Part shown: piece after piece, positions 1 through 54,284 of the stretch | Position numbering within the stretch: the first letter of the stretch is position 1 | Layout: each line of letters begins with the position of its first letter | Origin: Verrucomicrobia bacterium UBA7008 | GTDB taxonomy: Bacteria; Verrucomicrobiota; Kiritimatiellia; RFP12; UBA1067 | Reading direction: 5' to 3' | Length of the DNA stretch: 54,284 bases | Assembly: GCA_002449695.1 (NCBI GenBank) | Contig: DJXI01000083.1 | Span: forward strand, 68,871 to 123,154 | The notes under the pieces: model-generated | Told to the model about the DNA's origin: nothing | What the model saw: the letters and a program-made list of their open reading frames with translations, nothing else | Database searches by the model: none | Made by a program: the position numbers and the translations under genes

Positions 1-177
1 CAAGCCCGGCCATCCCGTCCTGCGTCTCAAGCCCGGCCATCCCATCCTGCGTCTCAAGCCCGTCAGGCCATCCTGCGTCTCAAGCCCGGCCATCCCGTCC
101 TGCGTCTCAAGCCCTTCAGGCCGTCCTGCGTCTCAAGCCCTTCAGGCTTGAGACACTTCAGGCTTGAGACACCCCCT
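1..177. repeat. Tandem 26-27 bp GC-rich repeats ending in a hairpin
   Basis: About five imperfect head-to-tail copies of a 26-27 bp unit, each beginning CAAGCCC and ending TCCTGCGTCT, run from the window edge to about 133. The middle varies between GGCCATCCCGTCC and TTCAGGCCGTCC types. The last unit becomes an inverted repeat, GTCTCAAGCC then AGGCTTGAGAC, so the array can end in a stem-loop, followed by another TTCAGGCTTGAGACAC. There are no unique spacers, so it is not a CRISPR. It may be a minisatellite or the terminator region of a gene left of the window. Confidence 0.8.
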
Positions 178-206
178 TGACCGATCGGGTGATTGTGTGG
201 TAAAAT
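177..206 (+). promoter_or_regulatory. Sigma-70-like promoter of the large secreted protein
   Basis: A TTGACC -35 (177-182) and a TAAAAT -10 (201-206) are separated by 18 bp. Transcription would start near 213, leaving an untranslated leader of about 200 bases before the gene at 417. Confidence 0.6.
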
Positions 207-239
207 ACGTACTGTAAGCTTGTAGAAGGTGCATCGAAA

Positions 240-368
240 ATGACTGTTTGCAGATCCCTGAAAGTCAAGGAGAACGGTGCGAAAACGCGCGGTTCATCCT
301 TTCCTTTTTCGGTGGCGCTGCCGGAGAACGGCGCACCCATCGGCTTCACGCGCAAGGGCCGGAGATGA
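240..368 (+). CDS. Possible 42-residue upstream ORF in the leader
   Basis: ATG at 240 opens a 42-codon basic ORF ending in TGA at 366-368, inside the leader between the promoter and the large gene at 417. No clear ribosome-binding site precedes it and no family is recognised. It may be a leader peptide or chance. Confidence 0.2.
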   Translation: MTVCRSLKVKENGAKTRGSSFPFSVALPENGAPIGFTRKGRR

Positions 369-416
369 TCTGAACCATTTTGGGAAACCAAAGTAAACAA
401 ACAACAAGGAAACAAA

Positions 417-3400
417 ATGAAAACAAAAAGAACAAGATGGTGGCTGAAATCTGCCGCGCTATTGTGTGCGACGGTCTTCGGCCTGACAGCGTTCGGCGGT
501 ATCCACGAGTGGACTCCAGTCGAAGGTGGCACAACCTATTGGGATGACGAGGCCAACTGGGCGATTGGCTCGGAAGATTGGACTGATTACCGTATCGGCA
601 ACAATGGCGCGCAAATAACGTTCCGGTCGGCCGTTTCGGCGGACGACGTCGATGCGGTGCTGGTCTATAACGGCGAGCATACGCTTGTTGCCGAAGACGC
701 TTCGTTCGGCTTGAGCAAGCCGAACGCACCCTTGAATTTCGAGGCTCCTTGGTGGTATACCGGCAATCCCGTCCTCAATATCACGAGCGGCACCTATCAG
801 TTCGGCAGCATCAACCTCGCCTCGAATGCCGATTATGGCGGTTCGGCCACGCTGAACCTCAACGGCGGCACTCTGACGGCTTCGGATGTGACCGTAGGCG
901 CTGATTGCACGATTGTTCTCAATGGCGGTACGCTTTCTGCCACAACGGTCGGCGGCGCCGGCACGCTCGCAATCGGCGCGAACGGCGGCACGTTCGCGAA
1001 CGCCGAGGCGGCCACGATTTCATCTGCCATCACCGGCTCCGGCACGCTGACGAAGACTGGCGCGGGAGACCTCACAATCTCCGGTGACGTCACCGGCTTC
1101 ACGGGCAAGATTGCCGTCGCCGCCGAGGCGGGGTATGTAACCATCACCGCGCTCGGTGTGACGGTCAACGAAGGCGAAGAATTCCAGTTTGGCGCGTATT
1201 ACTGGACTGGCGCCGGCACGAAGACGACTACCGTCGACCCGGATTCCGGTGACGAAGTGCAGACGGTTGCCAACACCGACGTCTGGGCCAACCTTGACAA
1301 CTGGCTCGTCAACGGAAAGGTCCCGACCGCACTTCCCACCGCCACCTCCACCGTCATCATCCCCGCTGGCGACGGCTCCGCGCTGACCATCAAGTGCGCT
1401 GGTGCGAGCGACTATACGGGCTACCTCACAATCAATCGCAATGTCGAGTTCGTTCGTGAGAGCAATGCGCAATATAAGGGTATCACGCTTACGCAGGTCA
1501 ACGGCACGGGCACATTGAAAATTTCCGGCAACATCCGCGGAAGCGGTGCCATATATGATCAGGACTACTTCAACATTTATCCGTCGACAGAATCGACATT
1601 CGAGATCAACTGCGCTCTCGACACGCATGGGCGCATCAGACTCGAGCGCGTTCGCGAGTCATCCACCAGCAAATGGTCCAAGGTCTTGAATGTCAAAGGT
1701 GCATTGACTGGCGATGGCCGCATAGTCTGCGACGATGATACAAACTCCGTCCAGGGTATGAATTTCAGTGGCGACACATCGGCCTTTGCAGGAACCTACG
1801 AAGGTGCCTCCCGCGCCGGTTGGACTCGTGACGCCACCAAGTTCAGTGGCGATGCCCGTGGCAGCGCGGCGGCTTCCTGGACGTTTGGTCGCTGGGAGGG
1901 CAACGCAAGCCAAGCGGGCTATACCCCGTTCTTGGTGAACAATGTCACCTATCAGTTTGGCCAGCTCACGGCTCCTCTCATGCACTTCTGGCGCGGATAC
2001 ACGGGCAGCAACACGACCGGCGCGACTATTGAAGTCGGTGCGCTTGCGGACAAAACTTCTACGGTTGTCGGCTCGCTCAGCCCCAACGGCAACACGCTCC
2101 GCAAGGTCGGCGCGACATCCACGCTCAAGTATACGAACAGCGGAACCATCGGCGGTACGGTTGAAGCGTACGAAGGCACGACTGTAATCGAGGGCACGGC
2201 GACTGGCTTTACGCTCAAGTTCTCCGGTCCTGACGCCACCATCAAGATTGCACGCTCCACCACGACCGAAACCACGGTTGAACCTGAAGAAGAAGGTGGC
2301 GAGGCTACTACAACGACCACGACGACTGCAAACATCCCCGCCACGTTCGTCCCCGGCTTCACTGATGCTCTCGCCGGTTGCCAGTATGAAGTGGCTCAGG
2401 AAACGGTTGACAACGTCACTTACGATGTCTACACCGTCCTCAAGGACGTCGCTACGGATAGCGCCGGTACGACATACGACAGCGTTGCTCTCGCACTCGC
2501 GGCAATCGCGGCCGACGAGACAGGCACCCTGACGAAGGCCATCACACTCGCCAAGAGCACGACCGAGGCTGTCACGCTACCGCTCGGCTACTCGCTCGCC
2601 CTGAACGGCAAAACAGTCGGTTCCGTAGCCGGAGCTGCCGGCGTCGGCGTCGCCTACGATGAAGCGACAGACACCTGGACGACGGTCGACAACACCGCCG
2701 CTATATGGAAGGGTGATGCCGCCGGTGCGAACTGGGCCGACGCCGCCAACTGGTCGACGGGCTATGTGCCGGACGAATCGACGGCCGTCACGTTCAACTA
2801 CAGCGCACTCGTCTATCTTTCCGAATACGCCGGTCCTACGCACAAGTGCGCCACGCTCAAACTCAAAGACGGCGTTACTGTCGAGTTCGCTCCTACCGGA
2901 CGCAACCAGAACCTTTATCCTCGCATCGCGGTCTATGGCGAGAACGTCTGGGGCGATGCCACGCTCAAGCTCTATCGCTGCGGCCTATACAACGCTCATG
3001 GCAGCGCGATTAAGATCTTTCCGAATGTAATGTTCGAGAACCAGGGCATCGGCTATGATAGCTATGTGGAGAACGGTTCGTTCACGTTCGCGCGCAGAGT
3101 TTCAGGTACGGGCATGTTCGTTTGCTACAATGCATGTCAGTTCAACGCCGGTATCACGGTCGAGGGAGACAGCCTCGTCGATTGCCGTGTCACGCCCACG
3201 TTCGCAGAGAATGCGACGCTCGTCGGCGACGGCACGCTTGTCTGCACCGGCAGCATGCCCGGCACTCGTCTCGCCGAAGCGCTCAAGAACGGCGAAAACT
3301 GGACAGGGACGTTCAAACTCGTCAACACCACGCACAAGTCAGTCACGTGGCTTGACAACCTCGGCAATGCGAACTCCACCGTTTCGTTCGACAATGTGAC

Positions 3401-4823
3401 CACCTACCTTTATACCTCTGCGGGAATAGGCGGCAGCCACGGCGTTGGCACGATGAATATCGCGGCCGGCGGCCTGAAAATCAACGGCAGCTATTCCAGC
3501 GGCAACTTCGTGTTCCCCGCCAAGCTGACTGGCACGGGCACGTTTACCGTCGGCATCGCCGGAAACAACAACAAGAACGTCCAGTTCACGGGCGACTGCT
3601 CGGAGTTCGCCGGCACGATCGCCTGGGCGAACGACACGGTCAACACTCGCGTTGTAATCGGCGATGATACTACCGCCGCCTTCACGGCCGGCACGGTTGT
3701 CGTCAACGCTGGCAAGACGCTTGGCGCGGCTACGGTGAACGGTACGCTCGAAGGGGCTGGCGCGGTCGCTTTCACGAGCATCGCTCCCACGACCCCGACG
3801 TACGGCGAAAGCTGGACGGGTTCGATTGTTCTGCCTGTCACAAACATCAGCGCCAAGACGTCCCTCGCGCTGCCCACGCTCTCCACGGCGAACGGCACGA
3901 TTGTCGTCAAGGGCATCACGCGAGCAACCAATCAGGACAGACTCTACCTCGGCACGGGCGCGTCCTGCACGGTTGCGGGCACGACGCAGCTCGACGGCGA
4001 ACTGCATGTCACGGACGGCAGCTCGAACGCCACCTATACGTGGAACAAGATCACCGGCACCGGCAATGCCTTGCTTACAGCCGAGGGCGGCTCGGCGGCT
4101 GACATCACCCACGCCATCACGACGCTCGACAATTACTCCGGCACGATCACCGTCGGCAAGAACGTTACGCTCACGATCGGCACGATCAACCTCGCGTCCG
4201 CGCCGAGCGCCGGCGACTGCCTTGTCAAGACGGCGATATCCGGCACTGGCGCCTCAATCTCGGCTGCCAACGCGAAGGTCGCTGTGAACGGTGAAGAAAT
4301 CACCAAACCCGAGACCCTCCTCCTGAAGAGCGACGGCATCTATTATGGCACGGCCACTTCCACCGCATACGACGGCGGCGACGGCTCGACCTTCACGATC
4401 GATGCCTCTGTTGCAGCGGTCATGACGACGTATCTGCCCGAAGGCGCGACGCTGGCCTCTACGGTCGAAGGCAAAACCTTCACCTATGCCCAGGCGTATG
4501 CGCTCGGCCTCGTCAGCGTCGAGAATGACACTCTCGTAGTCGACGACCTCACCGCTACAATCGCGATCGTCGATGGCAAGGTAGTCGTCTCGCTCGGCTC
4601 CACGCCGGTGTCTGTCTACACCGTGACCTGCAACGTGTATGAAAACACGAGCCTCACGGACACCTGGTCTGAAACGCCCGCCCATACGTATGTGGTCGGC
4701 AGCGAGACGGAAGCGGCCGGATTCACGCCCGCATCCGACGCGGCCGGTTTCTACAAGGTCGGCGTGACGATCGGCAACAAGCAGCTCGTCTCCGAGGAAG
4801 TCGAAGAAGGCACCGGCGCCTGA
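417..4823 (+). CDS. Secreted beta-strand-repeat (autotransporter-type) protein
   Basis: A 1468-residue protein. The N-terminus has basic residues, then a hydrophobic stretch (LLCATVFGLTAFG), a typical signal peptide of about 28 residues. The body is rich in Gly, Thr, Asn and Ala with recurrent motifs such as GSGTLTKTGAGDLTISGD near residues 200-220, the signature of the autotransporter-associated beta strand repeat, expected to build an elongated beta-helix. There is a low-complexity Thr/Glu patch (about 620-640), and WKGDAAGANWADAANW at about 760 echoes the N-terminal NWAIGSEDW, suggesting repeated modules. I see no C-terminal barrel or sorting motif. A surface or secreted structural role is inferred. 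SD-like AAGGAA precedes the ATG. Confidence 0.8.
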   Translation: MKTKRTRWWLKSAALLCATVFGLTAFGGIHEWTPVEGGTTYWDDEANWAIGSEDWTDYRIGNNGAQITFRSAVSADDVDAVLVYNGEHTLVAEDASFGLSKPNAPLNFEAPWWYTGNPVLNITSGTYQFGSINLASNADYGGSATLNLNGGTLTASDVTVGADCTIVLNGGTLSATTVGGAGTLAIGANGGTFANAEAATISSAITGSGTLTKTGAGDLTISGDVTGFTGKIAVAAEAGYVTITALGVTVNEGEEFQFGAYYWTGAGTKTTTVDPDSGDEVQTVANTDVWANLDNWLVNGKVPTALPTATSTVIIPAGDGSALTIKCAGASDYTGYLTINRNVEFVRESNAQYKGITLTQVNGTGTLKISGNIRGSGAIYDQDYFNIYPSTESTFEINCALDTHGRIRLERVRESSTSKWSKVLNVKGALTGDGRIVCDDDTNSVQGMNFSGDTSAFAGTYEGASRAGWTRDATKFSGDARGSAAASWTFGRWEGNASQAGYTPFLVNNVTYQFGQLTAPLMHFWRGYTGSNTTGATIEVGALADKTSTVVGSLSPNGNTLRKVGATSTLKYTNSGTIGGTVEAYEGTTVIEGTATGFTLKFSGPDATIKIARSTTTETTVEPEEEGGEATTTTTTTANIPATFVPGFTDALAGCQYEVAQETVDNVTYDVYTVLKDVATDSAGTTYDSVALALAAIAADETGTLTKAITLAKSTTEAVTLPLGYSLALNGKTVGSVAGAAGVGVAYDEATDTWTTVDNTAAIWKGDAAGANWADAANWSTGYVPDESTAVTFNYSALVYLSEYAGPTHKCATLKLKDGVTVEFAPTGRNQNLYPRIAVYGENVWGDATLKLYRCGLYNAHGSAIKIFPNVMFENQGIGYDSYVENGSFTFARRVSGTGMFVCYNACQFNAGITVEGDSLVDCRVTPTFAENATLVGDGTLVCTGSMPGTRLAEALKNGENWTGTFKLVNTTHKSVTWLDNLGNANSTVSFDNVTTYLYTSAGIGGSHGVGTMNIAAGGLKINGSYSSGNFVFPAKLTGTGTFTVGIAGNNNKNVQFTGDCSEFAGTIAWANDTVNTRVVIGDDTTAAFTAGTVVVNAGKTLGAATVNGTLEGAGAVAFTSIAPTTPTYGESWTGSIVLPVTNISAKTSLALPTLSTANGTIVVKGITRATNQDRLYLGTGASCTVAGTTQLDGELHVTDGSSNATYTWNKITGTGNALLTAEGGSAADITHAITTLDNYSGTITVGKNVTLTIGTINLASAPSAGDCLVKTAISGTGASISAANAKVAVNGEEITKPETLLLKSDGIYYGTATSTAYDGGDGSTFTIDASVAAVMTTYLPEGATLASTVEGKTFTYAQAYALGLVSVENDTLVVDDLTATIAIVDGKVVVSLGSTPVSVYTVTCNVYENTSLTDTWSETPAHTYVVGSETEAAGFTPASDAAGFYKVGVTIGNKQLVSEEVEEGTGA

Positions 4824-4895
4824 GCGCGCGCGACCTGACAGCGCCCGAATCGCGAAAGCGAGAGGGAGGGAGGCGGCCAGCGCGCCGCTCCCGGA

Positions 4896-4927
4896 GAGCG
4901 CGGGCGGGGGAGACCCCGCCCGCGCTC
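4896..4927. terminator. Strong GC hairpin after the secreted-protein gene
   Basis: A perfect 14-bp stem (GAGCGCGGGCGGGG with its complement) and a 4-base loop, about 70 bases after the stop codon. No T-tract follows, so it may act as an mRNA end-protecting hairpin or a Rho-assisted terminator. Confidence 0.6.
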
Positions 4928-5010
4928 GTTGATCTGCGCGCGTGAACACGCATGTTTGTGATTGCGGGGTCTGTCCCCGCCTAATCGGGCCGCGTGCGAC
5001 ATTTCCCCCC

Positions 5011-5040
5011 TTGCGCGGGAGGGGCAAATAATGATATACT
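5011..5040 (+). promoter_or_regulatory. Promoter of rpmE-prfA
   Basis: TTGCGC (5011-5016), 18 bp spacer, TATACT (5035-5040), followed by ATTCGCC, a tail also found after the -10 element of the gene at 6321. It gives a leader of roughly 30 bases before rpmE. Confidence 0.65.
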
Positions 5041-5075
5041 ATTCGCCAATTTCCTAAAGAAGAAAGAAAAGTACC

Positions 5076-5282
5076 ATGAAGAAAGACATCCATCCCGCTT
5101 ACGGCGACGCCACGATCACCTGCGCGTGCGGCAACGTCATCCACACCCGTTCCACCAAGAAGGCGATGACGGTCAACACCTGCGCGGCGTGCCACCCCTA
5201 CTTCACCGGCCAGAAGACGATGGTCGACACCGAAGGCCGCGTCGATTCGTTCAAGAAGCGCTACGCGAAGTTCGCGAAGTAA
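5076..5282 (+). CDS. rpmE: 50S ribosomal protein L31
   Basis: A 68-residue protein beginning MKKDIHP with the zinc-binding form of L31: CAC at 16-18 and CAAC at 38-41, i.e. the C+ paralogue that binds zinc on the large ribosomal subunit. Length and the [10 protein letters not shown] tail fit. It stops two bases before prfA, so the pair is very probably co-transcribed; rpmE-prfA adjacency is common in bacteria. Confidence 0.95.
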
Positions 5283-5284
5283 GC

Positions 5285-6262
5285 TTGCTCGACGAAAAAC
5301 AGATCGAGGCAAAGCTGGGTCGCTTGGCCGCCGTGGAAACGGAGCTGAGCGACCCTTCGGTTTTGGCCGACCGCAAGCGCTACCGCGCCGTGCTCGCGGA
5401 GTATTCGGCGCTCAAGAAGCTCGACTACGTCTGGACCGCCTATCAGCTGGAGGAGGCGAGCGAAAAGGACGTGAGCGCGGCGCTGCTGCCGCCCGATCCG
5501 CTCGAAGGCCGCAACGCGGTCATGGAAATCCGCGCCGGCACGGGCGGCGAGGAGGCGGCGCTCTTCGCGGGCGACCTCTTCCGCATGTACAGCCGCTACG
5601 CCGAGACGCGCGGCTGGAAGATTTCGGTCATGAACGCCAACGCGACGTCGCTCGAAGGCTACAAGGAGGTCGTCTTCACCGTCGTCGGCGAAGGCGCGTA
5701 CGGGCGGCTCCGGTTCGAGTCGGGCGGCCACCGCGTCCAGCGCGTGCCCGTCACCGAGGCGCAGGGGCGCATCCACACGTCGGCCGCGACGGTCGTCGTC
5801 TTCCCCGAGGCGGACGAGGAGGACGAGCTCGAAATCCCCGAAAAGGACATCCGCATCGACCTCTTCTGCGCGGGCGGCGCGGGCGGCCAGCACGTCAACA
5901 AGACGGAATCGGCCGTGCGCATGACGCACCTGCCGACGGGCCTTGTCGCCGTCTGCCAGGACGAGCGCAGCCAGCAGCGCAACCGCGAGAAGTGCTTTGC
6001 GACGCTGAAGGCGCGCATTCTCGACTTTCGGCGGCGCGAGGAGGAGGCGAAGCTCGGCGCGGACCGCCTGACGCTGCGCGGCAGCGGCGACCGTTCGGAG
6101 CGCATCCGCACCTACAACTTCCCGCAGAACCGGATGACCGACCACCGCATCAACCTGACCCTGTATTCGCTCGACCGCATCATCGACGGCGAGCTCGATC
6201 CGCTTCTCGACCCGCTCGTCTCCCACGACATCGACGAGCGCCTCGCCCGCGCCCTCGCCTGA
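5285..6262 (+). CDS. prfA: Peptide chain release factor 1
   Basis: A class I release factor that terminates translation at UAA and UAG. The recognition tripeptide is PVT at residues 155-157 in the [15 protein letters not shown] context (RF1 type PxT, not the SPF of RF2), and the GGQ that triggers peptide release is at 200-202. I chose the TTG start at 5285, two bases after rpmE, because no ATG fits and the helical N-terminus follows directly. At 325 residues it is about 30 shorter than usual RF1; the missing part lies in the N-terminal helical domain, while decoding and catalytic parts are complete. Its presence shows that the host reads UAG as stop, which bears directly on the amber-recoded prophage downstream. 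Confidence 0.95.
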
Positions 6263-6302
6263 AAAACCCGTGCCGGGGGGCATGCACAAGGGGCGCGGTT
6301 TT

Positions 6303-6311
6303 TGCTATAAT
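6303..6311 (+). promoter_or_regulatory. Extended -10 promoter, nearly leaderless
   Basis: TGC directly followed by TATAAT (6306-6311) is an extended -10 element. The ATG of the next gene is only nine bases farther on, so the transcript should start within about three bases of it. No -35 hexamer is evident. Confidence 0.6.
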
Positions 6312-6320
6312 ATTCGCCCT

Positions 6321-8279
6321 ATGACGATACTCGGTGAACCTCTTTTTGCCAAGGATGCCAACGGACGGCTCAAGAGCCGCGTCGGCACCATCTTCTTCAA
6401 GACCCCCGGTCTGGTCACGACGGGAGCCTTCCACGCGATGCAGCGGATGGAGTGGATCGAACACGTCAACAAGCTGCGCGGCGCCGAGGGCATTCCGCCG
6501 ATGACCGAAGCCGAGGAGGACGCGGAGCTGGAGCAGTCGGTCGACCTCATCTTCACCGACCATCAGGTCCTGATCCGTCCCGACCCGAACCACGTCGATC
6601 TCGCGGTCAAGGCCGACGAGGAGCTGCAGAAGCTCGTCTCGAAGCGCAACATCCGCTATCTGAACACGCACTCCGCGAAGGTCCGCAACGCGCTCCGGGC
6701 GCGCGGCGAGAACTGGCGGATGGCGCGCCAGCCGATCTCGCAGGACGACATCAAGCAGATCATCGAATCCTCGCGCGTCGCCATCCTCGGCGAGCCGACG
6801 TTCTACTACTACAACAGCGCCTCGGGCACGCGCTACGCGACGGTTGCCGGTTCGGAGATGGCGACGGAGCTCGATCCGGCCGCCTTCCGCGCCCAGCTCA
6901 AGGAGGCGCAGGTCCTGTTCGCGCGCCGCAACCGCCTCGGCAACCCCGAGCTCGACCTCTTCCCGGTGACGACGCCCATCGAGATCAAGCAGAAGTTCAA
7001 GGCGCTCGAGATCGACAGCCTGAACGACCGGGAGCTGTGCGCCGCGGTGCACGCGATCGACGCCGAATGGCGCATGTCGATCCCGCCGGAGCTGCGCGTC
7101 GAATCGCTCGACAACTACGACTGGCGCATGGCGATGGCCGAGACGATCACGCGCGGCCCGAACGAGACGGCGGCGGGCGCGGGCGAGCTGATCCAGGGCA
7201 TCAGCCCCGAGTTCTACCGCCAGATCGAATGGCTGCCGGGCGCGCGCGTCGTCGACAACGGCGAGGTCATCTTCGATTCGATCTGGGAGGAGTACAACCG
7301 CACGCGCGACCCCGCGCTCGCCGAGATCTGCGACCTGCGCGTGAAGAACATCATCTTCGCGCTCACGCGCTTCTTCGCGGACCTCGAATACATCAACATC
7401 GGGCGCATCACGCGCTCGCTCGCCCGCGACAGCGAGGGCCGGCCGCGCCGCCGCAACGTCTACATCTGCCAGTGCAAGAGCAAGCGCAAGCCGCTCGCGG
7501 CGATCTACATGCTCACGTTCCAGAAGTGGGGCATCGCCGAGCACCTCGACGAGGGCAAGGATCTGCTGCGCTCGATCATCGAGGCGAACGAGTACGCCGA
7601 CTACATCATGGACCGCCGCCTCATGTGCCAGCAGCTCGGCATGAACCTGCCGCACCGCGTCGCGCCGGGCAGCTTCACCGAGAAGTACTACGGCCGCAAC
7701 CAGTACAACGGCACGACCGTGCGCGCCTACTACTACCTGCGCTCCTACGTGAACGGCACGGCGTCGGACAAGATTCCGCTGTCGAAGTACCGCAACCCCG
7801 CGTTCGCGCTCAAGTTCGCGGAGCTGATGGGCGAGGCGGCGGCGCTCGACCTCGTCGTCGGGCGGCGCACGGCCGAGAAGGAGAACCTGTTCGACAAGTA
7901 CTACGAGGTCATCCAGATCGGCTCCGACGGCCTGCCGGTGCGCCTCGTCGTCACCGACCATTCGGGCAGCTTCGCCAGCTACCAGCACGCGCTGGAGGAT
8001 TCGGTCGCGCCGTACGCGAACGTCGTGCGCCGCCGCGCGCCGTACCTGACGGACGTGCAGGCGTTCGCCGACGCCTACGTCGGCGCGTTCGAGCGCAAGC
8101 TCGCCGAGACGCAGCAGAAGTACCGCGCGCGCCGCCGGGCGTTCGACGAGCTCTTCGTGCACCGGCCCTACGATGTCGGCGGCTCGGGCGCGTACCGCTG
8201 GGCGAAGACGCTGGAGCGGCTCGACCATTGCGATCCGGCGCTGATCGCCGAGCGCCTCCGCCGCGCCATCAACGCCTAG
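6321..8279 (+). CDS. Conserved-looking protein of unknown function
   Basis: A 652-residue soluble protein, rich in charged residues, with no signal peptide or membrane segment. I do not recognise a family. Local features are YYYNSASGTRYATV near 155-168 and several Arg-rich stretches. The ATG at 6321 was chosen because of the adjacent promoter and the start of GC-rich coding sequence. It ends in TAG (8277-8279), direct evidence that the host uses amber as a stop. The permease gene starts seven bases later, so the two are probably co-transcribed. Confidence 0.8.
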   Translation: MTILGEPLFAKDANGRLKSRVGTIFFKTPGLVTTGAFHAMQRMEWIEHVNKLRGAEGIPPMTEAEEDAELEQSVDLIFTDHQVLIRPDPNHVDLAVKADEELQKLVSKRNIRYLNTHSAKVRNALRARGENWRMARQPISQDDIKQIIESSRVAILGEPTFYYYNSASGTRYATVAGSEMATELDPAAFRAQLKEAQVLFARRNRLGNPELDLFPVTTPIEIKQKFKALEIDSLNDRELCAAVHAIDAEWRMSIPPELRVESLDNYDWRMAMAETITRGPNETAAGAGELIQGISPEFYRQIEWLPGARVVDNGEVIFDSIWEEYNRTRDPALAEICDLRVKNIIFALTRFFADLEYINIGRITRSLARDSEGRPRRRNVYICQCKSKRKPLAAIYMLTFQKWGIAEHLDEGKDLLRSIIEANEYADYIMDRRLMCQQLGMNLPHRVAPGSFTEKYYGRNQYNGTTVRAYYYLRSYVNGTASDKIPLSKYRNPAFALKFAELMGEAAALDLVVGRRTAEKENLFDKYYEVIQIGSDGLPVRLVVTDHSGSFASYQHALEDSVAPYANVVRRRAPYLTDVQAFADAYVGAFERKLAETQQKYRARRRAFDELFVHRPYDVGGSGAYRWAKTLERLDHCDPALIAERLRRAINA

Positions 8280-8285
8280 CGCGCC

Positions 8286-9236
8286 ATGTGGAAGTACGTC
8301 GGCCAGCGGCTTCTTGAGGTGGTGCCCACCACCTTCGGCATCCTGCTCCTGACGTTCCTTCTCTTCAACGTGGTCGGCGGCTCGCCGGCCGTGACGATCC
8401 TCGGCAAGAACGCGACCGCCGAATCCATCGCCGCGTTCAACCACCGCTACGGCTACGACAAGCCGCTCGTCATCGGCGCGGCGGGCCATCCGTTCGACAG
8501 CCAGTTCTTCAACTTCGTCAAGGGCGTCGCGAAGGGCGACCTCGGCTATTCGACGGAGCTGAACGAGCCGGTCGCCGACATCCTCGCGCGCGGCGTGGGG
8601 CCGAGCCTGTCGCTGACGGTGCCGATTCTCGTCGGCGGCACGATTGTCGCCCTGATGCTCGCGCTCGTCTCGGCGGCGGCGCGCGGCGGCTGGGCGGACC
8701 GGACGATTCTCGTCCTGTCGACGGTGCTCATGAGCGTCAACTACGTCGTGTGGGTGCTCGCGGGGCAGTTCCTCCTTTCGTACAAGGCGGGGCTCTTCCC
8801 CGTCTGGGGCTATTCGTCGCCGTTCCACCTCGTGCTGCCCGTTCTGATCGGCATCGTCAGCTCGCTCGGCATGGACATCCGCTTCTTCCGCACGGCGATC
8901 CTCGACGAGCTCTACAAGCCGTACGTGCTGACCGCGCGCGCGAAGGGGCTGTCGCGTCCCGTCATCATGGTGCGCCACGTCCTGCGGAACGCGCTCATCC
9001 CGATCGTCACGTACGTCTCGCTTTCGATCCCGTACCTCTTCACGGGCTCGCTCCTTCTCGAAAGCTTCTTCGGCATTCCGGGGCTCGGCTCGGTCTCGAT
9101 CAACGCCATCCATTCGTCGGACATGGCGGTCGTGCGCGCGGTCGTCGTGCTGGGCGCGCTCCTCTACCAGTTCGTCAACCTCGTCACCGATCTCCTCTAC
9201 GCCGCGCTCGACCCGCGCGTCCGCCTCGCGAAATGA
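8286..9236 (+). CDS. ABC transporter permease, DppB/OppB type
   Basis: A 316-residue inner-membrane protein. It begins with the typical MWKYVGQRLLEVVPT and a first membrane helix, followed by the periplasmic loop of the family and five further hydrophobic segments. The EAA-like cytoplasmic loop is visible as YVLTARAKGLSRPVIMVRHVLRNA near residues 215-240, the contact site for the ATPase. Such proteins pair with a DppC-type permease, ATPases and a binding protein for peptide or nickel uptake; none lies next to it, so the partners must be encoded elsewhere. The gene overlaps the next by four bases (ATGA). Confidence 0.9.
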   Translation: MWKYVGQRLLEVVPTTFGILLLTFLLFNVVGGSPAVTILGKNATAESIAAFNHRYGYDKPLVIGAAGHPFDSQFFNFVKGVAKGDLGYSTELNEPVADILARGVGPSLSLTVPILVGGTIVALMLALVSAAARGGWADRTILVLSTVLMSVNYVVWVLAGQFLLSYKAGLFPVWGYSSPFHLVLPVLIGIVSSLGMDIRFFRTAILDELYKPYVLTARAKGLSRPVIMVRHVLRNALIPIVTYVSLSIPYLFTGSLLLESFFGIPGLGSVSINAIHSSDMAVVRAVVVLGALLYQFVNLVTDLLYAALDPRVRLAK

Positions 9237-10495
9237 AGGTGGCGTTGACAGGGGACGTGGCGCTCGATCTGATGGCGCCCTACTTCCGCGAGGCGGGCTT
9301 CGAGGTCTACGTCCCGGCCGGCTTCGGCACGTGGCGGCAGGAGCTGATCGACCCCGCGTCCGCGCTCCACCGCTTCCAGCCCGACCTCGTCTTCGACGTG
9401 ACCGCGCACGACGCGGCGCTCGCCGCCGAAGTGCCGGGCTTCTTCGACGAACGCCTGCGGCAGCTCGCGTCCATGCCGTATTCGCTCGACGGCATCCGCG
9501 CGCTCGTCGACGAATGTCGCTGGGCCGCGCGGCGTTCGCCGCGCAAGGTGCTGGCGGTGGATGCGGACAATACGCTCTGGCGCGGCATCCTCTCCGAAGA
9601 CGGCAAGGACGCGCTGGAGCCGTTCCGCGCTTTTCAGGAAGGGCTTCTGCAGCTGCGCGCCGACGGCGTGCTGCTCGTGCTCCTCTCCAAGAACGATCCC
9701 GTCTTCCCGTTCCTGCGCGCGGACATGCCGCTTCAGGACGGCGACTTCGCCTCGCTCCGGATCAACTGGGCGCCGAAGGCCGGCAACCTCGTCGAGGCGT
9801 GCCGCGACCTGAACCTCGGCGTCGAGTCGGTCGTCTTTCTCGACGACAATCCCTACGAGCGCGCGCAGATGGCCGTGCACCTGCCGGCGGTCGCCGTCGC
9901 GCCGTGGGACGGCGGCACGCCGGGCCCCGCGCTCCTGCGCCGCCTGAAGGAATATTTCTTCTTCGACGCGGGCCGGACGGCGGAAGACCGGCTGCGCGCG
10001 GCGAACTACGCGGCGGCCGCCGCCGCGACGGAACTGAGAAAACAGTACGCGTCGGTCGGCGACTATCTGGCGGACCTTGAGCTGAAGGTGCAGCCGGCGC
10101 GCGCGACGGAGGCGGACCTGGACCGCCTCGTGCAGATGGCGGGCAAGACGAACCAGTTCAACGCCACGACGATCCGCCGCGACCGCGGCAGTTTTGCCGC
10201 GCTCCTCGCCGACGCGACGAAGCGCGTCGACGTCTTCCGCACGTGGGACCGGTTCGGCGCGCAGGGGATCGTCTGCTACACGGTGGTCGACTGCGCGGCG
10301 CGGCGCATCACCGATTTCGTCATGAGCTGCCGCGCGATGGGGCGGACGCTGGAGCAGTTCGTCTATGCGTACATCACCGACGCGCTCGGCTGTGCGCCGC
10401 CGGTCGACTGCGTCGCGACGGCGAAGAACGCGCCCGTCCGCGCCTTCCTCGCGTCGGGGATGAAGGGGAAGAGCTACTATGCGCGTGTGGATTGA
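9233..10495 (+). CDS. FkbH-like HAD-superfamily protein
   Basis: 420 residues. The HAD nucleophile motif DADNTLWRG is at about 104-112, LLSKND follows as motif II, and the LDDNPYERAQM block characteristic of FkbH/HAD subfamily IIIC is near 203. The C-terminal half resembles the GNAT-like domain of FkbH proteins (AGKTNQFN near 303). Known members load glyceryl groups onto carrier proteins or act in surface polysaccharide and polyketide pathways. Its start overlaps the permease and its end overlaps the glycosyltransferase by 17 bases, so a cell-surface glycan role is plausible but not shown. Confidence 0.85.
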   Translation: MKVALTGDVALDLMAPYFREAGFEVYVPAGFGTWRQELIDPASALHRFQPDLVFDVTAHDAALAAEVPGFFDERLRQLASMPYSLDGIRALVDECRWAARRSPRKVLAVDADNTLWRGILSEDGKDALEPFRAFQEGLLQLRADGVLLVLLSKNDPVFPFLRADMPLQDGDFASLRINWAPKAGNLVEACRDLNLGVESVVFLDDNPYERAQMAVHLPAVAVAPWDGGTPGPALLRRLKEYFFFDAGRTAEDRLRAANYAAAAAATELRKQYASVGDYLADLELKVQPARATEADLDRLVQMAGKTNQFNATTIRRDRGSFAALLADATKRVDVFRTWDRFGAQGIVCYTVVDCAARRITDFVMSCRAMGRTLEQFVYAYITDALGCAPPVDCVATAKNAPVRAFLASGMKGKSYYARVD

Positions 10496-11768
10496 AAATC
10501 CGTTCGATGCGCTGCCGCCGGAGGGCGGGCGGCCGCTCCGCTTCTGGCTGATGGCGGCGGCGTTCGCGCGCGCCGGGCACGAGGTCATCTACTGGACGAG
10601 CGACTTCAACCATATCACGAAGCGGAAGCGGGTCTTCGTGCGCGCAGGGGAGGAGGACTCGCGCGGAGACGCGGAGGCGCGGAGGGAGGATGTGCCGTTC
10701 GCGGTCGAGCTGATCCCGACGAAGCCGTATGCAAAAAACGTGAGCCTCGCGCGCGTGCGGAGCCACCGCGCGTACGCGGCGGCATGGGAACGGCGCGCGC
10801 GCGCCGTGGCGGCGGCCGGCGGCGCGCCCGACGTGATCATCGTGTCGACGCCGCCGCTCGCGACCGGCGCGGTGGCGATCCGCCTCGCGCGGTCGTTCGG
10901 CGCGAAACTGGTCGTGGACGTGATGGACGACTGGCCGGGCACGTTCTACCGGCTCCTGCCGCGCGGCGCGCAGGGACTGGGGCGGCTCCTCTTCGCGCCG
11001 ATGCATCGCGCGGCGCGGCGACTCTACCGCGCGGCCGATCTGATCACGACCGTCGCTGCGCGCTATGAGGAACTTGTGCGCGCGTGCGGCGCGACCGCGC
11101 CCGTGAAGCGCTTCTATCACGGGATTCAGCTCGGGAGGCTGGAACGCTCGCGCGTGCGAGCTAATCTAGAACACTCGCTGACGCGAGCTAATCTAGACAA
11201 GCTAGATCTTCTCGAACAATCCAAGCGTCAAGCGACGGCGAACGTGCGGCTTGTCTATATCGGCAACCTCGGGCGCACGTACGATCTGGCGACGATCCTT
11301 GCGGCGATGGACGCGCTGCCGCCCGAGGTGACGCTCGACATCGCGGGCAACGGCGCGCAGTTCGCCGACCTGCAGCGATGCGCGAATGCGCGCATCCGCG
11401 TCCACGGCGTGCTGGACCGCCAATCGCTCGCGTCGCTTCTCGCGCGGTGCGACGTGGGGCTCGTGCCGATGGCGGAAGACAGCTGCGTCGGCATCCCGTA
11501 CAAGTTCGGCGACTACGCGGCGGCGGGGCTCGCGATCGCCTCGACGCTCGGCGGCGAAAGCGGCCGTCTGCTCGCCCGGTACGGCGCGGGCTTCGCGTAC
11601 CGCGGCGGCGACGCGGCGTCGCTGGCCGCGCTCGTGCGGCGGCTCCTCGCCGAACCGCCGACGCTCGCGCGCGCACAGGCGGCGGCGCGGCGGATGGCGG
11701 AGGACGAATTTGACGCGGACACGATCTACGCCGCCTACGTCGCGGCGGTGGAGGGCCTCGGACGATGA
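10479..11768 (+). CDS. Glycosyltransferase, family 4 type
   Basis: 429 residues with the GT-B layout: an N-terminal domain starting MRVWIENPFD with GGRPLRFWLMAAAFARAGHEV, and a C-terminal nucleotide-sugar domain with LVYIGNLGRTYDLATIL, then GLVPMAEDSCVGIPYKFGDYAAAGLAI containing the donor-binding glutamate region. It resembles WbuB/WcaI-like enzymes of O-antigen or capsule synthesis. Two stretches look inserted: a DSRGDAEARRED-type tract near residue 60 and a low-GC repeated segment near 225-245. It is translationally coupled to FkbH upstream and to tadA downstream (overlap ATGA). Confidence 0.85.
   Translation: MRVWIENPFDALPPEGGRPLRFWLMAAAFARAGHEVIYWTSDFNHITKRKRVFVRAGEEDSRGDAEARREDVPFAVELIPTKPYAKNVSLARVRSHRAYAAAWERRARAVAAAGGAPDVIIVSTPPLATGAVAIRLARSFGAKLVVDVMDDWPGTFYRLLPRGAQGLGRLLFAPMHRAARRLYRAADLITTVAARYEELVRACGATAPVKRFYHGIQLGRLERSRVRANLEHSLTRANLDKLDLLEQSKRQATANVRLVYIGNLGRTYDLATILAAMDALPPEVTLDIAGNGAQFADLQRCANARIRVHGVLDRQSLASLLARCDVGLVPMAEDSCVGIPYKFGDYAAAGLAIASTLGGESGRLLARYGAGFAYRGGDAASLAALVRRLLAEPPTLARAQAAARRMAEDEFDADTIYAAYVAAVEGLGR
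11156..11197 (+). repeat. Two copies of a 15-bp repeat inside the glycosyltransferase
   Basis: GCGAGCTAATCTAGA occurs at 11156-11170 and 11183-11197, followed by CTAGATC. The segment is AT-rich and rich in CTAG, unlike the GC-rich gene around it, yet keeps the frame (RANLEHSLTRANL). It looks like a small repeat element tolerated between the two GT-B domains. Confidence 0.6.
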
Positions 11769-12277
11769 ACGCGTTTGACGAACATTTCATGCGCATGGCG
11801 CTCCGCGAGGCCGAGAAGGCGGCGGCGGACGGCGAGGTGCCGACGGGCTGCGTGATCGTGGAGCCGGCCGTGATCGAGCCGGCGCACGACGGCCACCGCG
11901 CCGTCTACGACCCGAACCCGTCCGTGGCGCGCATCCTCGGGCGCGGGCACAACCAGACGGAAGGGCTGTCGGACGCGACGGCGCACGCGGAGATGCTGGC
12001 GCTCTCGGCGGCGTTCGCGGCGAAGGGGAACTGGCGGCTCGCGGGTGCGCGGCTCTACGTGACGAAGGAGCCGTGCCCGATGTGCGCGGGCGGCATCGTG
12101 CTCGCGCGGCTCGACACGGTTGTCTGGGGCGTGAGCGACCCGAAGCGCGGCGGCGGCACGACGTTCGGCATTTTCGACCATCCCGGCATCAACCACCATC
12201 CCGCGCTCGTCACGGGCGTGCTGGAGGCCGAATCGCGCGCGATTCTTCAGGAATTCTTCCGTTCGCGCCGCAAATAG
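11765..12277 (+). CDS. tadA: tRNA-specific adenosine deaminase
   Basis: 170 residues of the cytidine/deoxycytidylate deaminase fold. The zinc ligands and catalytic glutamate are seen in HAEM (near 74) and PCPMC (near 104-108). TadA converts A34 of tRNA-Arg(ACG) to inosine in the cytoplasm. The sequence after PCPMC (GIVLARLDTVVWGVSDPKRGG) fits TadA better than free-base deaminases. An insertion near residues 35-60 makes it slightly longer than usual. It ends in TAG (12275-12277), a second host gene that uses amber as stop. A T-tailed hairpin follows. Confidence 0.85.
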   Translation: MNAFDEHFMRMALREAEKAAADGEVPTGCVIVEPAVIEPAHDGHRAVYDPNPSVARILGRGHNQTEGLSDATAHAEMLALSAAFAAKGNWRLAGARLYVTKEPCPMCAGGIVLARLDTVVWGVSDPKRGGGTTFGIFDHPGINHHPALVTGVLEAESRAILQEFFRSRRK

Positions 12278-12289
12278 TTAGTTGCGGCT

Positions 12290-12347
12290 AAAAGAAATCT
12301 TAAGAAAATCTTAAGACAATCTTAAGATAAAATTAAGATTTCTTTTT
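12290..12347 (+). terminator. Rho-independent terminator after tadA
   Basis: AAAAGAAATCTTA (12290-12302) pairs with TAAGATTTCTTTT (12334-12346), running into T residues. The loop carries further copies of AATCTTAAG, so the same 9-mer occurs three times and alternative stems can form. Confidence 0.75.
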
Positions 12348-12355
12348 CCGTTTTT

Positions 12356-12364
12356 TGCCATACT
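12356..12364 (+). promoter_or_regulatory. Extended -10 promoter of comM
   Basis: TGC plus CATACT (12359-12364), followed by GTTCGCG, resembles the elements before rpmE and the gene at 6321. The comM start codon lies about 39 bases downstream. Confidence 0.45.
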
Positions 12365-12402
12365 GTTCGCGTCTTGCGGAACAAGACGGAAAGGACGGAC
12401 GG

Positions 12403-12651
12403 ATGGTGGCGAAATGCTATGGCGGCGCGGTGAACGGGGTCGAATCCCGGACGGTGGAGATCGAGGTCTTCTCTCGCGAAGGAACTAGTTCGTTCGCGAT
12501 AGTCGGCCTGCCGGATCAAGCGGTAAGAGAGGCAAAGGTATTTCAGATCACGTTGAAAACATTGCCGAAAACGAACATTGGAGTCTCCAATAAAGTATCC
12601 AATTCAAGTTCTCTACCGAGGTTTTACAGGGGGTTGCGCGGAACTGTATGA
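12403..12651 (+). pseudogene. comM: comM 5' fragment, cut by the prophage
   Basis: The N-terminus of a ComM/YifB magnesium-chelatase-like AAA+ helicase. Host sequence runs from ATG 12403 to GAGGTC at 12463-12468 (22 codons). Beyond that the frame stays open for 60 codons inside prophage DNA, first as a ComM-like stretch (SSFAIVGLPDQAVREAK) and then as unrelated sequence, stopping at TGA 12649-12651. The rest of the gene is at 51028-52512, so comM is disrupted in this lysogen. ComM drives branch migration during natural transformation in bacteria where it has been studied. SD-like GGAAAGGA precedes the ATG. Confidence 0.85.
12463..12500. other. attL (left attachment site)
   Basis: The left and right junctions share GAGGTC (12463-12468 and 51028-51033) and, at identical spacing, TCGTTCGCGAT (12490-12500 and 51055-51065); the 21 bases between differ. 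Crossover at GAGGTC is favoured because the host side then keeps GC-rich codons throughout; crossover in the 11-bp block is the alternative. Both restore an uninterrupted comM frame on excision. Confidence 0.7.
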
Positions 12652-12663
12652 TTTAGCCCCAAA

Positions 12664-12710
12664 CGACTGTATCTAACCGTATCTTAGCCGAAAGAGTATC
12701 AGAAGATACA
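12664..12710. promoter_or_regulatory. Candidate integrase arm-type sites, left arm
   Basis: CGACTGTATCT at 12664-12674, CCGTATCTTA just after it, and the inverse form AGAAGATACA at 12701-12710 form a cluster of similar sites. The same CGACTGTATCTT is found in the right arm at 50869-50880, as expected for arm-binding sites of a lambda-type integrase. Confidence 0.4.
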
Positions 12711-12812
12711 TTCCCAAATTTTCCTCCTATACAAAGGCGCGACAAATATCGTACAATATGGAAGATGAGAAAAACCGTCAACCTACAATAGCGAAACAGA
12801 AAGGATGGAAAG

Positions 12813-14000
12813 ATGAGTACAGACACACAAACACCCAAGCCACGGCGTTACCGCCCACGGGGAGCCGGAACACTGGTGAAGGAAAAGTCAGGGTTGTTCA
12901 TAGCGAAGTGGGCGTATCAAGGTAAGATGATGAGCCGTACCACACAGTGCTATGAACAGGAAAAGAACGGACGTGAGAAGGCACTAAAGAAGCTGGACGA
13001 GTTCGTAAGGCCGTATCTGGAGTCCTCCAAGATCGGTGTGATAGAGAACCTTGCCGCACGGGTGAGGACAATAAAGGCCGAGGGAGAAACGTTGGAGGCA
13101 CTGGAGGAAGAACAACGCCGGATCAAGTTGGCTGACCTGTACGACGCCTTCTTCGACAACGTGAACGCCGGAACCGTTACGGAGTCAACTAAGGGAATTT
13201 ACAGGGCTACGATAAACCGCTTCCAGAGGTGGATGGATGAACACTACAAACGGGTGATATTCATAGACGAGGTGACGTACCCAATGGCGTCGGAGTTTTT
13301 GACAGCCACCTTCAAGGAGCTTTCGGTCAACACGTATAACGCTCGTCTGGGTCTTATGACTCATATGTTCAATATACTCATTTCCAAGAACAACGTATGG
13401 ACGAAGTTCAGGCGTCACCAGAACACGACGAAGTTCCCCAGACGTGCCTTGACCAAGGATGAGTTGAAGAAGTTGCTGGTGTACGCTGAGGGTCTGCCGT
13501 TTGACCGTCGTATGCTGATCTACATTGGCATATACACAGGTATGAGGTTGAGCGACTGTTGTTTGCTGGAGTGGAAGGACGTACACATGGACAGGGGCTA
13601 TATCACACGTCTGCCCCTAAAGACCAAGAGACACAACAGGCCGCTGTTCGTACCCATACACCCGACGCTCCGTAAAGTGTTGGAGGAAGCCTATGCAAGA
13701 CACTCCCATCACGACGGGTACGTGTCTGAGTGGAACGCCAGTTCGTACTTGAAGAACCACATTGGAGAGGTTGTGGCAGACGTGTTTGTACAGTGTGGTA
13801 TCAAGTCCTCTAACGATGACTACTTCGGGTTCCACCTGCTCCGTCATACATTTGTGTCCATCTGCGCCAACTCAGGCGTTCCCTTGGCTGTGGTGAGAAA
13901 CATAATAGGACACAGTTCCGAAGACGTTACGGCACACTACTACCACATGGATCAGGCAGTTTGTATGGAGGCGGTAATGAAACTCTGTGTGAGTCCGTAA
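12813..14000 (+). CDS. Tyrosine-family integrase
   Basis: 395 residues. An N-terminal arm-binding region is followed by a SAM-like core-binding domain (about 105-200) and the catalytic domain. Catalytic residues visible: R245 in GMRLSD, HxxRH at 341-345, the GHSS histidine near 368 and the nucleophile Tyr at 376 or 377 in AHYYHMD. It should catalyse recombination between attP and the comM attB and lies next to attL, as is usual. The ATG at 12813 follows AAGGA. Followed by a strong terminator. Confidence 0.95.
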   Translation: MSTDTQTPKPRRYRPRGAGTLVKEKSGLFIAKWAYQGKMMSRTTQCYEQEKNGREKALKKLDEFVRPYLESSKIGVIENLAARVRTIKAEGETLEALEEEQRRIKLADLYDAFFDNVNAGTVTESTKGIYRATINRFQRWMDEHYKRVIFIDEVTYPMASEFLTATFKELSVNTYNARLGLMTHMFNILISKNNVWTKFRRHQNTTKFPRRALTKDELKKLLVYAEGLPFDRRMLIYIGIYTGMRLSDCCLLEWKDVHMDRGYITRLPLKTKRHNRPLFVPIHPTLRKVLEEAYARHSHHDGYVSEWNASSYLKNHIGEVVADVFVQCGIKSSNDDYFGFHLLRHTFVSICANSGVPLAVVRNIIGHSSEDVTAHYYHMDQAVCMEAVMKLCVSP

Positions 14001-14050
14001 TGCCCTAAAGCCGTAACCAGTTTTTCGGTTCTTTCAACCCTTTCGTTCGA

Positions 14051-14084
14051 CCCGTGGAAGAGACATCCACGGGTTCTTTTTTTG
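14051..14084 (+). terminator. Rho-independent terminator after the integrase
   Basis: CCCGTGGA (14051-14058) pairs with TCCACGGG (14066-14073) around a 7-base loop and is followed by TTCTTTTTTT. Confidence 0.9.
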
Positions 14085-14267
14085 ATTTTAAGATTTCGCC
14101 GACTTCAAAAATGTTCACTTATTGCCGAGAACGGTTCTGAGGTCGGGAACATTTCGGAGCTGAAAAATTTTTTTAAGATTTTTCCTTGTTTCTTTCCGCG
14201 AGACTGTCCTACAATTTTGTGTCATAAGAGAGGTAATTTATTCAAAAACAACTCAAAAGAAGGAGAT

Positions 14268-14516
14268 ATGAAAATGACAGTCAGCGAGCTAAAAGAGTTC
14301 CTTGAAGACCTTGACGACGGAATGGAGGTCAAACTGGCCCTCCAGCCGAACTACCCGATGAGGGGAGCCATTCGGAACCTGTGTGTTCAACACGCAAGCA
14401 ACGACGAGGATGAAGTCCTGTGGATTGCCTGTTCCGACAACCTTGGATATGACGTGCCGCATGACGCTTGGGACGAGACGGAAATCTTCCCAGACTCCGA
14501 CGAGGACGAAGACTAA
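14268..14516 (+). CDS. Small acidic phage protein
   Basis: 82 residues beginning MKMTVSELKEFLEDLDD, very acidic at the C-terminus. AAGGAGA eight bases upstream fixes the ATG at 14268. The opening 'VSEL...L..LDDG.EV.LA.QPNYP' pattern is common in small early phage proteins of unknown role. It opens a run of co-directional small genes reaching 17786. Ends in TAA. Confidence 0.75.
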   Translation: MKMTVSELKEFLEDLDDGMEVKLALQPNYPMRGAIRNLCVQHASNDEDEVLWIACSDNLGYDVPHDAWDETEIFPDSDEDED

Positions 14517-14596
14517 CGATTTTGGACGTTACCTGTAACTCAGGGGCGTCTGGAAAACCAAACAACACAAACAACACAACAGAAAGGAAAACCAAG

Positions 14597-14938
14597 ATGA
14601 AGACAGAAACCAAGACCAACGCCACCAACGCCACGGCCCTCAAGACCACGGCTCCCAAGACCGGGACGGGTACTGCTGGAACGACTGGAACGGCTGGTAC
14701 GACCACAAACACGACCACGACCCAGAAGAAGCCGTACACGCGAAACACGCGCCTGTACTTCCTCTACTGCCCGGGCAAGGGTTTTATGTTGAAGAACCCC
14801 AAAGGTGCGCCCACGTTCGGCGTAGACGGGGAACTGGTGCGTTATACGGACATCCGGCAGGCCAAGTTCGCAAGGGACTTCTTTGTTGACACTGTGCGGC
14901 TGGTTGACACCCTCGACGTATTGACCAAGGCTAACTGA
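14597..14938 (+). CDS. Thr-rich small protein of unknown function
   Basis: 113 residues. The first 45 are low-complexity Thr/Lys/Ala/Asn (TGTAGTTGTAGTTTN), probably disordered. The C-terminal 65 (RLYFLYCPGKGFMLKNP, then FARDFFVDTVRLVDTL) look like a small globular domain. AGAAAGGAAAACC upstream supports the ATG. Ends in TGA. No family recognised. Confidence 0.65.
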   Translation: MKTETKTNATNATALKTTAPKTGTGTAGTTGTAGTTTNTTTTQKKPYTRNTRLYFLYCPGKGFMLKNPKGAPTFGVDGELVRYTDIRQAKFARDFFVDTVRLVDTLDVLTKAN

Positions 14939-14960
14939 GGGACAGAAGGAGGTAAACGTT

Positions 14961-15176
14961 ATGACACGCGAAGAGGCTATGTCAATGCCAAAGGCCAAAC
15001 TGCTGTCCATCATCAAGGAGGACTACACGGCCCACTTCCCCATGCTTGAACGTGTGGAACTGGTGTACAGTTCTGGCGAACGTTCCGCTGTCGGAAACCC
15101 TGAGTGCCTTGGAGTGGTCAAGAAGGCCCTCCTTGGAGAGCTTGACCGTCAACTGGCAGAGGTGGAGGGCAAGTAG
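14961..15176 (+). CDS. Small hypothetical protein ending in TAG
   Basis: 71 residues starting MTREEAMSMPKAKLL, with GGAGGT nine bases upstream. The stop is TAG (15174-15176), two bases before the next ATG. Read-through would add 15 residues overlapping the next gene before TGA, so here TAG looks like a genuine stop, unlike in the late genes. Function unknown. Confidence 0.7.
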   Translation: MTREEAMSMPKAKLLSIIKEDYTAHFPMLERVELVYSSGERSAVGNPECLGVVKKALLGELDRQLAEVEGK

Positions 15177-15178
15177 AC

Positions 15179-15475
15179 ATGGCGCGGGAAGATGAACGAG
15201 TCTCAACCACGTTCATGATGGACTTCGCCATCGCGGACAGGTTTGGTGTCAAAGGCGTCAAGGACACGTACAAGAGGGCCTTCGACGGCTGGAAGGGAAA
15301 CTACAAATACTTCACGGAGCTGGTGATGGTGCTGAACCACCGTTGCTGGATGTGGAACGAGAAGGACAACACCCTGATGGAGCTGTACCGAGACCTGTAC
15401 TATAAGGCACGTGACTACGCACTCGACAACTTCAAGGGAGAGGAACTAAAGTTCTTCTTGGAGGTGACGGACTGA
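15179..15475 (+). CDS. Small phage protein of unknown function
   Basis: 98 residues, rich in aromatics: FMMDFAIADRFG, DTYKRAF, YFTELVMVLNHRCW. The pattern resembles small proteins widespread in gut phages without assigned function. Its stop overlaps the next start (TGATG), indicating translational coupling. Confidence 0.7.
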   Translation: MAREDERVSTTFMMDFAIADRFGVKGVKDTYKRAFDGWKGNYKYFTELVMVLNHRCWMWNEKDNTLMELYRDLYYKARDYALDNFKGEELKFFLEVTD

Positions 15476-15642
15476 TGCGGGAGTTCACAACAATGTTTCT
15501 GCAACTGGTTGACGCCGGACGCCTTAACGCCCGTGAGGTGCTGGGGAACGTGGTCGCCAACTATATGTCAGAGGATGACGTGAAGGACTTTTGTATTCGT
15601 GAGTACGAGGGGTACTTTCCCACGGACGAAGACAATGAGTAA
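15475..15642 (+). CDS. Very small coupled phage protein
   Basis: 55 residues (MREFTTMFLQLVDAGRL...), ATG overlapping the TGA of the gene before. Acidic C-terminus (FPTDEDNE) and TAA stop. Its size, coupling and co-direction argue that it is real; function unknown. Confidence 0.6.
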   Translation: MREFTTMFLQLVDAGRLNAREVLGNVVANYMSEDDVKDFCIREYEGYFPTDEDNE

Positions 15643-15827
15643 CGGAGTAACAGGCTAACAGGTTTGTTGCAACAATGGCGGAGACCATAATGGGGCGGAT
15701 GAAGACATACGGCAACGTTCACAGCAAAGTGAAGCACCTTTCCCCCAATACCTCCCGACTGACCCCCGTAAGGGGTCTTATTTGTTTAACCCACACAACC
15801 CAAACAACCCACACACAGGAGAAAACT

Positions 15828-15986
15828 ATGTCAGTGATCGAAATGCAGACGATGACAGTTATTGTCCACAACCTTCCGCGAATAGCCAACGCCCTTGAAC
15901 GGATAGCGAAGGCTCTGGAGAAGAACCAGCCGGAGAACAAGAAAACAGCCGACACCAACGGGGAACAGGGGGACGCCAATGAGTAA
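15828..15986 (+). CDS. Small protein with a predicted helix
   Basis: 52 residues, MSVIEMQTMTVIVHNLPRIA then a repetitive ALERIAKALEKNQPENKK helix. AGGAGAAAA directly upstream fixes the ATG at 15828 rather than any earlier start. Ends in TAA inside the ATGAGTAA overlap with the next gene. Confidence 0.6.
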   Translation: MSVIEMQTMTVIVHNLPRIANALERIAKALEKNQPENKKTADTNGEQGDANE

Positions 15987-16410
15987 GCCAATTCCCACTT
16001 CCCTACACAAGAAGAACAGGTACGCGCCGACCTACGATGACAGGCGTTGCGAGCATACCGTCAATGGGGTCATAGAGCGGTTTGACGTTGAGTGCGGCAC
16101 GAAGCGTTGTCGGGAGTGGTTTGAAGCTTCCTTCTTCTCTGTCTTCGGGGCCAACGTTAGCCAGAACGAGTGCCGCTGTTTCATACATGGTACACCCCAA
16201 ACCCTGCTCGTCGGGGATGACATTCATACATGGACTTGTCTAAGGTGCGAACCCAGAAGGAACGGTGCCTTGATGGTCAAGGGCGTGTTGGTGGATGTCT
16301 GTAAGGGGCCGAACGGGTACTTTCTGCCCGACGCCAAGGTGGATGACGGACGGGCAGAGGGTGACGTCTCAGGCTACGTGGACGGAACCGAGCTACTGGT
16401 CAACAACTAA
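15979..16410 (+). CDS. Cys-rich hypothetical protein
   Basis: 143 residues. Cysteines at CEHTVNG, ECGTKRCREWF, NECRCF and TCLRCEP could make a small zinc-binding site. Overlaps the previous gene by eight bases and ends in TAA. It shares the pattern '.C.TK.C..WF...F' with the next gene (CDLVSAGDVSNWFKDSF), so the two may be distant relatives. Confidence 0.6.
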   Translation: MSKPIPTSLHKKNRYAPTYDDRRCEHTVNGVIERFDVECGTKRCREWFEASFFSVFGANVSQNECRCFIHGTPQTLLVGDDIHTWTCLRCEPRRNGALMVKGVLVDVCKGPNGYFLPDAKVDDGRAEGDVSGYVDGTELLVNN

Positions 16411-16434
16411 CGTAATCAACAAGGAGGAAATCAA

Positions 16435-16827
16435 ATGAAAGAGGCGATCCTGAACAACATATACGGTCACCTGTACCGTACATACGACAGGCTGCATGAG
16501 AAGGTTGACACTGACGGAAGCACTATATGGGTTGACATTGGTGGGAAGACATACGCTGTCACCGTAGCGGAGTGTGAGAAGGAGGTGGACACCAGACAGT
16601 TCAGTTGCACCTATACGGAGAACAACGTCTGTATTGAATGTGATCTGGTTTCTGCGGGTGACGTCTCCAACTGGTTCAAGGATTCGTTCCGACACCATAC
16701 AGGGAAAGAGCCTACGGAGAGTGAGGTCGGTTCGTTCCAGTTGGGAATACCCGTGATCGTCACCCTTGGGAACCTGTGCTGTGAATGGTGCGGCAGGTAC
16801 GCCAAGGAAGGAGGAGCCAATGTTTAG
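16435..16827 (+). CDS. Hypothetical protein ending in TAG
   Basis: 130 residues beginning MKEAILNNIYGHLYRTYDRL, with AAGGAGGAAA just upstream. Contains CCEWCGRY near the C-terminus. The stop is TAG (16825-16827) and the next in-frame triplets are GGC TGA, so amber read-through would add only two residues. Overlaps the start of the next gene at 16820. Confidence 0.65.
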   Translation: MKEAILNNIYGHLYRTYDRLHEKVDTDGSTIWVDIGGKTYAVTVAECEKEVDTRQFSCTYTENNVCIECDLVSAGDVSNWFKDSFRHHTGKEPTESEVGSFQLGIPVIVTLGNLCCEWCGRYAKEGGANV

Positions 16828-17494
16828 GGCTGAGTATTCCATTGAAGGCGACGGCGGAGCTGAAACCACGGAAACCACGTACAGGGAGTTCGGTGACAAG
16901 GACGAAGCTCTGGACTGGCTGGTTGGCAAGTTGTTCAACGAGCTTGGAGACGGCGACGGTGAGAACGGGGGACGGGGAAGCCTCAGAAACTGTGAGAACG
17001 ACATTCGAGCGGTATTGGGAGACTTCAGGCCGTACTTCTACGCTGATACCGTCTGGCGGCTGTACGGACTAAGGCTAGCGAACGTCCATCCCGTCTTTAT
17101 GGGTCTTCCCCGTAACCGCTACGACTACGAGGGGGGAATGGTTTTGTACGCGACGAGGGCGGAGGTCTTCTACAGGGTTGTGTTCGGAACGGGGGACAAC
17201 CTGTTGGCGGAGGATCGGAGAGAGGGTTACGACGACTACCTGATGCTTGACTCCTACGGGCTGATGTCCGGCGTACCTGTTTCAAGTGTCTTTGACCAGT
17301 TTAGGGCAGGGGTTGAGATCGAGGATGTTGAGGGGCTTGTCGAGCTTGACGGTTCCCAGATGTTGGTGCGGCGGGGCGAGTACGGGACAGGTGACATTCG
17401 GGCCTACTTGGAAAACGCGCTGGACATGATCGGGTACTCGGCCCAGAACCGGGACGAACTGTACTGCGACCTACTTTACGTGACGGAGGTGTGA
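16820..17494 (+). CDS. Hypothetical acidic protein
   Basis: 224 residues beginning MFRAEYSIEGDGGAETT. The N-terminal 50 residues resemble a small alpha/beta domain; the remainder is acidic with several Tyr and Trp. GGAGCC upstream gives a start coupled to the previous gene. Ends in TGA. No family recognised. Confidence 0.65.
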   Translation: MFRAEYSIEGDGGAETTETTYREFGDKDEALDWLVGKLFNELGDGDGENGGRGSLRNCENDIRAVLGDFRPYFYADTVWRLYGLRLANVHPVFMGLPRNRYDYEGGMVLYATRAEVFYRVVFGTGDNLLAEDRREGYDDYLMLDSYGLMSGVPVSSVFDQFRAGVEIEDVEGLVELDGSQMLVRRGEYGTGDIRAYLENALDMIGYSAQNRDELYCDLLYVTEV

Positions 17495-17495
17495 C

Positions 17496-17786
17496 ATGAG
17501 AAAAGGCAACATTGTAAAGCGGATTCCAAGTGCCTGTGGATTAACCCTGCCTACGGTCATTCCTTGGGAGTGGGGTGAGTTGCACCTTGTGGGGAAGCAG
17601 AAGGACGATATGCGCTATTACCTGTACAGGCGCGAGGCGGTTCAAGGCAAATGGTGTGTGTTGCGTCTTGTGGACAAAAAGGTTATCTGCACCTGTCAGA
17701 CGCTTCACGGAGGCTACGAAGTCTGCGCTGAGCTGAACGCTCTTGCAAGTGGCCTGATGGGGAGTGTGTGTCACAAAACAATTTGA
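17496..17786 (+). CDS. Hypothetical protein, last of the left small-gene run
   Basis: 96 residues, MRKGNIVKRIPSACGLTLP, with one possible beta-rich domain (RYYLYRREAVQGKWCVLRLVDKK). It starts two bases after the previous stop. Its TGA overlaps the promoter of the methyltransferase. Confidence 0.6.
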   Translation: MRKGNIVKRIPSACGLTLPTVIPWEWGELHLVGKQKDDMRYYLYRREAVQGKWCVLRLVDKKVICTCQTLHGGYEVCAELNALASGLMGSVCHKTI

Positions 17787-17792
17787 TATAAT
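17785..17792 (+). promoter_or_regulatory. Extended -10 promoter of the PvuII-like methyltransferase
   Basis: TTTGATATAATATAC contains an extended -10 (TGA then TATAAT at 17787-17792). The same TGATATAAT block recurs before the REase, thermonuclease, minus-strand moron and right-end small ORFs, suggesting a shared constitutive lysogen promoter type. Confidence 0.6.
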
Positions 17793-17861
17793 ATACATAC
17801 TTGCCTACGCTTGGCTTCAGCGGATGAAAAAACGTGGGCAACAATAAAAAAGGATTTAAAG

Positions 17862-18830
17862 ATGAACAAAGTAGGCTATGTGACTCGCTTCGGAGAGTGC
17901 TTGGAGGGGGACTCCCTTGACCGCCTTGCGGAGCTTAAAGATGGGTCTGTCAATCTTGTGATGACTTCACCTCCTTTTGCTTTGCTAAGACAAAAGAGCT
18001 ATGGGAACCTTGAACAAACAGAATATGTTGACTGGTTGATAAAGTTTGCTAAACTGGTGTATGCTAAATTGTCAGACGATGGTAGTTTTGTCCTTGATTT
18101 GGGTGGTGCATATAATAGAGGAGAACCAACATACTGCTTGTATCAGTTTCGCGTTCTCATAAGGTTTTGTGATGAAGTTGGGTTCCGTTTGGCACAACCG
18201 TTTTATTGGCATAATCCGTCTGCGCTACCCTCCCCAATTGAATGGGTGAACAAACGTAAGTTAAGGGCAAAAAACAGTGTAAATACTGTGTGGTGGTTTT
18301 CAAAGACGAGTCACCCCAAAGCCAACGTGACAAAAGTATTGGCACCATACTCAAACAGGATGAAACAACTGATAGCCAATCCAGACGACTTTGTTAAAGA
18401 AGAAGGAGTAGCAAGGCCATCAGGCCATGTAATGGGGAAGGCATCGTGGACTAAGAATAACGGTGGAGCAATACCTCCTAATCTGCTACAGTTTGCAAAC
18501 AGCGAAAGTAACAGTCAGTACTTGCGTCTATGTAAAGAGTTGAAGATGAAAGGTCATCCAGCTCGTTTTCCGTCTTTGCTCCCAGAGTTCTTTATCAAGT
18601 TCCTTACGGAAGAGGGCGATTTGGTTGTAGATATATTTGGCGGCAGTAATACGACAGGTTGGTGTGCAGAGACACTTCAACGTCGTTGGAAATCATTTGA
18701 AATAGATCGTGAGTATGTAGCCACATCAACGTTCAGATTTCTGAGTGATTCTAAAGGTGCCAAGTCAGCGTTTGACGCAATAATGGCAGGCAAATACATA
18801 ACATTGTCAGCAGACACGTTGCCTCTTTAA
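17862..18830 (+). CDS. pvuIIM: PvuII-like N4-cytosine DNA methyltransferase
   Basis: 322 residues. Catalytic motif IV TSPPF is near residues 35-39 and AdoMet motif I, FGGSNTTG, near 259, i.e. the beta-class order (IV before I). Beyond the motifs the protein matches what I know of M.PvuII: YVDWL...FAK, GSFVLDLGGAY, LPSPIEWVNKRK, VNTVWWFSK, SESNSQYL and HPARFP. M.PvuII methylates the inner cytosine of CAGCTG, so the same target is inferred. I chose ATG 17862 (AAGGA upstream); a TTG at 17811 is possible. Its stop overlaps that of the convergent endonuclease in TTAA. Ends in TAA. Confidence 0.93.
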   Translation: MNKVGYVTRFGECLEGDSLDRLAELKDGSVNLVMTSPPFALLRQKSYGNLEQTEYVDWLIKFAKLVYAKLSDDGSFVLDLGGAYNRGEPTYCLYQFRVLIRFCDEVGFRLAQPFYWHNPSALPSPIEWVNKRKLRAKNSVNTVWWFSKTSHPKANVTKVLAPYSNRMKQLIANPDDFVKEEGVARPSGHVMGKASWTKNNGGAIPPNLLQFANSESNSQYLRLCKELKMKGHPARFPSLLPEFFIKFLTEEGDLVVDIFGGSNTTGWCAETLQRRWKSFEIDREYVATSTFRFLSDSKGAKSAFDAIMAGKYITLSADTLPL

Positions 18831-19372
18831 GACAAGTTTATACTATCAGGATCAATGGGGTGTTCCTTGTTATATGGGAACACCCTTGTTCCATTGTTAC
18901 GAACGAATTTAACAGGTATTTTGGGGTTGTTAAGATGTGGCTTGCCGTTTGCAAGCTGCTCTTCCCAATGCTTGAACATTGGTTCAAGTTGGCAAGGCTT
19001 CATCACGTAAATCTCTTTAAGGGTTATGTCTTCATAGATAGCAAACGACCACGGAACTTTTCGGTACTTGGCAATTATATCATGGTTCGTGTGATGGTTG
19101 GTTGAGAATCCCTGAGTGAGAAGAATGTTGATTGATTTCATTTCCCACTCAGTGCCAGAGGGTGAAATGCTGTCGTTTCCTTCTCGCCCTGGCAGAAGAT
19201 CCATGTTGAGGTAGATTAGTTGCTGCATAACTTTAAGACCGTTATCTTGCAACATATCTTCAATGCCATATTCCTTCGCCATGTTTGAAAGATCTGTAAG
19301 ATTACCCCATAGGGATTCAAGTCGCTTAATCCGCTTACGGTGATTTGGTGAGAGAAACTTATCCATAAGCAT
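18827..19372 (-). CDS. pvuIIR: PvuII-like type II restriction endonuclease
   Basis: 181 residues, close to R.PvuII (157) plus short extensions. The active site is preserved: QDNG (Asp34 in PvuII), LPGREGND (Glu55/Asp58) and EMKSIN (Glu68-x-Lys70). The neighbouring blocks LTQGFSTNHH, IIAKYRKVPWSFAIY and NNPKIPVKFV also match. PvuII cuts CAGCTG bluntly as a dimer. It converges on its methyltransferase; in the classical plasmid system the genes diverge with a controller gene between them, which is not seen here. AAAGGA lies before the ATG at 19372; the internal ATG at 19366 is also possible. Confidence 0.93.
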   Translation of the reverse strand: MLMDKFLSPNHRKRIKRLESLWGNLTDLSNMAKEYGIEDMLQDNGLKVMQQLIYLNMDLLPGREGNDSISPSGTEWEMKSINILLTQGFSTNHHTNHDIIAKYRKVPWSFAIYEDITLKEIYVMKPCQLEPMFKHWEEQLANGKPHLNNPKIPVKFVRNNGTRVFPYNKEHPIDPDSINLS

Positions 19373-19402
19373 ATCGTCCTTTCATTGGGTTTTCAAATGA
19401 GC

Positions 19403-19411
19403 ATTATATCA
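19403..19411 (-). promoter_or_regulatory. Extended -10 promoter of the restriction endonuclease
   Basis: Read on the minus strand: TGATATAAT, with TATAAT at 19408-19403, about 30 bases before the REase start. It is the same element as before the methyltransferase, so both genes may be expressed constitutively and balanced by other means. Confidence 0.5.
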
Positions 19412-19495
19412 TTTTGTTGTCTTCTTGTATAGGTCATGCTGATATGGACACCTTCAGGAGAACTCGCAAACCTCAACAGCGACAACACGATATTT

Positions 19496-19503
19496 GATAT
19501 AAT
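19496..19503 (+). promoter_or_regulatory. Promoter giving a nearly leaderless nuclease mRNA
   Basis: TGATATAAT with TATAAT at 19498-19503; the tandem ATGATG start codons are at 19509 and 19512. Transcription should begin at about 19510, so the second ATG is probably the start of a leaderless message. Confidence 0.55.
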
Positions 19504-19508
19504 ACTCA

Positions 19509-20000
19509 ATGATGCGTTATAAGCTTTTAGTTCTGTCGCTGGTGCTGTCCTTTGTCGTGGGTGCTAAAGACCTCACGGGGAAGGTCGTTCGTGTTGCAGA
19601 CGGGGACACGATTACGGTCTTGGACGGATCGAACACACAACACAAAGTCCGTCTCAACAAGATCGACGCGCCGGAGTCGGGACAGGCTTTCGGGAACGTC
19701 TCCAAGAAGCACCTGTCATCAATGGTGGCCGGAAAGGAAGTCAAGGTCGCTTGGGAAAAGACTGACAAGTACGGTCGGGTTCTTGGTGATGTTACCTGTT
19801 GTTCAACGAACGTCAACTTGCAGATGGTAAAGGACGGTCTCGCTTGGCATTTCAAGTTCTACGACAAGACTCCTGAGTATGCGGAAGCAGAAAAGACGGC
19901 GAGAGAAAAGAAGCTGGGGCTGTGGGCTGATCCGAACCCTGTTGAACCGTATCAATTTAGAAAGAGCAAGAAAGAGAAGAGGAGAACGGTGAATAATTGA
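19509..20000 (+). CDS. Secreted thermonuclease (staphylococcal-nuclease fold)
   Basis: 163 residues (162 if the second ATG is used). The N-terminus is a signal peptide (YKLLVLSLVLSFVVGA). The SNase signatures follow: VVRVADGDTITV, VRLNKIDAPESGQ with the catalytic Arg/Asp set, DKYGRVLGDV, and the KLGLW-type end. It is a calcium-dependent nuclease expected outside the cytoplasm, where it could scavenge or destroy incoming DNA. It sits just after the PvuII cassette, has its own promoter and ends in TGA; it is probably expressed in the lysogen. Confidence 0.9.
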   Translation: MMRYKLLVLSLVLSFVVGAKDLTGKVVRVADGDTITVLDGSNTQHKVRLNKIDAPESGQAFGNVSKKHLSSMVAGKEVKVAWEKTDKYGRVLGDVTCCSTNVNLQMVKDGLAWHFKFYDKTPEYAEAEKTAREKKLGLWADPNPVEPYQFRKSKKEKRRTVNN

Positions 20001-20175
20001 AAGGTGTTAGGAAGGAGTGTGAATAACGTAAACCGTACGGCTAAAGGATGGGGCGTGAAGTTGTCAGCATTGACAACTTCGGGCACGAGTTTTTTGTGTT
20101 TGACAAGTTCGTGACAAGTTGCAAAGAGGGTTGAATTGTTATAATGCGACCGACCACACATGGAGGAGCATTGAC

Positions 20176-21300
20176 ATGGACAAACAAAAGAGAGTTGCGG
20201 CAATTTTGGGTGCGGCTGTAGGGTCGCTTGCCCTGTTCTACATTTGCTCTATATGGGTGTTGCCCCTTAAGAACTTTGTGCCGAGTGTTGAGGCCCAGCT
20301 TATAGCGCAGAGGATCATCACGCCGCTGTTGTTTGTCTCTCTTGGTGTGTTGGTGGTTTCGTGTGAGTATTTCCGTCGCGTCCGTCTCCAGTCTGGAACC
20401 AAGACAGGTATTCTCGTCAGGGTGCTTAGGGTTGTCGTTCTTGTCGTTCTTCCAGTTGTCATTGTCATCTGCACGTTGAACACGCCATTTTGGAGCTATC
20501 CGTCTCCAACTGGCTGGGACAGACCGAGATTTATCTACGGGTGGCCCCTGCCTTGGAAGGGAGAACCGGGAATGATGGGGTTGTACAAAATCTGCCCGTT
20601 CCTCAACCTGTTCTTCTGGACGTTTTACTTGATGGTGATAGTTGGCTACAGGCGGATCAAGAACTACCTCATCATGCTTGGGGTCATGTTGGTTCTGTTT
20701 GGCCTGTATGCGAAGTTCGTTGGTATTAATACCGTCTACCGAGGTCGTGTAACGAAGAGTGTAGATAGTCAATGTGTTCCAAACAATCAGCAGTCCAAAC
20801 AGCAGTCTCCATTTGACGCAATGACTGAGGAGGATAAGGTTTACTACGCCCACACGTTCACGACTATAGGAACGGTTCCCTTTGGAAAGAGCTGGCCCGA
20901 AAACCTGTATAAGATTCTTTCAGCCGGACATGACACTGGTAATGCTGACAAGGTTATGTTCAACGCGCCGGAGGTCTTCAAGCAAAATGAGTCGTTCTCA
21001 GAATGGCTACGGGTGAAGTCCGTTATCATTGACACGAAGACCAGAAGCGTTGTCGGGACGAAAGGTAGCGCGGGGCCTTTCAAAGACGTAGAGGCTGTAA
21101 ATGCCTATCTCAACTCCGATGTCAGGCCCGACCTCAACAGTCAGGTTTTCATCATCAAGAACGAGACCAAAGACGCCAACAGGGAAATGAGGTTTGTTTG
21201 TGAATCCAAGTACGGGACAAACTACGTCCTTCAAATCAAGTTCCGCGAGGAGTCTCCGACGTCTTTCTGGCTTGACGTTGACACCTTTTTGAAACAGTAA
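20176..21300 (+). CDS. Multi-pass membrane protein of unknown function
   Basis: 374 residues. Five or so hydrophobic segments lie in the first 190: VAAILGAAVGSLALFYICSIWV, IITPLLFVSLGVLVVSC, VVVLVVLPVVIVICTL, FFWTFYLMVIV and LIMLGVMLVLFGLYA. The C-terminal 180 residues are soluble. GGAGGAG upstream sets the ATG at 20176, and a TATAAT lies at 20140-20145. Ends in TAA. Possibly a lysogenic-conversion or exclusion protein; no family recognised. Confidence 0.7.
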   Translation: MDKQKRVAAILGAAVGSLALFYICSIWVLPLKNFVPSVEAQLIAQRIITPLLFVSLGVLVVSCEYFRRVRLQSGTKTGILVRVLRVVVLVVLPVVIVICTLNTPFWSYPSPTGWDRPRFIYGWPLPWKGEPGMMGLYKICPFLNLFFWTFYLMVIVGYRRIKNYLIMLGVMLVLFGLYAKFVGINTVYRGRVTKSVDSQCVPNNQQSKQQSPFDAMTEEDKVYYAHTFTTIGTVPFGKSWPENLYKILSAGHDTGNADKVMFNAPEVFKQNESFSEWLRVKSVIIDTKTRSVVGTKGSAGPFKDVEAVNAYLNSDVRPDLNSQVFIIKNETKDANREMRFVCESKYGTNYVLQIKFREESPTSFWLDVDTFLKQ

Positions 21301-21318
21301 CAGCAAGGGCATTATGCT

Positions 21319-22482
21319 ATGGAGAATGACTTTTACAGCGAAACCCTCTCTCGGCTCGATAGACTTGCTTCCGAAATTGATGTTGTGGATGGTGGATCAC
21401 ATGATTTCACCAACACGGCTAAAACATTGGGAGTCGTAGACAAAGTTAATGTTAAAGAGCTACGCACAGACTACGGGAAATTAAAAGAACTAAAAGACTT
21501 TGATGAATCAGTGTTTGCATCATGGAGGGTCGCTGACCTCCCCGTAATGCTTGCGGCAGGTGTTCTGGGGGCTTTCTCCTCAGCGGCATTAAAAGATTTT
21601 TTTGCAGAACTGCATGACAAGTGGGGTTCAAAAAGTGCTGTTAATGCTGCGGGTGAGGATGTTTGGGGGCACGGTGGACAAGAGATAGACAGGGTGCCGG
21701 GAAGCAACCGAGCTGGCGGCTGGGGGCATCGTTGGAAGTTTGGTCATGATCTTTTTAATCCGTTTGATCTAACAAAGCCTACCAATCCGTTAGACCCAAC
21801 AAGTACGCCATGGAATCAGTATGTGGAAATGGCCAAGGCGTCAGGAACTGTTTTGCCCCCTTGGTTGAAGGCGGTATATTACTGGTTGTCCCATCTTCTC
21901 CAAGACACATTTTCATCAGAGGGTTTGCCGATTCCTGGGCACTCTCTTTTCCGAGGTTTGTTTGACCCTGCAAAGCATCACGAACTTCTACAATTTCTTG
22001 GTACGATAAAGATGCGGGATGTAGTCGGAACGGGAGCGACGAATCTCATAATGGGTGCTTATCTGTGGGGGACGGAGAAATCCCTTGAACGAGTCATTTC
22101 AAAGCCGAACTACAGGGCGTTCTCTTTGATGCTTGGTGCAAACTTTACAAACCTCGTCACAGGTCTTTACATCCCACCGCCAAATACTACATTCAATTAC
22201 TCCACCATCCCAATGATTGCTTATTATGGGATTCGTCTTTATAGACTAGAGCGTCGAGTGGAAGCAGAATTGAAGTCGCGGGGAGAAACTCTTGAACAAA
22301 ATGACCTGACAATTACCAGAAATCTTTCCATCATAGATGAGAATGAAAAAACAATCGACGAAATGATCCGCGACATGGAACGCTACGAGGCAGAGGTGGA
22401 CAAGGAGATTCGCCAAGCAGATGAACTTCAAGCAGATATTTTCAATAGGCTTATTCCAAACCCAGAAAACAAGGAAAGGTAA
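21319..22482 (+). CDS. Unknown protein A of a three-gene cassette
   Basis: 387 residues. The N-terminal module (DFYSETLSRLDRLASE... to YGKLKELKD, residues 4-57) is repeated in the truncated gene at 23493. Then come a weakly hydrophobic stretch (LPVMLAAGVLGAFSSAA), a region with GHDLFNPFD and LPIPGHSLFRGLFDP, a second hydrophobic stretch, and a C-terminal coiled coil (residues 310-380). No family is recognised. It is followed directly by two coupled genes, so A, B and C probably work together. Ends in TAA. Confidence 0.65.
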   Translation: MENDFYSETLSRLDRLASEIDVVDGGSHDFTNTAKTLGVVDKVNVKELRTDYGKLKELKDFDESVFASWRVADLPVMLAAGVLGAFSSAALKDFFAELHDKWGSKSAVNAAGEDVWGHGGQEIDRVPGSNRAGGWGHRWKFGHDLFNPFDLTKPTNPLDPTSTPWNQYVEMAKASGTVLPPWLKAVYYWLSHLLQDTFSSEGLPIPGHSLFRGLFDPAKHHELLQFLGTIKMRDVVGTGATNLIMGAYLWGTEKSLERVISKPNYRAFSLMLGANFTNLVTGLYIPPPNTTFNYSTIPMIAYYGIRLYRLERRVEAELKSRGETLEQNDLTITRNLSIIDENEKTIDEMIRDMERYEAEVDKEIRQADELQADIFNRLIPNPENKER

Positions 22483-22484
22483 AG

Positions 22485-23081
22485 ATGGAACCGTTCACTA
22501 TTTGTGCAATAATTGCTGGCGTTCTTGCGGCATGTGGCGCAGGCGTGGGTGTACACGTTTATCACAGCAACAAGCTCAATAAAAAACACAAGCAATGGCA
22601 AGATGTCCAAGGGCAGTTTCAAAAGGAAATTGATAGGCTCAAGGACATCTGCAAGAAGAAGGACGAGCAGATCAATGACCTAGCTAACAAAGGATCAGCG
22701 GCAGACGCAAAATTAAAGGAGGAGGTCGCAAAAAGGACGGCAATCCTGAAGATCATTGAGGAACTTGAAAAGCGCATACACACCGCAAATTCAGGCGAGG
22801 TGGGGACTGTCGGCGTGTATGCGGTGATTTCCGCTAGTACAATCAGTATTGCGACAGCACTGGTGAAAAAGCCGTTTTCGCGCGAAGCGGAACTGGCGCA
22901 AATGTATGATTCAGCAACGAGTGAGTGCAAGGAACTGATTGCTACCACGGCAGGGATAACGGCATCATGTCCTATGTCCGTTATAAAATCCGTGGCGGCA
23001 CGTGTCGCTGACACGGTTCTGATAGAAAACTGCGCATCATCCGCTCAGCGACTTCTTGCTGTAGCCCAAGGAGGCCTCTAA
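22485..23081 (+). CDS. Unknown protein B: membrane anchor plus coiled coil
   Basis: 198 residues. An N-terminal membrane helix (ICAIIAGVLAACGAGVGVHVY) is followed by a charged coiled coil (residues 28-100) and an Ala/Ser-rich C-terminal helical part. Starts two bases after gene A and overlaps gene C (TAATGG). Function unknown. Confidence 0.65.
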   Translation: MEPFTICAIIAGVLAACGAGVGVHVYHSNKLNKKHKQWQDVQGQFQKEIDRLKDICKKKDEQINDLANKGSAADAKLKEEVAKRTAILKIIEELEKRIHTANSGEVGTVGVYAVISASTISIATALVKKPFSREAELAQMYDSATSECKELIATTAGITASCPMSVIKSVAARVADTVLIENCASSAQRLLAVAQGGL

Positions 23082-23392
23082 TGGCAATTCCACATATCTA
23101 TGATCCGTCTGTAGACGGCGAATATGACTTTGAGTCAAACAACTATTACCTCACGGACAATCAGATTCATGCGGCTTCTGAGAAGGTTTCGGCTGATAAT
23201 GGGATGCTCGTCGTGGGGTATATCGAAGAGACGGAAAAGCTAAAAAGAGACCTCTGTCTTGGAAAGATGTCTAACGCAGATGTTACGCGGAAGTGTAATG
23301 CGGCAGAGGACGCTTTGTTAAAAAAGATAGGCGTATGGGCTTATCAGACAGAAGCATTCCGCCAGTTCTATTCTGCTATTTCTCATCCTTAA
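23081..23392 (+). CDS. Unknown protein C
   Basis: 103 residues, MAIPHIYDPSVDGEYDFES, mostly helical by composition. Coupled to gene B through overlapping stop and start. Ends in TAA. No family recognised. Confidence 0.6.
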   Translation: MAIPHIYDPSVDGEYDFESNNYYLTDNQIHAASEKVSADNGMLVVGYIEETEKLKRDLCLGKMSNADVTRKCNAAEDALLKKIGVWAYQTEAFRQFYSAISHP

Positions 23393-23426
23393 GGCCGTGG
23401 ATGTCTATAATCAAAGAGATAATTTC

Positions 23427-23483
23427 ATGTTGTCAGGGTTCCCCTGCGGTGGCCTTATGCCGAAGGGAGTGTTGTTCATTTAA
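23427..23483 (+). pseudogene. Relic of a molybdenum-carrier-like gene
   Basis: ATG-TTG-TCA runs into GFPCGGLMPKG and then a stop. This matches the segment NGFPYGGLIPKG of the intact gene at 23882 with the intervening 30 codons deleted. With the duplicated N-terminal module at 23493 it shows an old tandem duplication. Confidence 0.6.
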
Positions 23484-23492
23484 GATAAATCA

Positions 23493-23900
23493 ATGAACGA
23501 TATGGTGAATGACTTTCACAGTGAAATTCTCTATCGGTTTGATAGACTTGCCGCCAAATGGGATGATGCTGTTGATGGCATATCGCGTGGCTTCACCAAC
23601 AGGGCTAGCACCTTGGAAGCTGTAGATAAAGTTGATGTTGAAGTGCTAAGCACGGACTACGGCAGATTAAAAGAACTAAAAGACAACAGAGGTCACTTGG
23701 CTACTGAGCTGATAAGTTTTATTATGGTTCCAATTATCGTCTACTGCATTTTGGGGTCGCTTATCTTAAGTTTCATGTCAATGAAAACGATCAAGGCGAA
23801 CGCCAGCTATAGTTCTAGGATTTTTGCTTCTGGTGAATGGTTGAAGACCACTCCATTGAAATGGGAAATGGTAAGGACTTTATGCTTGTCTCAAAAATAG
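23493..23900 (+). CDS. Truncated paralogue of gene A with a membrane helix
   Basis: 135 residues. Residues 5-60 repeat the N-terminal module of the gene at 21319 (DFHSEILYRFDRLAAK... YGRLKELKD), but the remainder is replaced by a membrane segment (LISFIMVPIIVYCILGSLIL) and a short tail. It overlaps the next gene by 19 bases and ends in TAG (23898-23900), so amber acts as a stop here. May be a remnant rather than a working gene. Confidence 0.5.
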   Translation: MNDMVNDFHSEILYRFDRLAAKWDDAVDGISRGFTNRASTLEAVDKVDVEVLSTDYGRLKELKDNRGHLATELISFIMVPIIVYCILGSLILSFMSMKTIKANASYSSRIFASGEWLKTTPLKWEMVRTLCLSQK

Positions 23901-24394
23901 TTTCTGGTGGTCAAACAGGTGTTGACCGAGGTGCCATTGAAGCCGCTCTGGAAAACGGTTTCCCCTATGGTGGCCTTATACCGAAGGGACGCTTGGCGGA
24001 GGACGGCATTGTCCCGTTGAAGTTTGACAAGATGACCGTCGCTGCCCGCAAGGACTATCTTTTCAGGACGGAGTGGAACGTGACACACAGCGACGCCACT
24101 CTCATTATTGCCCAATACAACACAAAGCCAAACGAGCCGAGGGAGTCTTTGACTGGCGGAACACTTCGGACGGAACAGTTCTGTCAGGTACACGGCAGAC
24201 CTCACTTGGTCACCTTCACCCAGAACCTACAGCGTGTCGTTGAATGGTTGAAGGGTCTTGGTGCGGAGGACATTGTTCTTAACGTGGCTGGTTCAAGGGA
24301 GTCCAAGGCAAGGGGCATACAGGAAAAGACACGGGTGTTTGTAACCAGACTTATAGAAGCCGTCAGAAACCTCAACGAAAAGGAGAAACCATGA
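23882..24394 (+). CDS. Putative molybdenum-carrier/SLOG-type nucleotide-binding protein
   Basis: 170 residues beginning MLVSKIVSGGQTGVDRGAIEAAL, the diagnostic glycine-rich N-terminus of the putative molybdenum carrier family, a Rossmann-like fold related to lysine-decarboxylase-like (SLOG) proteins. A later segment (RPHLVTFTQN, VLNVAGSRESKARGI) completes the family pattern. Actual substrate unknown; members occur often in phages and mobile elements. I chose the ATG at 23882 because homology begins there. Overlaps the next gene by four bases (ATGA). Confidence 0.8.
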   Translation: MLVSKIVSGGQTGVDRGAIEAALENGFPYGGLIPKGRLAEDGIVPLKFDKMTVAARKDYLFRTEWNVTHSDATLIIAQYNTKPNEPRESLTGGTLRTEQFCQVHGRPHLVTFTQNLQRVVEWLKGLGAEDIVLNVAGSRESKARGIQEKTRVFVTRLIEAVRNLNEKEKP

Positions 24395-25215
24395 AGGAAG
24401 AACTTCTGAAAAAGGCAAACGAGTGTTTGCTGTCTGCCAAGTCAAAGGCGGAGGAGATAGCCAAGGACGAGCGTGTACAGAAAGCGAGTTCCAAGGCAAA
24501 GGAGTATGCCGAGGCAGCAAAAAGCAAGGCGGAAGAAATAGCCAGGGACGAGCGCGTACAGGCCGTTCGCACAAAGGTCGAGGACTGCGCGAAGAACGTC
24601 AAGGAGAAGGTTGTCGAGGTCGCCCACAATGAAAAGGTCGTTGCCGCGAAAAACAAGGCTGTGGAGTACGCTCTTCCATGGTGGAGGAAACTCTGCACTA
24701 TCGCCGAGCCAGTCTTGAAGAAGGAAGGGACGCAGAAGGTCATAAGGGGCGTTCGTGGCAGCTATGACTGGACGTGTAGCTGGACTCGCGCCAACTGGCA
24801 GGCCGGACGGAACGGCAGAATTAAAGTTATTGCTGCAACCGTCGTTCTCGTTTTTGTAGTCGGCAGTCTTTTCTCCATGTGCGTGGGTTCGTCTGGTGAA
24901 AAATCGGCCACAGATGGGGACGACGCTCTGGAGGCATTTGCCACTCTGCGCGGAGAGGCTGTTGCCCATGTGTGGATGTGTGATTACTGCGATTTAGACT
25001 ACACGTCCGAATCGAAACCCTCTGATGCCACTCCTCACCCGTGCCCGCATGGTTATGCACATTGGTGGTTGGACAAAGGGCCAGCGGGGTCTACGCCATA
25101 TAAGTGTCATCACTGCCAAAAGGTTTTGTATACGGAAACGACGCCGTGGAGCGGGGGGAAGTGCAAAGCCAACAAATATTCAGATGCGCATTGGTGGATA
25201 GAGCAGCACGATTAG
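24391..25215 (+). CDS. LEA-like coiled-coil membrane protein with Cys/His-rich tail
   Basis: 274 residues in three parts. Residues 1-95 are Ala/Lys/Glu repeats (KSKAEEIAKDERVQ occurs twice), like LEA or apolipoprotein helices. A membrane helix follows (VIAATVVLVFVVGSLFSMCV, about 147-166). The C-terminal 95 residues hold two Cys-x2-Cys motifs (CDYC, CHHC) with repeated HWW, probably a duplicated zinc-ribbon. The motif ETTPWSGG recurs as ETTPWTGE at the end of the late gene at 26360. It ends in TAG (25213-25215), a true stop by position. Function unknown. Confidence 0.65.
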   Translation: MKEELLKKANECLLSAKSKAEEIAKDERVQKASSKAKEYAEAAKSKAEEIARDERVQAVRTKVEDCAKNVKEKVVEVAHNEKVVAAKNKAVEYALPWWRKLCTIAEPVLKKEGTQKVIRGVRGSYDWTCSWTRANWQAGRNGRIKVIAATVVLVFVVGSLFSMCVGSSGEKSATDGDDALEAFATLRGEAVAHVWMCDYCDLDYTSESKPSDATPHPCPHGYAHWWLDKGPAGSTPYKCHHCQKVLYTETTPWSGGKCKANKYSDAHWWIEQHD

Positions 25216-25579
25216 CCTGAACCTCCATATAAACAGCGGGTGGCGTAGAGCCATGTTTCCCCGTATTCCCTTCCCCACGGCCAGCCAGTCGTCGAGACAG
25301 GGGGGATGCGGGGTTTCTCTATGCCCTACCATCGGCGTAAACGCCGCCTAAACGCGGACAGGTGCGCTCTTTGGGGTTCGTCCGAGTGTTTATGCGGACG
25401 AACCCTTGTGAACCAATTACGGGCGTTTTAGGCGGCGGTTGCGGGAAAGTCCGTTTTCTCGCCCGCTGCCCTCTCCCCTGTTGCCCGAAACGTCCTGTAC
25501 GGCATTGTACGGTTGCTTGCTGCTGTGCGACACCGTACAGGTTGAACAAACTATAAACCAACACTTGCAACCACCAACA
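25216..25579. promoter_or_regulatory. 364-bp structured non-coding stretch before the suppressor tRNA
   Basis: No convincing gene. It holds a nested hairpin: outer stem CGCCGCCTAAA-CGC (25342-25355) with GCGTTTTAGGCGGCG (25423-25437), inner perfect 11-bp stem GGGTTCGTCCG (25374-25384) with CGGACGAACCC (25395-25405). Farther on CCTGTACGG (25494-25502) pairs with CCGTACAGG (25533-25541). GC is higher than in neighbouring phage genes. It could be an origin, a strong terminator between early and late regions, or a regulatory RNA. Confidence 0.6.
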
Positions 25580-25879
25580 ATGACGCTGACCATATACTCC
25601 CCAGACTACGACAAAGACGTTTATGGGGGCGGTTTGAACGGGTGCGTATTCTTGGACGGCGGCAAGGAGGAAAACGGCAGGGGTGCTTTCATAAACTTGC
25701 AAGAGGCACTAAAGTTCGCCGTCGGCGTTGGTCTTCGTCTGGACTCCATCGAGTATATGTACAGGGAGGGGGACGAACAGCTTTTCGTGAAGTTGCCCTT
25801 TAGCATAAACGGTAGTGCGGTCGGCTCTAACCCGACTTGTCAGGGTTCGAGTCCCTGCGGGGCTACCAACAAGAATTGA
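25580..25879 (+). CDS. Small protein whose 3' end overlaps the amber tRNA
   Basis: 99 residues from ATG 25580 (MTLTIYSPDYDKDVYGGG). Residues 1-72 look like a genuine small domain; the last 27 are simply the translation of the tRNA gene (GSNPTCQGSSPCGATN). Processing of the tRNA would cut this message, so a functional protein may end earlier or the gene may be decaying. Ends in TGA. Confidence 0.4.
   Translation: MTLTIYSPDYDKDVYGGGLNGCVFLDGGKEENGRGAFINLQEALKFAVGVGLRLDSIEYMYREGDEQLFVKLPFSINGSAVGSNPTCQGSSPCGATNKN
25794..25868 (+). tRNA. Amber suppressor tRNA, anticodon CUA
   Basis: A 75-base cloverleaf: D arm GCAT/GTGC (25803-25806, 25815-25818) with GG in the loop, anticodon stem GTCGG/CCGAC (25820-25824, 25832-25836) around loop CTCTAAC with CTA at 25827-25829, a 4-base variable region, T arm CAGGG-TTCGAGT-CCCTG (25841-25857), discriminator A and encoded CCA (25866-25868). 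U33, A37, U54U55C56 and G10-C25 are all in place. The acceptor stem (25794-25800 with 25858-25864) has five pairs in the middle but U-U at 1-72 and U-C at 7-66. The short variable arm excludes bacterial Leu, Ser and Tyr tRNAs. It would decode UAG as sense; glutamine is the likely charge but A73 is atypical for tRNA-Gln. It sits 24 bases before the first recoded gene. Confidence 0.9.
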
Positions 25880-25891
25880 AGGATTTAAGAC

Positions 25892-26347
25892 ATGGCTTTA
25901 CTCACAACATACGGAAGCGGGAACAGGGTAATCCTGAACGACAAGACCGTCACTTATTCCAAGACAAGGATTTACGGCGCGTGGTCTTACGTTTCAGGCG
26001 TTTCGATCATTACGCTGGGTTCCGTTTGGGAATATCACAGGTTTTGCTCAAAGACTTATTCGTATGTCGGCATGGACAGGGCAACGGCTCAGTCGTGCGC
26101 TTAGGCCATGATTGCGAAGTACACACGTTCATACGAGGTCAGCGACTGGTACGGTGCTTCCGAGTTCCGTGACATTTCCGGCGGTTCAATCTGCATGGCG
26201 GACATTGTCATCCAGAAAAGGGCTGGTCATATGTACGACGTTGTGATTTCAGTCCGTGAAGATGATTCAAGGAACCGCGTTGCGTCGTACTCTTCTCCAG
26301 AGACCCTTTTCACGATGGAAAACAGGCGCGACTACGACGAGGCGTAA
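25892..26347 (+). CDS. First amber-recoded gene, unknown (tail region?)
   Basis: 151 residues if TAG at 26102-26104 (codon 71) is read as sense; under the standard code it splits into two ORFs in the same frame (25892-26104 and from 26108). Both halves have similar Tyr/Ser-rich beta-type composition and only the joined frame gives a sensible gene with GAAGGA before its ATG and TAA at its end. It follows the suppressor tRNA so closely that both are probably on one transcript. Function unknown; position suggests a virion or host-interaction protein. Confidence 0.75.
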
Positions 26348-26359
26348 GGAGATCGGACA

Positions 26360-26749
26360 ATGGCGAAACCTTCTTATATCCAGACGCTAGAGAAAGGCAA
26401 GTTGCTGACGGGCAAGAACTTCCCAGAGTTCGTGAACACATGGAACTTCGCTGTAAACCGCCTGTAGAACTTAAAGGGGGATAGGGACGCAAACCCTCAG
26501 TCCGGCAAAATTACCGTGGACGAATCCGACCCCGAACACCCAGTGATACGTTTCGTGTCGAGTGCCGCAGAGACAGAAGGAGTCTCAGATACTTTCCCTC
26601 TGGTGACTTCAGTTGAGTGGGATTCAAGCAACTATAAAATTGTCGTGAAGGGAAAGCAGTTCAAGTTTGAAAAAGGGCTCCTCTCAGAAGTCAGCGAAGA
26701 AGAGGAGGAGCTTGGCTACATTGAAACGACACCATGGACAGGGGAGTAA
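26360..26749 (+). CDS. Amber-recoded phage structural-type protein
   Basis: 129 residues with one in-frame TAG (26465-26467, codon 36): ...WNFAVNRL-TAG-NLKGDRDANPQ. The pattern of a short N-terminal TGKNF..FVN.WN followed by LKGD.DANP..G.ITVD..DPEHPVIR is one I associate with small virion or tail-associated proteins, often encoded beside adhesin-like genes. AAGGAGATC precedes the ATG; TAA ends it. The end LGYIETTPWTGE echoes the gene at 24391. Confidence 0.8.
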
Positions 26750-26761
26750 GGGAGAATCATT

Positions 26762-27973
26762 ATGGCGGCACAGGTGACAGTCAGCGTCAACACAAACGGG
26801 CTGGGGACGTATGAAGTGTTCTACGGCTCAGGCGGCGCGTACATAAACTACGCCGAAGTGCATTTCTACCCCGCGCTCGGAGTGACGATAGACTACAAAT
26901 ACCACTACCGGTACACGGTGACGTACAAACCCGAATACGAGAGGGATCCCCAGACTTACGAGAACGACACCACATTCAACGGTTTTACGTGGATGGTTTA
27001 GGACGCGGCCTGCCCGCTCGCAATAAACTGTGCCGCAGGTGGTTCCAGTGCATTTGAGACTATAAGCTGGGAGATAACAATTACGGGAGACGCCAGCGTA
27101 TTTCCGCACAGCGTTGATCCCTCTGGTTCGGGAAGGTTTGTGTGGCTCTACCAAATGGGGGACAGTTACGGGCAGAACTTCAGATTTGAGTGGAAAGTGG
27201 AACCCGTGTTGCCGCGCTACGTCTTCCGCTACATCCGCTTCTACAACAGAGACGAGACGTATGACCAGTATCAGATTGAAAGCGGTTCTTGCAGGAACGT
27301 TGGATATGTCAGGTGCGTCGCCTATTTCTGGGTTCCATACGTGACTGTGACTTTCGACCCGAACGGTGGTCAGGTTTCGCCCACGACGAAGGAGGTTGTC
27401 GTAAACGACCCCTACGGCATACTCCCCGTTCCAACTTACGCCGGACACACGTTTCTCGGATGGTACACGTCGCTCGGAAGCAGAGGAACGCTTGTCACCG
27501 CTGAAACAGTCTGCACCAAGAATTACGATCACACGGTTTACGCGAAATGGGAAACAAACAAAGTCGAAGTGACCGTCATCCCGTATGACCGAAAGGGTCA
27601 CAAGTATCTGGAGTTTGGAACGGCCCCCGTCGGCTCGTACTTCTTTTATCCATCAAGCGACCAGAGGGAGGAGACCGAGGATTGCGGACAACAGGGGACG
27701 AAGCACAAATACATTTTTCGAATGGACGCTGGCTCGTACAGCTATTTGTACGTTTACGACAGCGGCACGAAGTACAGATTGAAGGAGATCACGAAGGACG
27801 GTTCCATGTACGACAACGGCGACACGTTCTATCCGTATGCAGACACGGAGATGATCGTCAACTTCGAGGGCAATCATGAGTTTACATACCTCCCGATGTA
27901 CGACGCCGACAGCGGAATCTTGTTGAGGGGAGTTCGGAACGTGTTGGTTATCAGGGACGGCGACGAGGAATGA
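26762..27973 (+). CDS. Amber-recoded adhesin-like protein with InlB B-type repeat
   Basis: 403 residues with TAG at 26999-27001 (codon 80). Residues 198-262 carry a Listeria-Bacteroides (InlB B / Flg_new) repeat: VTFDPNGGQVSPTTKEVVV, later GHTFLGWYTS and HTVYAKWE. Such repeats are usual in surface adhesins and occur in phage proteins that bind cell surfaces. The flanking sequence is Tyr- and aromatic-rich beta structure. Starts 12 bases after the previous stop with a GGGAGAA site; ends in TGA. Confidence 0.85.
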
Positions 27974-27985
27974 AGGGGGCGAACG

Positions 27986-28168
27986 ATGGAGTGGATGTAG
28001 GGAGAAGTCGAGACAACAAGAAGGTGCAGGGCGACTGTCTGGAATTGGCGCAACGAAATTGTGGCTGAGTTTGGTGATGCTGAATCCGCGTGGAGATACG
28101 TGTGCGCTGATCCTGAGTTGCGTGAGAACTTCGTCATCGAGGTGCGGACGTTGAAGTATGCGCTGTGA
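27986..28168 (+). CDS. Small amber-recoded protein, TAG at codon 5
   Basis: 60 residues: MEWM-TAG-GEVETTRRC..., ending LRENFVIEVRTLKYAL and TGA. AAGGGGGC precedes the ATG. Under the standard code nothing but a tetrapeptide would be made, so expression is fully dependent on amber suppression. It closes the first recoded cluster. Function unknown. Confidence 0.65.
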
Positions 28169-28207
28169 GTTGAAAGGCCGGGCAAAAACATTTTTGCGGA
28201 GACCCCC

Positions 28208-28237
28208 TTGCCGCTCAAACGGTGAGTATGGTATAAT
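28208..28237 (+). promoter_or_regulatory. Promoter of the replication-like module
   Basis: TTGCCG (28208-28213), an 18-bp spacer and a perfect TATAAT (28232-28237). It lies about 200 bases before the coiled-coil gene at 28446; the leader between holds no gene on the plus strand. Confidence 0.7.
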
Positions 28238-28445
28238 ACTCTCGTTGCTGGCAAAAAGAAAATCCGCCCGTCAGCACTGTCATAGAGAAATATAGAGGCG
28301 GCCTCATGCGCGAGGTTGTGTTCTTTTAGAAGTTTCTTTGGCGCACTTCCAGACATAGTTTGTGTCGTTTGGCATATTTACTGCTTGTGTCTACTTATCC
28401 ACCAAAGGCTCATCACAAAAACGAGCCGCACCAAAGAAGAAAAAA

Positions 28446-28793
28446 ATGAAGAATACCAAATTCAAGCCACAGTATGAAGAACTGGTTGACCTCGCTCGTC
28501 TTTCTGGCGTCCTGGAGGAGAAGCTTTCGTTTGCGGAGTTCTGCGGACTCCCTACGGAGCTTTATTCTCTGAGCAAGGTCGCTGGCTACGTAGGTGAACT
28601 CACCAAGCGCATCGAGGTTATGGAACACTTACTTGACGCTTCCGGGGATTCTCTTTACAGCCGCATCAGCAAAGACATCGACGCACTTTTTGAGCGCTAC
28701 AATCTTCTGACTGATCGCATCAACGAGAAGGACGAAGAGGCCAAAGCCAGCAGCAAGCAGAAGTCCGCCAAGCCCAAGACGAACAACAAATAG
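28446..28793 (+). CDS. Coiled-coil protein ending in TAG
   Basis: 115 residues (MKNTKFKPQYEELVDLARL), with an amphipathic coiled coil in the second half and a Lys-rich tail. It ends in TAG (28791-28793), and a hairpin begins 22 bases later, so TAG is the natural stop; read-through would add 33 residues. AAGAAGAAAAAA lies upstream. Function unknown; first gene of the replication-like module. Confidence 0.65.
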   Translation: MKNTKFKPQYEELVDLARLSGVLEEKLSFAEFCGLPTELYSLSKVAGYVGELTKRIEVMEHLLDASGDSLYSRISKDIDALFERYNLLTDRINEKDEEAKASSKQKSAKPKTNNK

Positions 28794-28814
28794 TCCACAC
28801 ATTCGACTGGATCA

Positions 28815-28851
28815 ACTGTCCCGTGGTTCCGTTTGTGTTCCACGGGGCAGT
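28815..28851. terminator. Hairpin after the coiled-coil gene
   Basis: ACTGTCCCGTGG pairs with CCACGGGGCAGT (12 bp with one wobble) around a 13-base loop. No T-run follows directly, so termination strength is uncertain. The stretch to 29021 holds further GC-rich inverted repeats but no gene. Confidence 0.55.
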
Positions 28852-29021
28852 CCTCACCAAATTTTTTAGATATAGTCACTTCCTCGTCGGTTAATTTCAA
28901 GCCCGCCTACCGACGTCTATTTTGACATATACCATACGGCGGCAACGGCTCGGTAACGCTCCACGGGTCGCCTCGCTTCTGACATATTCGATCAGAACGG
29001 GAGCGACTTTTGAGAGGTTAC

Positions 29022-29312
29022 ATGACAACTTTTTACAACTCGTTCTCTGCCGCTGACGTCATCAACGACCCTGCGGCTGAGGCTGAACAGATCGAAGAGT
29101 ACGCCTCGCAGTTTGTCGAGCCTGTTCAGTTCGGCCTTAAAACAAAACTCAAGACGATCAGCGAGATTGCTGGCAACGCCCTGTTAATGCTTTCAAGCTT
29201 CCATGTCAAAGGAAAAGCTCATTGGGCTTACGACGGCGTTGCCGATGCACTCACCCAAGTCAAAAACTTAAGCATTGAGGAAACTGTCACCAAGAAACTG
29301 GGGGGCAAATAA
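29022..29312 (+). CDS. Small helical phage protein
   Basis: 96 residues, MTTFYNSFSAADVINDPAAEAEQIEEYASQ..., acidic and helical. GAGAGGTT precedes the ATG at 29022. It is separated from the next gene by one base. Ends in TAA. Function unknown; probably part of DNA metabolism by position. Confidence 0.65.
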   Translation: MTTFYNSFSAADVINDPAAEAEQIEEYASQFVEPVQFGLKTKLKTISEIAGNALLMLSSFHVKGKAHWAYDGVADALTQVKNLSIEETVTKKLGGK

Positions 29313-29313
29313 G

Positions 29314-29595
29314 ATGAAGGAAAAGAACGCATACATCTCCATCAGCGACATAGAGGATTTGACGTTCGGCACGATGAAGAACCAGCATAAACACAACGCC
29401 CGCACATACGGGTTTGCACGTTTCCGCATCTGCGACAGCTATTTGGTCACGGCTCCCGAGTGGATCGAGGGCTACGAACTTCTCAAAGGCTACGTGCCCG
29501 GCACAGCTCTGAGGATTGAGTGGGGTCAGTACAAATCGAAATCCGGTCGCGTCTACAATGACGTCCAGACGATCCGCCTCAATGGGGGGGCGTGA
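29314..29595 (+). CDS. Small basic phage protein
   Basis: 93 residues (MKEKNAYISISDIEDLTFG...). The pattern W.EGYELLKGYVPGTALRIEWGQYKSKSGRVYNDV suggests a small beta-barrel that could bind nucleic acid, but no family is recognised. Starts one base after the previous stop, so coupled. Ends in TGA. Confidence 0.6.
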   Translation: MKEKNAYISISDIEDLTFGTMKNQHKHNARTYGFARFRICDSYLVTAPEWIEGYELLKGYVPGTALRIEWGQYKSKSGRVYNDVQTIRLNGGA

Positions 29596-29611
29596 GGAAA
29601 AAAGACTTTGC

Positions 29612-29654
29612 TTGAAAAGACCGTGTGGTGCCTATACATATTCACTATGTATAG
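29612..29654 (+). promoter_or_regulatory. Promoter overlapped by a perfect 9-bp palindromic operator
   Basis: CTATACATA (29632-29640), five bases TTCAC, then TATGTATAG (29646-29654): a perfect inverted repeat. A TTGAAA at 29612-29617 and TATACA at 29633-29638 (15-bp spacer) place the putative -10 within the left half-site. The rest of the 230-bp gap before 29826 is AT-rich without a gene. Confidence 0.55.
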
Positions 29655-29825
29655 ACCTGAGCTTTAAATGACGCCCGAAAGTCTATATATATTGATCATG
29701 AGGGTTCTGTTTTTGAAAAAGCACTTAAAATGATCGCCAGTTCTACCATGGCAAAAAGACTTTGAAATTTGTCACTCCAACAAATCGAGACCCAAACGTA
29801 ACAAATTTGAAAATAGAAACGAGAC

Positions 29826-31478
29826 ATGAAAAACCATCCATCAACAGCCCGCCCAAAAAACAAAGGCAAGTCACGTAGCCGCAAGGCAACCGAGGATGAT
29901 TTCTTCGCCATGATCTCCGAGGCGGTGCAGGTCAGGGAGAAAGTCGTGCCTCTTCGCAAGCTCCACAAGAGTCTGTTGAAGGCACATGACGTAGCCGGAG
30001 CCAGAGAAGTCCGCGCCGCAATTCAGGGTCTGCTGTCCGGCAACATGGATCCCTCTTCTGTCAGCAAAACGACACACGGCCTTTTGACCGCCGAACCAGA
30101 ATTCGTACAGTGGGCGGAATCCGAGTTTGCGGACGCCTGCCAGTCGAAGGCGGAAGTCCTGTCAAGAATCTCCCCGAGGTTCAAGGCGAAGAAGTACGTC
30201 GCAGAAACCGTTGCCAAGCTGGGTGCGTTCTGCGACCAGTACAAGTTCCTCCCTCACCTCTCCATCATTCGGGTCAGCACTGTCGGCGGTGCCATGTTCC
30301 GCATCTTCAAGAGCCAGACCGTTGTTTCCCGCTTGCTAAAGGAGGCCGAGAAGATCGGACTGGTCAAGACTGTCGATCAAAGCTACTCCAACACCCAGCA
30401 CTACGTGAAGACCCGTTTGCTCAACAAGAACGTCCTCCACTTCTGCATGGAGCTTGTCGCAGACTTCAATATCAATCCGGCAAACAACGAACTGCTACAA
30501 CGTGCAAGGTTTGTGCGGAACTACGTTGAGGGCGAGGAGTCATACGACCAGTCAACGGAGGAGGCTGAAAAGTTCGACGCCGACTTTGTGGACAATACTT
30601 TCAACGTGGACTTCTCCGCTGGCCTTCGCGTCGCTGGCTGTTCTGACAAACAGGCCCTGGCACTTGTCCACGCCAAGTATCCGCAACTCATGGAGACGCA
30701 GAAAATCATTGACGAAGACAATCTCAGTCTCCCTACGGAGTGTCAGGTTTCCTTCCGCCCGAACATTACTCGTTCCAAGTCAGGCTTCATCACGAAGATA
30801 GGCATAAGGGCTTGTTCGCCGTTCTGCGGCTATCCGTCGCGCACCAAGGCACTTGAATTGAAGAAGGACGTCTCCAAGTTCAACGGCGTCTGGAGGGAGG
30901 ACTATGTAAGAGACCATTTTCTCAAAAATGGTGTCACGCAGTTCTGCGAGTATGATGTTTCCGCGTCTATCTACACTCTCAACTACTTCAAGCAGACTGG
31001 CGAATGGGTTGATGGCGACACCTACGAACTGATGTTCGGCGGGAGGCTGTCTTCGGACAGGCGCAACCTCTACAAGCACAACTTTTCCATGCAGGGCATG
31101 TTCGACTGGTCTGCCCGTTCCATCTACGCGAAGCTCTCCGAGTATCTTGTGCGCTTCAACAACGCACACTCGGACTTGTCCCGTGTCGAGGACGGCAGGG
31201 TTGTCACATACGCCGAACAGCTCATCACCCACTACCGTGACAGGCTTCAAACACTCATGAACAACTCAAACAAGTCCACCTCAATCTTCTTGGACGAAAG
31301 CTGTGTCTATGCCATCGTAGCTCACGTACTACGTCAACATGGTTACGACGTCTTGCAGGTCTATGACTGCTTCTGGGTCGGGAAAAAAGACTATTACATT
31401 GACAGGGACTTTGTGAACGATGTGGTCAAGAAGGTTGCCAAGTGGTATTTCAATAAGTATTACGGACAAAAAAAGTAG
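29826..31478 (+). CDS. Putative replication protein, polymerase-like
   Basis: 550 residues with a basic N-terminus. Two motifs suggest a palm-type nucleotidyl-transferase: YDVSASIYTL...G-DTYELMFGG near residues 374-400 (motif A-like: acidic, Ser, aromatic, then GDxY) and VLQVYDCFW near 509-517 (motif C-like, as in the HD/YDxF of phage replicases). No full family match can be claimed. Followed by an SSB-like gene, consistent with replication. Ends in TAG (31476-31478), with read-through adding only 17 residues, so TAG is read as stop here. No internal TAG in 550 codons. Confidence 0.45.
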   Translation: MKNHPSTARPKNKGKSRSRKATEDDFFAMISEAVQVREKVVPLRKLHKSLLKAHDVAGAREVRAAIQGLLSGNMDPSSVSKTTHGLLTAEPEFVQWAESEFADACQSKAEVLSRISPRFKAKKYVAETVAKLGAFCDQYKFLPHLSIIRVSTVGGAMFRIFKSQTVVSRLLKEAEKIGLVKTVDQSYSNTQHYVKTRLLNKNVLHFCMELVADFNINPANNELLQRARFVRNYVEGEESYDQSTEEAEKFDADFVDNTFNVDFSAGLRVAGCSDKQALALVHAKYPQLMETQKIIDEDNLSLPTECQVSFRPNITRSKSGFITKIGIRACSPFCGYPSRTKALELKKDVSKFNGVWREDYVRDHFLKNGVTQFCEYDVSASIYTLNYFKQTGEWVDGDTYELMFGGRLSSDRRNLYKHNFSMQGMFDWSARSIYAKLSEYLVRFNNAHSDLSRVEDGRVVTYAEQLITHYRDRLQTLMNNSNKSTSIFLDESCVYAIVAHVLRQHGYDVLQVYDCFWVGKKDYYIDRDFVNDVVKKVAKWYFNKYYGQKK

Positions 31479-31490
31479 GCAAAAAAAAAA

Positions 31491-31526
31491 GTCATAATGA
31501 TTACGTTGTCACTACATCATTATGAC
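31491..31526. terminator. 11-bp hairpin after the polymerase-like gene
   Basis: GTCATAATGAT (31491-31501) and ATCATTATGAC (31516-31526) form a perfect stem around a 14-base loop. An A10 run lies just before it, i.e. a T-run for the minus strand, so it could be a terminator for either direction or an operator. The remainder up to 31697 shows no gene. Confidence 0.5.
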
Positions 31527-31697
31527 CCATAATAACACACACCTTTACTGATGTTTTGCCTGACGCCCACGAACAAATTGTAACCTGTACAGTCCAAGGA
31601 TTTTGCATCTCGTTTTACCTTGGGCTTGCAGGTTCCTTTGGCCTCACTTACTTCACAAAAAAAACTAATAAATAAAAAACACAAAATGAGGTATATC

Positions 31698-32303
31698 ATG
31701 AACAAGAAAACTATTCAGGTCAGACGCATAATCAAACACACAAACAACACGGCAGACGGACGCACGTTCAATGTGACGTTCGTAAATGCAAGCGACGGCA
31801 ATTCATACACGGCCTACGAGACCACTCCCGGACGCGAGCTTCTAAAGGAAGGTGCAACGGTGACTCTCACGTTCAAAGAGAATTCGTCAAACGGCAAAAA
31901 GTATTTCAACTGCACCTGCGTCCAAGCGGCCACACAACAATCAACACAACCAACACAGCCAACACAACCAACGCAGACTCCAACACAACAGACAACACAG
32001 TCAACTTCCAAAGTTCCTTCCACTGCACAGGTCATTGTTCCACACAGGGCAAATACATCAAGCGTTCCTACAGTTCAACTCATTCTGGAGTCTCTTAACA
32101 ACCTTGCTGGACTTGTGGGTGAGGTGTTGGACAGGGTGAAGAAACTTGAAGCGGAAGTCAAACACACCAATACAAATGAGAAGCAACAGACGAAACCGAC
32201 GCAAACAACACAAACAACCCAAACAGATATTCCGCCTCTGCCGGACGTTGCAGAAGAAGACCTGTGCCACGCCAACATAAGCGAAGATGATTTGCCATTT
32301 TAA
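31698..32303 (+). CDS. Single-stranded-DNA-binding-like protein
   Basis: 201 residues. The first 75 (MNKKTIQVRRIIKHTNNTADGRTFNVTFVN...) have OB-fold-like alternating beta pattern. Residues 76-100 are a repetitive Thr/Gln/Pro linker (TQPTQPTQPTQ), then a short helix and a second Thr/Gln linker, and the protein ends in NISEDDLPF. An acidic tip ending in Leu/Ile-Pro-Phe is the hallmark of SSB proteins and their docking site for partners. The N-terminus is divergent, so identity is inferred chiefly from architecture and position. Ends in TAA. Confidence 0.6.
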   Translation: MNKKTIQVRRIIKHTNNTADGRTFNVTFVNASDGNSYTAYETTPGRELLKEGATVTLTFKENSSNGKKYFNCTCVQAATQQSTQPTQPTQPTQTPTQQTTQSTSKVPSTAQVIVPHRANTSSVPTVQLILESLNNLAGLVGEVLDRVKKLEAEVKHTNTNEKQQTKPTQTTQTTQTDIPPLPDVAEEDLCHANISEDDLPF

Positions 32304-32320
32304 GGGGAGCGGTAGCAGAC

Positions 32321-32638
32321 ATGAAGAGTAGCAGAAAGCATAATAAGCCAATGAGCGAAGAGGCAAAAGCCAAACAACGTTCAACCCACTTGGGAAGTTA
32401 GAACGGCATGTATGGCAAGCACCATACACAGGCCACAAGGAAACTAATATCAGACCGTCTACGTGGTCATTGTGTAAGCGAAGCTACAAGACTAAAGATG
32501 AGCCAGACACAAAGACAAAGGCTGGCTCGTCTCAGCACGTCTATCCCCCGACCGAGGTTCTTCCCGAAGGAAAGTCAGGAAGAAAGGACCATCGAACGAA
32601 CTGACCTTCACCCCACCGAAAATCTATTGCAGAAATGA
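32321..32638 (+). CDS. Amber-recoded NUMOD3-type DNA-binding protein
   Basis: 105 residues with TAG at 32399-32401 (codon 27) inside the motif HLGS-TAG-NGMYGKHHTQATRKLIS, which is the NUMOD3 pattern (G.xNpmyGk.hs..trkkis) found in homing endonucleases and as free DNA-binding modules. No GIY-YIG or HNH nuclease domain accompanies it. It overlaps the terminase start (ATGA), so it occupies the usual place of the small terminase subunit and may act as one, or be a remnant of a homing endonuclease. Ends in TGA. Confidence 0.75.
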
Positions 32639-34695
32639 ACAACACAACGAAAAGACGTGGAGCGCACCGCCTTGACCCGACTCGCGTTTAGACTTCTTTA
32701 GAGAATCAGCGCAGACATCAGGACAAGGTTGCCTCCATTGATGACGCCCTCAACGAAGCGCGCGGCAAGATAAACTGGGCGAGAAGGAAAGAGGCGGAAG
32801 GTGACGTCGTGAAATGGGTCAACACCTACTGCGTCGGGGTTTTCCTTGACGATCCACCTCCTCCACGTGGCGAGGAAATCTTGCGTGAAATGGGTCGTGC
32901 CATAATTGACTCCAGACCCTACATGATTTTGCAAGCTCGCGGTTCTGGAAAAACGTCTTACTTGGAGTCGATCATTATGTACGCTCTTTCAACAGGTGTG
33001 AGGAAGTTCCCCGTGATCGTTTCCCAGAACGCCAGAAGCGCGTAGAACATTCTGACGGACGTGTTCCGTATCATCACGGACACAGGTACGGCCTACGCAC
33101 AGGATTATCCAGACGTATGTTTGCCGTTCCAGTTGTGCAACGGTTCCTACAGGCGCAGACAGATGTATAACGGCGTCGCTACTGAAATCTCAAAGACAGC
33201 TTCCCAACTTGTTCTCGCACGACTCGTAGAAGCAGACGGAACGGAAGCGCCTACCTCCGGCTCGATCATTGCAACAAGAGGTGTCGGGTCTGGCATTAGA
33301 GGTTTGAAGCACCATAGCCTCCGTCCAGACGTGGCCTGTCTTGATGACATACAGGACGATGAATCTGCCGCATCCGTCGAACAGGTTGAGAAGTTGGTGT
33401 CGGTGATAAACAAGTCGGTTCTGAACATAGGCGGAAAGGGAAAGATTGCAGTCCTGCAAACAGCTACACCGATTTGTCCAGACGATCTTGTGGAAAGAGT
33501 CATGAACGACAAGGCTTGGAAGGTGACGAAGTTCCCTGCGATCATAAAATGGCCGGAGGACATTGAGAAGGAGCCGTCTACAGGGTTGTGGAGCCAGTAT
33601 TTCAAAATCTACGACGAGGAAAACGCAGTGGACGCTCCGCATACAAAGTCCTTGAAGTTCTACAAACGTCACCAGAAGAAAATGGACAAGGGCGCGGAAG
33701 TGCTGAACCCGTCTAGGTTCAAGGAATCCGACGGTCACATCAGCGCGTTACAGGCTCTTCTTGAAAAGAGACATCAGATTGGAGACCCAGCCTTTTTCTC
33801 CGAATACCAGATGGAACCGAAGAGGATTTCGTCGGAACTGCACATCACCCCGAAGGTGGTTGTTTCAAGGATCAACCCAAACGTGAAGGAGAATGTAATG
33901 CCGGACTCCTTTGTGTTTACCTGCGGGGCAATCGACGTCAACAGCTCATACGCCGCCACTCTGACCGTTATGTCGTTCAAGCCCGACTCGACTTCCGCTG
34001 TGTTGTGCCACAAGGTCTACCGTCTCAACATCGACCAACAGCTCACCCCCGTCCTCTACAATCAGGCGGTCTACAACGCTCTTTCAAAGGTCGGGAAGGA
34101 CATCATGACGTTCGGGTTGAAGATAGACGCTCTTGGAGTTGACGCCGGAGGCCGGAACTGGGACGCTGTTTGCGAATGGTGCAAGAACGCATTTCACATC
34201 TGCGGTATTCCGGCCTGTGCTATGGCTGGCAGGGCTTCGCACCTGTTCAACCCGTTGGCACGCAACAGGCTCAGGAACGCAGTCGGAAGAACCGTTTTGT
34301 GTTGCGATGACAGGGAAGCCATAAAACAGGGTTCGGGCCAGAAATGGCTGTTCTTTGATTCCGACAGGTTCAAGGAAGCCGTCCAACGTTCGTTCCTCGT
34401 GGAAGTCGGAAGTCCCGGCGGATGCAGTTTGTACTACGCCCTTGAAAGCGAACACGCAGAGTTCGGTATGCAGATTTGCAGGGAGCGTCTTAAGTGGAAA
34501 AAGACTTAGAGCGACGGCAGGGAAATCTACAGTTGGTCATCCAAAGACCCGCACGACTACCTTGACGCCTGTGCCATGTGCAGGGCCATAGCGGAGAACC
34601 AAGGACTCTCCCAGACGCTGGTTGAACCAGTGTCGAGGTCAAGACGAATGATGCTGATGATGCAGAGACGGAAAAGGCGCGTCAGGGTTGTTTGA
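32635..34695 (+). CDS. Terminase large subunit (amber-recoded, three TAG)
   Basis: 686 residues when TAG at 32689, 33043 and 34507 (codons 19, 137, 625) is sense. The ATPase motor shows Walker A GSGKT at 103-107 and Walker B ACLDDIQDDE near 236; the nuclease domain shows the catalytic Asp in GAIDVNSSYAAT near 433 and a late acidic motif DYLDACAMCRA. It packages DNA into proheads by translocation and cutting. Under the standard code the gene breaks into pieces, and the second TAG falls within the conserved block SQNARSA-TAG-NIL that follows the Walker A region. Ends in TGA. Coupled to the NUMOD3 gene upstream. Confidence 0.95.
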
Positions 34696-34697
34696 GT

Positions 34698-35324
34698 CTA
34701 TGGCAGGTATTCCAGTTTCTGCGCGTCATATTCGCTGGGCGTCCACTTGCATCCTTTGATTGCTTTTACGAGGCCAAACAGTAGCACCGCGACGAATGAA
34801 ACGGCCAAGAATCCAAACCACAGCCCTCCGACAGCACCAAGCACCAAGGTCCCGGCCTTCTCCGCCGCTGATTCCTTCGTGGATTCCGTGGGTTTGGTGC
34901 TTATACGGTCTCGCAAACGAATACGCTTGCCATGCATTACCATCCGCAACTCGTCGAAACGGTTGTCGTAATACGCCCGTTCCGCTTCGTCCTGTCTGCC
35001 TTCCGCAGCCACCATCTTGTAGTGCAATTCATTAATCGTGTGGGCTGGAGTGTCTTGATCGTTGGCGTCGCAAAAACGATCCGTCGCCCTGTCAAGCTCC
35101 CGTCTCGCCAAGTAGTGTTCCTTGTACGCCAGCACAAACGCCTTGACCGTTTCATAGGGGACGTACCCTACGACGCGATCCAGAACACCCAAGTCCTTTC
35201 TTAGACCTTCGTACAGTTTTGAGTCGCCCTTGCCGACGCCGACAGGCTCCAATAGCCCCGTCTGGCGAAAGACAAAGTCCATTCGACCTTTTTTGAAATC
35301 TTCTTCGTGGTCGCTGTAGTCCAT
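34698..35324 (-). CDS. Minus-strand membrane moron ending in TAG
   Basis: 208 residues on the strand opposite to the head genes. A soluble, charged N-terminal part with coiled-coil character (residues 60-140) is followed by one membrane helix (LVLGAVGGLWFGFLAVSFVAVLLFGLV, near 168-192, shown in part) and a short basic tail. It has its own promoter and stops at TAG (34700-34698 complement); read-through would run far into terL antisense. Host-code stop, private promoter and opposite strand mark it as a moron expressed in the lysogen, perhaps for superinfection exclusion (inference). Confidence 0.7.
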   Translation of the reverse strand: MDYSDHEEDFKKGRMDFVFRQTGLLEPVGVGKGDSKLYEGLRKDLGVLDRVVGYVPYETVKAFVLAYKEHYLARRELDRATDRFCDANDQDTPAHTINELHYKMVAAEGRQDEAERAYYDNRFDELRMVMHGKRIRLRDRISTKPTESTKESAAEKAGTLVLGAVGGLWFGFLAVSFVAVLLFGLVKAIKGCKWTPSEYDAQKLEYLP

Positions 35325-35330
35325 GCGGTT

Positions 35331-35338
35331 ATTATATC
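35331..35338 (-). promoter_or_regulatory. Leaderless-type promoter of the moron
   Basis: Minus strand TGATATAAT, with TATAAT at 35336-35331, then six bases and the ATG at 35324. The transcript should begin at or next to the start codon. Confidence 0.6.
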
Positions 35339-35404
35339 ATAACCATTACGCAGAGGTTGTCAGAACAAATACCAAAGTCAAAACATTCAGAGGATCGGAA
35401 CGTG

Positions 35405-35686
35405 ATGAACGTAGCATAGAAACGAAAGATACTTGCGACCATACAGTGTCTGGAGAAGGACATTGAGGAGCTTCGACGTTGCAGAACGGAAATCGCCAGC
35501 AACGGATATGCCTCTGCAACCATGTCTTCGGGCGGCGGCTCAAAGTCCTACACAAGACTGGACTTGGCCTCGATCACGAAAGCCATTGAAACCATGACCC
35601 GCGAATTGCAGGAGTACAGGTCAATGCTCGCTTCTGGCGGCTCGGAACGTTTTAGGATCAAGTCGATTCTCCACATTTACGGATAA
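35405..35686 (+). CDS. gpW-like head-tail joining protein (amber-recoded)
   Basis: 93 residues with TAG at codon 5 (35417-35419). Sequence pattern fits the gpW family: helical N-terminus, GGGSKSYTRLDLASI, then ITKAIETMTRELQEYRSML. In lambda the gpW gene lies exactly here, between the large terminase and the portal, and the protein seals the filled head and attaches the tail. TAG so close to the start prevents any useful product without suppression. Ends in TAA. Confidence 0.75.
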
Positions 35687-35692
35687 CAGGAT

Positions 35693-37315
35693 ATGTTCAA
35701 CCTATTCAAGAAGAAAGCACCGTCGTGGTCACAACTCTCGGAAGAGTAGAAGAGGAAGGTGACTGGCAGACTGGTCAAGACCATTCAAGCCATGAGCGGT
35801 GCGAGATACAAAGTGGTATCAGGTTCGGACGAGTTGTAGAGGGAGCAAGGCCAAAAGGAGACAAAGGGGGAAGATGAAATACTCAACTTCTCCCAAAGGG
35901 GAAAGCTTCTCAACCTCACAAGGAACGCAGCAAGGAACAACGCGACCTTCAACACGATTTTGAAGCAGTTTGACCTTCAGGCCGTCGGGAACGAAGGGGG
36001 AAAAGCCGTCATAACTTTTGATGACAAGGACTTCGGGAACGATGTTAGGGAACGTTTCGCCAACTGGACAAGAAGCGCGGACTTCTTCGACGGCTTGAAC
36101 TTGAACAGCCTCTTGAAGCTGATTCTTAAGACCGAGATCATCGGCGGCGACCTCGTTCTTCTTTTCGACGACGGGCTGGTTGAAGACTCCGGCAAGGTGC
36201 TTCTCTACGAGCCTGACGAAATCGGGAACACGACGGAAGAGGCGTTGAAGAGTCACTACGGGGCCGGAGCGTACCAAAGACTCGGAAGGGTCTATACTAA
36301 GTTCTCTCAGTTTCAAGGCGTGATCGTCTCCCGTTCCCAGAGAGGGGCGGAAACGTTTGAACCTTCCAAGTCGTACTTCCTCAAACGCGACCCAAACGGC
36401 AGTTTTCTTGATGACCTGTGGCTCATGCCGAGAAACGTTTTCAGGGTCGCACAGGGAAGAGGCGTTACACCAACTACTTCAAGCCTCTCCACCATAATCG
36501 ACCTCCAAGACTACATCGGATTTGAAATTGCGGCGGCGAAGAAGAACGCGCAGACCTTGGCACAGGTTTTACAGGAAAGGGAGGACGAGGTTGAACTGCC
36601 TTCCGCCTTCGACAAGGACGTGGACTTCTCCAAGATGACCGACGAGGAAATTGAGGAAGCTGTCAAGGCGGAGAACGATACACAGGTTCCGACGGTTACG
36701 TTGGACAAGATCAATGCCGCTGGCTGTGTGTATCAGGTGCTTCCATAGGGTTACAAGATGGAGCTGATTGATACAAAACATCCGAACATGAATTCAATAG
36801 AGTTCGTCCGCTGGCTTGCGGCGGCTTCTGCGGCACCGTTCGGACTCACCAACGTTTACGCGACTCTGAAATGCGATACCAGCTACACGGCGTTTCGAGG
36901 CGAACAGCTCATAGCACAACCGGCCTTTGAGGAGGCACAACACTTCCTTGAACAGATATGCGACTGGCTTCTCTGCCGCTGGTCGAAATGGGCTGTGAGG
37001 AAAGGTCTCATAGAAGACAAGTTCAAGGAGGGCTGGATAAGAAAGGTCAGTTGGAACTGGCCCAAGATGAAGGACGTTGACGTGGTGAAGGAGCAGAACG
37101 CAATAGCGTTGAAGTTGAAGAACCAGACAGGCTCCTACGCTGAGTTCTACGGTGCGGATTGGGAGGAGAAGCTTTTGCAGATAGCCAAGGAAAAGGAGTT
37201 CTGCGCGAAACACGGTCTTGTCCATCCATCGACCCAAACAGTCAGCGGAACGGTTGTTGACGGACAGGACGAACAAGACAGACAAGATGACGAAGAAGGA
37301 AAGGAAGAGGCATGA
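35693..37315 (+). CDS. Portal protein, lambda gpB type (amber-recoded, three TAG)
   Basis: 540 residues when TAG at 35747, 35837 and 36746 (codons 19, 49, 352) is sense. It has the family order: basic start, NLTRNAARNNATFNTILKQF, a stem region with DLWLMPRNVFRVAQGRGVTPTTSSL, and YQVLP-TAG-GYKMELIDTKHPN before the SIEFVRWLAAASAAPFGLT block. The portal forms the dodecameric ring through which DNA enters. Its stop overlaps the protease start (ATGA). AGGAT precedes the ATG. The third TAG lies within a conserved region, strong proof that it is translated. Confidence 0.93.
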
Positions 37316-38379
37316 AAAATTTTCTGATAGCAGGTTGCATCGTTGACGATGACTGCGACAGGTACTGTCACGAAGACGTAACACCGACGCAGATACACAG
37401 TTTTCTCGATGGTCTAAAGAAAGGCGAGGAGGTGACGTTTGAGATCACGTCTCCCGGCGGAAGCTGTACGGCTGGACTCGCAATAGCCAGCATGATAAGG
37501 AAGTGTTCACAGGAGGGACACGCAACTACGGCACACGTAATCGGACTTGCGGCTTCTATGGCCTCCGTCATAGCCTGTTCTTGTGACAAGCTCGTAATGG
37601 ACTCAACGGCCTTTATGATGGTTCACAATCCGTGGTCAACCGTTTAGGGAAACGCAGAGGCGTTGAGGAAGGAAGCAGACACCTTGGACAAGTTCAAGAA
37701 GGCGTTGGTCTCAATATACAGGTCTAAGTTTGACATGGACGAAAGAGGCATTGAAAGGCTGATGGACGAGGAGACTTGGATTCTGGGAGAGCAGTCGGGC
37801 ATCTACGGTATCTCTTGCGAGGTGGTTCCGTGTGCAGAACCGCTAAGGGCCTCCGCTTGCCTGAGGCACATGCCGAAGTACGCAAAGATTCCAACAAACA
37901 TTAAAACACTGATAGAGGGAATGACAATGAATCAACAAGAGGAAATCCAACAGGCCGAGGACAACAGGCCACAGGAAACCACTATAACCGTCGAGGAAGC
38001 GGACAAGAGAGTACAGGGTATGCAGTCCGCGATGGGGAAGCAGATCGACTCCTTGAAGAAGGAGTACGAATCCAAGTTAAACGATTTACAGGTTCAGCTA
38101 CAGGCACGCGAAACGGAATTGACCAGCGAGAAGGAAAAGGTCATCAGCCTCAACGCAAGCCTTGAAAGCGTTTCGGGTGAATTGCAGAAGACTGCATCAG
38201 CACTTGAACAGAAGACAAAGGCGTTGGAGACGCTGAACGCCAGCGTAAACAAACCGTCAGAGGAACTTCCGACGATGAAGGAGGGACTTGCCAAGTGCAG
38301 GACTCCGGCAGAAAAGGTTGCGTTCCTCGTTTCGGGAAAATACACAAAGTTAGAAGGAAAGAAACAATGTCAAGTCTAA
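37312..38379 (+). CDS. ClpP-type head maturation protease with scaffold tail (amber-recoded)
   Basis: 355 residues with TAG at 37645 (codon 112). The N-terminal 200 residues are a ClpP/SppA-like serine protease: EITSPGGSCTAG, the nucleophile Ser in GLAASMASVIA near 83-93, and the catalytic His in MMVHNPWST near 106. TAG follows directly: NPWSTV-TAG-GNAEALRKEAD, a conserved join in this family. Residues 225-330 form a long coiled coil, a fused scaffold removed during capsid maturation. The 3' end overlaps the capsid start by 13 bases. Ends in TAA. Confidence 0.92.
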
Positions 38380-39242
38380 CATCACCGGGACTCATCAAGG
38401 CCACAAACGACGCCCTGATCAAAATCGTCCCAGAACTCAACATGCTTAAGCTCTTTAGCTGGGACTTCTCGGATCAGGTCTCAGACTGGGGTTCCGTCGT
38501 AAAGGTTCCAATCGTAAACGGCGGAACCGCAGGCGAGTTCAACATCGAAAGCAACGACTACGAGAACACAACTGGAGCCGTCACCTACCAACAGGTTTAG
38601 CTCACGAACCAGCCAAAGTCAACTTTCGAGTTCGTCGGCAACGACCTACTTGAAGCACCGAACGCACCATACTGGACTCGTTGCGCAGAGGGCGCGGCGT
38701 TGTCCGTCAGGAAGTCTCTGTCTCAGGCAATAGGCGGTCTCTTCACCCCTGCGGCCTGTACAGGCGGCTACGTCGTGATGTCGAGCGTCACCAAGAACGC
38801 ACTCGCCAAGCTCCGCAAGGAATGTACTGGTCGTGTCGCGTCCACTGTTCTCGCTCTCAATCCGGCCTACTACGCAGACGCATTGAGCCTCTTCGACTCA
38901 AACGTAATCGGCTCTACAGACCCAATACGCGACGGACAGGTTGGAAAGCTCTACGGCTTCAAGGCCGTCATACAGCTTCAGGACTTGCCGGAAGGAGTCC
39001 TTGGCGCACTCATTCCAGACAACGCAGTAGCCTTCGCTTCAAGAGCGGTAAAGGTCGCGGACGAAAGCTGCTATTCGGAAATCGGAACAACGACCGACGA
39101 GAACGGCTTTACGCTCACGACCTTAAGACACGGTTCTCCGGCAAAAGGCAAGGGCTTCCTGAACGTCACCTGCATGTACGGCATCAACCTCTTCAACGGG
39201 GAGAACACCAAGTACATCTGCGCGACTGCTCCGGCTGGCTAA
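38367..39242 (+). CDS. Major capsid protein (amber-recoded)
   Basis: 291 residues with TAG at 38598 (codon 78) in TYQQV-TAG-LTNQPKSTFEFVGNDLLEAP. Position directly after protease/scaffold and before connector genes identifies it; features such as LFSWDFSDQVSDWGSVVKVPIV, PDNAVAFASRAVKV and MYGINLFNG are usual for HK97-fold capsids of small siphoviruses. Expected to be the most abundant virion protein, so efficient suppression at this codon would be needed. AAAGAAACA precedes the ATG. Ends in TAA. Confidence 0.88.
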
Positions 39243-39257
39243 TGCCGAAAAAGTACG

Positions 39258-39289
39258 AAAGGCCCCTTGCCGAATGGCGGGGGTCTTTT
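39258..39289 (+). terminator. Hairpin after the capsid gene
   Basis: AAAGGCCCC pairs with GGGGTCTTT (one wobble) and ends in TTTT. Probably an attenuating terminator that lowers expression of the downstream tail genes. Confidence 0.6.
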
Positions 39290-39313
39290 GTCTACGACAG
39301 ATAGGGAACGAAT

Positions 39314-39661
39314 ATGAAACCACAATCAAGCGACCCTTGGAACCTCAACGACGCCTACGGAAAGATGTTCTGCAACAGGGTGTGGATCAAGGGCAGAAGA
39401 CCGCAAGGGGAAATTGTCGAAGGCTGTTTCTCCGCCTGTGTCTACCCGTCAGAAAGGGAACAGCCGTTTGCGGACTTCGACGCGGATTCAACCGTCAGGA
39501 GAGTTTCGTTTCTTCTGCCGAAGGACGGCGTAGGTGGATGGAACCTGAAAGCACCTCCGCAGATCGGGGACGAAGTGACTCTCGCAGAGGGAAGCAAATG
39601 GAAGGTCTGCTCCGTGGTCAATACTGTTGACTGGTTTGAAATGGAGGCGAGGTCATGCTGA
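39314..39661 (+). CDS. Head-closure or connector protein
   Basis: 115 residues, no TAG. MKPQSSDPWNLNDAYGKMF opens it, and beta-rich sequence GDEVTLAEGSKWKVCSVVNT.DWFEMEAR follows, which fits the small beta-barrel head-tail connector (lambda gpFII / HK97 gp10 neighbourhood). Assignment is from position and pattern. Overlaps the next gene (ATGCTGA). Ends in TGA. Confidence 0.6.
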   Translation: MKPQSSDPWNLNDAYGKMFCNRVWIKGRRPQGEIVEGCFSACVYPSEREQPFADFDADSTVRRVSFLLPKDGVGGWNLKAPPQIGDEVTLAEGSKWKVCSVVNTVDWFEMEARSC

Positions 39662-40140
39662 TAGAAAAGGAGATAGAGGTGAAGATCGTCTAGGAGTTCA
39701 AGAAGCTCCAGCCACTAAGTGAAATGGAAGTTGTAGGTGCGAGACAGGAAACTTCAAGCGGCATCGTGAAGGGAGAGAAGGAGGTATCAAGCGGAGGGGT
39801 CGTAGCGGTTTCCGTAGGACTCAGGACGCATGACGCCTTTTCGCTTTCCCCGATTACGGTCTCCGCTTCGGTAGTGGTTTCTACACGGGCAGAAATGGAC
39901 GAGACGGGACTTATGCACGAACAGGCTATGGAGGCCGTCACAGACCTTCTTTCGCGCTGGCACAGGTTCGGGGAGGAAATGCAGACCGCACTTGAAACGG
40001 AAAGGTTCCACGCCGGAGAGCTTCGCATGGACGGAGGTACGGGAAAGCAGTTCGACCAGACGCGCTCCGCATGGGTCGAGTCTGTCACGTTCTCAATCAG
40101 GGGCGCGGAAAGATTTTACAACAATTCAACGGAAGGATAA
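39655..40140 (+). CDS. Tail-completion-type protein (amber-recoded)
   Basis: 161 residues with TAG at 39691 (codon 13). MLIEKEIEVKIV-TAG-EFKKLQPLSEM begins it; the second half is an alternating beta pattern with MEAVTDLLSRWHRFGEE and ends in VTFSIRGAERFYN. Between connector and tail tube, it is probably the tail terminator/completion protein. Ends in TAA. Confidence 0.7.
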
Positions 40141-40144
40141 AAAG

Positions 40145-40849
40145 ATGTCATTAAAGGCAAAGGTAGACTACTTCGGACTGGCGACCGCCGGATTCGAGGT
40201 TTCAAGCACGTCGGAAAACCGTTCAATCGGTTCCGCAGAGGCACAGGGCGACGATGGCTTCATAGTGGCCGTAGAGTCGTTCGGTGAAAAGCTCGCCCCT
40301 CAATGCGAGTACGTGGTAACTGACAGCGCGACTCTTTCAGGGGTCGTACTCGGAAGTGTGAGGGCAATAGACAACAAGAGCATAGCGTTGGCAAGCGTAA
40401 GCGTCACGACGAAGGCAGGACAGGCTCCGACAATGTAGGCTTCGGGCCAGCAGATCGAGGACAACGGTTCCGCGCACTGCACCTGCACACTCGGCTCGAT
40501 CAGTCTTTCAGGACTTTACCACGCACAGGACTTCGGGCTGTTCACCGTGACAGGCGGACAGCTTACGGACTCGACCCTCACTGCGGAAGGTCAGGTCGGA
40601 ACGGCCGAGGTTGACGGGGTTGTGAAGTCCTCTGATCTCGTCGGCGGAAAGGTGACAGTCACCGCTACAATAGTCGGTGTCGGAAACAACGGCGGCATAT
40701 CGACGCCTACGGTCGCCCTAAACGCGTTCTGCGGAAAGGCCGGTATGTTTACCTCGCCCCTCTCCGAAACGAACCCAAACGGCGATTTTCCGACCTACAC
40801 GTTCACGGCTGAATGGGCGCTCTCGGCTGACGTCTCCGGGGGTTCGTAA
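40145..40849 (+). CDS. Major tail tube-like protein (amber-recoded)
   Basis: 234 residues with TAG at 40436 (codon 98). Ser/Thr/Gly/Ala-rich beta protein made of two similar-looking halves: AKVDYFGLATAGFEVSS..., then LGSISLSGLYHAQDF and KVTVTATIVGVGNNGG. Size, composition and place before the tape measure fit the tail tube, but no specific motif proves it. GGATAAAAAG precedes the ATG; TAA ends it. Confidence 0.65.
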
Positions 40850-40857
40850 GGTCTGGC

Positions 40858-41673
40858 ATGAACGGGATGCGAGTCAACTACTCGATGACCGCCAACGGAC
40901 AGGACGTTTCGATCCTTTAGTCCGTCATAGAGGCTCGTCGAAGGGAACTTGGCGAAACAACCCGTCAGTCCGCCACGGCAACCGCGATACAGGTAATGAA
41001 GAGCCTACGCGCAAACACCCTCGTAGCCGATCCAGACAGGATGGACGTCAGGGTTCGCAAGTCGGACGCATACGCAGTCGGGTGGAGGAAGGTGGGAGGA
41101 CGCAATTCAAGGTGCGTAAGGGTCGGTTCGGAAAAAGGCCCGGTTATCTCTTTGAAGTCGGTCGTTGACCTGTGCGGCAGGTACGTAAAGGGACAGATAG
41201 CCAACGTCTATTCGGCAGTCGATTACGTGGAAGGAGCGAAGGAGGTTTCAAGCCACTACGTCATTCTCGCAACCGACATGAAGACGGCCCGCAAGTTCGC
41301 CGAGGACAGGCACAGGAAAAGAGTCCGTCGCTACTCCGGCATGGCGAGGTTCGCTCTCACATACGCGATGATGTAGACGTCGCGCAGAAGCTCACCAGAC
41401 AAGTCCACGGCAATAGCCACCGCGCTTGGAAAGGGAACGGCGATGAAGAACGTCCTTGTCAACGTCCGCGAAACGGGCTACGACAGTGGCGACGTATCAA
41501 TAGACGTACACGACGGACTTGAATACGCAACGGGAGCATTGAAGGACGGCGAGGGGTATGTGCAGACGGCTGTGCAGAAGGCAGTAAACGGAATCGTCGG
41601 AATGATAAACCGGCACATGGACAAGGTAGGTTCCTTCCACGACCGCTTGAAGGTTCCCTTTCCAAAGGAGTGA
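40858..41673 (+). CDS. Minor tail protein (amber-recoded, two TAG)
   Basis: 271 residues with TAG at 40918 and 41374 (codons 21, 173). The N-terminal half has VIEARRRELGETTRQSATATAIQVMKSLRANT and a basic stretch; the C-terminal half is acidic. The pattern recalls the HK97 gp10-like proteins. A third of the gene lies after the second TAG and keeps the same composition and codon use. Ends in TGA just before the next start. Confidence 0.65.
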
Positions 41674-41675
41674 AC

Positions 41676-42386
41676 ATGGTTTCAAGACTTGCAAAGGAGA
41701 CTGTCGAGAAGTGGAAGTCCGAGGGGCTTGAACCGACGTTCGAGGACTGCATAAGGCTGAACGCCCTTGGCCTAAAGGTCGAAGGAGGGCCGTCTGCATA
41801 CGAGTTCGGGGCAGTGCCGAGAACGGCGTTTCTGGGTGACTACGTTTTCACGGAACCAACAGTGGCGAAGAGAATGTGGATCGAAAGCGCGATGAAACTC
41901 CTGTAGGACGATTACTCAAACCAGTTGTGCCTCACGGCCTTCGCCCTCAACTGCCCCCCAAGCGAACTCCCAGACCTGACCAACGTTTCAAGGCTGGTAA
42001 AGGCAGTGAGGGATTTCAGGGACGAGGTTCTTTCAAACTACACGGAGACCCAGATCGTGACCTGTATCGAGTACGCGCTGAGGGGGGACGAACGGGAAGA
42101 CACAGAGGGGTCGGGAACAAATCTAAACTCGGACAAAGACGTTTCGGAACTACCCGACTGCGCGAGGAGCGTGACAAGGCAGGTCTTGGAGGAGGCATTG
42201 AGCTACGGGATCGACGCCAAGGCAAAGGAGGAAGTCACGTTGCCGCAACTTGAAAGGATCGTGATGCTTGCGGCCCTGCACAGCGGAACGGACGTCTTGA
42301 AGGGAGAACACGCTTAGGCCGTCGGTGCGTTCTACCATGAGTGTGGAAGGATTCACGAAAGGCTGACGGCTGATCAGGAGAAATGA
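41676..42386 (+). CDS. Tail assembly chaperone-region protein (amber-recoded, two TAG)
   Basis: 236 residues with TAG at 41904 and 42315 (codons 77, 214). Helical, Leu/Glu-rich; sits directly before the tape measure where tail assembly chaperones are found. AAAGGAG eight bases upstream sets the ATG at 41676. No slippery heptamer for frameshifting was noticed. Ends in TGA one base before the next ATG. Confidence 0.65.
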
Positions 42387-42387
42387 C

Positions 42388-44169
42388 ATGGCACGTGGAG
42401 ACATCAACCTTCACATAGGGACAACGTACAGAGACGACGGTTTCAGGAAGCTGAACAACGCGCTAAAGGCTTCAAGCGGAAACATGAAGAAGGCTTCCTC
42501 AATGGTCAATCAGGTGGTCGGCGGACTCGGAGACATGGACAGCAAGGCCGGAAAGGTTGTCGGCACTATGGGGAACCTTCTTGGAAGCTTCGCGTCCATG
42601 GGCGTTGCCGGACTCGTCATAGGAGGGATCAGCACGGCGTTCCAGCTCGTCACCAACAAGATCAACGAGTCGAAAAGAGCAGTGAAGGAAATGGGTGAGG
42701 CCATCAAGAACAGGCTCCTTGCAGCTATGGGAGACGCAGAGGCAAAGGCAACTATCCTTTAGAAGAGCTTTCAGAAGATTCAGGATGGGTTGAAGCTCTC
42801 CCATTCCGACAGGGAAGGAGCGGAAGACCGCAAGGCCCAGGACGAGGCGAACAGGATAAGGGCCAAGCACATAGGCGACCGTTCAAAGATGACAGACGAA
42901 CGTCAGGTACAGTTGGACAAGGCGAGGGAGCAGTACGAGACTGGAGCCGTCAGGGAGGAAAGAATACTGGAGAAGGCAAAGGCCAAGTGGAAGCTCGCCT
43001 CAGACCTATTGGAAGCGAAGAAGAAGGAACAGGAGGCAACGGCAAAGGCTCTGGAGAAGGCGTTGGAGGACGAGAAGAAGGTAATAGAGAAGTCTGCCGC
43101 GTACCTGAACGAGAAGAAGCGTCTTGAACAGGGCGGAGACCATATGAGGAAGCTGGCGAAGGAAAGACCGTGGGAGGCTTGGAAGTGGAACCAGCAGGCC
43201 GGAAAGTTCGACGCCGCCTTGGAGAAGCACGAAAAGGAAAACTCTGGTGATGTCGAAAGGATCAAACGCGCTTCAAAGATAGTGGCTGACGCACAGGAGA
43301 GAAACAGAAAGGCCGTGGAGGAGTCAACAAGGCTTGAAACGGAACTCGCACAGGCAAAGGAAGTCGTGAAGTCCGCCGTCCTACAGCACGACGCAAACAT
43401 CAAGGCGTTGGACGAGGCGTTTAGGGAACAGCAGAGAGCCGTCGCCAAGAGCATCGAGGCCGAGAAGAAACACACAGAAGAGGAAAAGAAAAGAGAGGAA
43501 GCCGAACGGAAGAGAAAACAGGAGGAGGAGAGGCGCAAGCTCGAACAGGAACAGGACAGGGCCAACAGGCGTAAGATACGGGAGATCGAAAACGCGACCG
43601 TCAAGAAGATGGCCGAAATGCTGCCTGCAATAGAGCAGATGAAGAAGGCCGCTCAGGAATGGTCTGAAAAGGCCAAGGACGCCTCCGGCAAGACGTTCAA
43701 CCAGTGGAAGGCGGACGAGAGGAAGAAACAGCGCGAACAAGACCGGGAGGTAAACGCCAAGGTCAAGAACATCGGTCAGGCGGAGGACAGGAGACGCCAC
43801 CTTGGAGAAAGGATATTCGACAGGCGCGGACGGGTAAAGAAGACAGCCAACGCAAGGGACATAGAGGAGTTCAGGCAACTTGGAGAGTTCATCAACCTGT
43901 AGTCCAGCAACGACCCCAAGCTAAGGGAAGCCGCTTTGAGGGAACAGGACAGGATCGGAAAGAGAATCTTCGACAGGAACGGGCGTCTGAGGCGTTCCGC
44001 AAACAAACAGGACGTACAGCGTTGGAAAGACCTGTAGAGAAACTTTGTGAAGCCCGACAACCCCGTTCAGGACTTGAAGAAGATGGAAGAGGAGAAGAAC
44101 AAGTTTGCCAAGCAACAGGCCGAGGACATCAAGACCATCAGGGACAAGCTCGACAAGCTGGGCCTTTGA
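42388..44169 (+). CDS. Tail tape measure protein (amber-recoded, three TAG)
   Basis: 593 residues with TAG at 42760, 43900 and 44035 (codons 125, 505, 550). A hydrophobic segment (VVGTMGNLLGSFASMGVAGLVIGGI, partly, near 52-76) is followed by long Lys/Glu-rich coiled coil (residues 150-430), then basic helices with the repeated phrase ERIFDRRGR / KRIFDRNGR. Length would set a tail of moderate size, so the phage is siphovirus-like. Ends in TGA overlapping the next start (TGATG). Confidence 0.85.
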
Positions 44170-46082
44170 TGAAAAAACTAAAACACCATTCAGGAAAGAA
44201 ACATATGATAGGAACATTGGACATCGAGGTACAGGCGTAGAGGCCGAACGTTCCGCTTGAAACCCTGTACGCCTTCATTGAATCGCCTTCAAGCATACGG
44301 GTCAGGAACGTACCCGAAAGGGTCGGGAAGTGGAACATCACAAAGGTCTACGTCAAGCTACAGTACCCCGACAACACGGAACGCGAGTGCGTCTGCGTCT
44401 GCGACAACGGCGTCTACGTATGTACGGTTGAGGGATCTGGAAGGTCTGGACGCCAGCCGAAGGGATATTCGGTAATGGCGGACGGAGTTGACGAAAACGG
44501 AAGAGGGGTCTTCGGCTACGTACTCGGAAAGGGAGACGTAGCCATAATGGACGAAAACGGCTCTGTCACTGTGGACGGGGTTTCGTATATGATCCACTAC
44601 TTCGACGAAAGGCCAGAGAACCCGAACATCGGAGACGTATGCAGGGGCGAGGATGGATGGGAAATGTTCAACGGCGTGCAGTGGGTGGTCTTCGGAGGGA
44701 TCGAGTACGAGGCCGGAGAGGGACTTGCCCTAAACGGAAACACGTTCTCGCTCGACGCCACAATACCCACAAAGACGTCACAGCTTGAAAATGACTCCGG
44801 CTTCACAACGGCATAGGACATACCGACAAAGGTATCAGAACTCCAGAACGACTCCGGCTTCACGACTGCCGAGGACATACCGACAAAGGTCTCCGAGCTT
44901 GAAAACGATTCCGGCTACCTGACACAGCACCAGAGTCTTTCAAACTACCTGTAGCTCACGGGCGGGACGCTCACCGGAAATCTCACACTCGGAGAAAACT
45001 CGCACATAATCTTCGGCGCGACTCCAAGGATTGACGCACGGTATGGAGACAGGTTCATGACCTGGAGGTTCCCCAATGTCACCGGCACATTCGCCCTCGA
45101 CGCTGACGTGCAGAACCTCTCGGCTAACAAGGCAGAAGCAGAGGTCGAGTCCCTTCACAGGACGGTCGCTGGCGGCATCTTCTGGGATGAAAATGTGACT
45201 GCCGAAACGGACATAGTTGTGGAGGGAAGCGGAGCGTTCACCGACCTGTACAACACGTACTCAGCGACGATGACGGATGCCGGCTACACGATTACCTGCA
45301 CACGCAATCGCGGCAGTACCACAAGGGAGACCATCAGAAACACTACAAAGGGAACGGCGGCACAGGGTACAGGTTCACTCTTCTTCGAGTTCGGTGACTA
45401 CGGCTCGATATGGGACGGCGACGAGGATCGGGATCAGATATGGGTGATGAAGGACGTTCGCGTTCCTATGGGCGAAAGGACGCTGACGGTAAAACAGTCC
45501 GTTGACAAGGGCTTGTCTGGAAAGCTCGACGTTACCACAATCGGAACCTATGCCGAGGCATCGACCCCAAACAACAATTCAAGTCTGTGGGGAATAAGGT
45601 TCAAGCCAAGGGCCTTCGGGATGGAAGACGGCGACTGCATCATCGGTTTTACCATAAGAACCCGTCTCTCCACGGGGACGCCACAGCCAGACGTTCCCAT
45701 TTACTACAAACTCATAGACCACTCTTCCGGCTCAGACGTGGTTCTTGCCACGGTACGTGAGCCTAAAATGGTGAACGTGTGGAACACTGACGTGTCGTTT
45801 GGTTTCGACCGCCTTGTATGTCTCGACAAGGACAAGGAGTACAGGCTTCTCTCCTATTCAAGTGTCACGGCCACCAGTTCAACAAACGTAGGGATCAGGA
45901 TGACGCCCAATTCAACCAATACGGACATCTACGGCAACAATGACACAAGCTATAGACCTGTAATGCGCGTCGAGTGGGGAAGAGGGTCGGGGCTGAGGGA
46001 AATAGCGGCAAGACTTGAAAACCACTACACCAAGAGCGAAGTGGACAGTATGCTACAAAGTCTCAGGGAGGAGCTTTCGTAA
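44169..46082 (+). CDS. Tail fibre/tip protein (amber-recoded, three TAG)
   Basis: 637 residues with TAG at 44238, 44814 and 44952 (codons 24, 216, 262). Residues 195-260 carry tandem repeats of the fibre type, IPTKTSQLENDSGFTTA then DIPTKVSELQNDSGF and again DIPTKVSELENDSG, followed by SNYL-TAG-LTGGTLTGNLTL, a classical phage fibre motif. The 44814 TAG aligns with a GAG codon in the next repeat. The C-terminal 330 residues are a beta-rich receptor-binding-type region ending in a trimeric coiled-coil-like LENHYTKSEVDSMLQSLREEL. Ends in TAA overlapping the next gene. Confidence 0.9.
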
Positions 46083-46339
46083 TGGACGAGCAGACAAAGC
46101 TGTTTATAGACATCAGCCGCAACTTGGGAGAGATCAACTCAAAGCTCGGCTCCCTGTGTGAAGTCATAGCGAAGCACGAATCGAGGATCACGGAACTTGA
46201 GAAAGACAAGGTTGGTGTCAGCGGTCTCCATTTCAAAGAGCTTGCAGTGTGGCTCGTAAAGGGTCTTATAATCGCACTTGGAACGATAGCCACAATGACA
46301 GGTTCCGCGTCATTGATCAAGGGCATCTTTGGGATGTGA
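46082..46339 (+). CDS. Holin-like protein
   Basis: 85 residues. An N-terminal coiled coil (LGEINSKLGSLCEVIAKHE, then RITELEKDK) is followed by one membrane segment (LAVWLVKGLIIALGTIATM) and a short tail. This arrangement resembles XhlA-type hemolysin/holin accessory proteins. It is coupled to the fibre gene. No TAG, ends in TGA. No endolysin is recognised next to it. Confidence 0.65.
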   Translation: MDEQTKLFIDISRNLGEINSKLGSLCEVIAKHESRITELEKDKVGVSGLHFKELAVWLVKGLIIALGTIATMTGSASLIKGIFGM

Positions 46340-46637
46340 GTCTGGCTCTCGCGCAAAAAAAATTTTGAAAAAGTTTTCCCCCTTGAAAACATTGGTCGAT
46401 CCGAACGTCGATCGGTGATTTCATCCGCACCTTCGGCAATGTTTTCAGAGTCAAGCCCCCCGACTTTTCTGAAACTCACCCTTGATTTTACTGCCGAAGG
46501 TCGGCGTCGCTCACTGAAAAATGGCTTTTCCAAAAACAGCATTTCGTATAATAGTGTCAGTTCTTTGGAACTACATTCGATCTTTGACATACGAGTTGGC
46601 CACACAACACACACAACACACAAGAAAGGAAAAGCAG
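46340..46637. promoter_or_regulatory. Intergenic stretch with inverted repeats and a promoter
   Basis: An A/T-rich tract (46359-46383) follows the holin gene. ACCTTCGGCA (46430-46439) and TGCCGAAGGT (46492-46501) form a 10-bp inverted repeat enclosing a smaller TTCAG/CTGAA stem. TATAAT at 46551-46556 is a likely promoter for the next gene. No coding sequence seen. Confidence 0.45.
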
Positions 46638-47273
46638 ATGAAGAAGAAACAAGAACGAACAACACCTCCGATGCCGTCGTACAGGATTGGCAGGTTCATA
46701 CAGTACGGAGGGGAGTCGGAACCGAAGTTCAGGCCAGCACACGAGATCGGCTATGATGCGGCGTATGACTTCTTCCGTGACCTGTACTGGAACGACCGAA
46801 AGGAGGCTGAAGACCAGTTGGCGGAGTACAAGAGACTCTGGAAGGAGAAGGCCGTGAAGGGTTCCTCCTACATAGCCGACACCGACCCGGAGCTTGGAGA
46901 GCGGTTCAAACGCCGTGCTTGTACTCAGGAGGACTGCCGGAAGCCCTACTACGAGAAGATGAGGGAGGCAAGTTCAGCGGTTGAGAAGTGGGAGTGGTTC
47001 AAGGACTTCATCATAGGGGACTGGACTGAACCCGCAACGGTCTACCGCCAGAACACCCTGCCTTCGGAAAACAACTGGGCCGGAGAGGAGATGCGGAAGG
47101 AGATAATCCAGAAGCTCGACTGGTACGGCTACGTCACGGTCGGGTGGAGCTGTCTCGGACATACCCGTGCAAGGTGGCAGACAGATTCCGTCTGCGACTG
47201 GGTGAAGAGGGAGCATCCTGAGTGGAAGGTGGTGAACAACGAGTTCGACTGCACCATAACAAAGAAGGCGTGA
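46638..47273 (+). CDS. Hypothetical protein after the holin
   Basis: 211 residues (MKKKQERTTPPMPSYRIGRF), highly charged, rich in Trp and Tyr. The only structured hint is KLDWYGYVTVGWSCLGHTRARW near residue 160. AGAAAGGAAAAGC before the ATG. No lysozyme, amidase or peptidase motif is visible although the location would suit an endolysin. No TAG inside; ends in TGA. Confidence 0.6.
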   Translation: MKKKQERTTPPMPSYRIGRFIQYGGESEPKFRPAHEIGYDAAYDFFRDLYWNDRKEAEDQLAEYKRLWKEKAVKGSSYIADTDPELGERFKRRACTQEDCRKPYYEKMREASSAVEKWEWFKDFIIGDWTEPATVYRQNTLPSENNWAGEEMRKEIIQKLDWYGYVTVGWSCLGHTRARWQTDSVCDWVKREHPEWKVVNNEFDCTITKKA

Positions 47274-47345
47274 GTCACATACAGACTCAAACCGGGACGC
47301 CATGTAGGACTATGACAGGTTCTGCACGACGTCCTTTTTCATGAC

Positions 47346-47819
47346 TCAATACAAACTATCGGATGGAATACAAAAAGCGAACATGACGCGTTGTGGGGCC
47401 CGATTCTGCCGAGGGAGTTGCCGAGACGGACGTGAGCGATGGGCAATGATTCCTGTTAATGCCCAAGTCAATCCAAGAAGAATCCATGTCATCAGTACGA
47501 GGGTCGCTTTCTTTTTGGTGTTTCGGACGAACGCCACTACGAGGCCGGAAGCAAGCCAAGCAAGGAGAACTGAGGAACCTCCTGGGGAAAAGACTGCTGG
47601 CATTCTGGATAGGCATAGCATGAGTATTACCGTGGAGGTTGTCGGGAGAGGCCAAAGCCTTGGAAAGAACACAGTCATGAAGAATATGGATGCCCCGAGA
47701 ACGTTCATAAGAGTCAGACGCAAAGAGAAATTAGGGGGGTAATAAGATGGCGCACAAAACGCTGTCGTGATTAAAACTGTTGCTGCAAGGAAGAATGTCA
47801 GGTCAATGTTTTTCTTCAT
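47346..47819 (-). CDS. Small membrane protein
   Basis: 157 residues with four hydrophobic segments: LTFFLAATVLITTAFCA, LMNVLGASIFFMTVFF, VLLAWLASGLVVAFV and LVLMTWILLGLTWALTGII. The opposite strand is also open (47341-47742) but encodes an Arg-rich, low-complexity product typical of antisense to membrane genes, so the minus strand is preferred. Ends in TGA. Function unknown, perhaps superinfection exclusion. Confidence 0.55.
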   Translation of the reverse strand: MKKNIDLTFFLAATVLITTAFCAPSYYPPNFSLRLTLMNVLGASIFFMTVFFPRLWPLPTTSTVILMLCLSRMPAVFSPGGSSVLLAWLASGLVVAFVRNTKKKATLVLMTWILLGLTWALTGIIAHRSRPSRQLPRQNRAPQRVMFAFCIPSDSLY

Positions 47820-47849
47820 GGTGATTTATGATGTTGTTTGGTGATGGTT

Positions 47850-47884
47850 GAAAAGGCGGGTTACGGGATTAAACCGCAACCCGC
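47850..47884 (-). terminator. Terminator of the minus-strand accessory operon
   Basis: Read on the minus strand, GCGGGTT-G-CGG and CCG-T-AACCCGC form a stem with one mismatch, followed by CTTTTC. It separates the operon from the membrane gene at 47346-47819. Confidence 0.6.
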
Positions 47885-47896
47885 ACAAGTTAGTTG

Positions 47897-47983
47897 TCAA
47901 CGCCAATCATCTGGCGTGAGGGTATCTGTGCCGAAGATATCTTCGTTCACTATGACTTCGTCATCTGGGGAATAGCCTCTCAT
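47897..47983 (-). CDS. 28-residue acidic peptide with a perfect RBS
   Basis: MRGYSPDDEVIVNEDIFGTD... ending in DDWR and TGA. A full AAAGGAGGTGA site lies seven bases before the ATG, a strong reason to regard it as translated. It is the last gene of the minus-strand operon, just before its terminator. Function unknown. Confidence 0.5.
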   Translation of the reverse strand: MRGYSPDDEVIVNEDIFGTDTLTPDDWR

Positions 47984-48030
47984 TTTTGTCACCTCCTTTC
48001 GTCGTTTTATGTGTTGGCTTTGTTGGTGAG

Positions 48031-48318
48031 TCAATCGCCCATGTCGATACGAACTGCCACATCGAAGAGCCTGTTATGACAGGCACGAAGCGCCAGCATC
48101 ACAACCTCGTCTTTTGTCGGAATCTTCTCAAGCGTCCTGAAGCGTTCGACAAAGAACTTGGCCTTGGCAAAGTTGCTGGGCCCTTTCAGTGCCGCTGTTT
48201 GTGTCTGCCAATTCCCGCCCTCACAAAGATACTGTGCAGCGCAGAAATTCTCCAACATTTGAATTTCCCTCTTCATGGTCTTTAGAGAGGCGTTATGGGT
48301 TATGGACAGCGATGACAT
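48031..48318 (-). CDS. Hypothetical protein of the minus-strand operon
   Basis: 95 residues starting MSSLSITHNASLKTMKREIQ; helical. The ATG at 48318 overlaps the TAA of the gene before (TAATG), and the AGGAGG ribosome-binding site lies within that gene's 3' end, so translation is coupled. Ends in TGA. Function unknown. Confidence 0.65.
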   Translation of the reverse strand: MSSLSITHNASLKTMKREIQMLENFCAAQYLCEGGNWQTQTAALKGPSNFAKAKFFVERFRTLEKIPTKDEVVMLALRACHNRLFDVAVRIDMGD

Positions 48319-48653
48319 TATGACCTCCTTTTGTGTGTTGGAAGTTTGTGTGGATAGGTCGGGTCGTCGTCTTCGGCTACTATCTCTCTGAGCGAAAGAG
48401 CGCCCCATTCAGAACTGACGCAAAGCTCGGACACTATCACACCAGCTTTGTGGGCGACATCACAGAGCTGTTCTGCAATGTCCTCCAACGTGGCGTCCCT
48501 CCATATCTTGCGGTTCGCGGACAGCTTGCTCAAGACTGCGGGTGTGCAGTCAAGCAGCACCCGCGATATGGCGTTTGACTCAGCCTGGCGTATGACAAGA
48601 ATCTTGCCGTTCTTGCCAGAGGCCGCACGGCTCAAGGCCTTTTGAAAGTCCAT
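48318..48653 (-). CDS. Hypothetical protein of the minus-strand operon
   Basis: 111 residues (MDFQKALSRAASGKNGKILVIRQ). An alpha/beta-looking core with VLLDCTPAVLSKL and ATLEDIAEQLCDVAHKAGVIV. GGGGAGGTGAAC precedes the ATG; the previous gene stops six bases before. Ends in TAA. No family recognised. Confidence 0.65.
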   Translation of the reverse strand: MDFQKALSRAASGKNGKILVIRQAESNAISRVLLDCTPAVLSKLSANRKIWRDATLEDIAEQLCDVAHKAGVIVSELCVSSEWGALSLREIVAEDDDPTYPHKLPTHKRRS

Positions 48654-48656
48654 TGT

Positions 48657-49394
48657 TCACCTCCCCGCGGTAAAAAGTGGTAGGCAAATTACTTCTGATA
48701 GTAGCCCGCCCGACTCGACTCTGTTGCCTCTGATGGTGACACGGTGGATGCGACGCTGAACCTCTGGCGTGTTGATGTTGGGAAAGCGACGCAATAATTC
48801 AGTTGACGAATATTTGTCCGACCCCGTGATGAGAATCGCCGTCGGGTTTTGAAGCAAAATAGAGAAACAAGCGATGTCAGCATTCTGCTTCTCAAGGCCG
48901 AAATCATAGACTCTGCGCGTCCAGCCGGAACGAGCATTTATAGCAGAGATTGCACGGGCGGAAGGTGTGTGGCGGTCGTAGGCCTTCCTCCTTGAGCAGG
49001 GGTCGGCCACGAGAAACGGGCGGTATCTTGCCTCTACGCCAAGAGAGACACTGACGCAGGTCGTGGCGCCAAAATGCCAGTTAGCGGGGTCGGAGGAGCC
49101 CTCTCCGGCGGAAGCCACATTACTTTCATCTATCAAAGCGATTGGTCTTGTGTCGGGACGTTGTAATGGCGGAAGAACTTCGGCGTCGTAGATTTCGCCA
49201 ACGAACGTTCCTCCTCTCAGACGGCGGTGGAGTACGACCGTAGTGTATTGTCCGTAGAGGAGTTCAGGTCTCCTGTTAACATGTGCGAGACAGCCATCTT
49301 CAAGACGAACATCCGTCCCACGTTGAGTTTGTGCGCAGACCCACCCGCGCCCGAAGGCCGGAAGGTCGAAGGTTGACTTTTGAAGAGTTGACAT
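48657..49394 (-). CDS. Possible NYN-domain (PIN-like) ribonuclease
   Basis: 245 residues. The C-terminal 170 show PIALIDESNVASAG, then EKQNADIACFSILL and AILITGSDKYSSTELLRRFPNI. The Asp-x-x-Asn, the NAD and the TGSD blocks are reminiscent of NYN/PIN-like nucleases, which cut RNA with metal ions, but the match is weak. The first gene of the operon, preceded by AGGAGGGG and a structured leader. Ends in TGA. It could act on RNA in the lysogen or in defence (inference). Confidence 0.45.
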   Translation of the reverse strand: MSTLQKSTFDLPAFGRGWVCAQTQRGTDVRLEDGCLAHVNRRPELLYGQYTTVVLHRRLRGGTFVGEIYDAEVLPPLQRPDTRPIALIDESNVASAGEGSSDPANWHFGATTCVSVSLGVEARYRPFLVADPCSRRKAYDRHTPSARAISAINARSGWTRRVYDFGLEKQNADIACFSILLQNPTAILITGSDKYSSTELLRRFPNINTPEVQRRIHRVTIRGNRVESGGLLSEVICLPLFTAGR

Positions 49395-49423
49395 TTAGTG
49401 CCCCTCCTGAAATGGATTACGAA

Positions 49424-49480
49424 CGGAACCCAGTAGATACGGAGAGGCGCGGTGGAAGCCAGTAGACGACTGGGTTCGGA
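49424..49480 (-). promoter_or_regulatory. Leader with mutually exclusive hairpins
   Basis: On the minus strand AACCCAGT can pair either with the distant ACTGGGTT or, through CCAGT, with the nearby ACTGG. The two hairpins cannot form together, and the second lies just upstream of the ribosome-binding site of the operon. This is the layout of an attenuator or translational switch. Confidence 0.35.
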
Positions 49481-49519
49481 ACCGCATGCCAACTTAAAAG
49501 CCTCAGTTAGCACGCACAT

Positions 49520-49549
49520 ATGATACCATATTTGGTTCTCGCCGCGCAA
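49520..49549 (-). promoter_or_regulatory. Promoter of the minus-strand operon
   Basis: Minus strand TTGCGC (49549-49544), 18-bp spacer, TATCAT (49525-49520). It gives a leader of about 120 bases before the ATG at 49394. Confidence 0.6.
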
Positions 49550-49587
49550 GGGGGTATTTGAAAAAATTTTTGGGCTTGCTAACTGTC

Positions 49588-49896
49588 TCAAATCCTCATC
49601 CTATTCAAAGCCGTCTGGAACAACTCCGGGCGGTTTTGTTTTAGCCACTCTGAAAACCATATCGGGTTCTGGTGTGCAGACAGTCTTCCAAACTTGTGGT
49701 GAGACGGACAAAGAGAAATTCCGTTGTCAACTTCAAGCCTGTACTCTTTCCACAGATGTTTTGGAAGAATGTGATGGGCGTTCAAGTGTTCTGCCTTGCC
49801 ACATACAGCACAAACGTCCCCGTCTCTCTAACGGACTTGCCTTGACCAGTTTGAAAGAAGTGTTGAGACGGAAGGTTTCTTGATTATGTTTGCCAT
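49588..49896 (-). CDS. HNH endonuclease (amber-recoded, minus strand)
   Basis: 102 residues with TAG at 49830-49828 (codon 23). The complete HNH fold appears only in the read-through product: WSRQVR-TAG-RDGDVCAVCGK, then HLNAHHILP, NGISLCPSHHKFG. Two CxxC-type zinc knuckles and the AHHI catalytic histidine are present. The TAG stands where HNH enzymes usually have Glu, Gln or Lys (VRxRDG). Phage HNH enzymes often assist terminase in DNA packaging, so a late role fits its recoding. AAAGGAACC before the ATG; ends in TGA. The 240-bp gap before 50140 shows no gene. Confidence 0.9.
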
Positions 49897-50139
49897 GGCG
49901 GTTCCTTTTGAGTTTGTTGGGAGAAGAACAAAGATAGGCGTCATTTGACAATGGCTACTGTTAGCGTTTGCTCTACTTTGAATTAAACCGAGCAAGTGAT
50001 AGACACGAAAGCGGTCAAAATGCAGTCTCAAGCATCCAAAACGTTGTGCTTTGAAAAAAAGTTGGAAGTGTGTGTAAGATTCTTTTGTGAGCGACGAGTA
50101 AATTAGTGAAAGGAATAACAGACAACTGAAGGATAAAAC

Positions 50140-50244
50140 ATGGGCAAGAACTTCAAGCAATTCGTTATCGTCATCTACACACTGTGTGTGATGTTGCTTC
50201 AATTTAGTGCATTTGCTTCTGGACTTCACACGGGACTTCATTAG
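50140..50244 (+). CDS. Possible small secreted peptide
   Basis: 34 residues with a signal-like hydrophobic core (FVIVIYTLCVMLLQFSAFAS), ending in TAG (50242-50244); with amber read as sense it would extend 17 residues to TAA at 50295. GAAGGAT precedes the ATG. Reality uncertain. Confidence 0.35.
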   Translation: MGKNFKQFVIVIYTLCVMLLQFSAFASGLHTGLH

Positions 50245-50287
50245 CAAAAACATAACTCCAAGCATCATGGACAGTTCAATCACAGTT

Positions 50288-50295
50288 TGATATAA
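50288..50295 (+). promoter_or_regulatory. Extended -10 promoter of the right-end small ORFs
   Basis: TTTGATATAATATAC, identical to the element before the PvuII methyltransferase; TATAAT at 50290-50295. Confidence 0.55.
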
Positions 50296-50328
50296 TATAC
50301 AACTAAATCTTCCAGAAAGGAGGCAAAT

Positions 50329-50400
50329 GTGGGGAGCTTTTTCTTTATGATCTTCTTTATTCCTTGCTTACTACTCGTTCTGCTCATGGGCGGGTGTTAA
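50329..50400 (+). CDS. 23-residue hydrophobic peptide
   Basis: GTG start at 50329 after an AAGGAGG site; MGSFFFMIFFIPCLLLVLLMGGC and TAA would be one membrane helix ending in cysteine. Placed between the promoter and two further short coupled ORFs. Quoted in part only as evidence of composition; function unknown, possibly a small toxin-like or regulatory peptide. Confidence 0.4.
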   Translation: MGSFFFMIFFIPCLLLVLLMGGC

Positions 50401-50406
50401 GGAAGG

Positions 50407-50478
50407 ATGCAGAAAACTGACTACGGCGAAGGACGTCGCAGGTTAGATGGTTTTACAAAAAAAGAAAGAGAGGCTTGA
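50407..50478 (+). CDS. 23-residue basic peptide
   Basis: ATG at 50407 directly after GGAAGG; MQKTDYGEGRRRLDGFTK, then KEREA and TGA. Next ORF starts two bases later. May be a leader for it. Confidence 0.3.
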   Translation: MQKTDYGEGRRRLDGFTKKEREA

Positions 50479-50479
50479 A

Positions 50480-50671
50480 ATGATAGAGTGGATTGTTGGT
50501 GCAGCCCTTTTGAATGGGGTTATGAATTCAAAAGCAAAGGAGGCGGCAGACAGAGAAAGAAGAAAAAGAGAGAAGGAGATAAAGAAACTAAAGAAGGAAC
50601 TGAGAGAACTAAAGGGAGAAGAAGAAGAAAAAGGCATTCTAGGTAGAGTTTGTGATTTTATTTTCGATTAG
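50480..50671 (+). CDS. Small membrane-proximal coiled-coil protein ending in TAG TAG
   Basis: 63 residues: MIEWIVGAALLNGVMNSKAKEAA followed by a Lys/Arg/Glu coiled coil and GRVCDFIFD. It ends in tandem TAG TAG (50669-50674), so amber is the stop. Coupled to the ORF before it. Probably expressed in the lysogen from the promoter at 50288. Function unknown. Confidence 0.5.
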   Translation: MIEWIVGAALLNGVMNSKAKEAADRERRKREKEIKKLKKELRELKGEEEEKGILGRVCDFIFD

Positions 50672-50694
50672 TAGTTTTTAGATTCCCCGTTATG

Positions 50695-50726
50695 AACGCC
50701 GTCCTCACTTATAATGGGACGGCGTT
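50695..50726 (+). terminator. Hairpin terminator of the right-end small ORFs
   Basis: AACGCCGTCC (50695-50704) pairs perfectly with GGACGGCGTT (50717-50726), 12-base loop, followed by GTCATATTT. Confidence 0.6.
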
Positions 50727-50729
50727 GTC

Positions 50730-51027
50730 ATATTTGCTGTAAACTGAGCTAAAGAGCTATTCTAAAACCAGCGACCCAAACCTTCGTCCTTCGATCTGTA
50801 ACCGTGGTTCCTGAGCGCGGCGGGGATACTGTCCTTTGCCTGACCTATAAACTTAGGTCAAAAACTGCCGACTGTATCTTTCGTAGAAGCCTGTGAGAAA
50901 AACCTGCATTACAAACCCCATTGTCCGCGCTAATACGCTGATCACAGTATGATTACAGTATGAAAGAACCTCGTTAGAACCTCAGCCAAGCGTTTTCATT
51001 CCGTGTTTACAATGAAACGTAGAATAA
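50730..51027. other. attP right arm, non-coding
   Basis: No gene. It contains TGACCTA/TAGGTCA, a 7-bp hairpin (50841-50860); CGACTGTATCTT (50869-50880), the same sequence as the left-arm site; and the direct repeat ACAGTATGA at about 50945 and 50957. These are candidates for integrase arm and excisionase or bending-protein sites. Confidence 0.45.
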
Positions 51028-51065
51028 GAGGTCAGCTCGACGCTCTCGACGAGCTCGTTCGCGAT
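51028..51065. other. attR (right attachment site)
   Basis: GAGGTC (51028-51033) followed, 21 bases later, by TCGTTCGCGAT (51055-51065), matching attL. From GAGGTC rightward the codons are GC-rich and host-like; a TAA lies immediately before GAGGTC in the comM frame, in prophage DNA. Confidence 0.7.
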
Positions 51066-52512
51066 CGTGGGGCTCCCCGACGCGGCGGTGAAGGAGGCGA
51101 AGGAGCGCGTGTCGACGGCGCTCAAGAATTCGGGCTTCACGTCGAAGGAGGAATACGCGGTCACGGTGAACCTCGCGCCCGCCGACATCAAGAAGGAAGG
51201 GCCGATCTACGACCTGCCGATCGCGGTGTGCCTCCTGCGCGCGACGAAGCGGCTGAACAACGAGGCGCTCGCCGACTACGCGCTCATCGGGGAGCTGTCG
51301 CTCACGGGCGAGGTGCGGCGCGTCCAGGGCGTGCTGCCGATGGCGATGGAGATGAAGCGCATCGGCCGGCGCGCGGTGATCGTGCCCGAGGCGAACGCCG
51401 ACGAGGCGAGCGTCGTCGGCGGCATCGACGTCATCCCCGTGCGGACGCTGCGCGAGGCGGCGCAGTACCTGAACGGCGAGATCGCGATCCCGCCGCGCCG
51501 CACCGACCTCGCGGCGCTCGTCGCGCGCGACGCGGCGGCGGGCGACGACTTCGCCGACGTGAAGGGGCAGGCGTCGGTCAAGCGCGCCATCGAGGTTGCG
51601 GTCGCCGGCGGGCACAACATCCTCCTCATCGGCTCGCCCGGCTCGGGCAAGACGATGCTCGCGCGGCGGATCCCGTCGATCCTGCCGCCGATGTCGGTCG
51701 AGGAGGCGCTGGAGGTCTCGAAGATCCATTCCGTCGCCGGGCGCGAGAAGGGCGCGGGTACGTTCGTGACGCGGCGGCCGTTCCGCGCGCCGCACCATAC
51801 CGTCAGCGCCATCGGGCTCCTGGGCGGCGGCGTCCACCCGACGCCCGGCGAAGTGTCGCTCGCGCACCGCGGCGTCCTCTTCCTCGACGAGTTCGCGGAG
51901 TTTCCGCGGTCGGCGCTCGAGACGCTCCGCCAGCCGCTGGAGGACGGCCACGTGGGCGTGTCGCGCGCGAACGCGGCGTACGACTACCCCTCGCGCTTCA
52001 TGCTCGTGGCGGCGATGAACCCGTGCCCGTGCGGCTACTACGGCGACGTGACGCACGAGTGCCGCTGCCGCCAGACGCAGATTCTCAAGTACCAGCAGCG
52101 CGTGTCGGGTCCGCTTCTGGACCGCATCGACATCCAGACGGGCGTCGTCGCCGTGCCGGTGCGCGATCTGGAGCGCGCGGACGGGGGCGAGCCGAGCGCG
52201 GCGATCCGCGCGCGCGTCGTCGACGCGCGGCGGCTCCAGGCGGCGCGCTACCGCGGGCTGAAGGGCGTCGTCACCAACGCCGACGTGCCGGGCCGCTTCC
52301 TGAAGGACGTCTGCAAGCTGACGGACGGCGCGCACGCGGACCTACGGCGGCAGGTGGAGCGGCTGAACCTGTCGGCGCGCGCCTACGACCGCATCCTGCG
52401 CGTGGCGCGGACGGCGGCGGACCTGAAGGGGCGCGACGCCGTGACCGAGGAAGAGGTGCTGGAGGCGGCGGGCTACCGCGCGCTCGACGGCCAGAACGGA
52501 TTTTGGGCCTGA
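51028..52512 (+). pseudogene. comM: comM 3' part (Mg-chelatase-like AAA+ helicase), displaced
   Basis: Reading from GAGGTC at 51028, this is the rest of ComM/YifB: the N-terminal Lon-S5-like domain (SSFAIVGLPDAAVKEAKERV), Walker A GSPGSGKTMLARR, the Walker B-type LFLDEFAEF, a zinc-type CPCGYYGD and the C-terminal helical domain. With the 22 codons at 12403 it makes about 516 residues, normal for ComM. In the lysogen it has lost its start, though GTG at 51067 is in frame and could give a shortened protein. ComM is an ATP-driven branch-migration helicase in transformation. Ends in TGA. Confidence 0.9.
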
Positions 52513-52535
52513 AGCCCAGGAAAGGAAAAAACAAG

Positions 52536-53135
52536 ATGAACACGATCCACGACAACACGACACCGCGTCCGGCCGCACCGGCGGCCCGGACCTACCGCCC
52601 CCGGCTCTCGTTCTTCCATGCGAACGGCAAGGGCACGGGCAGCGCGCTGACAGCCGAGCTCGTCCCCGCCACCGCGGAGGCGGAAGGCTGCGTGCGCGTG
52701 AGAATCACGAACCAGATGACGGTCGGCGACCGCTCGGGGCCGACGCCCGTCTATCCGCGCTTCGACTGGGAGAACGCCATCGGGCTGAAGCTGGGCTTCA
52801 CCGACCTCAGCAAGATGCTCCAGGTCTTCCGCGGCGAATGCGAGAGTCTGGAGGACGGCCGGGGGCTCTACCACCGCTCGGTGAAAGGGCAGACGCGCAT
52901 CTGCCTGCGCCACGTCGTCGAGCCGTTCACGGGCTACGCGCTCGAAGTCTACCGCAGCGCGCAGCCGGGGGCGGACGACGGCCGCGCCGCCTTCCTCTTC
53001 CACCCGCACGAGGCGCTGGGGCTGACGGCCGCGCTCGAAAGCTCCTTCGGCGTCCTGTGCTTCGGCGTGCCGACGGCGGAGACGGCGCCGCGCGCCGCCG
53101 CGCGTCCGGCGGAGGAGGCGGCCCATGCCGCGTGA
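52536..53135 (+). CDS. Hypothetical protein between comM and yraN
   Basis: 199 residues. After a Pro/Ala-rich start comes LSFFHANGKGTGSALTAELVPA, an alternating beta pattern, then DWENAIGLKLGFTDLSKMLQVFRG and a beta-rich domain; the Ala-rich tail looks disordered. The layout faintly recalls PC4/Whirly-type single-strand nucleic-acid-binding proteins, which would suit its recombination-gene neighbours, but that is speculation. AGGAAA precedes the ATG. Overlaps yraN by 11 bases. Confidence 0.65.
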   Translation: MNTIHDNTTPRPAAPAARTYRPRLSFFHANGKGTGSALTAELVPATAEAEGCVRVRITNQMTVGDRSGPTPVYPRFDWENAIGLKLGFTDLSKMLQVFRGECESLEDGRGLYHRSVKGQTRICLRHVVEPFTGYALEVYRSAQPGADDGRAAFLFHPHEALGLTAALESSFGVLCFGVPTAETAPRAAARPAEEAAHAA

Positions 53136-53553
53136 GAACGTCGGCGTCGCCCACGGGCGCTGGGGCGAGGACGTCGCGTGCGAGGCGCTGCGCTGCGAGG
53201 GTTACGAGATCATCGAGCGCAACGCCCGCCCGTGCCGGCGCGACCGGCGGCTGGAGATCGACATCGTCGCCTACGACAAGCCGCGCGACATGATGGTCTT
53301 CGTCGAGGTCAAGCAGCACGCGGCGCGCGCGTCGCGCCAGCGGCGGCTGAGGAGCGTGGACCGGCACAAGCGGGCGCTCCTGCGCACGGCGTGCCGGACG
53401 TGGCTGAGGTGCAACGCCTGGAAGGGCGCGTACCGCTTCGACGTGATCGAGGTCTACGGCACGCCGGACGCGCGGCGGGCGGTCGAGATCGACCACATCG
53501 AGCGCGTGCGCCTCTTCGAGACGGAAAAGAAATTCATCAACTGGGCGGACTGA
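53125..53553 (+). CDS. yraN: YraN/UPF0102 family nuclease-like protein
   Basis: 142 residues. The family pattern [23 protein letters not shown], then LEIDIVAYD and MMVFVEVKQ, is the restriction-endonuclease-like core (E...D...ExK) of UPF0102. Precise function is not established in the family; members often lie with recombination and competence genes, as here beside comM and recA. Ends in TGA. Confidence 0.85.
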
Positions 53554-53581
53554 ACCGCCCGCACGAGAAAGGAAACGAATC

Positions 53582-54284
53582 ATGGCGAAAAACACATTGA
53601 AACAGATGGGCTCGGCGCTGGAGACGGTGATGGGCCAGATCCGCAGGCAGTTCGGCGAGATGGCGATCCTGCGCCTCGGCGAATCGGCGCACGGCGCGGT
53701 GGCGGCCGTGCCGACGGGCGCGCTGTCGCTCGACCTCGCGCTCGGAATCGGCGGGCTTCCCAAGGGGCGCATCGTCGAACTCTACGGGCACGAGTCCTCG
53801 GGCAAGACGACGCTCGCGCTGCACGCGGTCGCGAACGCGCAGGCCGCGGGCGGCACCGCCGCGTTCATCGACGCGGAGCACGCGCTCGATCCCGCCTATG
53901 CGCGCAAGATCGGCGTCGACCTCGACAATCTGATCGTCTCGCAGCCGAACTCCGGCGAGGAGGCGCTCACGATCTGCGAGCAGCTGATCCGCTCGGGCGC
54001 GGTGGACGTCGTCGTGGTCGATTCCGTCGCGGCGCTGACGCCGCAGGCGGAGATCGACGGCGCGATGGGCGACAGCCACGTGGGGCTCCAGGCGCGGCTC
54101 ATGTCGCAGGCGATGCGCAAGCTGACGGCGGCGATCGCGCAGACGCAGACGCTGTGCATCTTTACGAACCAGGTGCGCGAGAAGATCGGCGTCATGTTCG
54201 GCAGTCCCGAGACGACGCCCGGCGGCAAGGCGCTCAAGTTCTACGCGACGTGCCGCCTCCAGGTGCAGCGCATCGGCGCGATCA
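53582..54284 (+). CDS. recA: RecA recombinase (start only)
   Basis: The first 234 residues of RecA; the gene continues past the window. An N-terminal oligomerisation helix is followed by [31 protein letters not shown] (Walker A, GHESSGKT near 68-75, shown in part), the catalytic Glu region [11 protein letters not shown], Walker [13 protein letters not shown] and the L2 region [14 protein letters not shown]. It forms filaments on single-stranded DNA for recombination and SOS induction; SOS induction is also the usual trigger for prophages. GAAAGGAAACG precedes the ATG. Confidence 0.95.

Follow-up and report, generated by a model that had tools for sequence, protein, structure and literature searches.

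A TAG-recoded prophage with a predicted CUA suppressor tRNA in a Kiritimatiellae bacterium

INTRODUCTION

Gut phages and prophages using genetic code 15 decode TAG as glutamine, mainly in late structural genes and within standard-code hosts, according to three reports (PMC10746230, PMC10136315, and PMC9523058), the last of which places Gln at TAG by mass spectrometry. Recoded prophages of standard-code hosts are already known (PMC10746230, in a section citing Borges et al. 2022), and in the pig gut 38 of 10,742 prophages were recoded (PMC12454387). Suppressor tRNAs accompany some of these phages: two studies give a matching tRNA in just 13% of 285 TAG-recoded genomes (PMC9610469) and suppressor tRNA shares of 35 and 40% for TGA and TAG, respectively (PMC10136315).

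Here, a phage contained in a 54,284-nucleotide stretch of Kiritimatiellae DNA (the window) is compared with these systems. It shares with them the probable Gln meaning of TAG, the concentration of TAG in late genes, a standard-code host, a suppressor tRNA, and the prophage state. Unlike those code 15 phages, it resides in a Kiritimatiellae host as a small 38.6-kb element in yifB, and some of its relatives have integrases ending at TAG. A literature search returned no paper joining Kiritimatiell-, prophage, and genetic code. A preliminary description of this DNA had set recoding in an integrated prophage apart from the mainly lytic recoded gut phages; because such prophages of standard-code hosts are in print (PMC12454387 and the cited section of PMC10746230), integration of a recoded phage is not new, and the window phage instead adds a well-supported member to a known kind, from a host group that is new for it.

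RESULTS

A prophage integrated within yifB

Judged by its genes and boundaries, the element is a temperate tailed phage integrated in a Kiritimatiellae bacterium, as previously proposed, since it encodes a tyrosine integrase, has host genes on either side, and splits yifB at an 11-bp core (Table 1). The core repeat, TCGTTCGCGAT, occupies positions 12490-12500 and 51055-51065, enclosing the integrase, terminase, portal, and head genes. The YifB peptide SSFAIVGLPD is encoded on both sides of the prophage, and the YifB N-terminus is whole in all seven relatives looked at (L064-L070). The interval first described, 25794..49896, thus covers the recoded half of a longer element. Among the proteins scanned, neither PHROG nor Pfam assigned a lysis function to any gene.

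Table 1. Features of the prophage and its surroundings (positions in the window; TAG, positions of in-frame codons)
Feature	Position	Strand	Evidence and remarks
Host release factor 1	4994..6262	+	Outside prophage; NF001859, 426 bits (cut-off 400)
Whole prophage	12490..51065	.	Between two 11-bp att cores, inside host yifB
Tyrosine integrase	12813..14000	+	PHROG 1, PF00589; no internal TAG; stop TAA
Early genes, standard code	14082..25215	.	20 genes in interval
Structured intergenic stretch	25216..25579	+	Nested inverted repeats; adjoins early genes and tRNA region
Suppressor tRNA	25794..25868	+	Anticodon CUA, CCA encoded; ARAGORN, RF00005 covariance model
Genes ahead of terminase	25892..31532	+	TAG 26102, 26465, 26999, 28293, 28356, 28791, 31476
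List-Bact repeat domain gene	26762-27973	+	Among TAG-containing genes before terminase
NUMOD3 homing-endonuclease-like piece	32321..32638	+	TAG 32399
Terminase large subunit	32635..34695	+	PHROG 38, PF20454; TAG 32689, 33043, 34507
Head-tail adaptor-like gene, weak match	35357..35686	+	PHROG 118, E 7e-4; TAG 35417
Portal protein	35693..37315	+	PHROG 21, PF05136; TAG 35747, 35837, 36746
ClpP-type head maturation protease	37312..38379	+	PHROG 94, PF00574; TAG 37645
Major head protein, weak PHROG match	38295..39242	+	64% identical homologue in G121; TAG 38598
Further late genes	39655..46082	+	TAG 39691, 40436, 40918, 41374, 41904, 42315, 42760, 43900, 44035, 44238, 44814, 44952
HNH endonuclease	49588..50283	-	TAG at codon 152 (49828); PHROG 144 over residues 147-197

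TAG lies in frame within late genes and ends some early genes

The region from 25892 to 47273 holds 21 late genes, 17 of which together contain 29 in-frame TAG codons, slightly more than the 27 in 17 genes initially reported; this count leaves out the minus-strand HNH codon and an uncertain TAG at codon 2 of 47302-47742. Inside the 17 genes TAG is the only stop-type codon, with no TAA or TGA, and each frame runs to a normal stop. All 21 late genes end at TGA (11) or TAA (10), consistent with the earlier statement that recoded genes never stop at TAG. PHROG or Pfam matches support the terminase and portal (three TAG each), the ClpP-type protease, and the HNH endonuclease (one each) named in the preliminary description, the HNH PF13391 match beginning at residue 158, past the TAG codon; the capsid of that description, with one TAG, corresponds to the head protein, supported by a weak PHROG match. 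Its "tape measure" and "fibre" labels found no support, the candidate proteins having matched no tail or fibre family.

The early set (n = 22) comprises the 20 genes in Table 1, the integrase, and ORF 25580-25879. Here TAG is absent in frame (0 of 99 Gln-type codons, versus 29 of 276 in late genes; Fisher p 1.2e-4), and this difference, together with homologues spanning the TAG sites, excludes chance. Four early genes end at TAG (15176, 16827, 23900, and 25215), although in the window alone the comparison with late genes (4 of 22 versus 0 of 21) is not significant (p 0.11). The adjoining structured intergenic stretch has an RNA fold with a z-score of -4.2 (0 of 100 shuffles as good) and no listed promoter- or terminator-like site. 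It is a possible control region.

Homologues favor glutamine at TAG sites

Had the TAG sites been real gene ends, homologues would be expected to stop there; code-11 homologues instead continue through them, including all three sites in the portal, and full-length homologues exist for late gene 42388-44169. In the portal, Gln occupies the column of TAG49 in 113 of 120 homologues and that of TAG19 in 92 of 112; the TAG352 column holds Glu in 105 of 120 homologues and a single Gln. The five closest terminase homologues have Gln at TAG137, while TAG19 faces Leu in 32 of 71 and TAG625 mostly Lys, Arg, or Leu. All four homologues of the 42388 protein carry Gln at TAG505. Across TAG columns in standard-coded phages, Gln fills 442 of 1975 cells (22.4% versus a 3.6% background, 6.2 times), though not at every site, suggesting that TAG in late genes most likely means Gln.

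The CUA tRNA and the decoding background of the host

The element encodes a CUA-anticodon tRNA gene, as the preliminary description had stated, detected by ARAGORN and scoring 49.1 bits with RF00005 (gathering score 29); it thus passes the covariance-model check. The gene overlaps the 3′ end of ORF 25580-25879, has no promoter- or terminator-like site directly upstream, and lies at the early/late border of the window phage. Two acceptor-stem pairs of the tRNA, 1-72 and 7-66, are mismatched. By alignment score, the nearest host tRNA is tRNA-Gln(CUG) (26.0, versus 20.5 for the next); by raw identity, Thr(CGU), Lys, and Met (55, 54, and 53 positions) exceed Gln (51).

The host itself uses TAG as a stop, as expected from the first inspection: 53 of 212 host ORFs of at least 150 aa in 400 kb end at TAG, a control based on stop counts alone, downstream extension being uninformative at high GC. 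Host RF1 also scores 414 bits with TIGR00019, slightly below the cut-off of 423, and GlnRS scores 673 bits. Of 161 genomes from the order, 79 matched an anticodon pattern; among the matches listed, only the window's own genome has a CUA tRNA. The other listed matches were rejected as resembling tRNA-Arg(UCU), which also reads TCTAA (seven confirmed with ARAGORN, the rest judged by eye).

Related phages are recoded in part

Relatives were found by a portal alignment search; a terminase alignment recovered a largely overlapping set and added two remoter records (L266 and L267) outside the analyzed set, and single-sequence scans (terminase against viral contigs, portal against genome contigs) found none. 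Of 14 related IMG/VR records, 13 are TAG-recoded (L174-L186; records G161-G173). These resemble the window phage in their portals (52-58% identical), terminases (up to 54%), and TAG-recoded late genes, and differ in having no detected CUA tRNA. They also form a separate portal-tree branch (p-AU 0.0003), so recoding probably changed more than once. In 12 of them, the TAG count is 197 of 1136 in late homologues versus 0 of 101 in lysogeny homologues (p 1.7e-8). An integrase was found in nine of the 13 records, five of these ending at TAG. In relatives, genes that separate the lysogeny genes from terminase contain TAG as well, so the recoding border is not strictly one of virion genes. TAG number varies among close relatives from 3 to 37 in aligned genes, and where Gln is conserved, a column with TAG has CAG in other recoded relatives. 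That relatives have TAG at identical codon positions (181 shared pairs versus 91 expected) was set aside as a sign of selection because shared descent yields the same pattern.

Four circular-looking recoded relatives have 6 to 21 TAG codons in aligned genes and no tRNA found. In relatives, ARAGORN at lowered thresholds returned noise and a regular expression for CUA-like hairpins gave unconvincing matches; a search pattern specific to this tRNA type had no match in IMG/VR, and 13 records yielded no release factor domain. These related phages seem to do without a tRNA of their own. The prophage in G121, from the host's bacterial family, is close to the window phage (identities of 59% in the portal, 64% in the head protein, 51% in the terminase, and 43% in the integrase) and differs in being standard-coded, with no internal TAG in nine aligned late genes. 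Its integrase likewise ends at TAG, so a TAG-ended integrase need not be special.

DISCUSSION

The reading that we consider probable is that the phage CUA tRNA, predicted to be charged with Gln by host GlnRS, decodes the late TAG codons, withholding complete late proteins until the tRNA is made. In the lysogen, the tRNA and the late operon would be silent; once made and charged, the tRNA would compete with host RF1 at TAG, late TAGs would be read as Gln, and late proteins would be completed, forming a timing gate. Such control of late-gene timing by TAG recoding is likely. In lysogeny genes, TAG apparently still serves as a stop: four of the 22 early genes in the window end at it, as do the integrases in five of nine recoded relatives; the codon would therefore be read oppositely in lysogeny and in the late lytic cycle.

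With TAG still read as Gln in late genes, recoding might also have no timing role, a suppressor tRNA having been gained and CAG having then drifted to TAG by C-to-T change. The mixture of TAG and CAG at conserved Gln columns, the variable TAG number among close relatives, and the TAG-free gene set of G121 all suit such drift, which we nonetheless regard as unlikely, since the lysogeny-late disparity in relatives exceeds its expectation unless suppression is merely late-confined. The circular-looking relatives with neither tRNA nor release factor domain, and the tRNA shares in published recoded genomes (only 13% in PMC9610469, and 35 and 40% in PMC10136315), would be explained if in this and related phages TAG were mainly read by a decoder other than the phage tRNA, such as a suppressor from the host or a co-resident element, or a near-cognate tRNA-Gln with RF1 restrained. 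Against this stand the canonical CUA tRNA at the early/late border, its occurrence, among the listed matches from 161 genomes, in the window's own genome only, and the chance that relatives hold a very divergent or split tRNA; this reading is improbable. Decay of the prophage by nonsense mutation would fit an integrated element in a standard-code host; it is rejected as very improbable given 29 TAG codons with no internal TAA or TGA, 17 genes in frame to normal stops, TAG on Gln columns, and 13 further records that share this pattern. The CUA anticodon and ARAGORN's tRNA-Pyl label might suggest pyrrolysine, a reading with next to no probability and likewise rejected: no pyrrolysyl-tRNA synthetase exceeded the cut-off in the 82% complete genome (best 28.9 bits versus 178), and Gln is favored at TAG columns.

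With the phage tRNA and its timing role as the preferred account of the window phage, a broader proposal can be advanced tentatively, as rather doubtful: that one small temperate family uses two recoding routes, its own CUA tRNA in the window phage and, in the sister clade, complete genomes with no phage tRNA or release factor, where the decoder would not be a phage tRNA gene, and that TAG as stop in lysogeny genes, including the integrase, would form a lysis-lysogeny switch.

Annotation with code 11 fragments the late genes of such phages. One contig displays a recoded half, a standard half, a suppressor tRNA, and an attachment site, a compact case of prophage stop-codon recoding, which now extends to Kiritimatiellae. 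In the recoded sister clade, where no tRNA is detectable, TAG decoding by phages that lack a suppressor tRNA becomes a concrete, testable problem.

Prophage boundaries and host

Copies of the 11-mer TCGTTCGCGAT bound the element on both sides, each lying inside coding sequence for the YifB peptide SSFAIVGLPD, and the YifB N-terminus is intact in all seven relatives examined (L064-L070), indicating that the prophage lies between these copies and splits yifB. At window positions 12481-12560 and 51046-51125, the phage side of attL carries a diverged yifB coding copy past the core (GLPDQAVRE versus host GLPDAAVKE), but its frame soon stops, which leaves yifB split. The best five YifB relatives (one Verrucomicrobia and four Kiritimatiellae MAGs) share 73-77% identity, and the next two 70-71%; record titles of the Kiritimatiellae matches include gut samples of goat, sheep, and yak.

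The host assembly (2.52 Mb, 82% complete; the window-bearing contig is 145 kb) encodes RF1 and a GlnRS (673 bits; cut-off, 426), and a search of this 82% complete genome for pyrrolysyl-tRNA synthetase yielded none at cut-off. TAG terminates 53 of 212 host ORFs (at least 150 aa, 400 kb) and the tadA-like gene adjoining the prophage, in agreement with the preliminary description of a host using TAG as a stop.

Features of the prophage, its surroundings, and related integrases (window coordinates or protein residues unless a locus is given)
Feature	Position	Content
Tandem 11-nt repeats	12285-12346	Between tadA and yifB; AATCTTAAGA type
Repeated 11-mer	12490; 51055	TCGTTCGCGAT
Prophage	12490-51065	
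Low-GC patch	18000-20000	44% GC (flanks, about 50-54%); DNA methyltransferase gene end, minus-strand PHROG 28628 gene, endonuclease
Folding intergenic region	25216-25579	Nested inverted repeats GGGTTCGTCCG / CGGACGAACCC plus outer 17-nt pair
CUA tRNA	25794-25868	
Late genes	25892-47273	21 plus-strand genes (code 15)
Gene of the 42388 protein	42388-44169	
Gene with possible TAG	47302-47742	Codon 2; left out of TAG count
Terminase, joined protein	28-434; 407-659	PHROG 38; PF20454
Portal, joined protein	16-535	PHROG 21 (these residues); PF05136
ClpP-type head protease, joined protein		PHROG 94; PF00574
Head protein, joined protein		PHROG 283 (weak match)
HNH	147-197	PHROG 144 (these residues); Pfam HNH match begins only past TAG
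TAG-ended integrases of relatives	L212, L214, L222, L224, L233	G162, G163, G168, G169, G173

TAG as a sense codon in the late genes

Seventeen of the 21 late genes contain in-frame TAG codons, 29 in all, so that the observation made earlier holds; one further TAG lies in the minus-strand HNH gene. All 21 end at TAA (10) or TGA (11), as had been claimed for the TAG-bearing genes. Translated in code 15, the joined proteins were recognized as terminase, portal, ClpP-type protease, head protein (weakly), and HNH, with matched stretches extending across TAG codons; the candidates for "tape measure" and "fibre" had no such PHROG or Pfam match, and these two labels were not confirmed.

If the TAG sites were real gene ends, homologues should align with them as such; instead, the alignments span the sites. 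Of 310 portal homologues, the 120 best were compared: Gln occupies the TAG49 column in 113 of 120 and the TAG19 column in 92 of 112, and the TAG352 column is Glu in 105 of 120 (Gln, 1/120). In the 42388 protein, for which five proteins matched and four remained once the window's own fragment was dropped, Gln stands at TAG505 in 4/4, at TAG550 in 3/4, and at TAG125 in 1/4. For the terminase (best 120 of 154 homologues, one own fragment dropped), Gln was found at TAG137 in 24/117 overall and 5/5 of the closest homologues, and at TAG19 in 7/71; TAG625 is chiefly Lys (47), Arg (31), or Leu (20) of 113. Across TAG columns from nine gene families of the window and 12 relatives, the cells of 15 standard-coded phages, which are non-independent, hold Gln in 442 of 1,975 (22.4%; background, 3.6%), with Glu the second-most enriched residue (1.8-fold).

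The CUA tRNA, the sole tRNA predicted within the window, passes the covariance model RF00005 (49.1 bits; gathering score, 29), bearing out its earlier recognition. By alignment score, its best match among 32 distinct host predictions (from 30 of 38 host tRNA hits) is tRNA-Gln(CUG) (26.0; next, 20.5), whereas raw identity places Gln (51) slightly behind Thr (55), Lys (54), and Met (53). Both it and tRNA-Gln have U1, G2-C71, and A73, which we take to be GlnRS identity elements; its acceptor stem has two mismatches (1-72 and 7-66).

Early and late halves

The early half includes genes for an integrase, a DNA methyltransferase, an endonuclease, and cpYpsA. TAG makes up 0 of 99 Gln-type codons in the 22 early genes versus 29 of 276 in the late genes (Fisher P = 1.2e-4); as a terminal stop, it is used by 4/22 early and 0/21 late genes, a difference that is nonsignificant on its own (P = 0.11). 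Ahead of the suppressor tRNA, past the last early gene, lies an intergenic region that folds strongly (z = -4.2). Because promoter- or terminator-like sites were looked for in this region and none is listed inside it, regulation is something we only infer; the late genes are likely under lytic-timing control. Separately, the low-GC patch is perhaps a block of mobile cargo.

Recoded relatives

Scanning IMG/VR with the portal alignment returned 14 loci, 13 of which have in-frame TAG within late homologues; the matched stretches of these 13 contain just three stops of other kinds (two TGA, one TAA). After the near copy G167 was dropped, the 12 recoded relatives had 197 TAG versus 939 CAG+CAA in late homologues and 0 versus 101 in lysogeny homologues (integrase and four others; P = 1.7e-8). 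In relatives with called genes, TAG also occurs between the lysogeny genes and the terminase.

A tyrosine integrase is present in 10 of the 14 records, nine of them recoded; it stops at TAG in five of these nine and at TAA or TGA in the remaining four. Four of the TAG-ended integrases stop exactly at the end position of the window's integrase and one two residues earlier; all five have a second in-frame stop (TGA or TAA) 2-6 codons downstream, so TAG read as Gln would extend them only slightly. Since the integrase of G121, the standard-coded relative from the host's family, also ends at TAG, these ends appear to be ordinary stop use. Certain C-terminal late TAGs are ambiguous, readable as stop or sense (terminase of G162, G163, and G169; portal of G169).

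Four recoded relatives (G162, G164, G165, and G170) look circular and complete, as they carry terminal repeats of 116-127 bases, and a search of these four found no tRNA; no release factor domain was found in the 13 records searched. The tRNA-like matches across the 14 records were in G163 (anticodon UGC; L199, 102-176), in G168 (weaker; L200, 109-174, ahead of a GIY-YIG-like reading frame), with these two close to the terminase end of their records, and, weakly, in the standard-coded G174. Five recoded records (L231, L224, L232, L230, and L228) start 66-378 bases before the terminase match, as if at a physical genome end.

Portal matches at 1e-60 or better were found in 15 of 345 genomes of the class, with TAG only in the portal of the window's genome. 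In the closest of these, G121, none of the nine aligned late genes contains TAG. A TAG-free portal is no proof of a standard-coded phage, as exemplified by G166 (L220, L221; 60% GC), which has only 3 sense TAGs in aligned genes, two at codons where other recoded phages share TAG. In G166 the terminase is also split, its two parts being found on opposite strands at the ends of the record, perhaps a misassembly.

In a 64-row portal tree, the 12 recoded relatives and five database proteins form one branch (support, 100/99), and the window phage falls outside it, among portals open in code 11. Five label changes are required, four forced by well-supported branches, and a constraint joining all recoded rows and the five database proteins was rejected (p-AU = 0.0003), in a tree of one gene with a constrained group partly defined after the tree was seen. 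The database proteins in it are code-11 predictions, so that close kin with recoding would escape notice.

Standing of the finding

In published work, different codes may apply to different regions of one genome (PMC9610469), alternative codes occur in 38 of 10,742 pig-gut prophages (PMC12454387), Gln insertion at TAG was detected by mass spectrometry (PMC9523058), crAss-like phages use code 15 (PMC10858875), and suppressor tRNAs and late genes have been treated (PMC13059738). A search for literature uniting Kiritimatiell-, prophage, and genetic code found none, which is the sole basis for the newness of the host group. The observation and its core interpretation, a temperate phage with TAG-recoded late genes and its own CUA tRNA, are upheld. 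The kind of element is already known; what is new is the host group, the anatomy on a single contig, and a sister clade that is recoded although no tRNAs could be detected in it.
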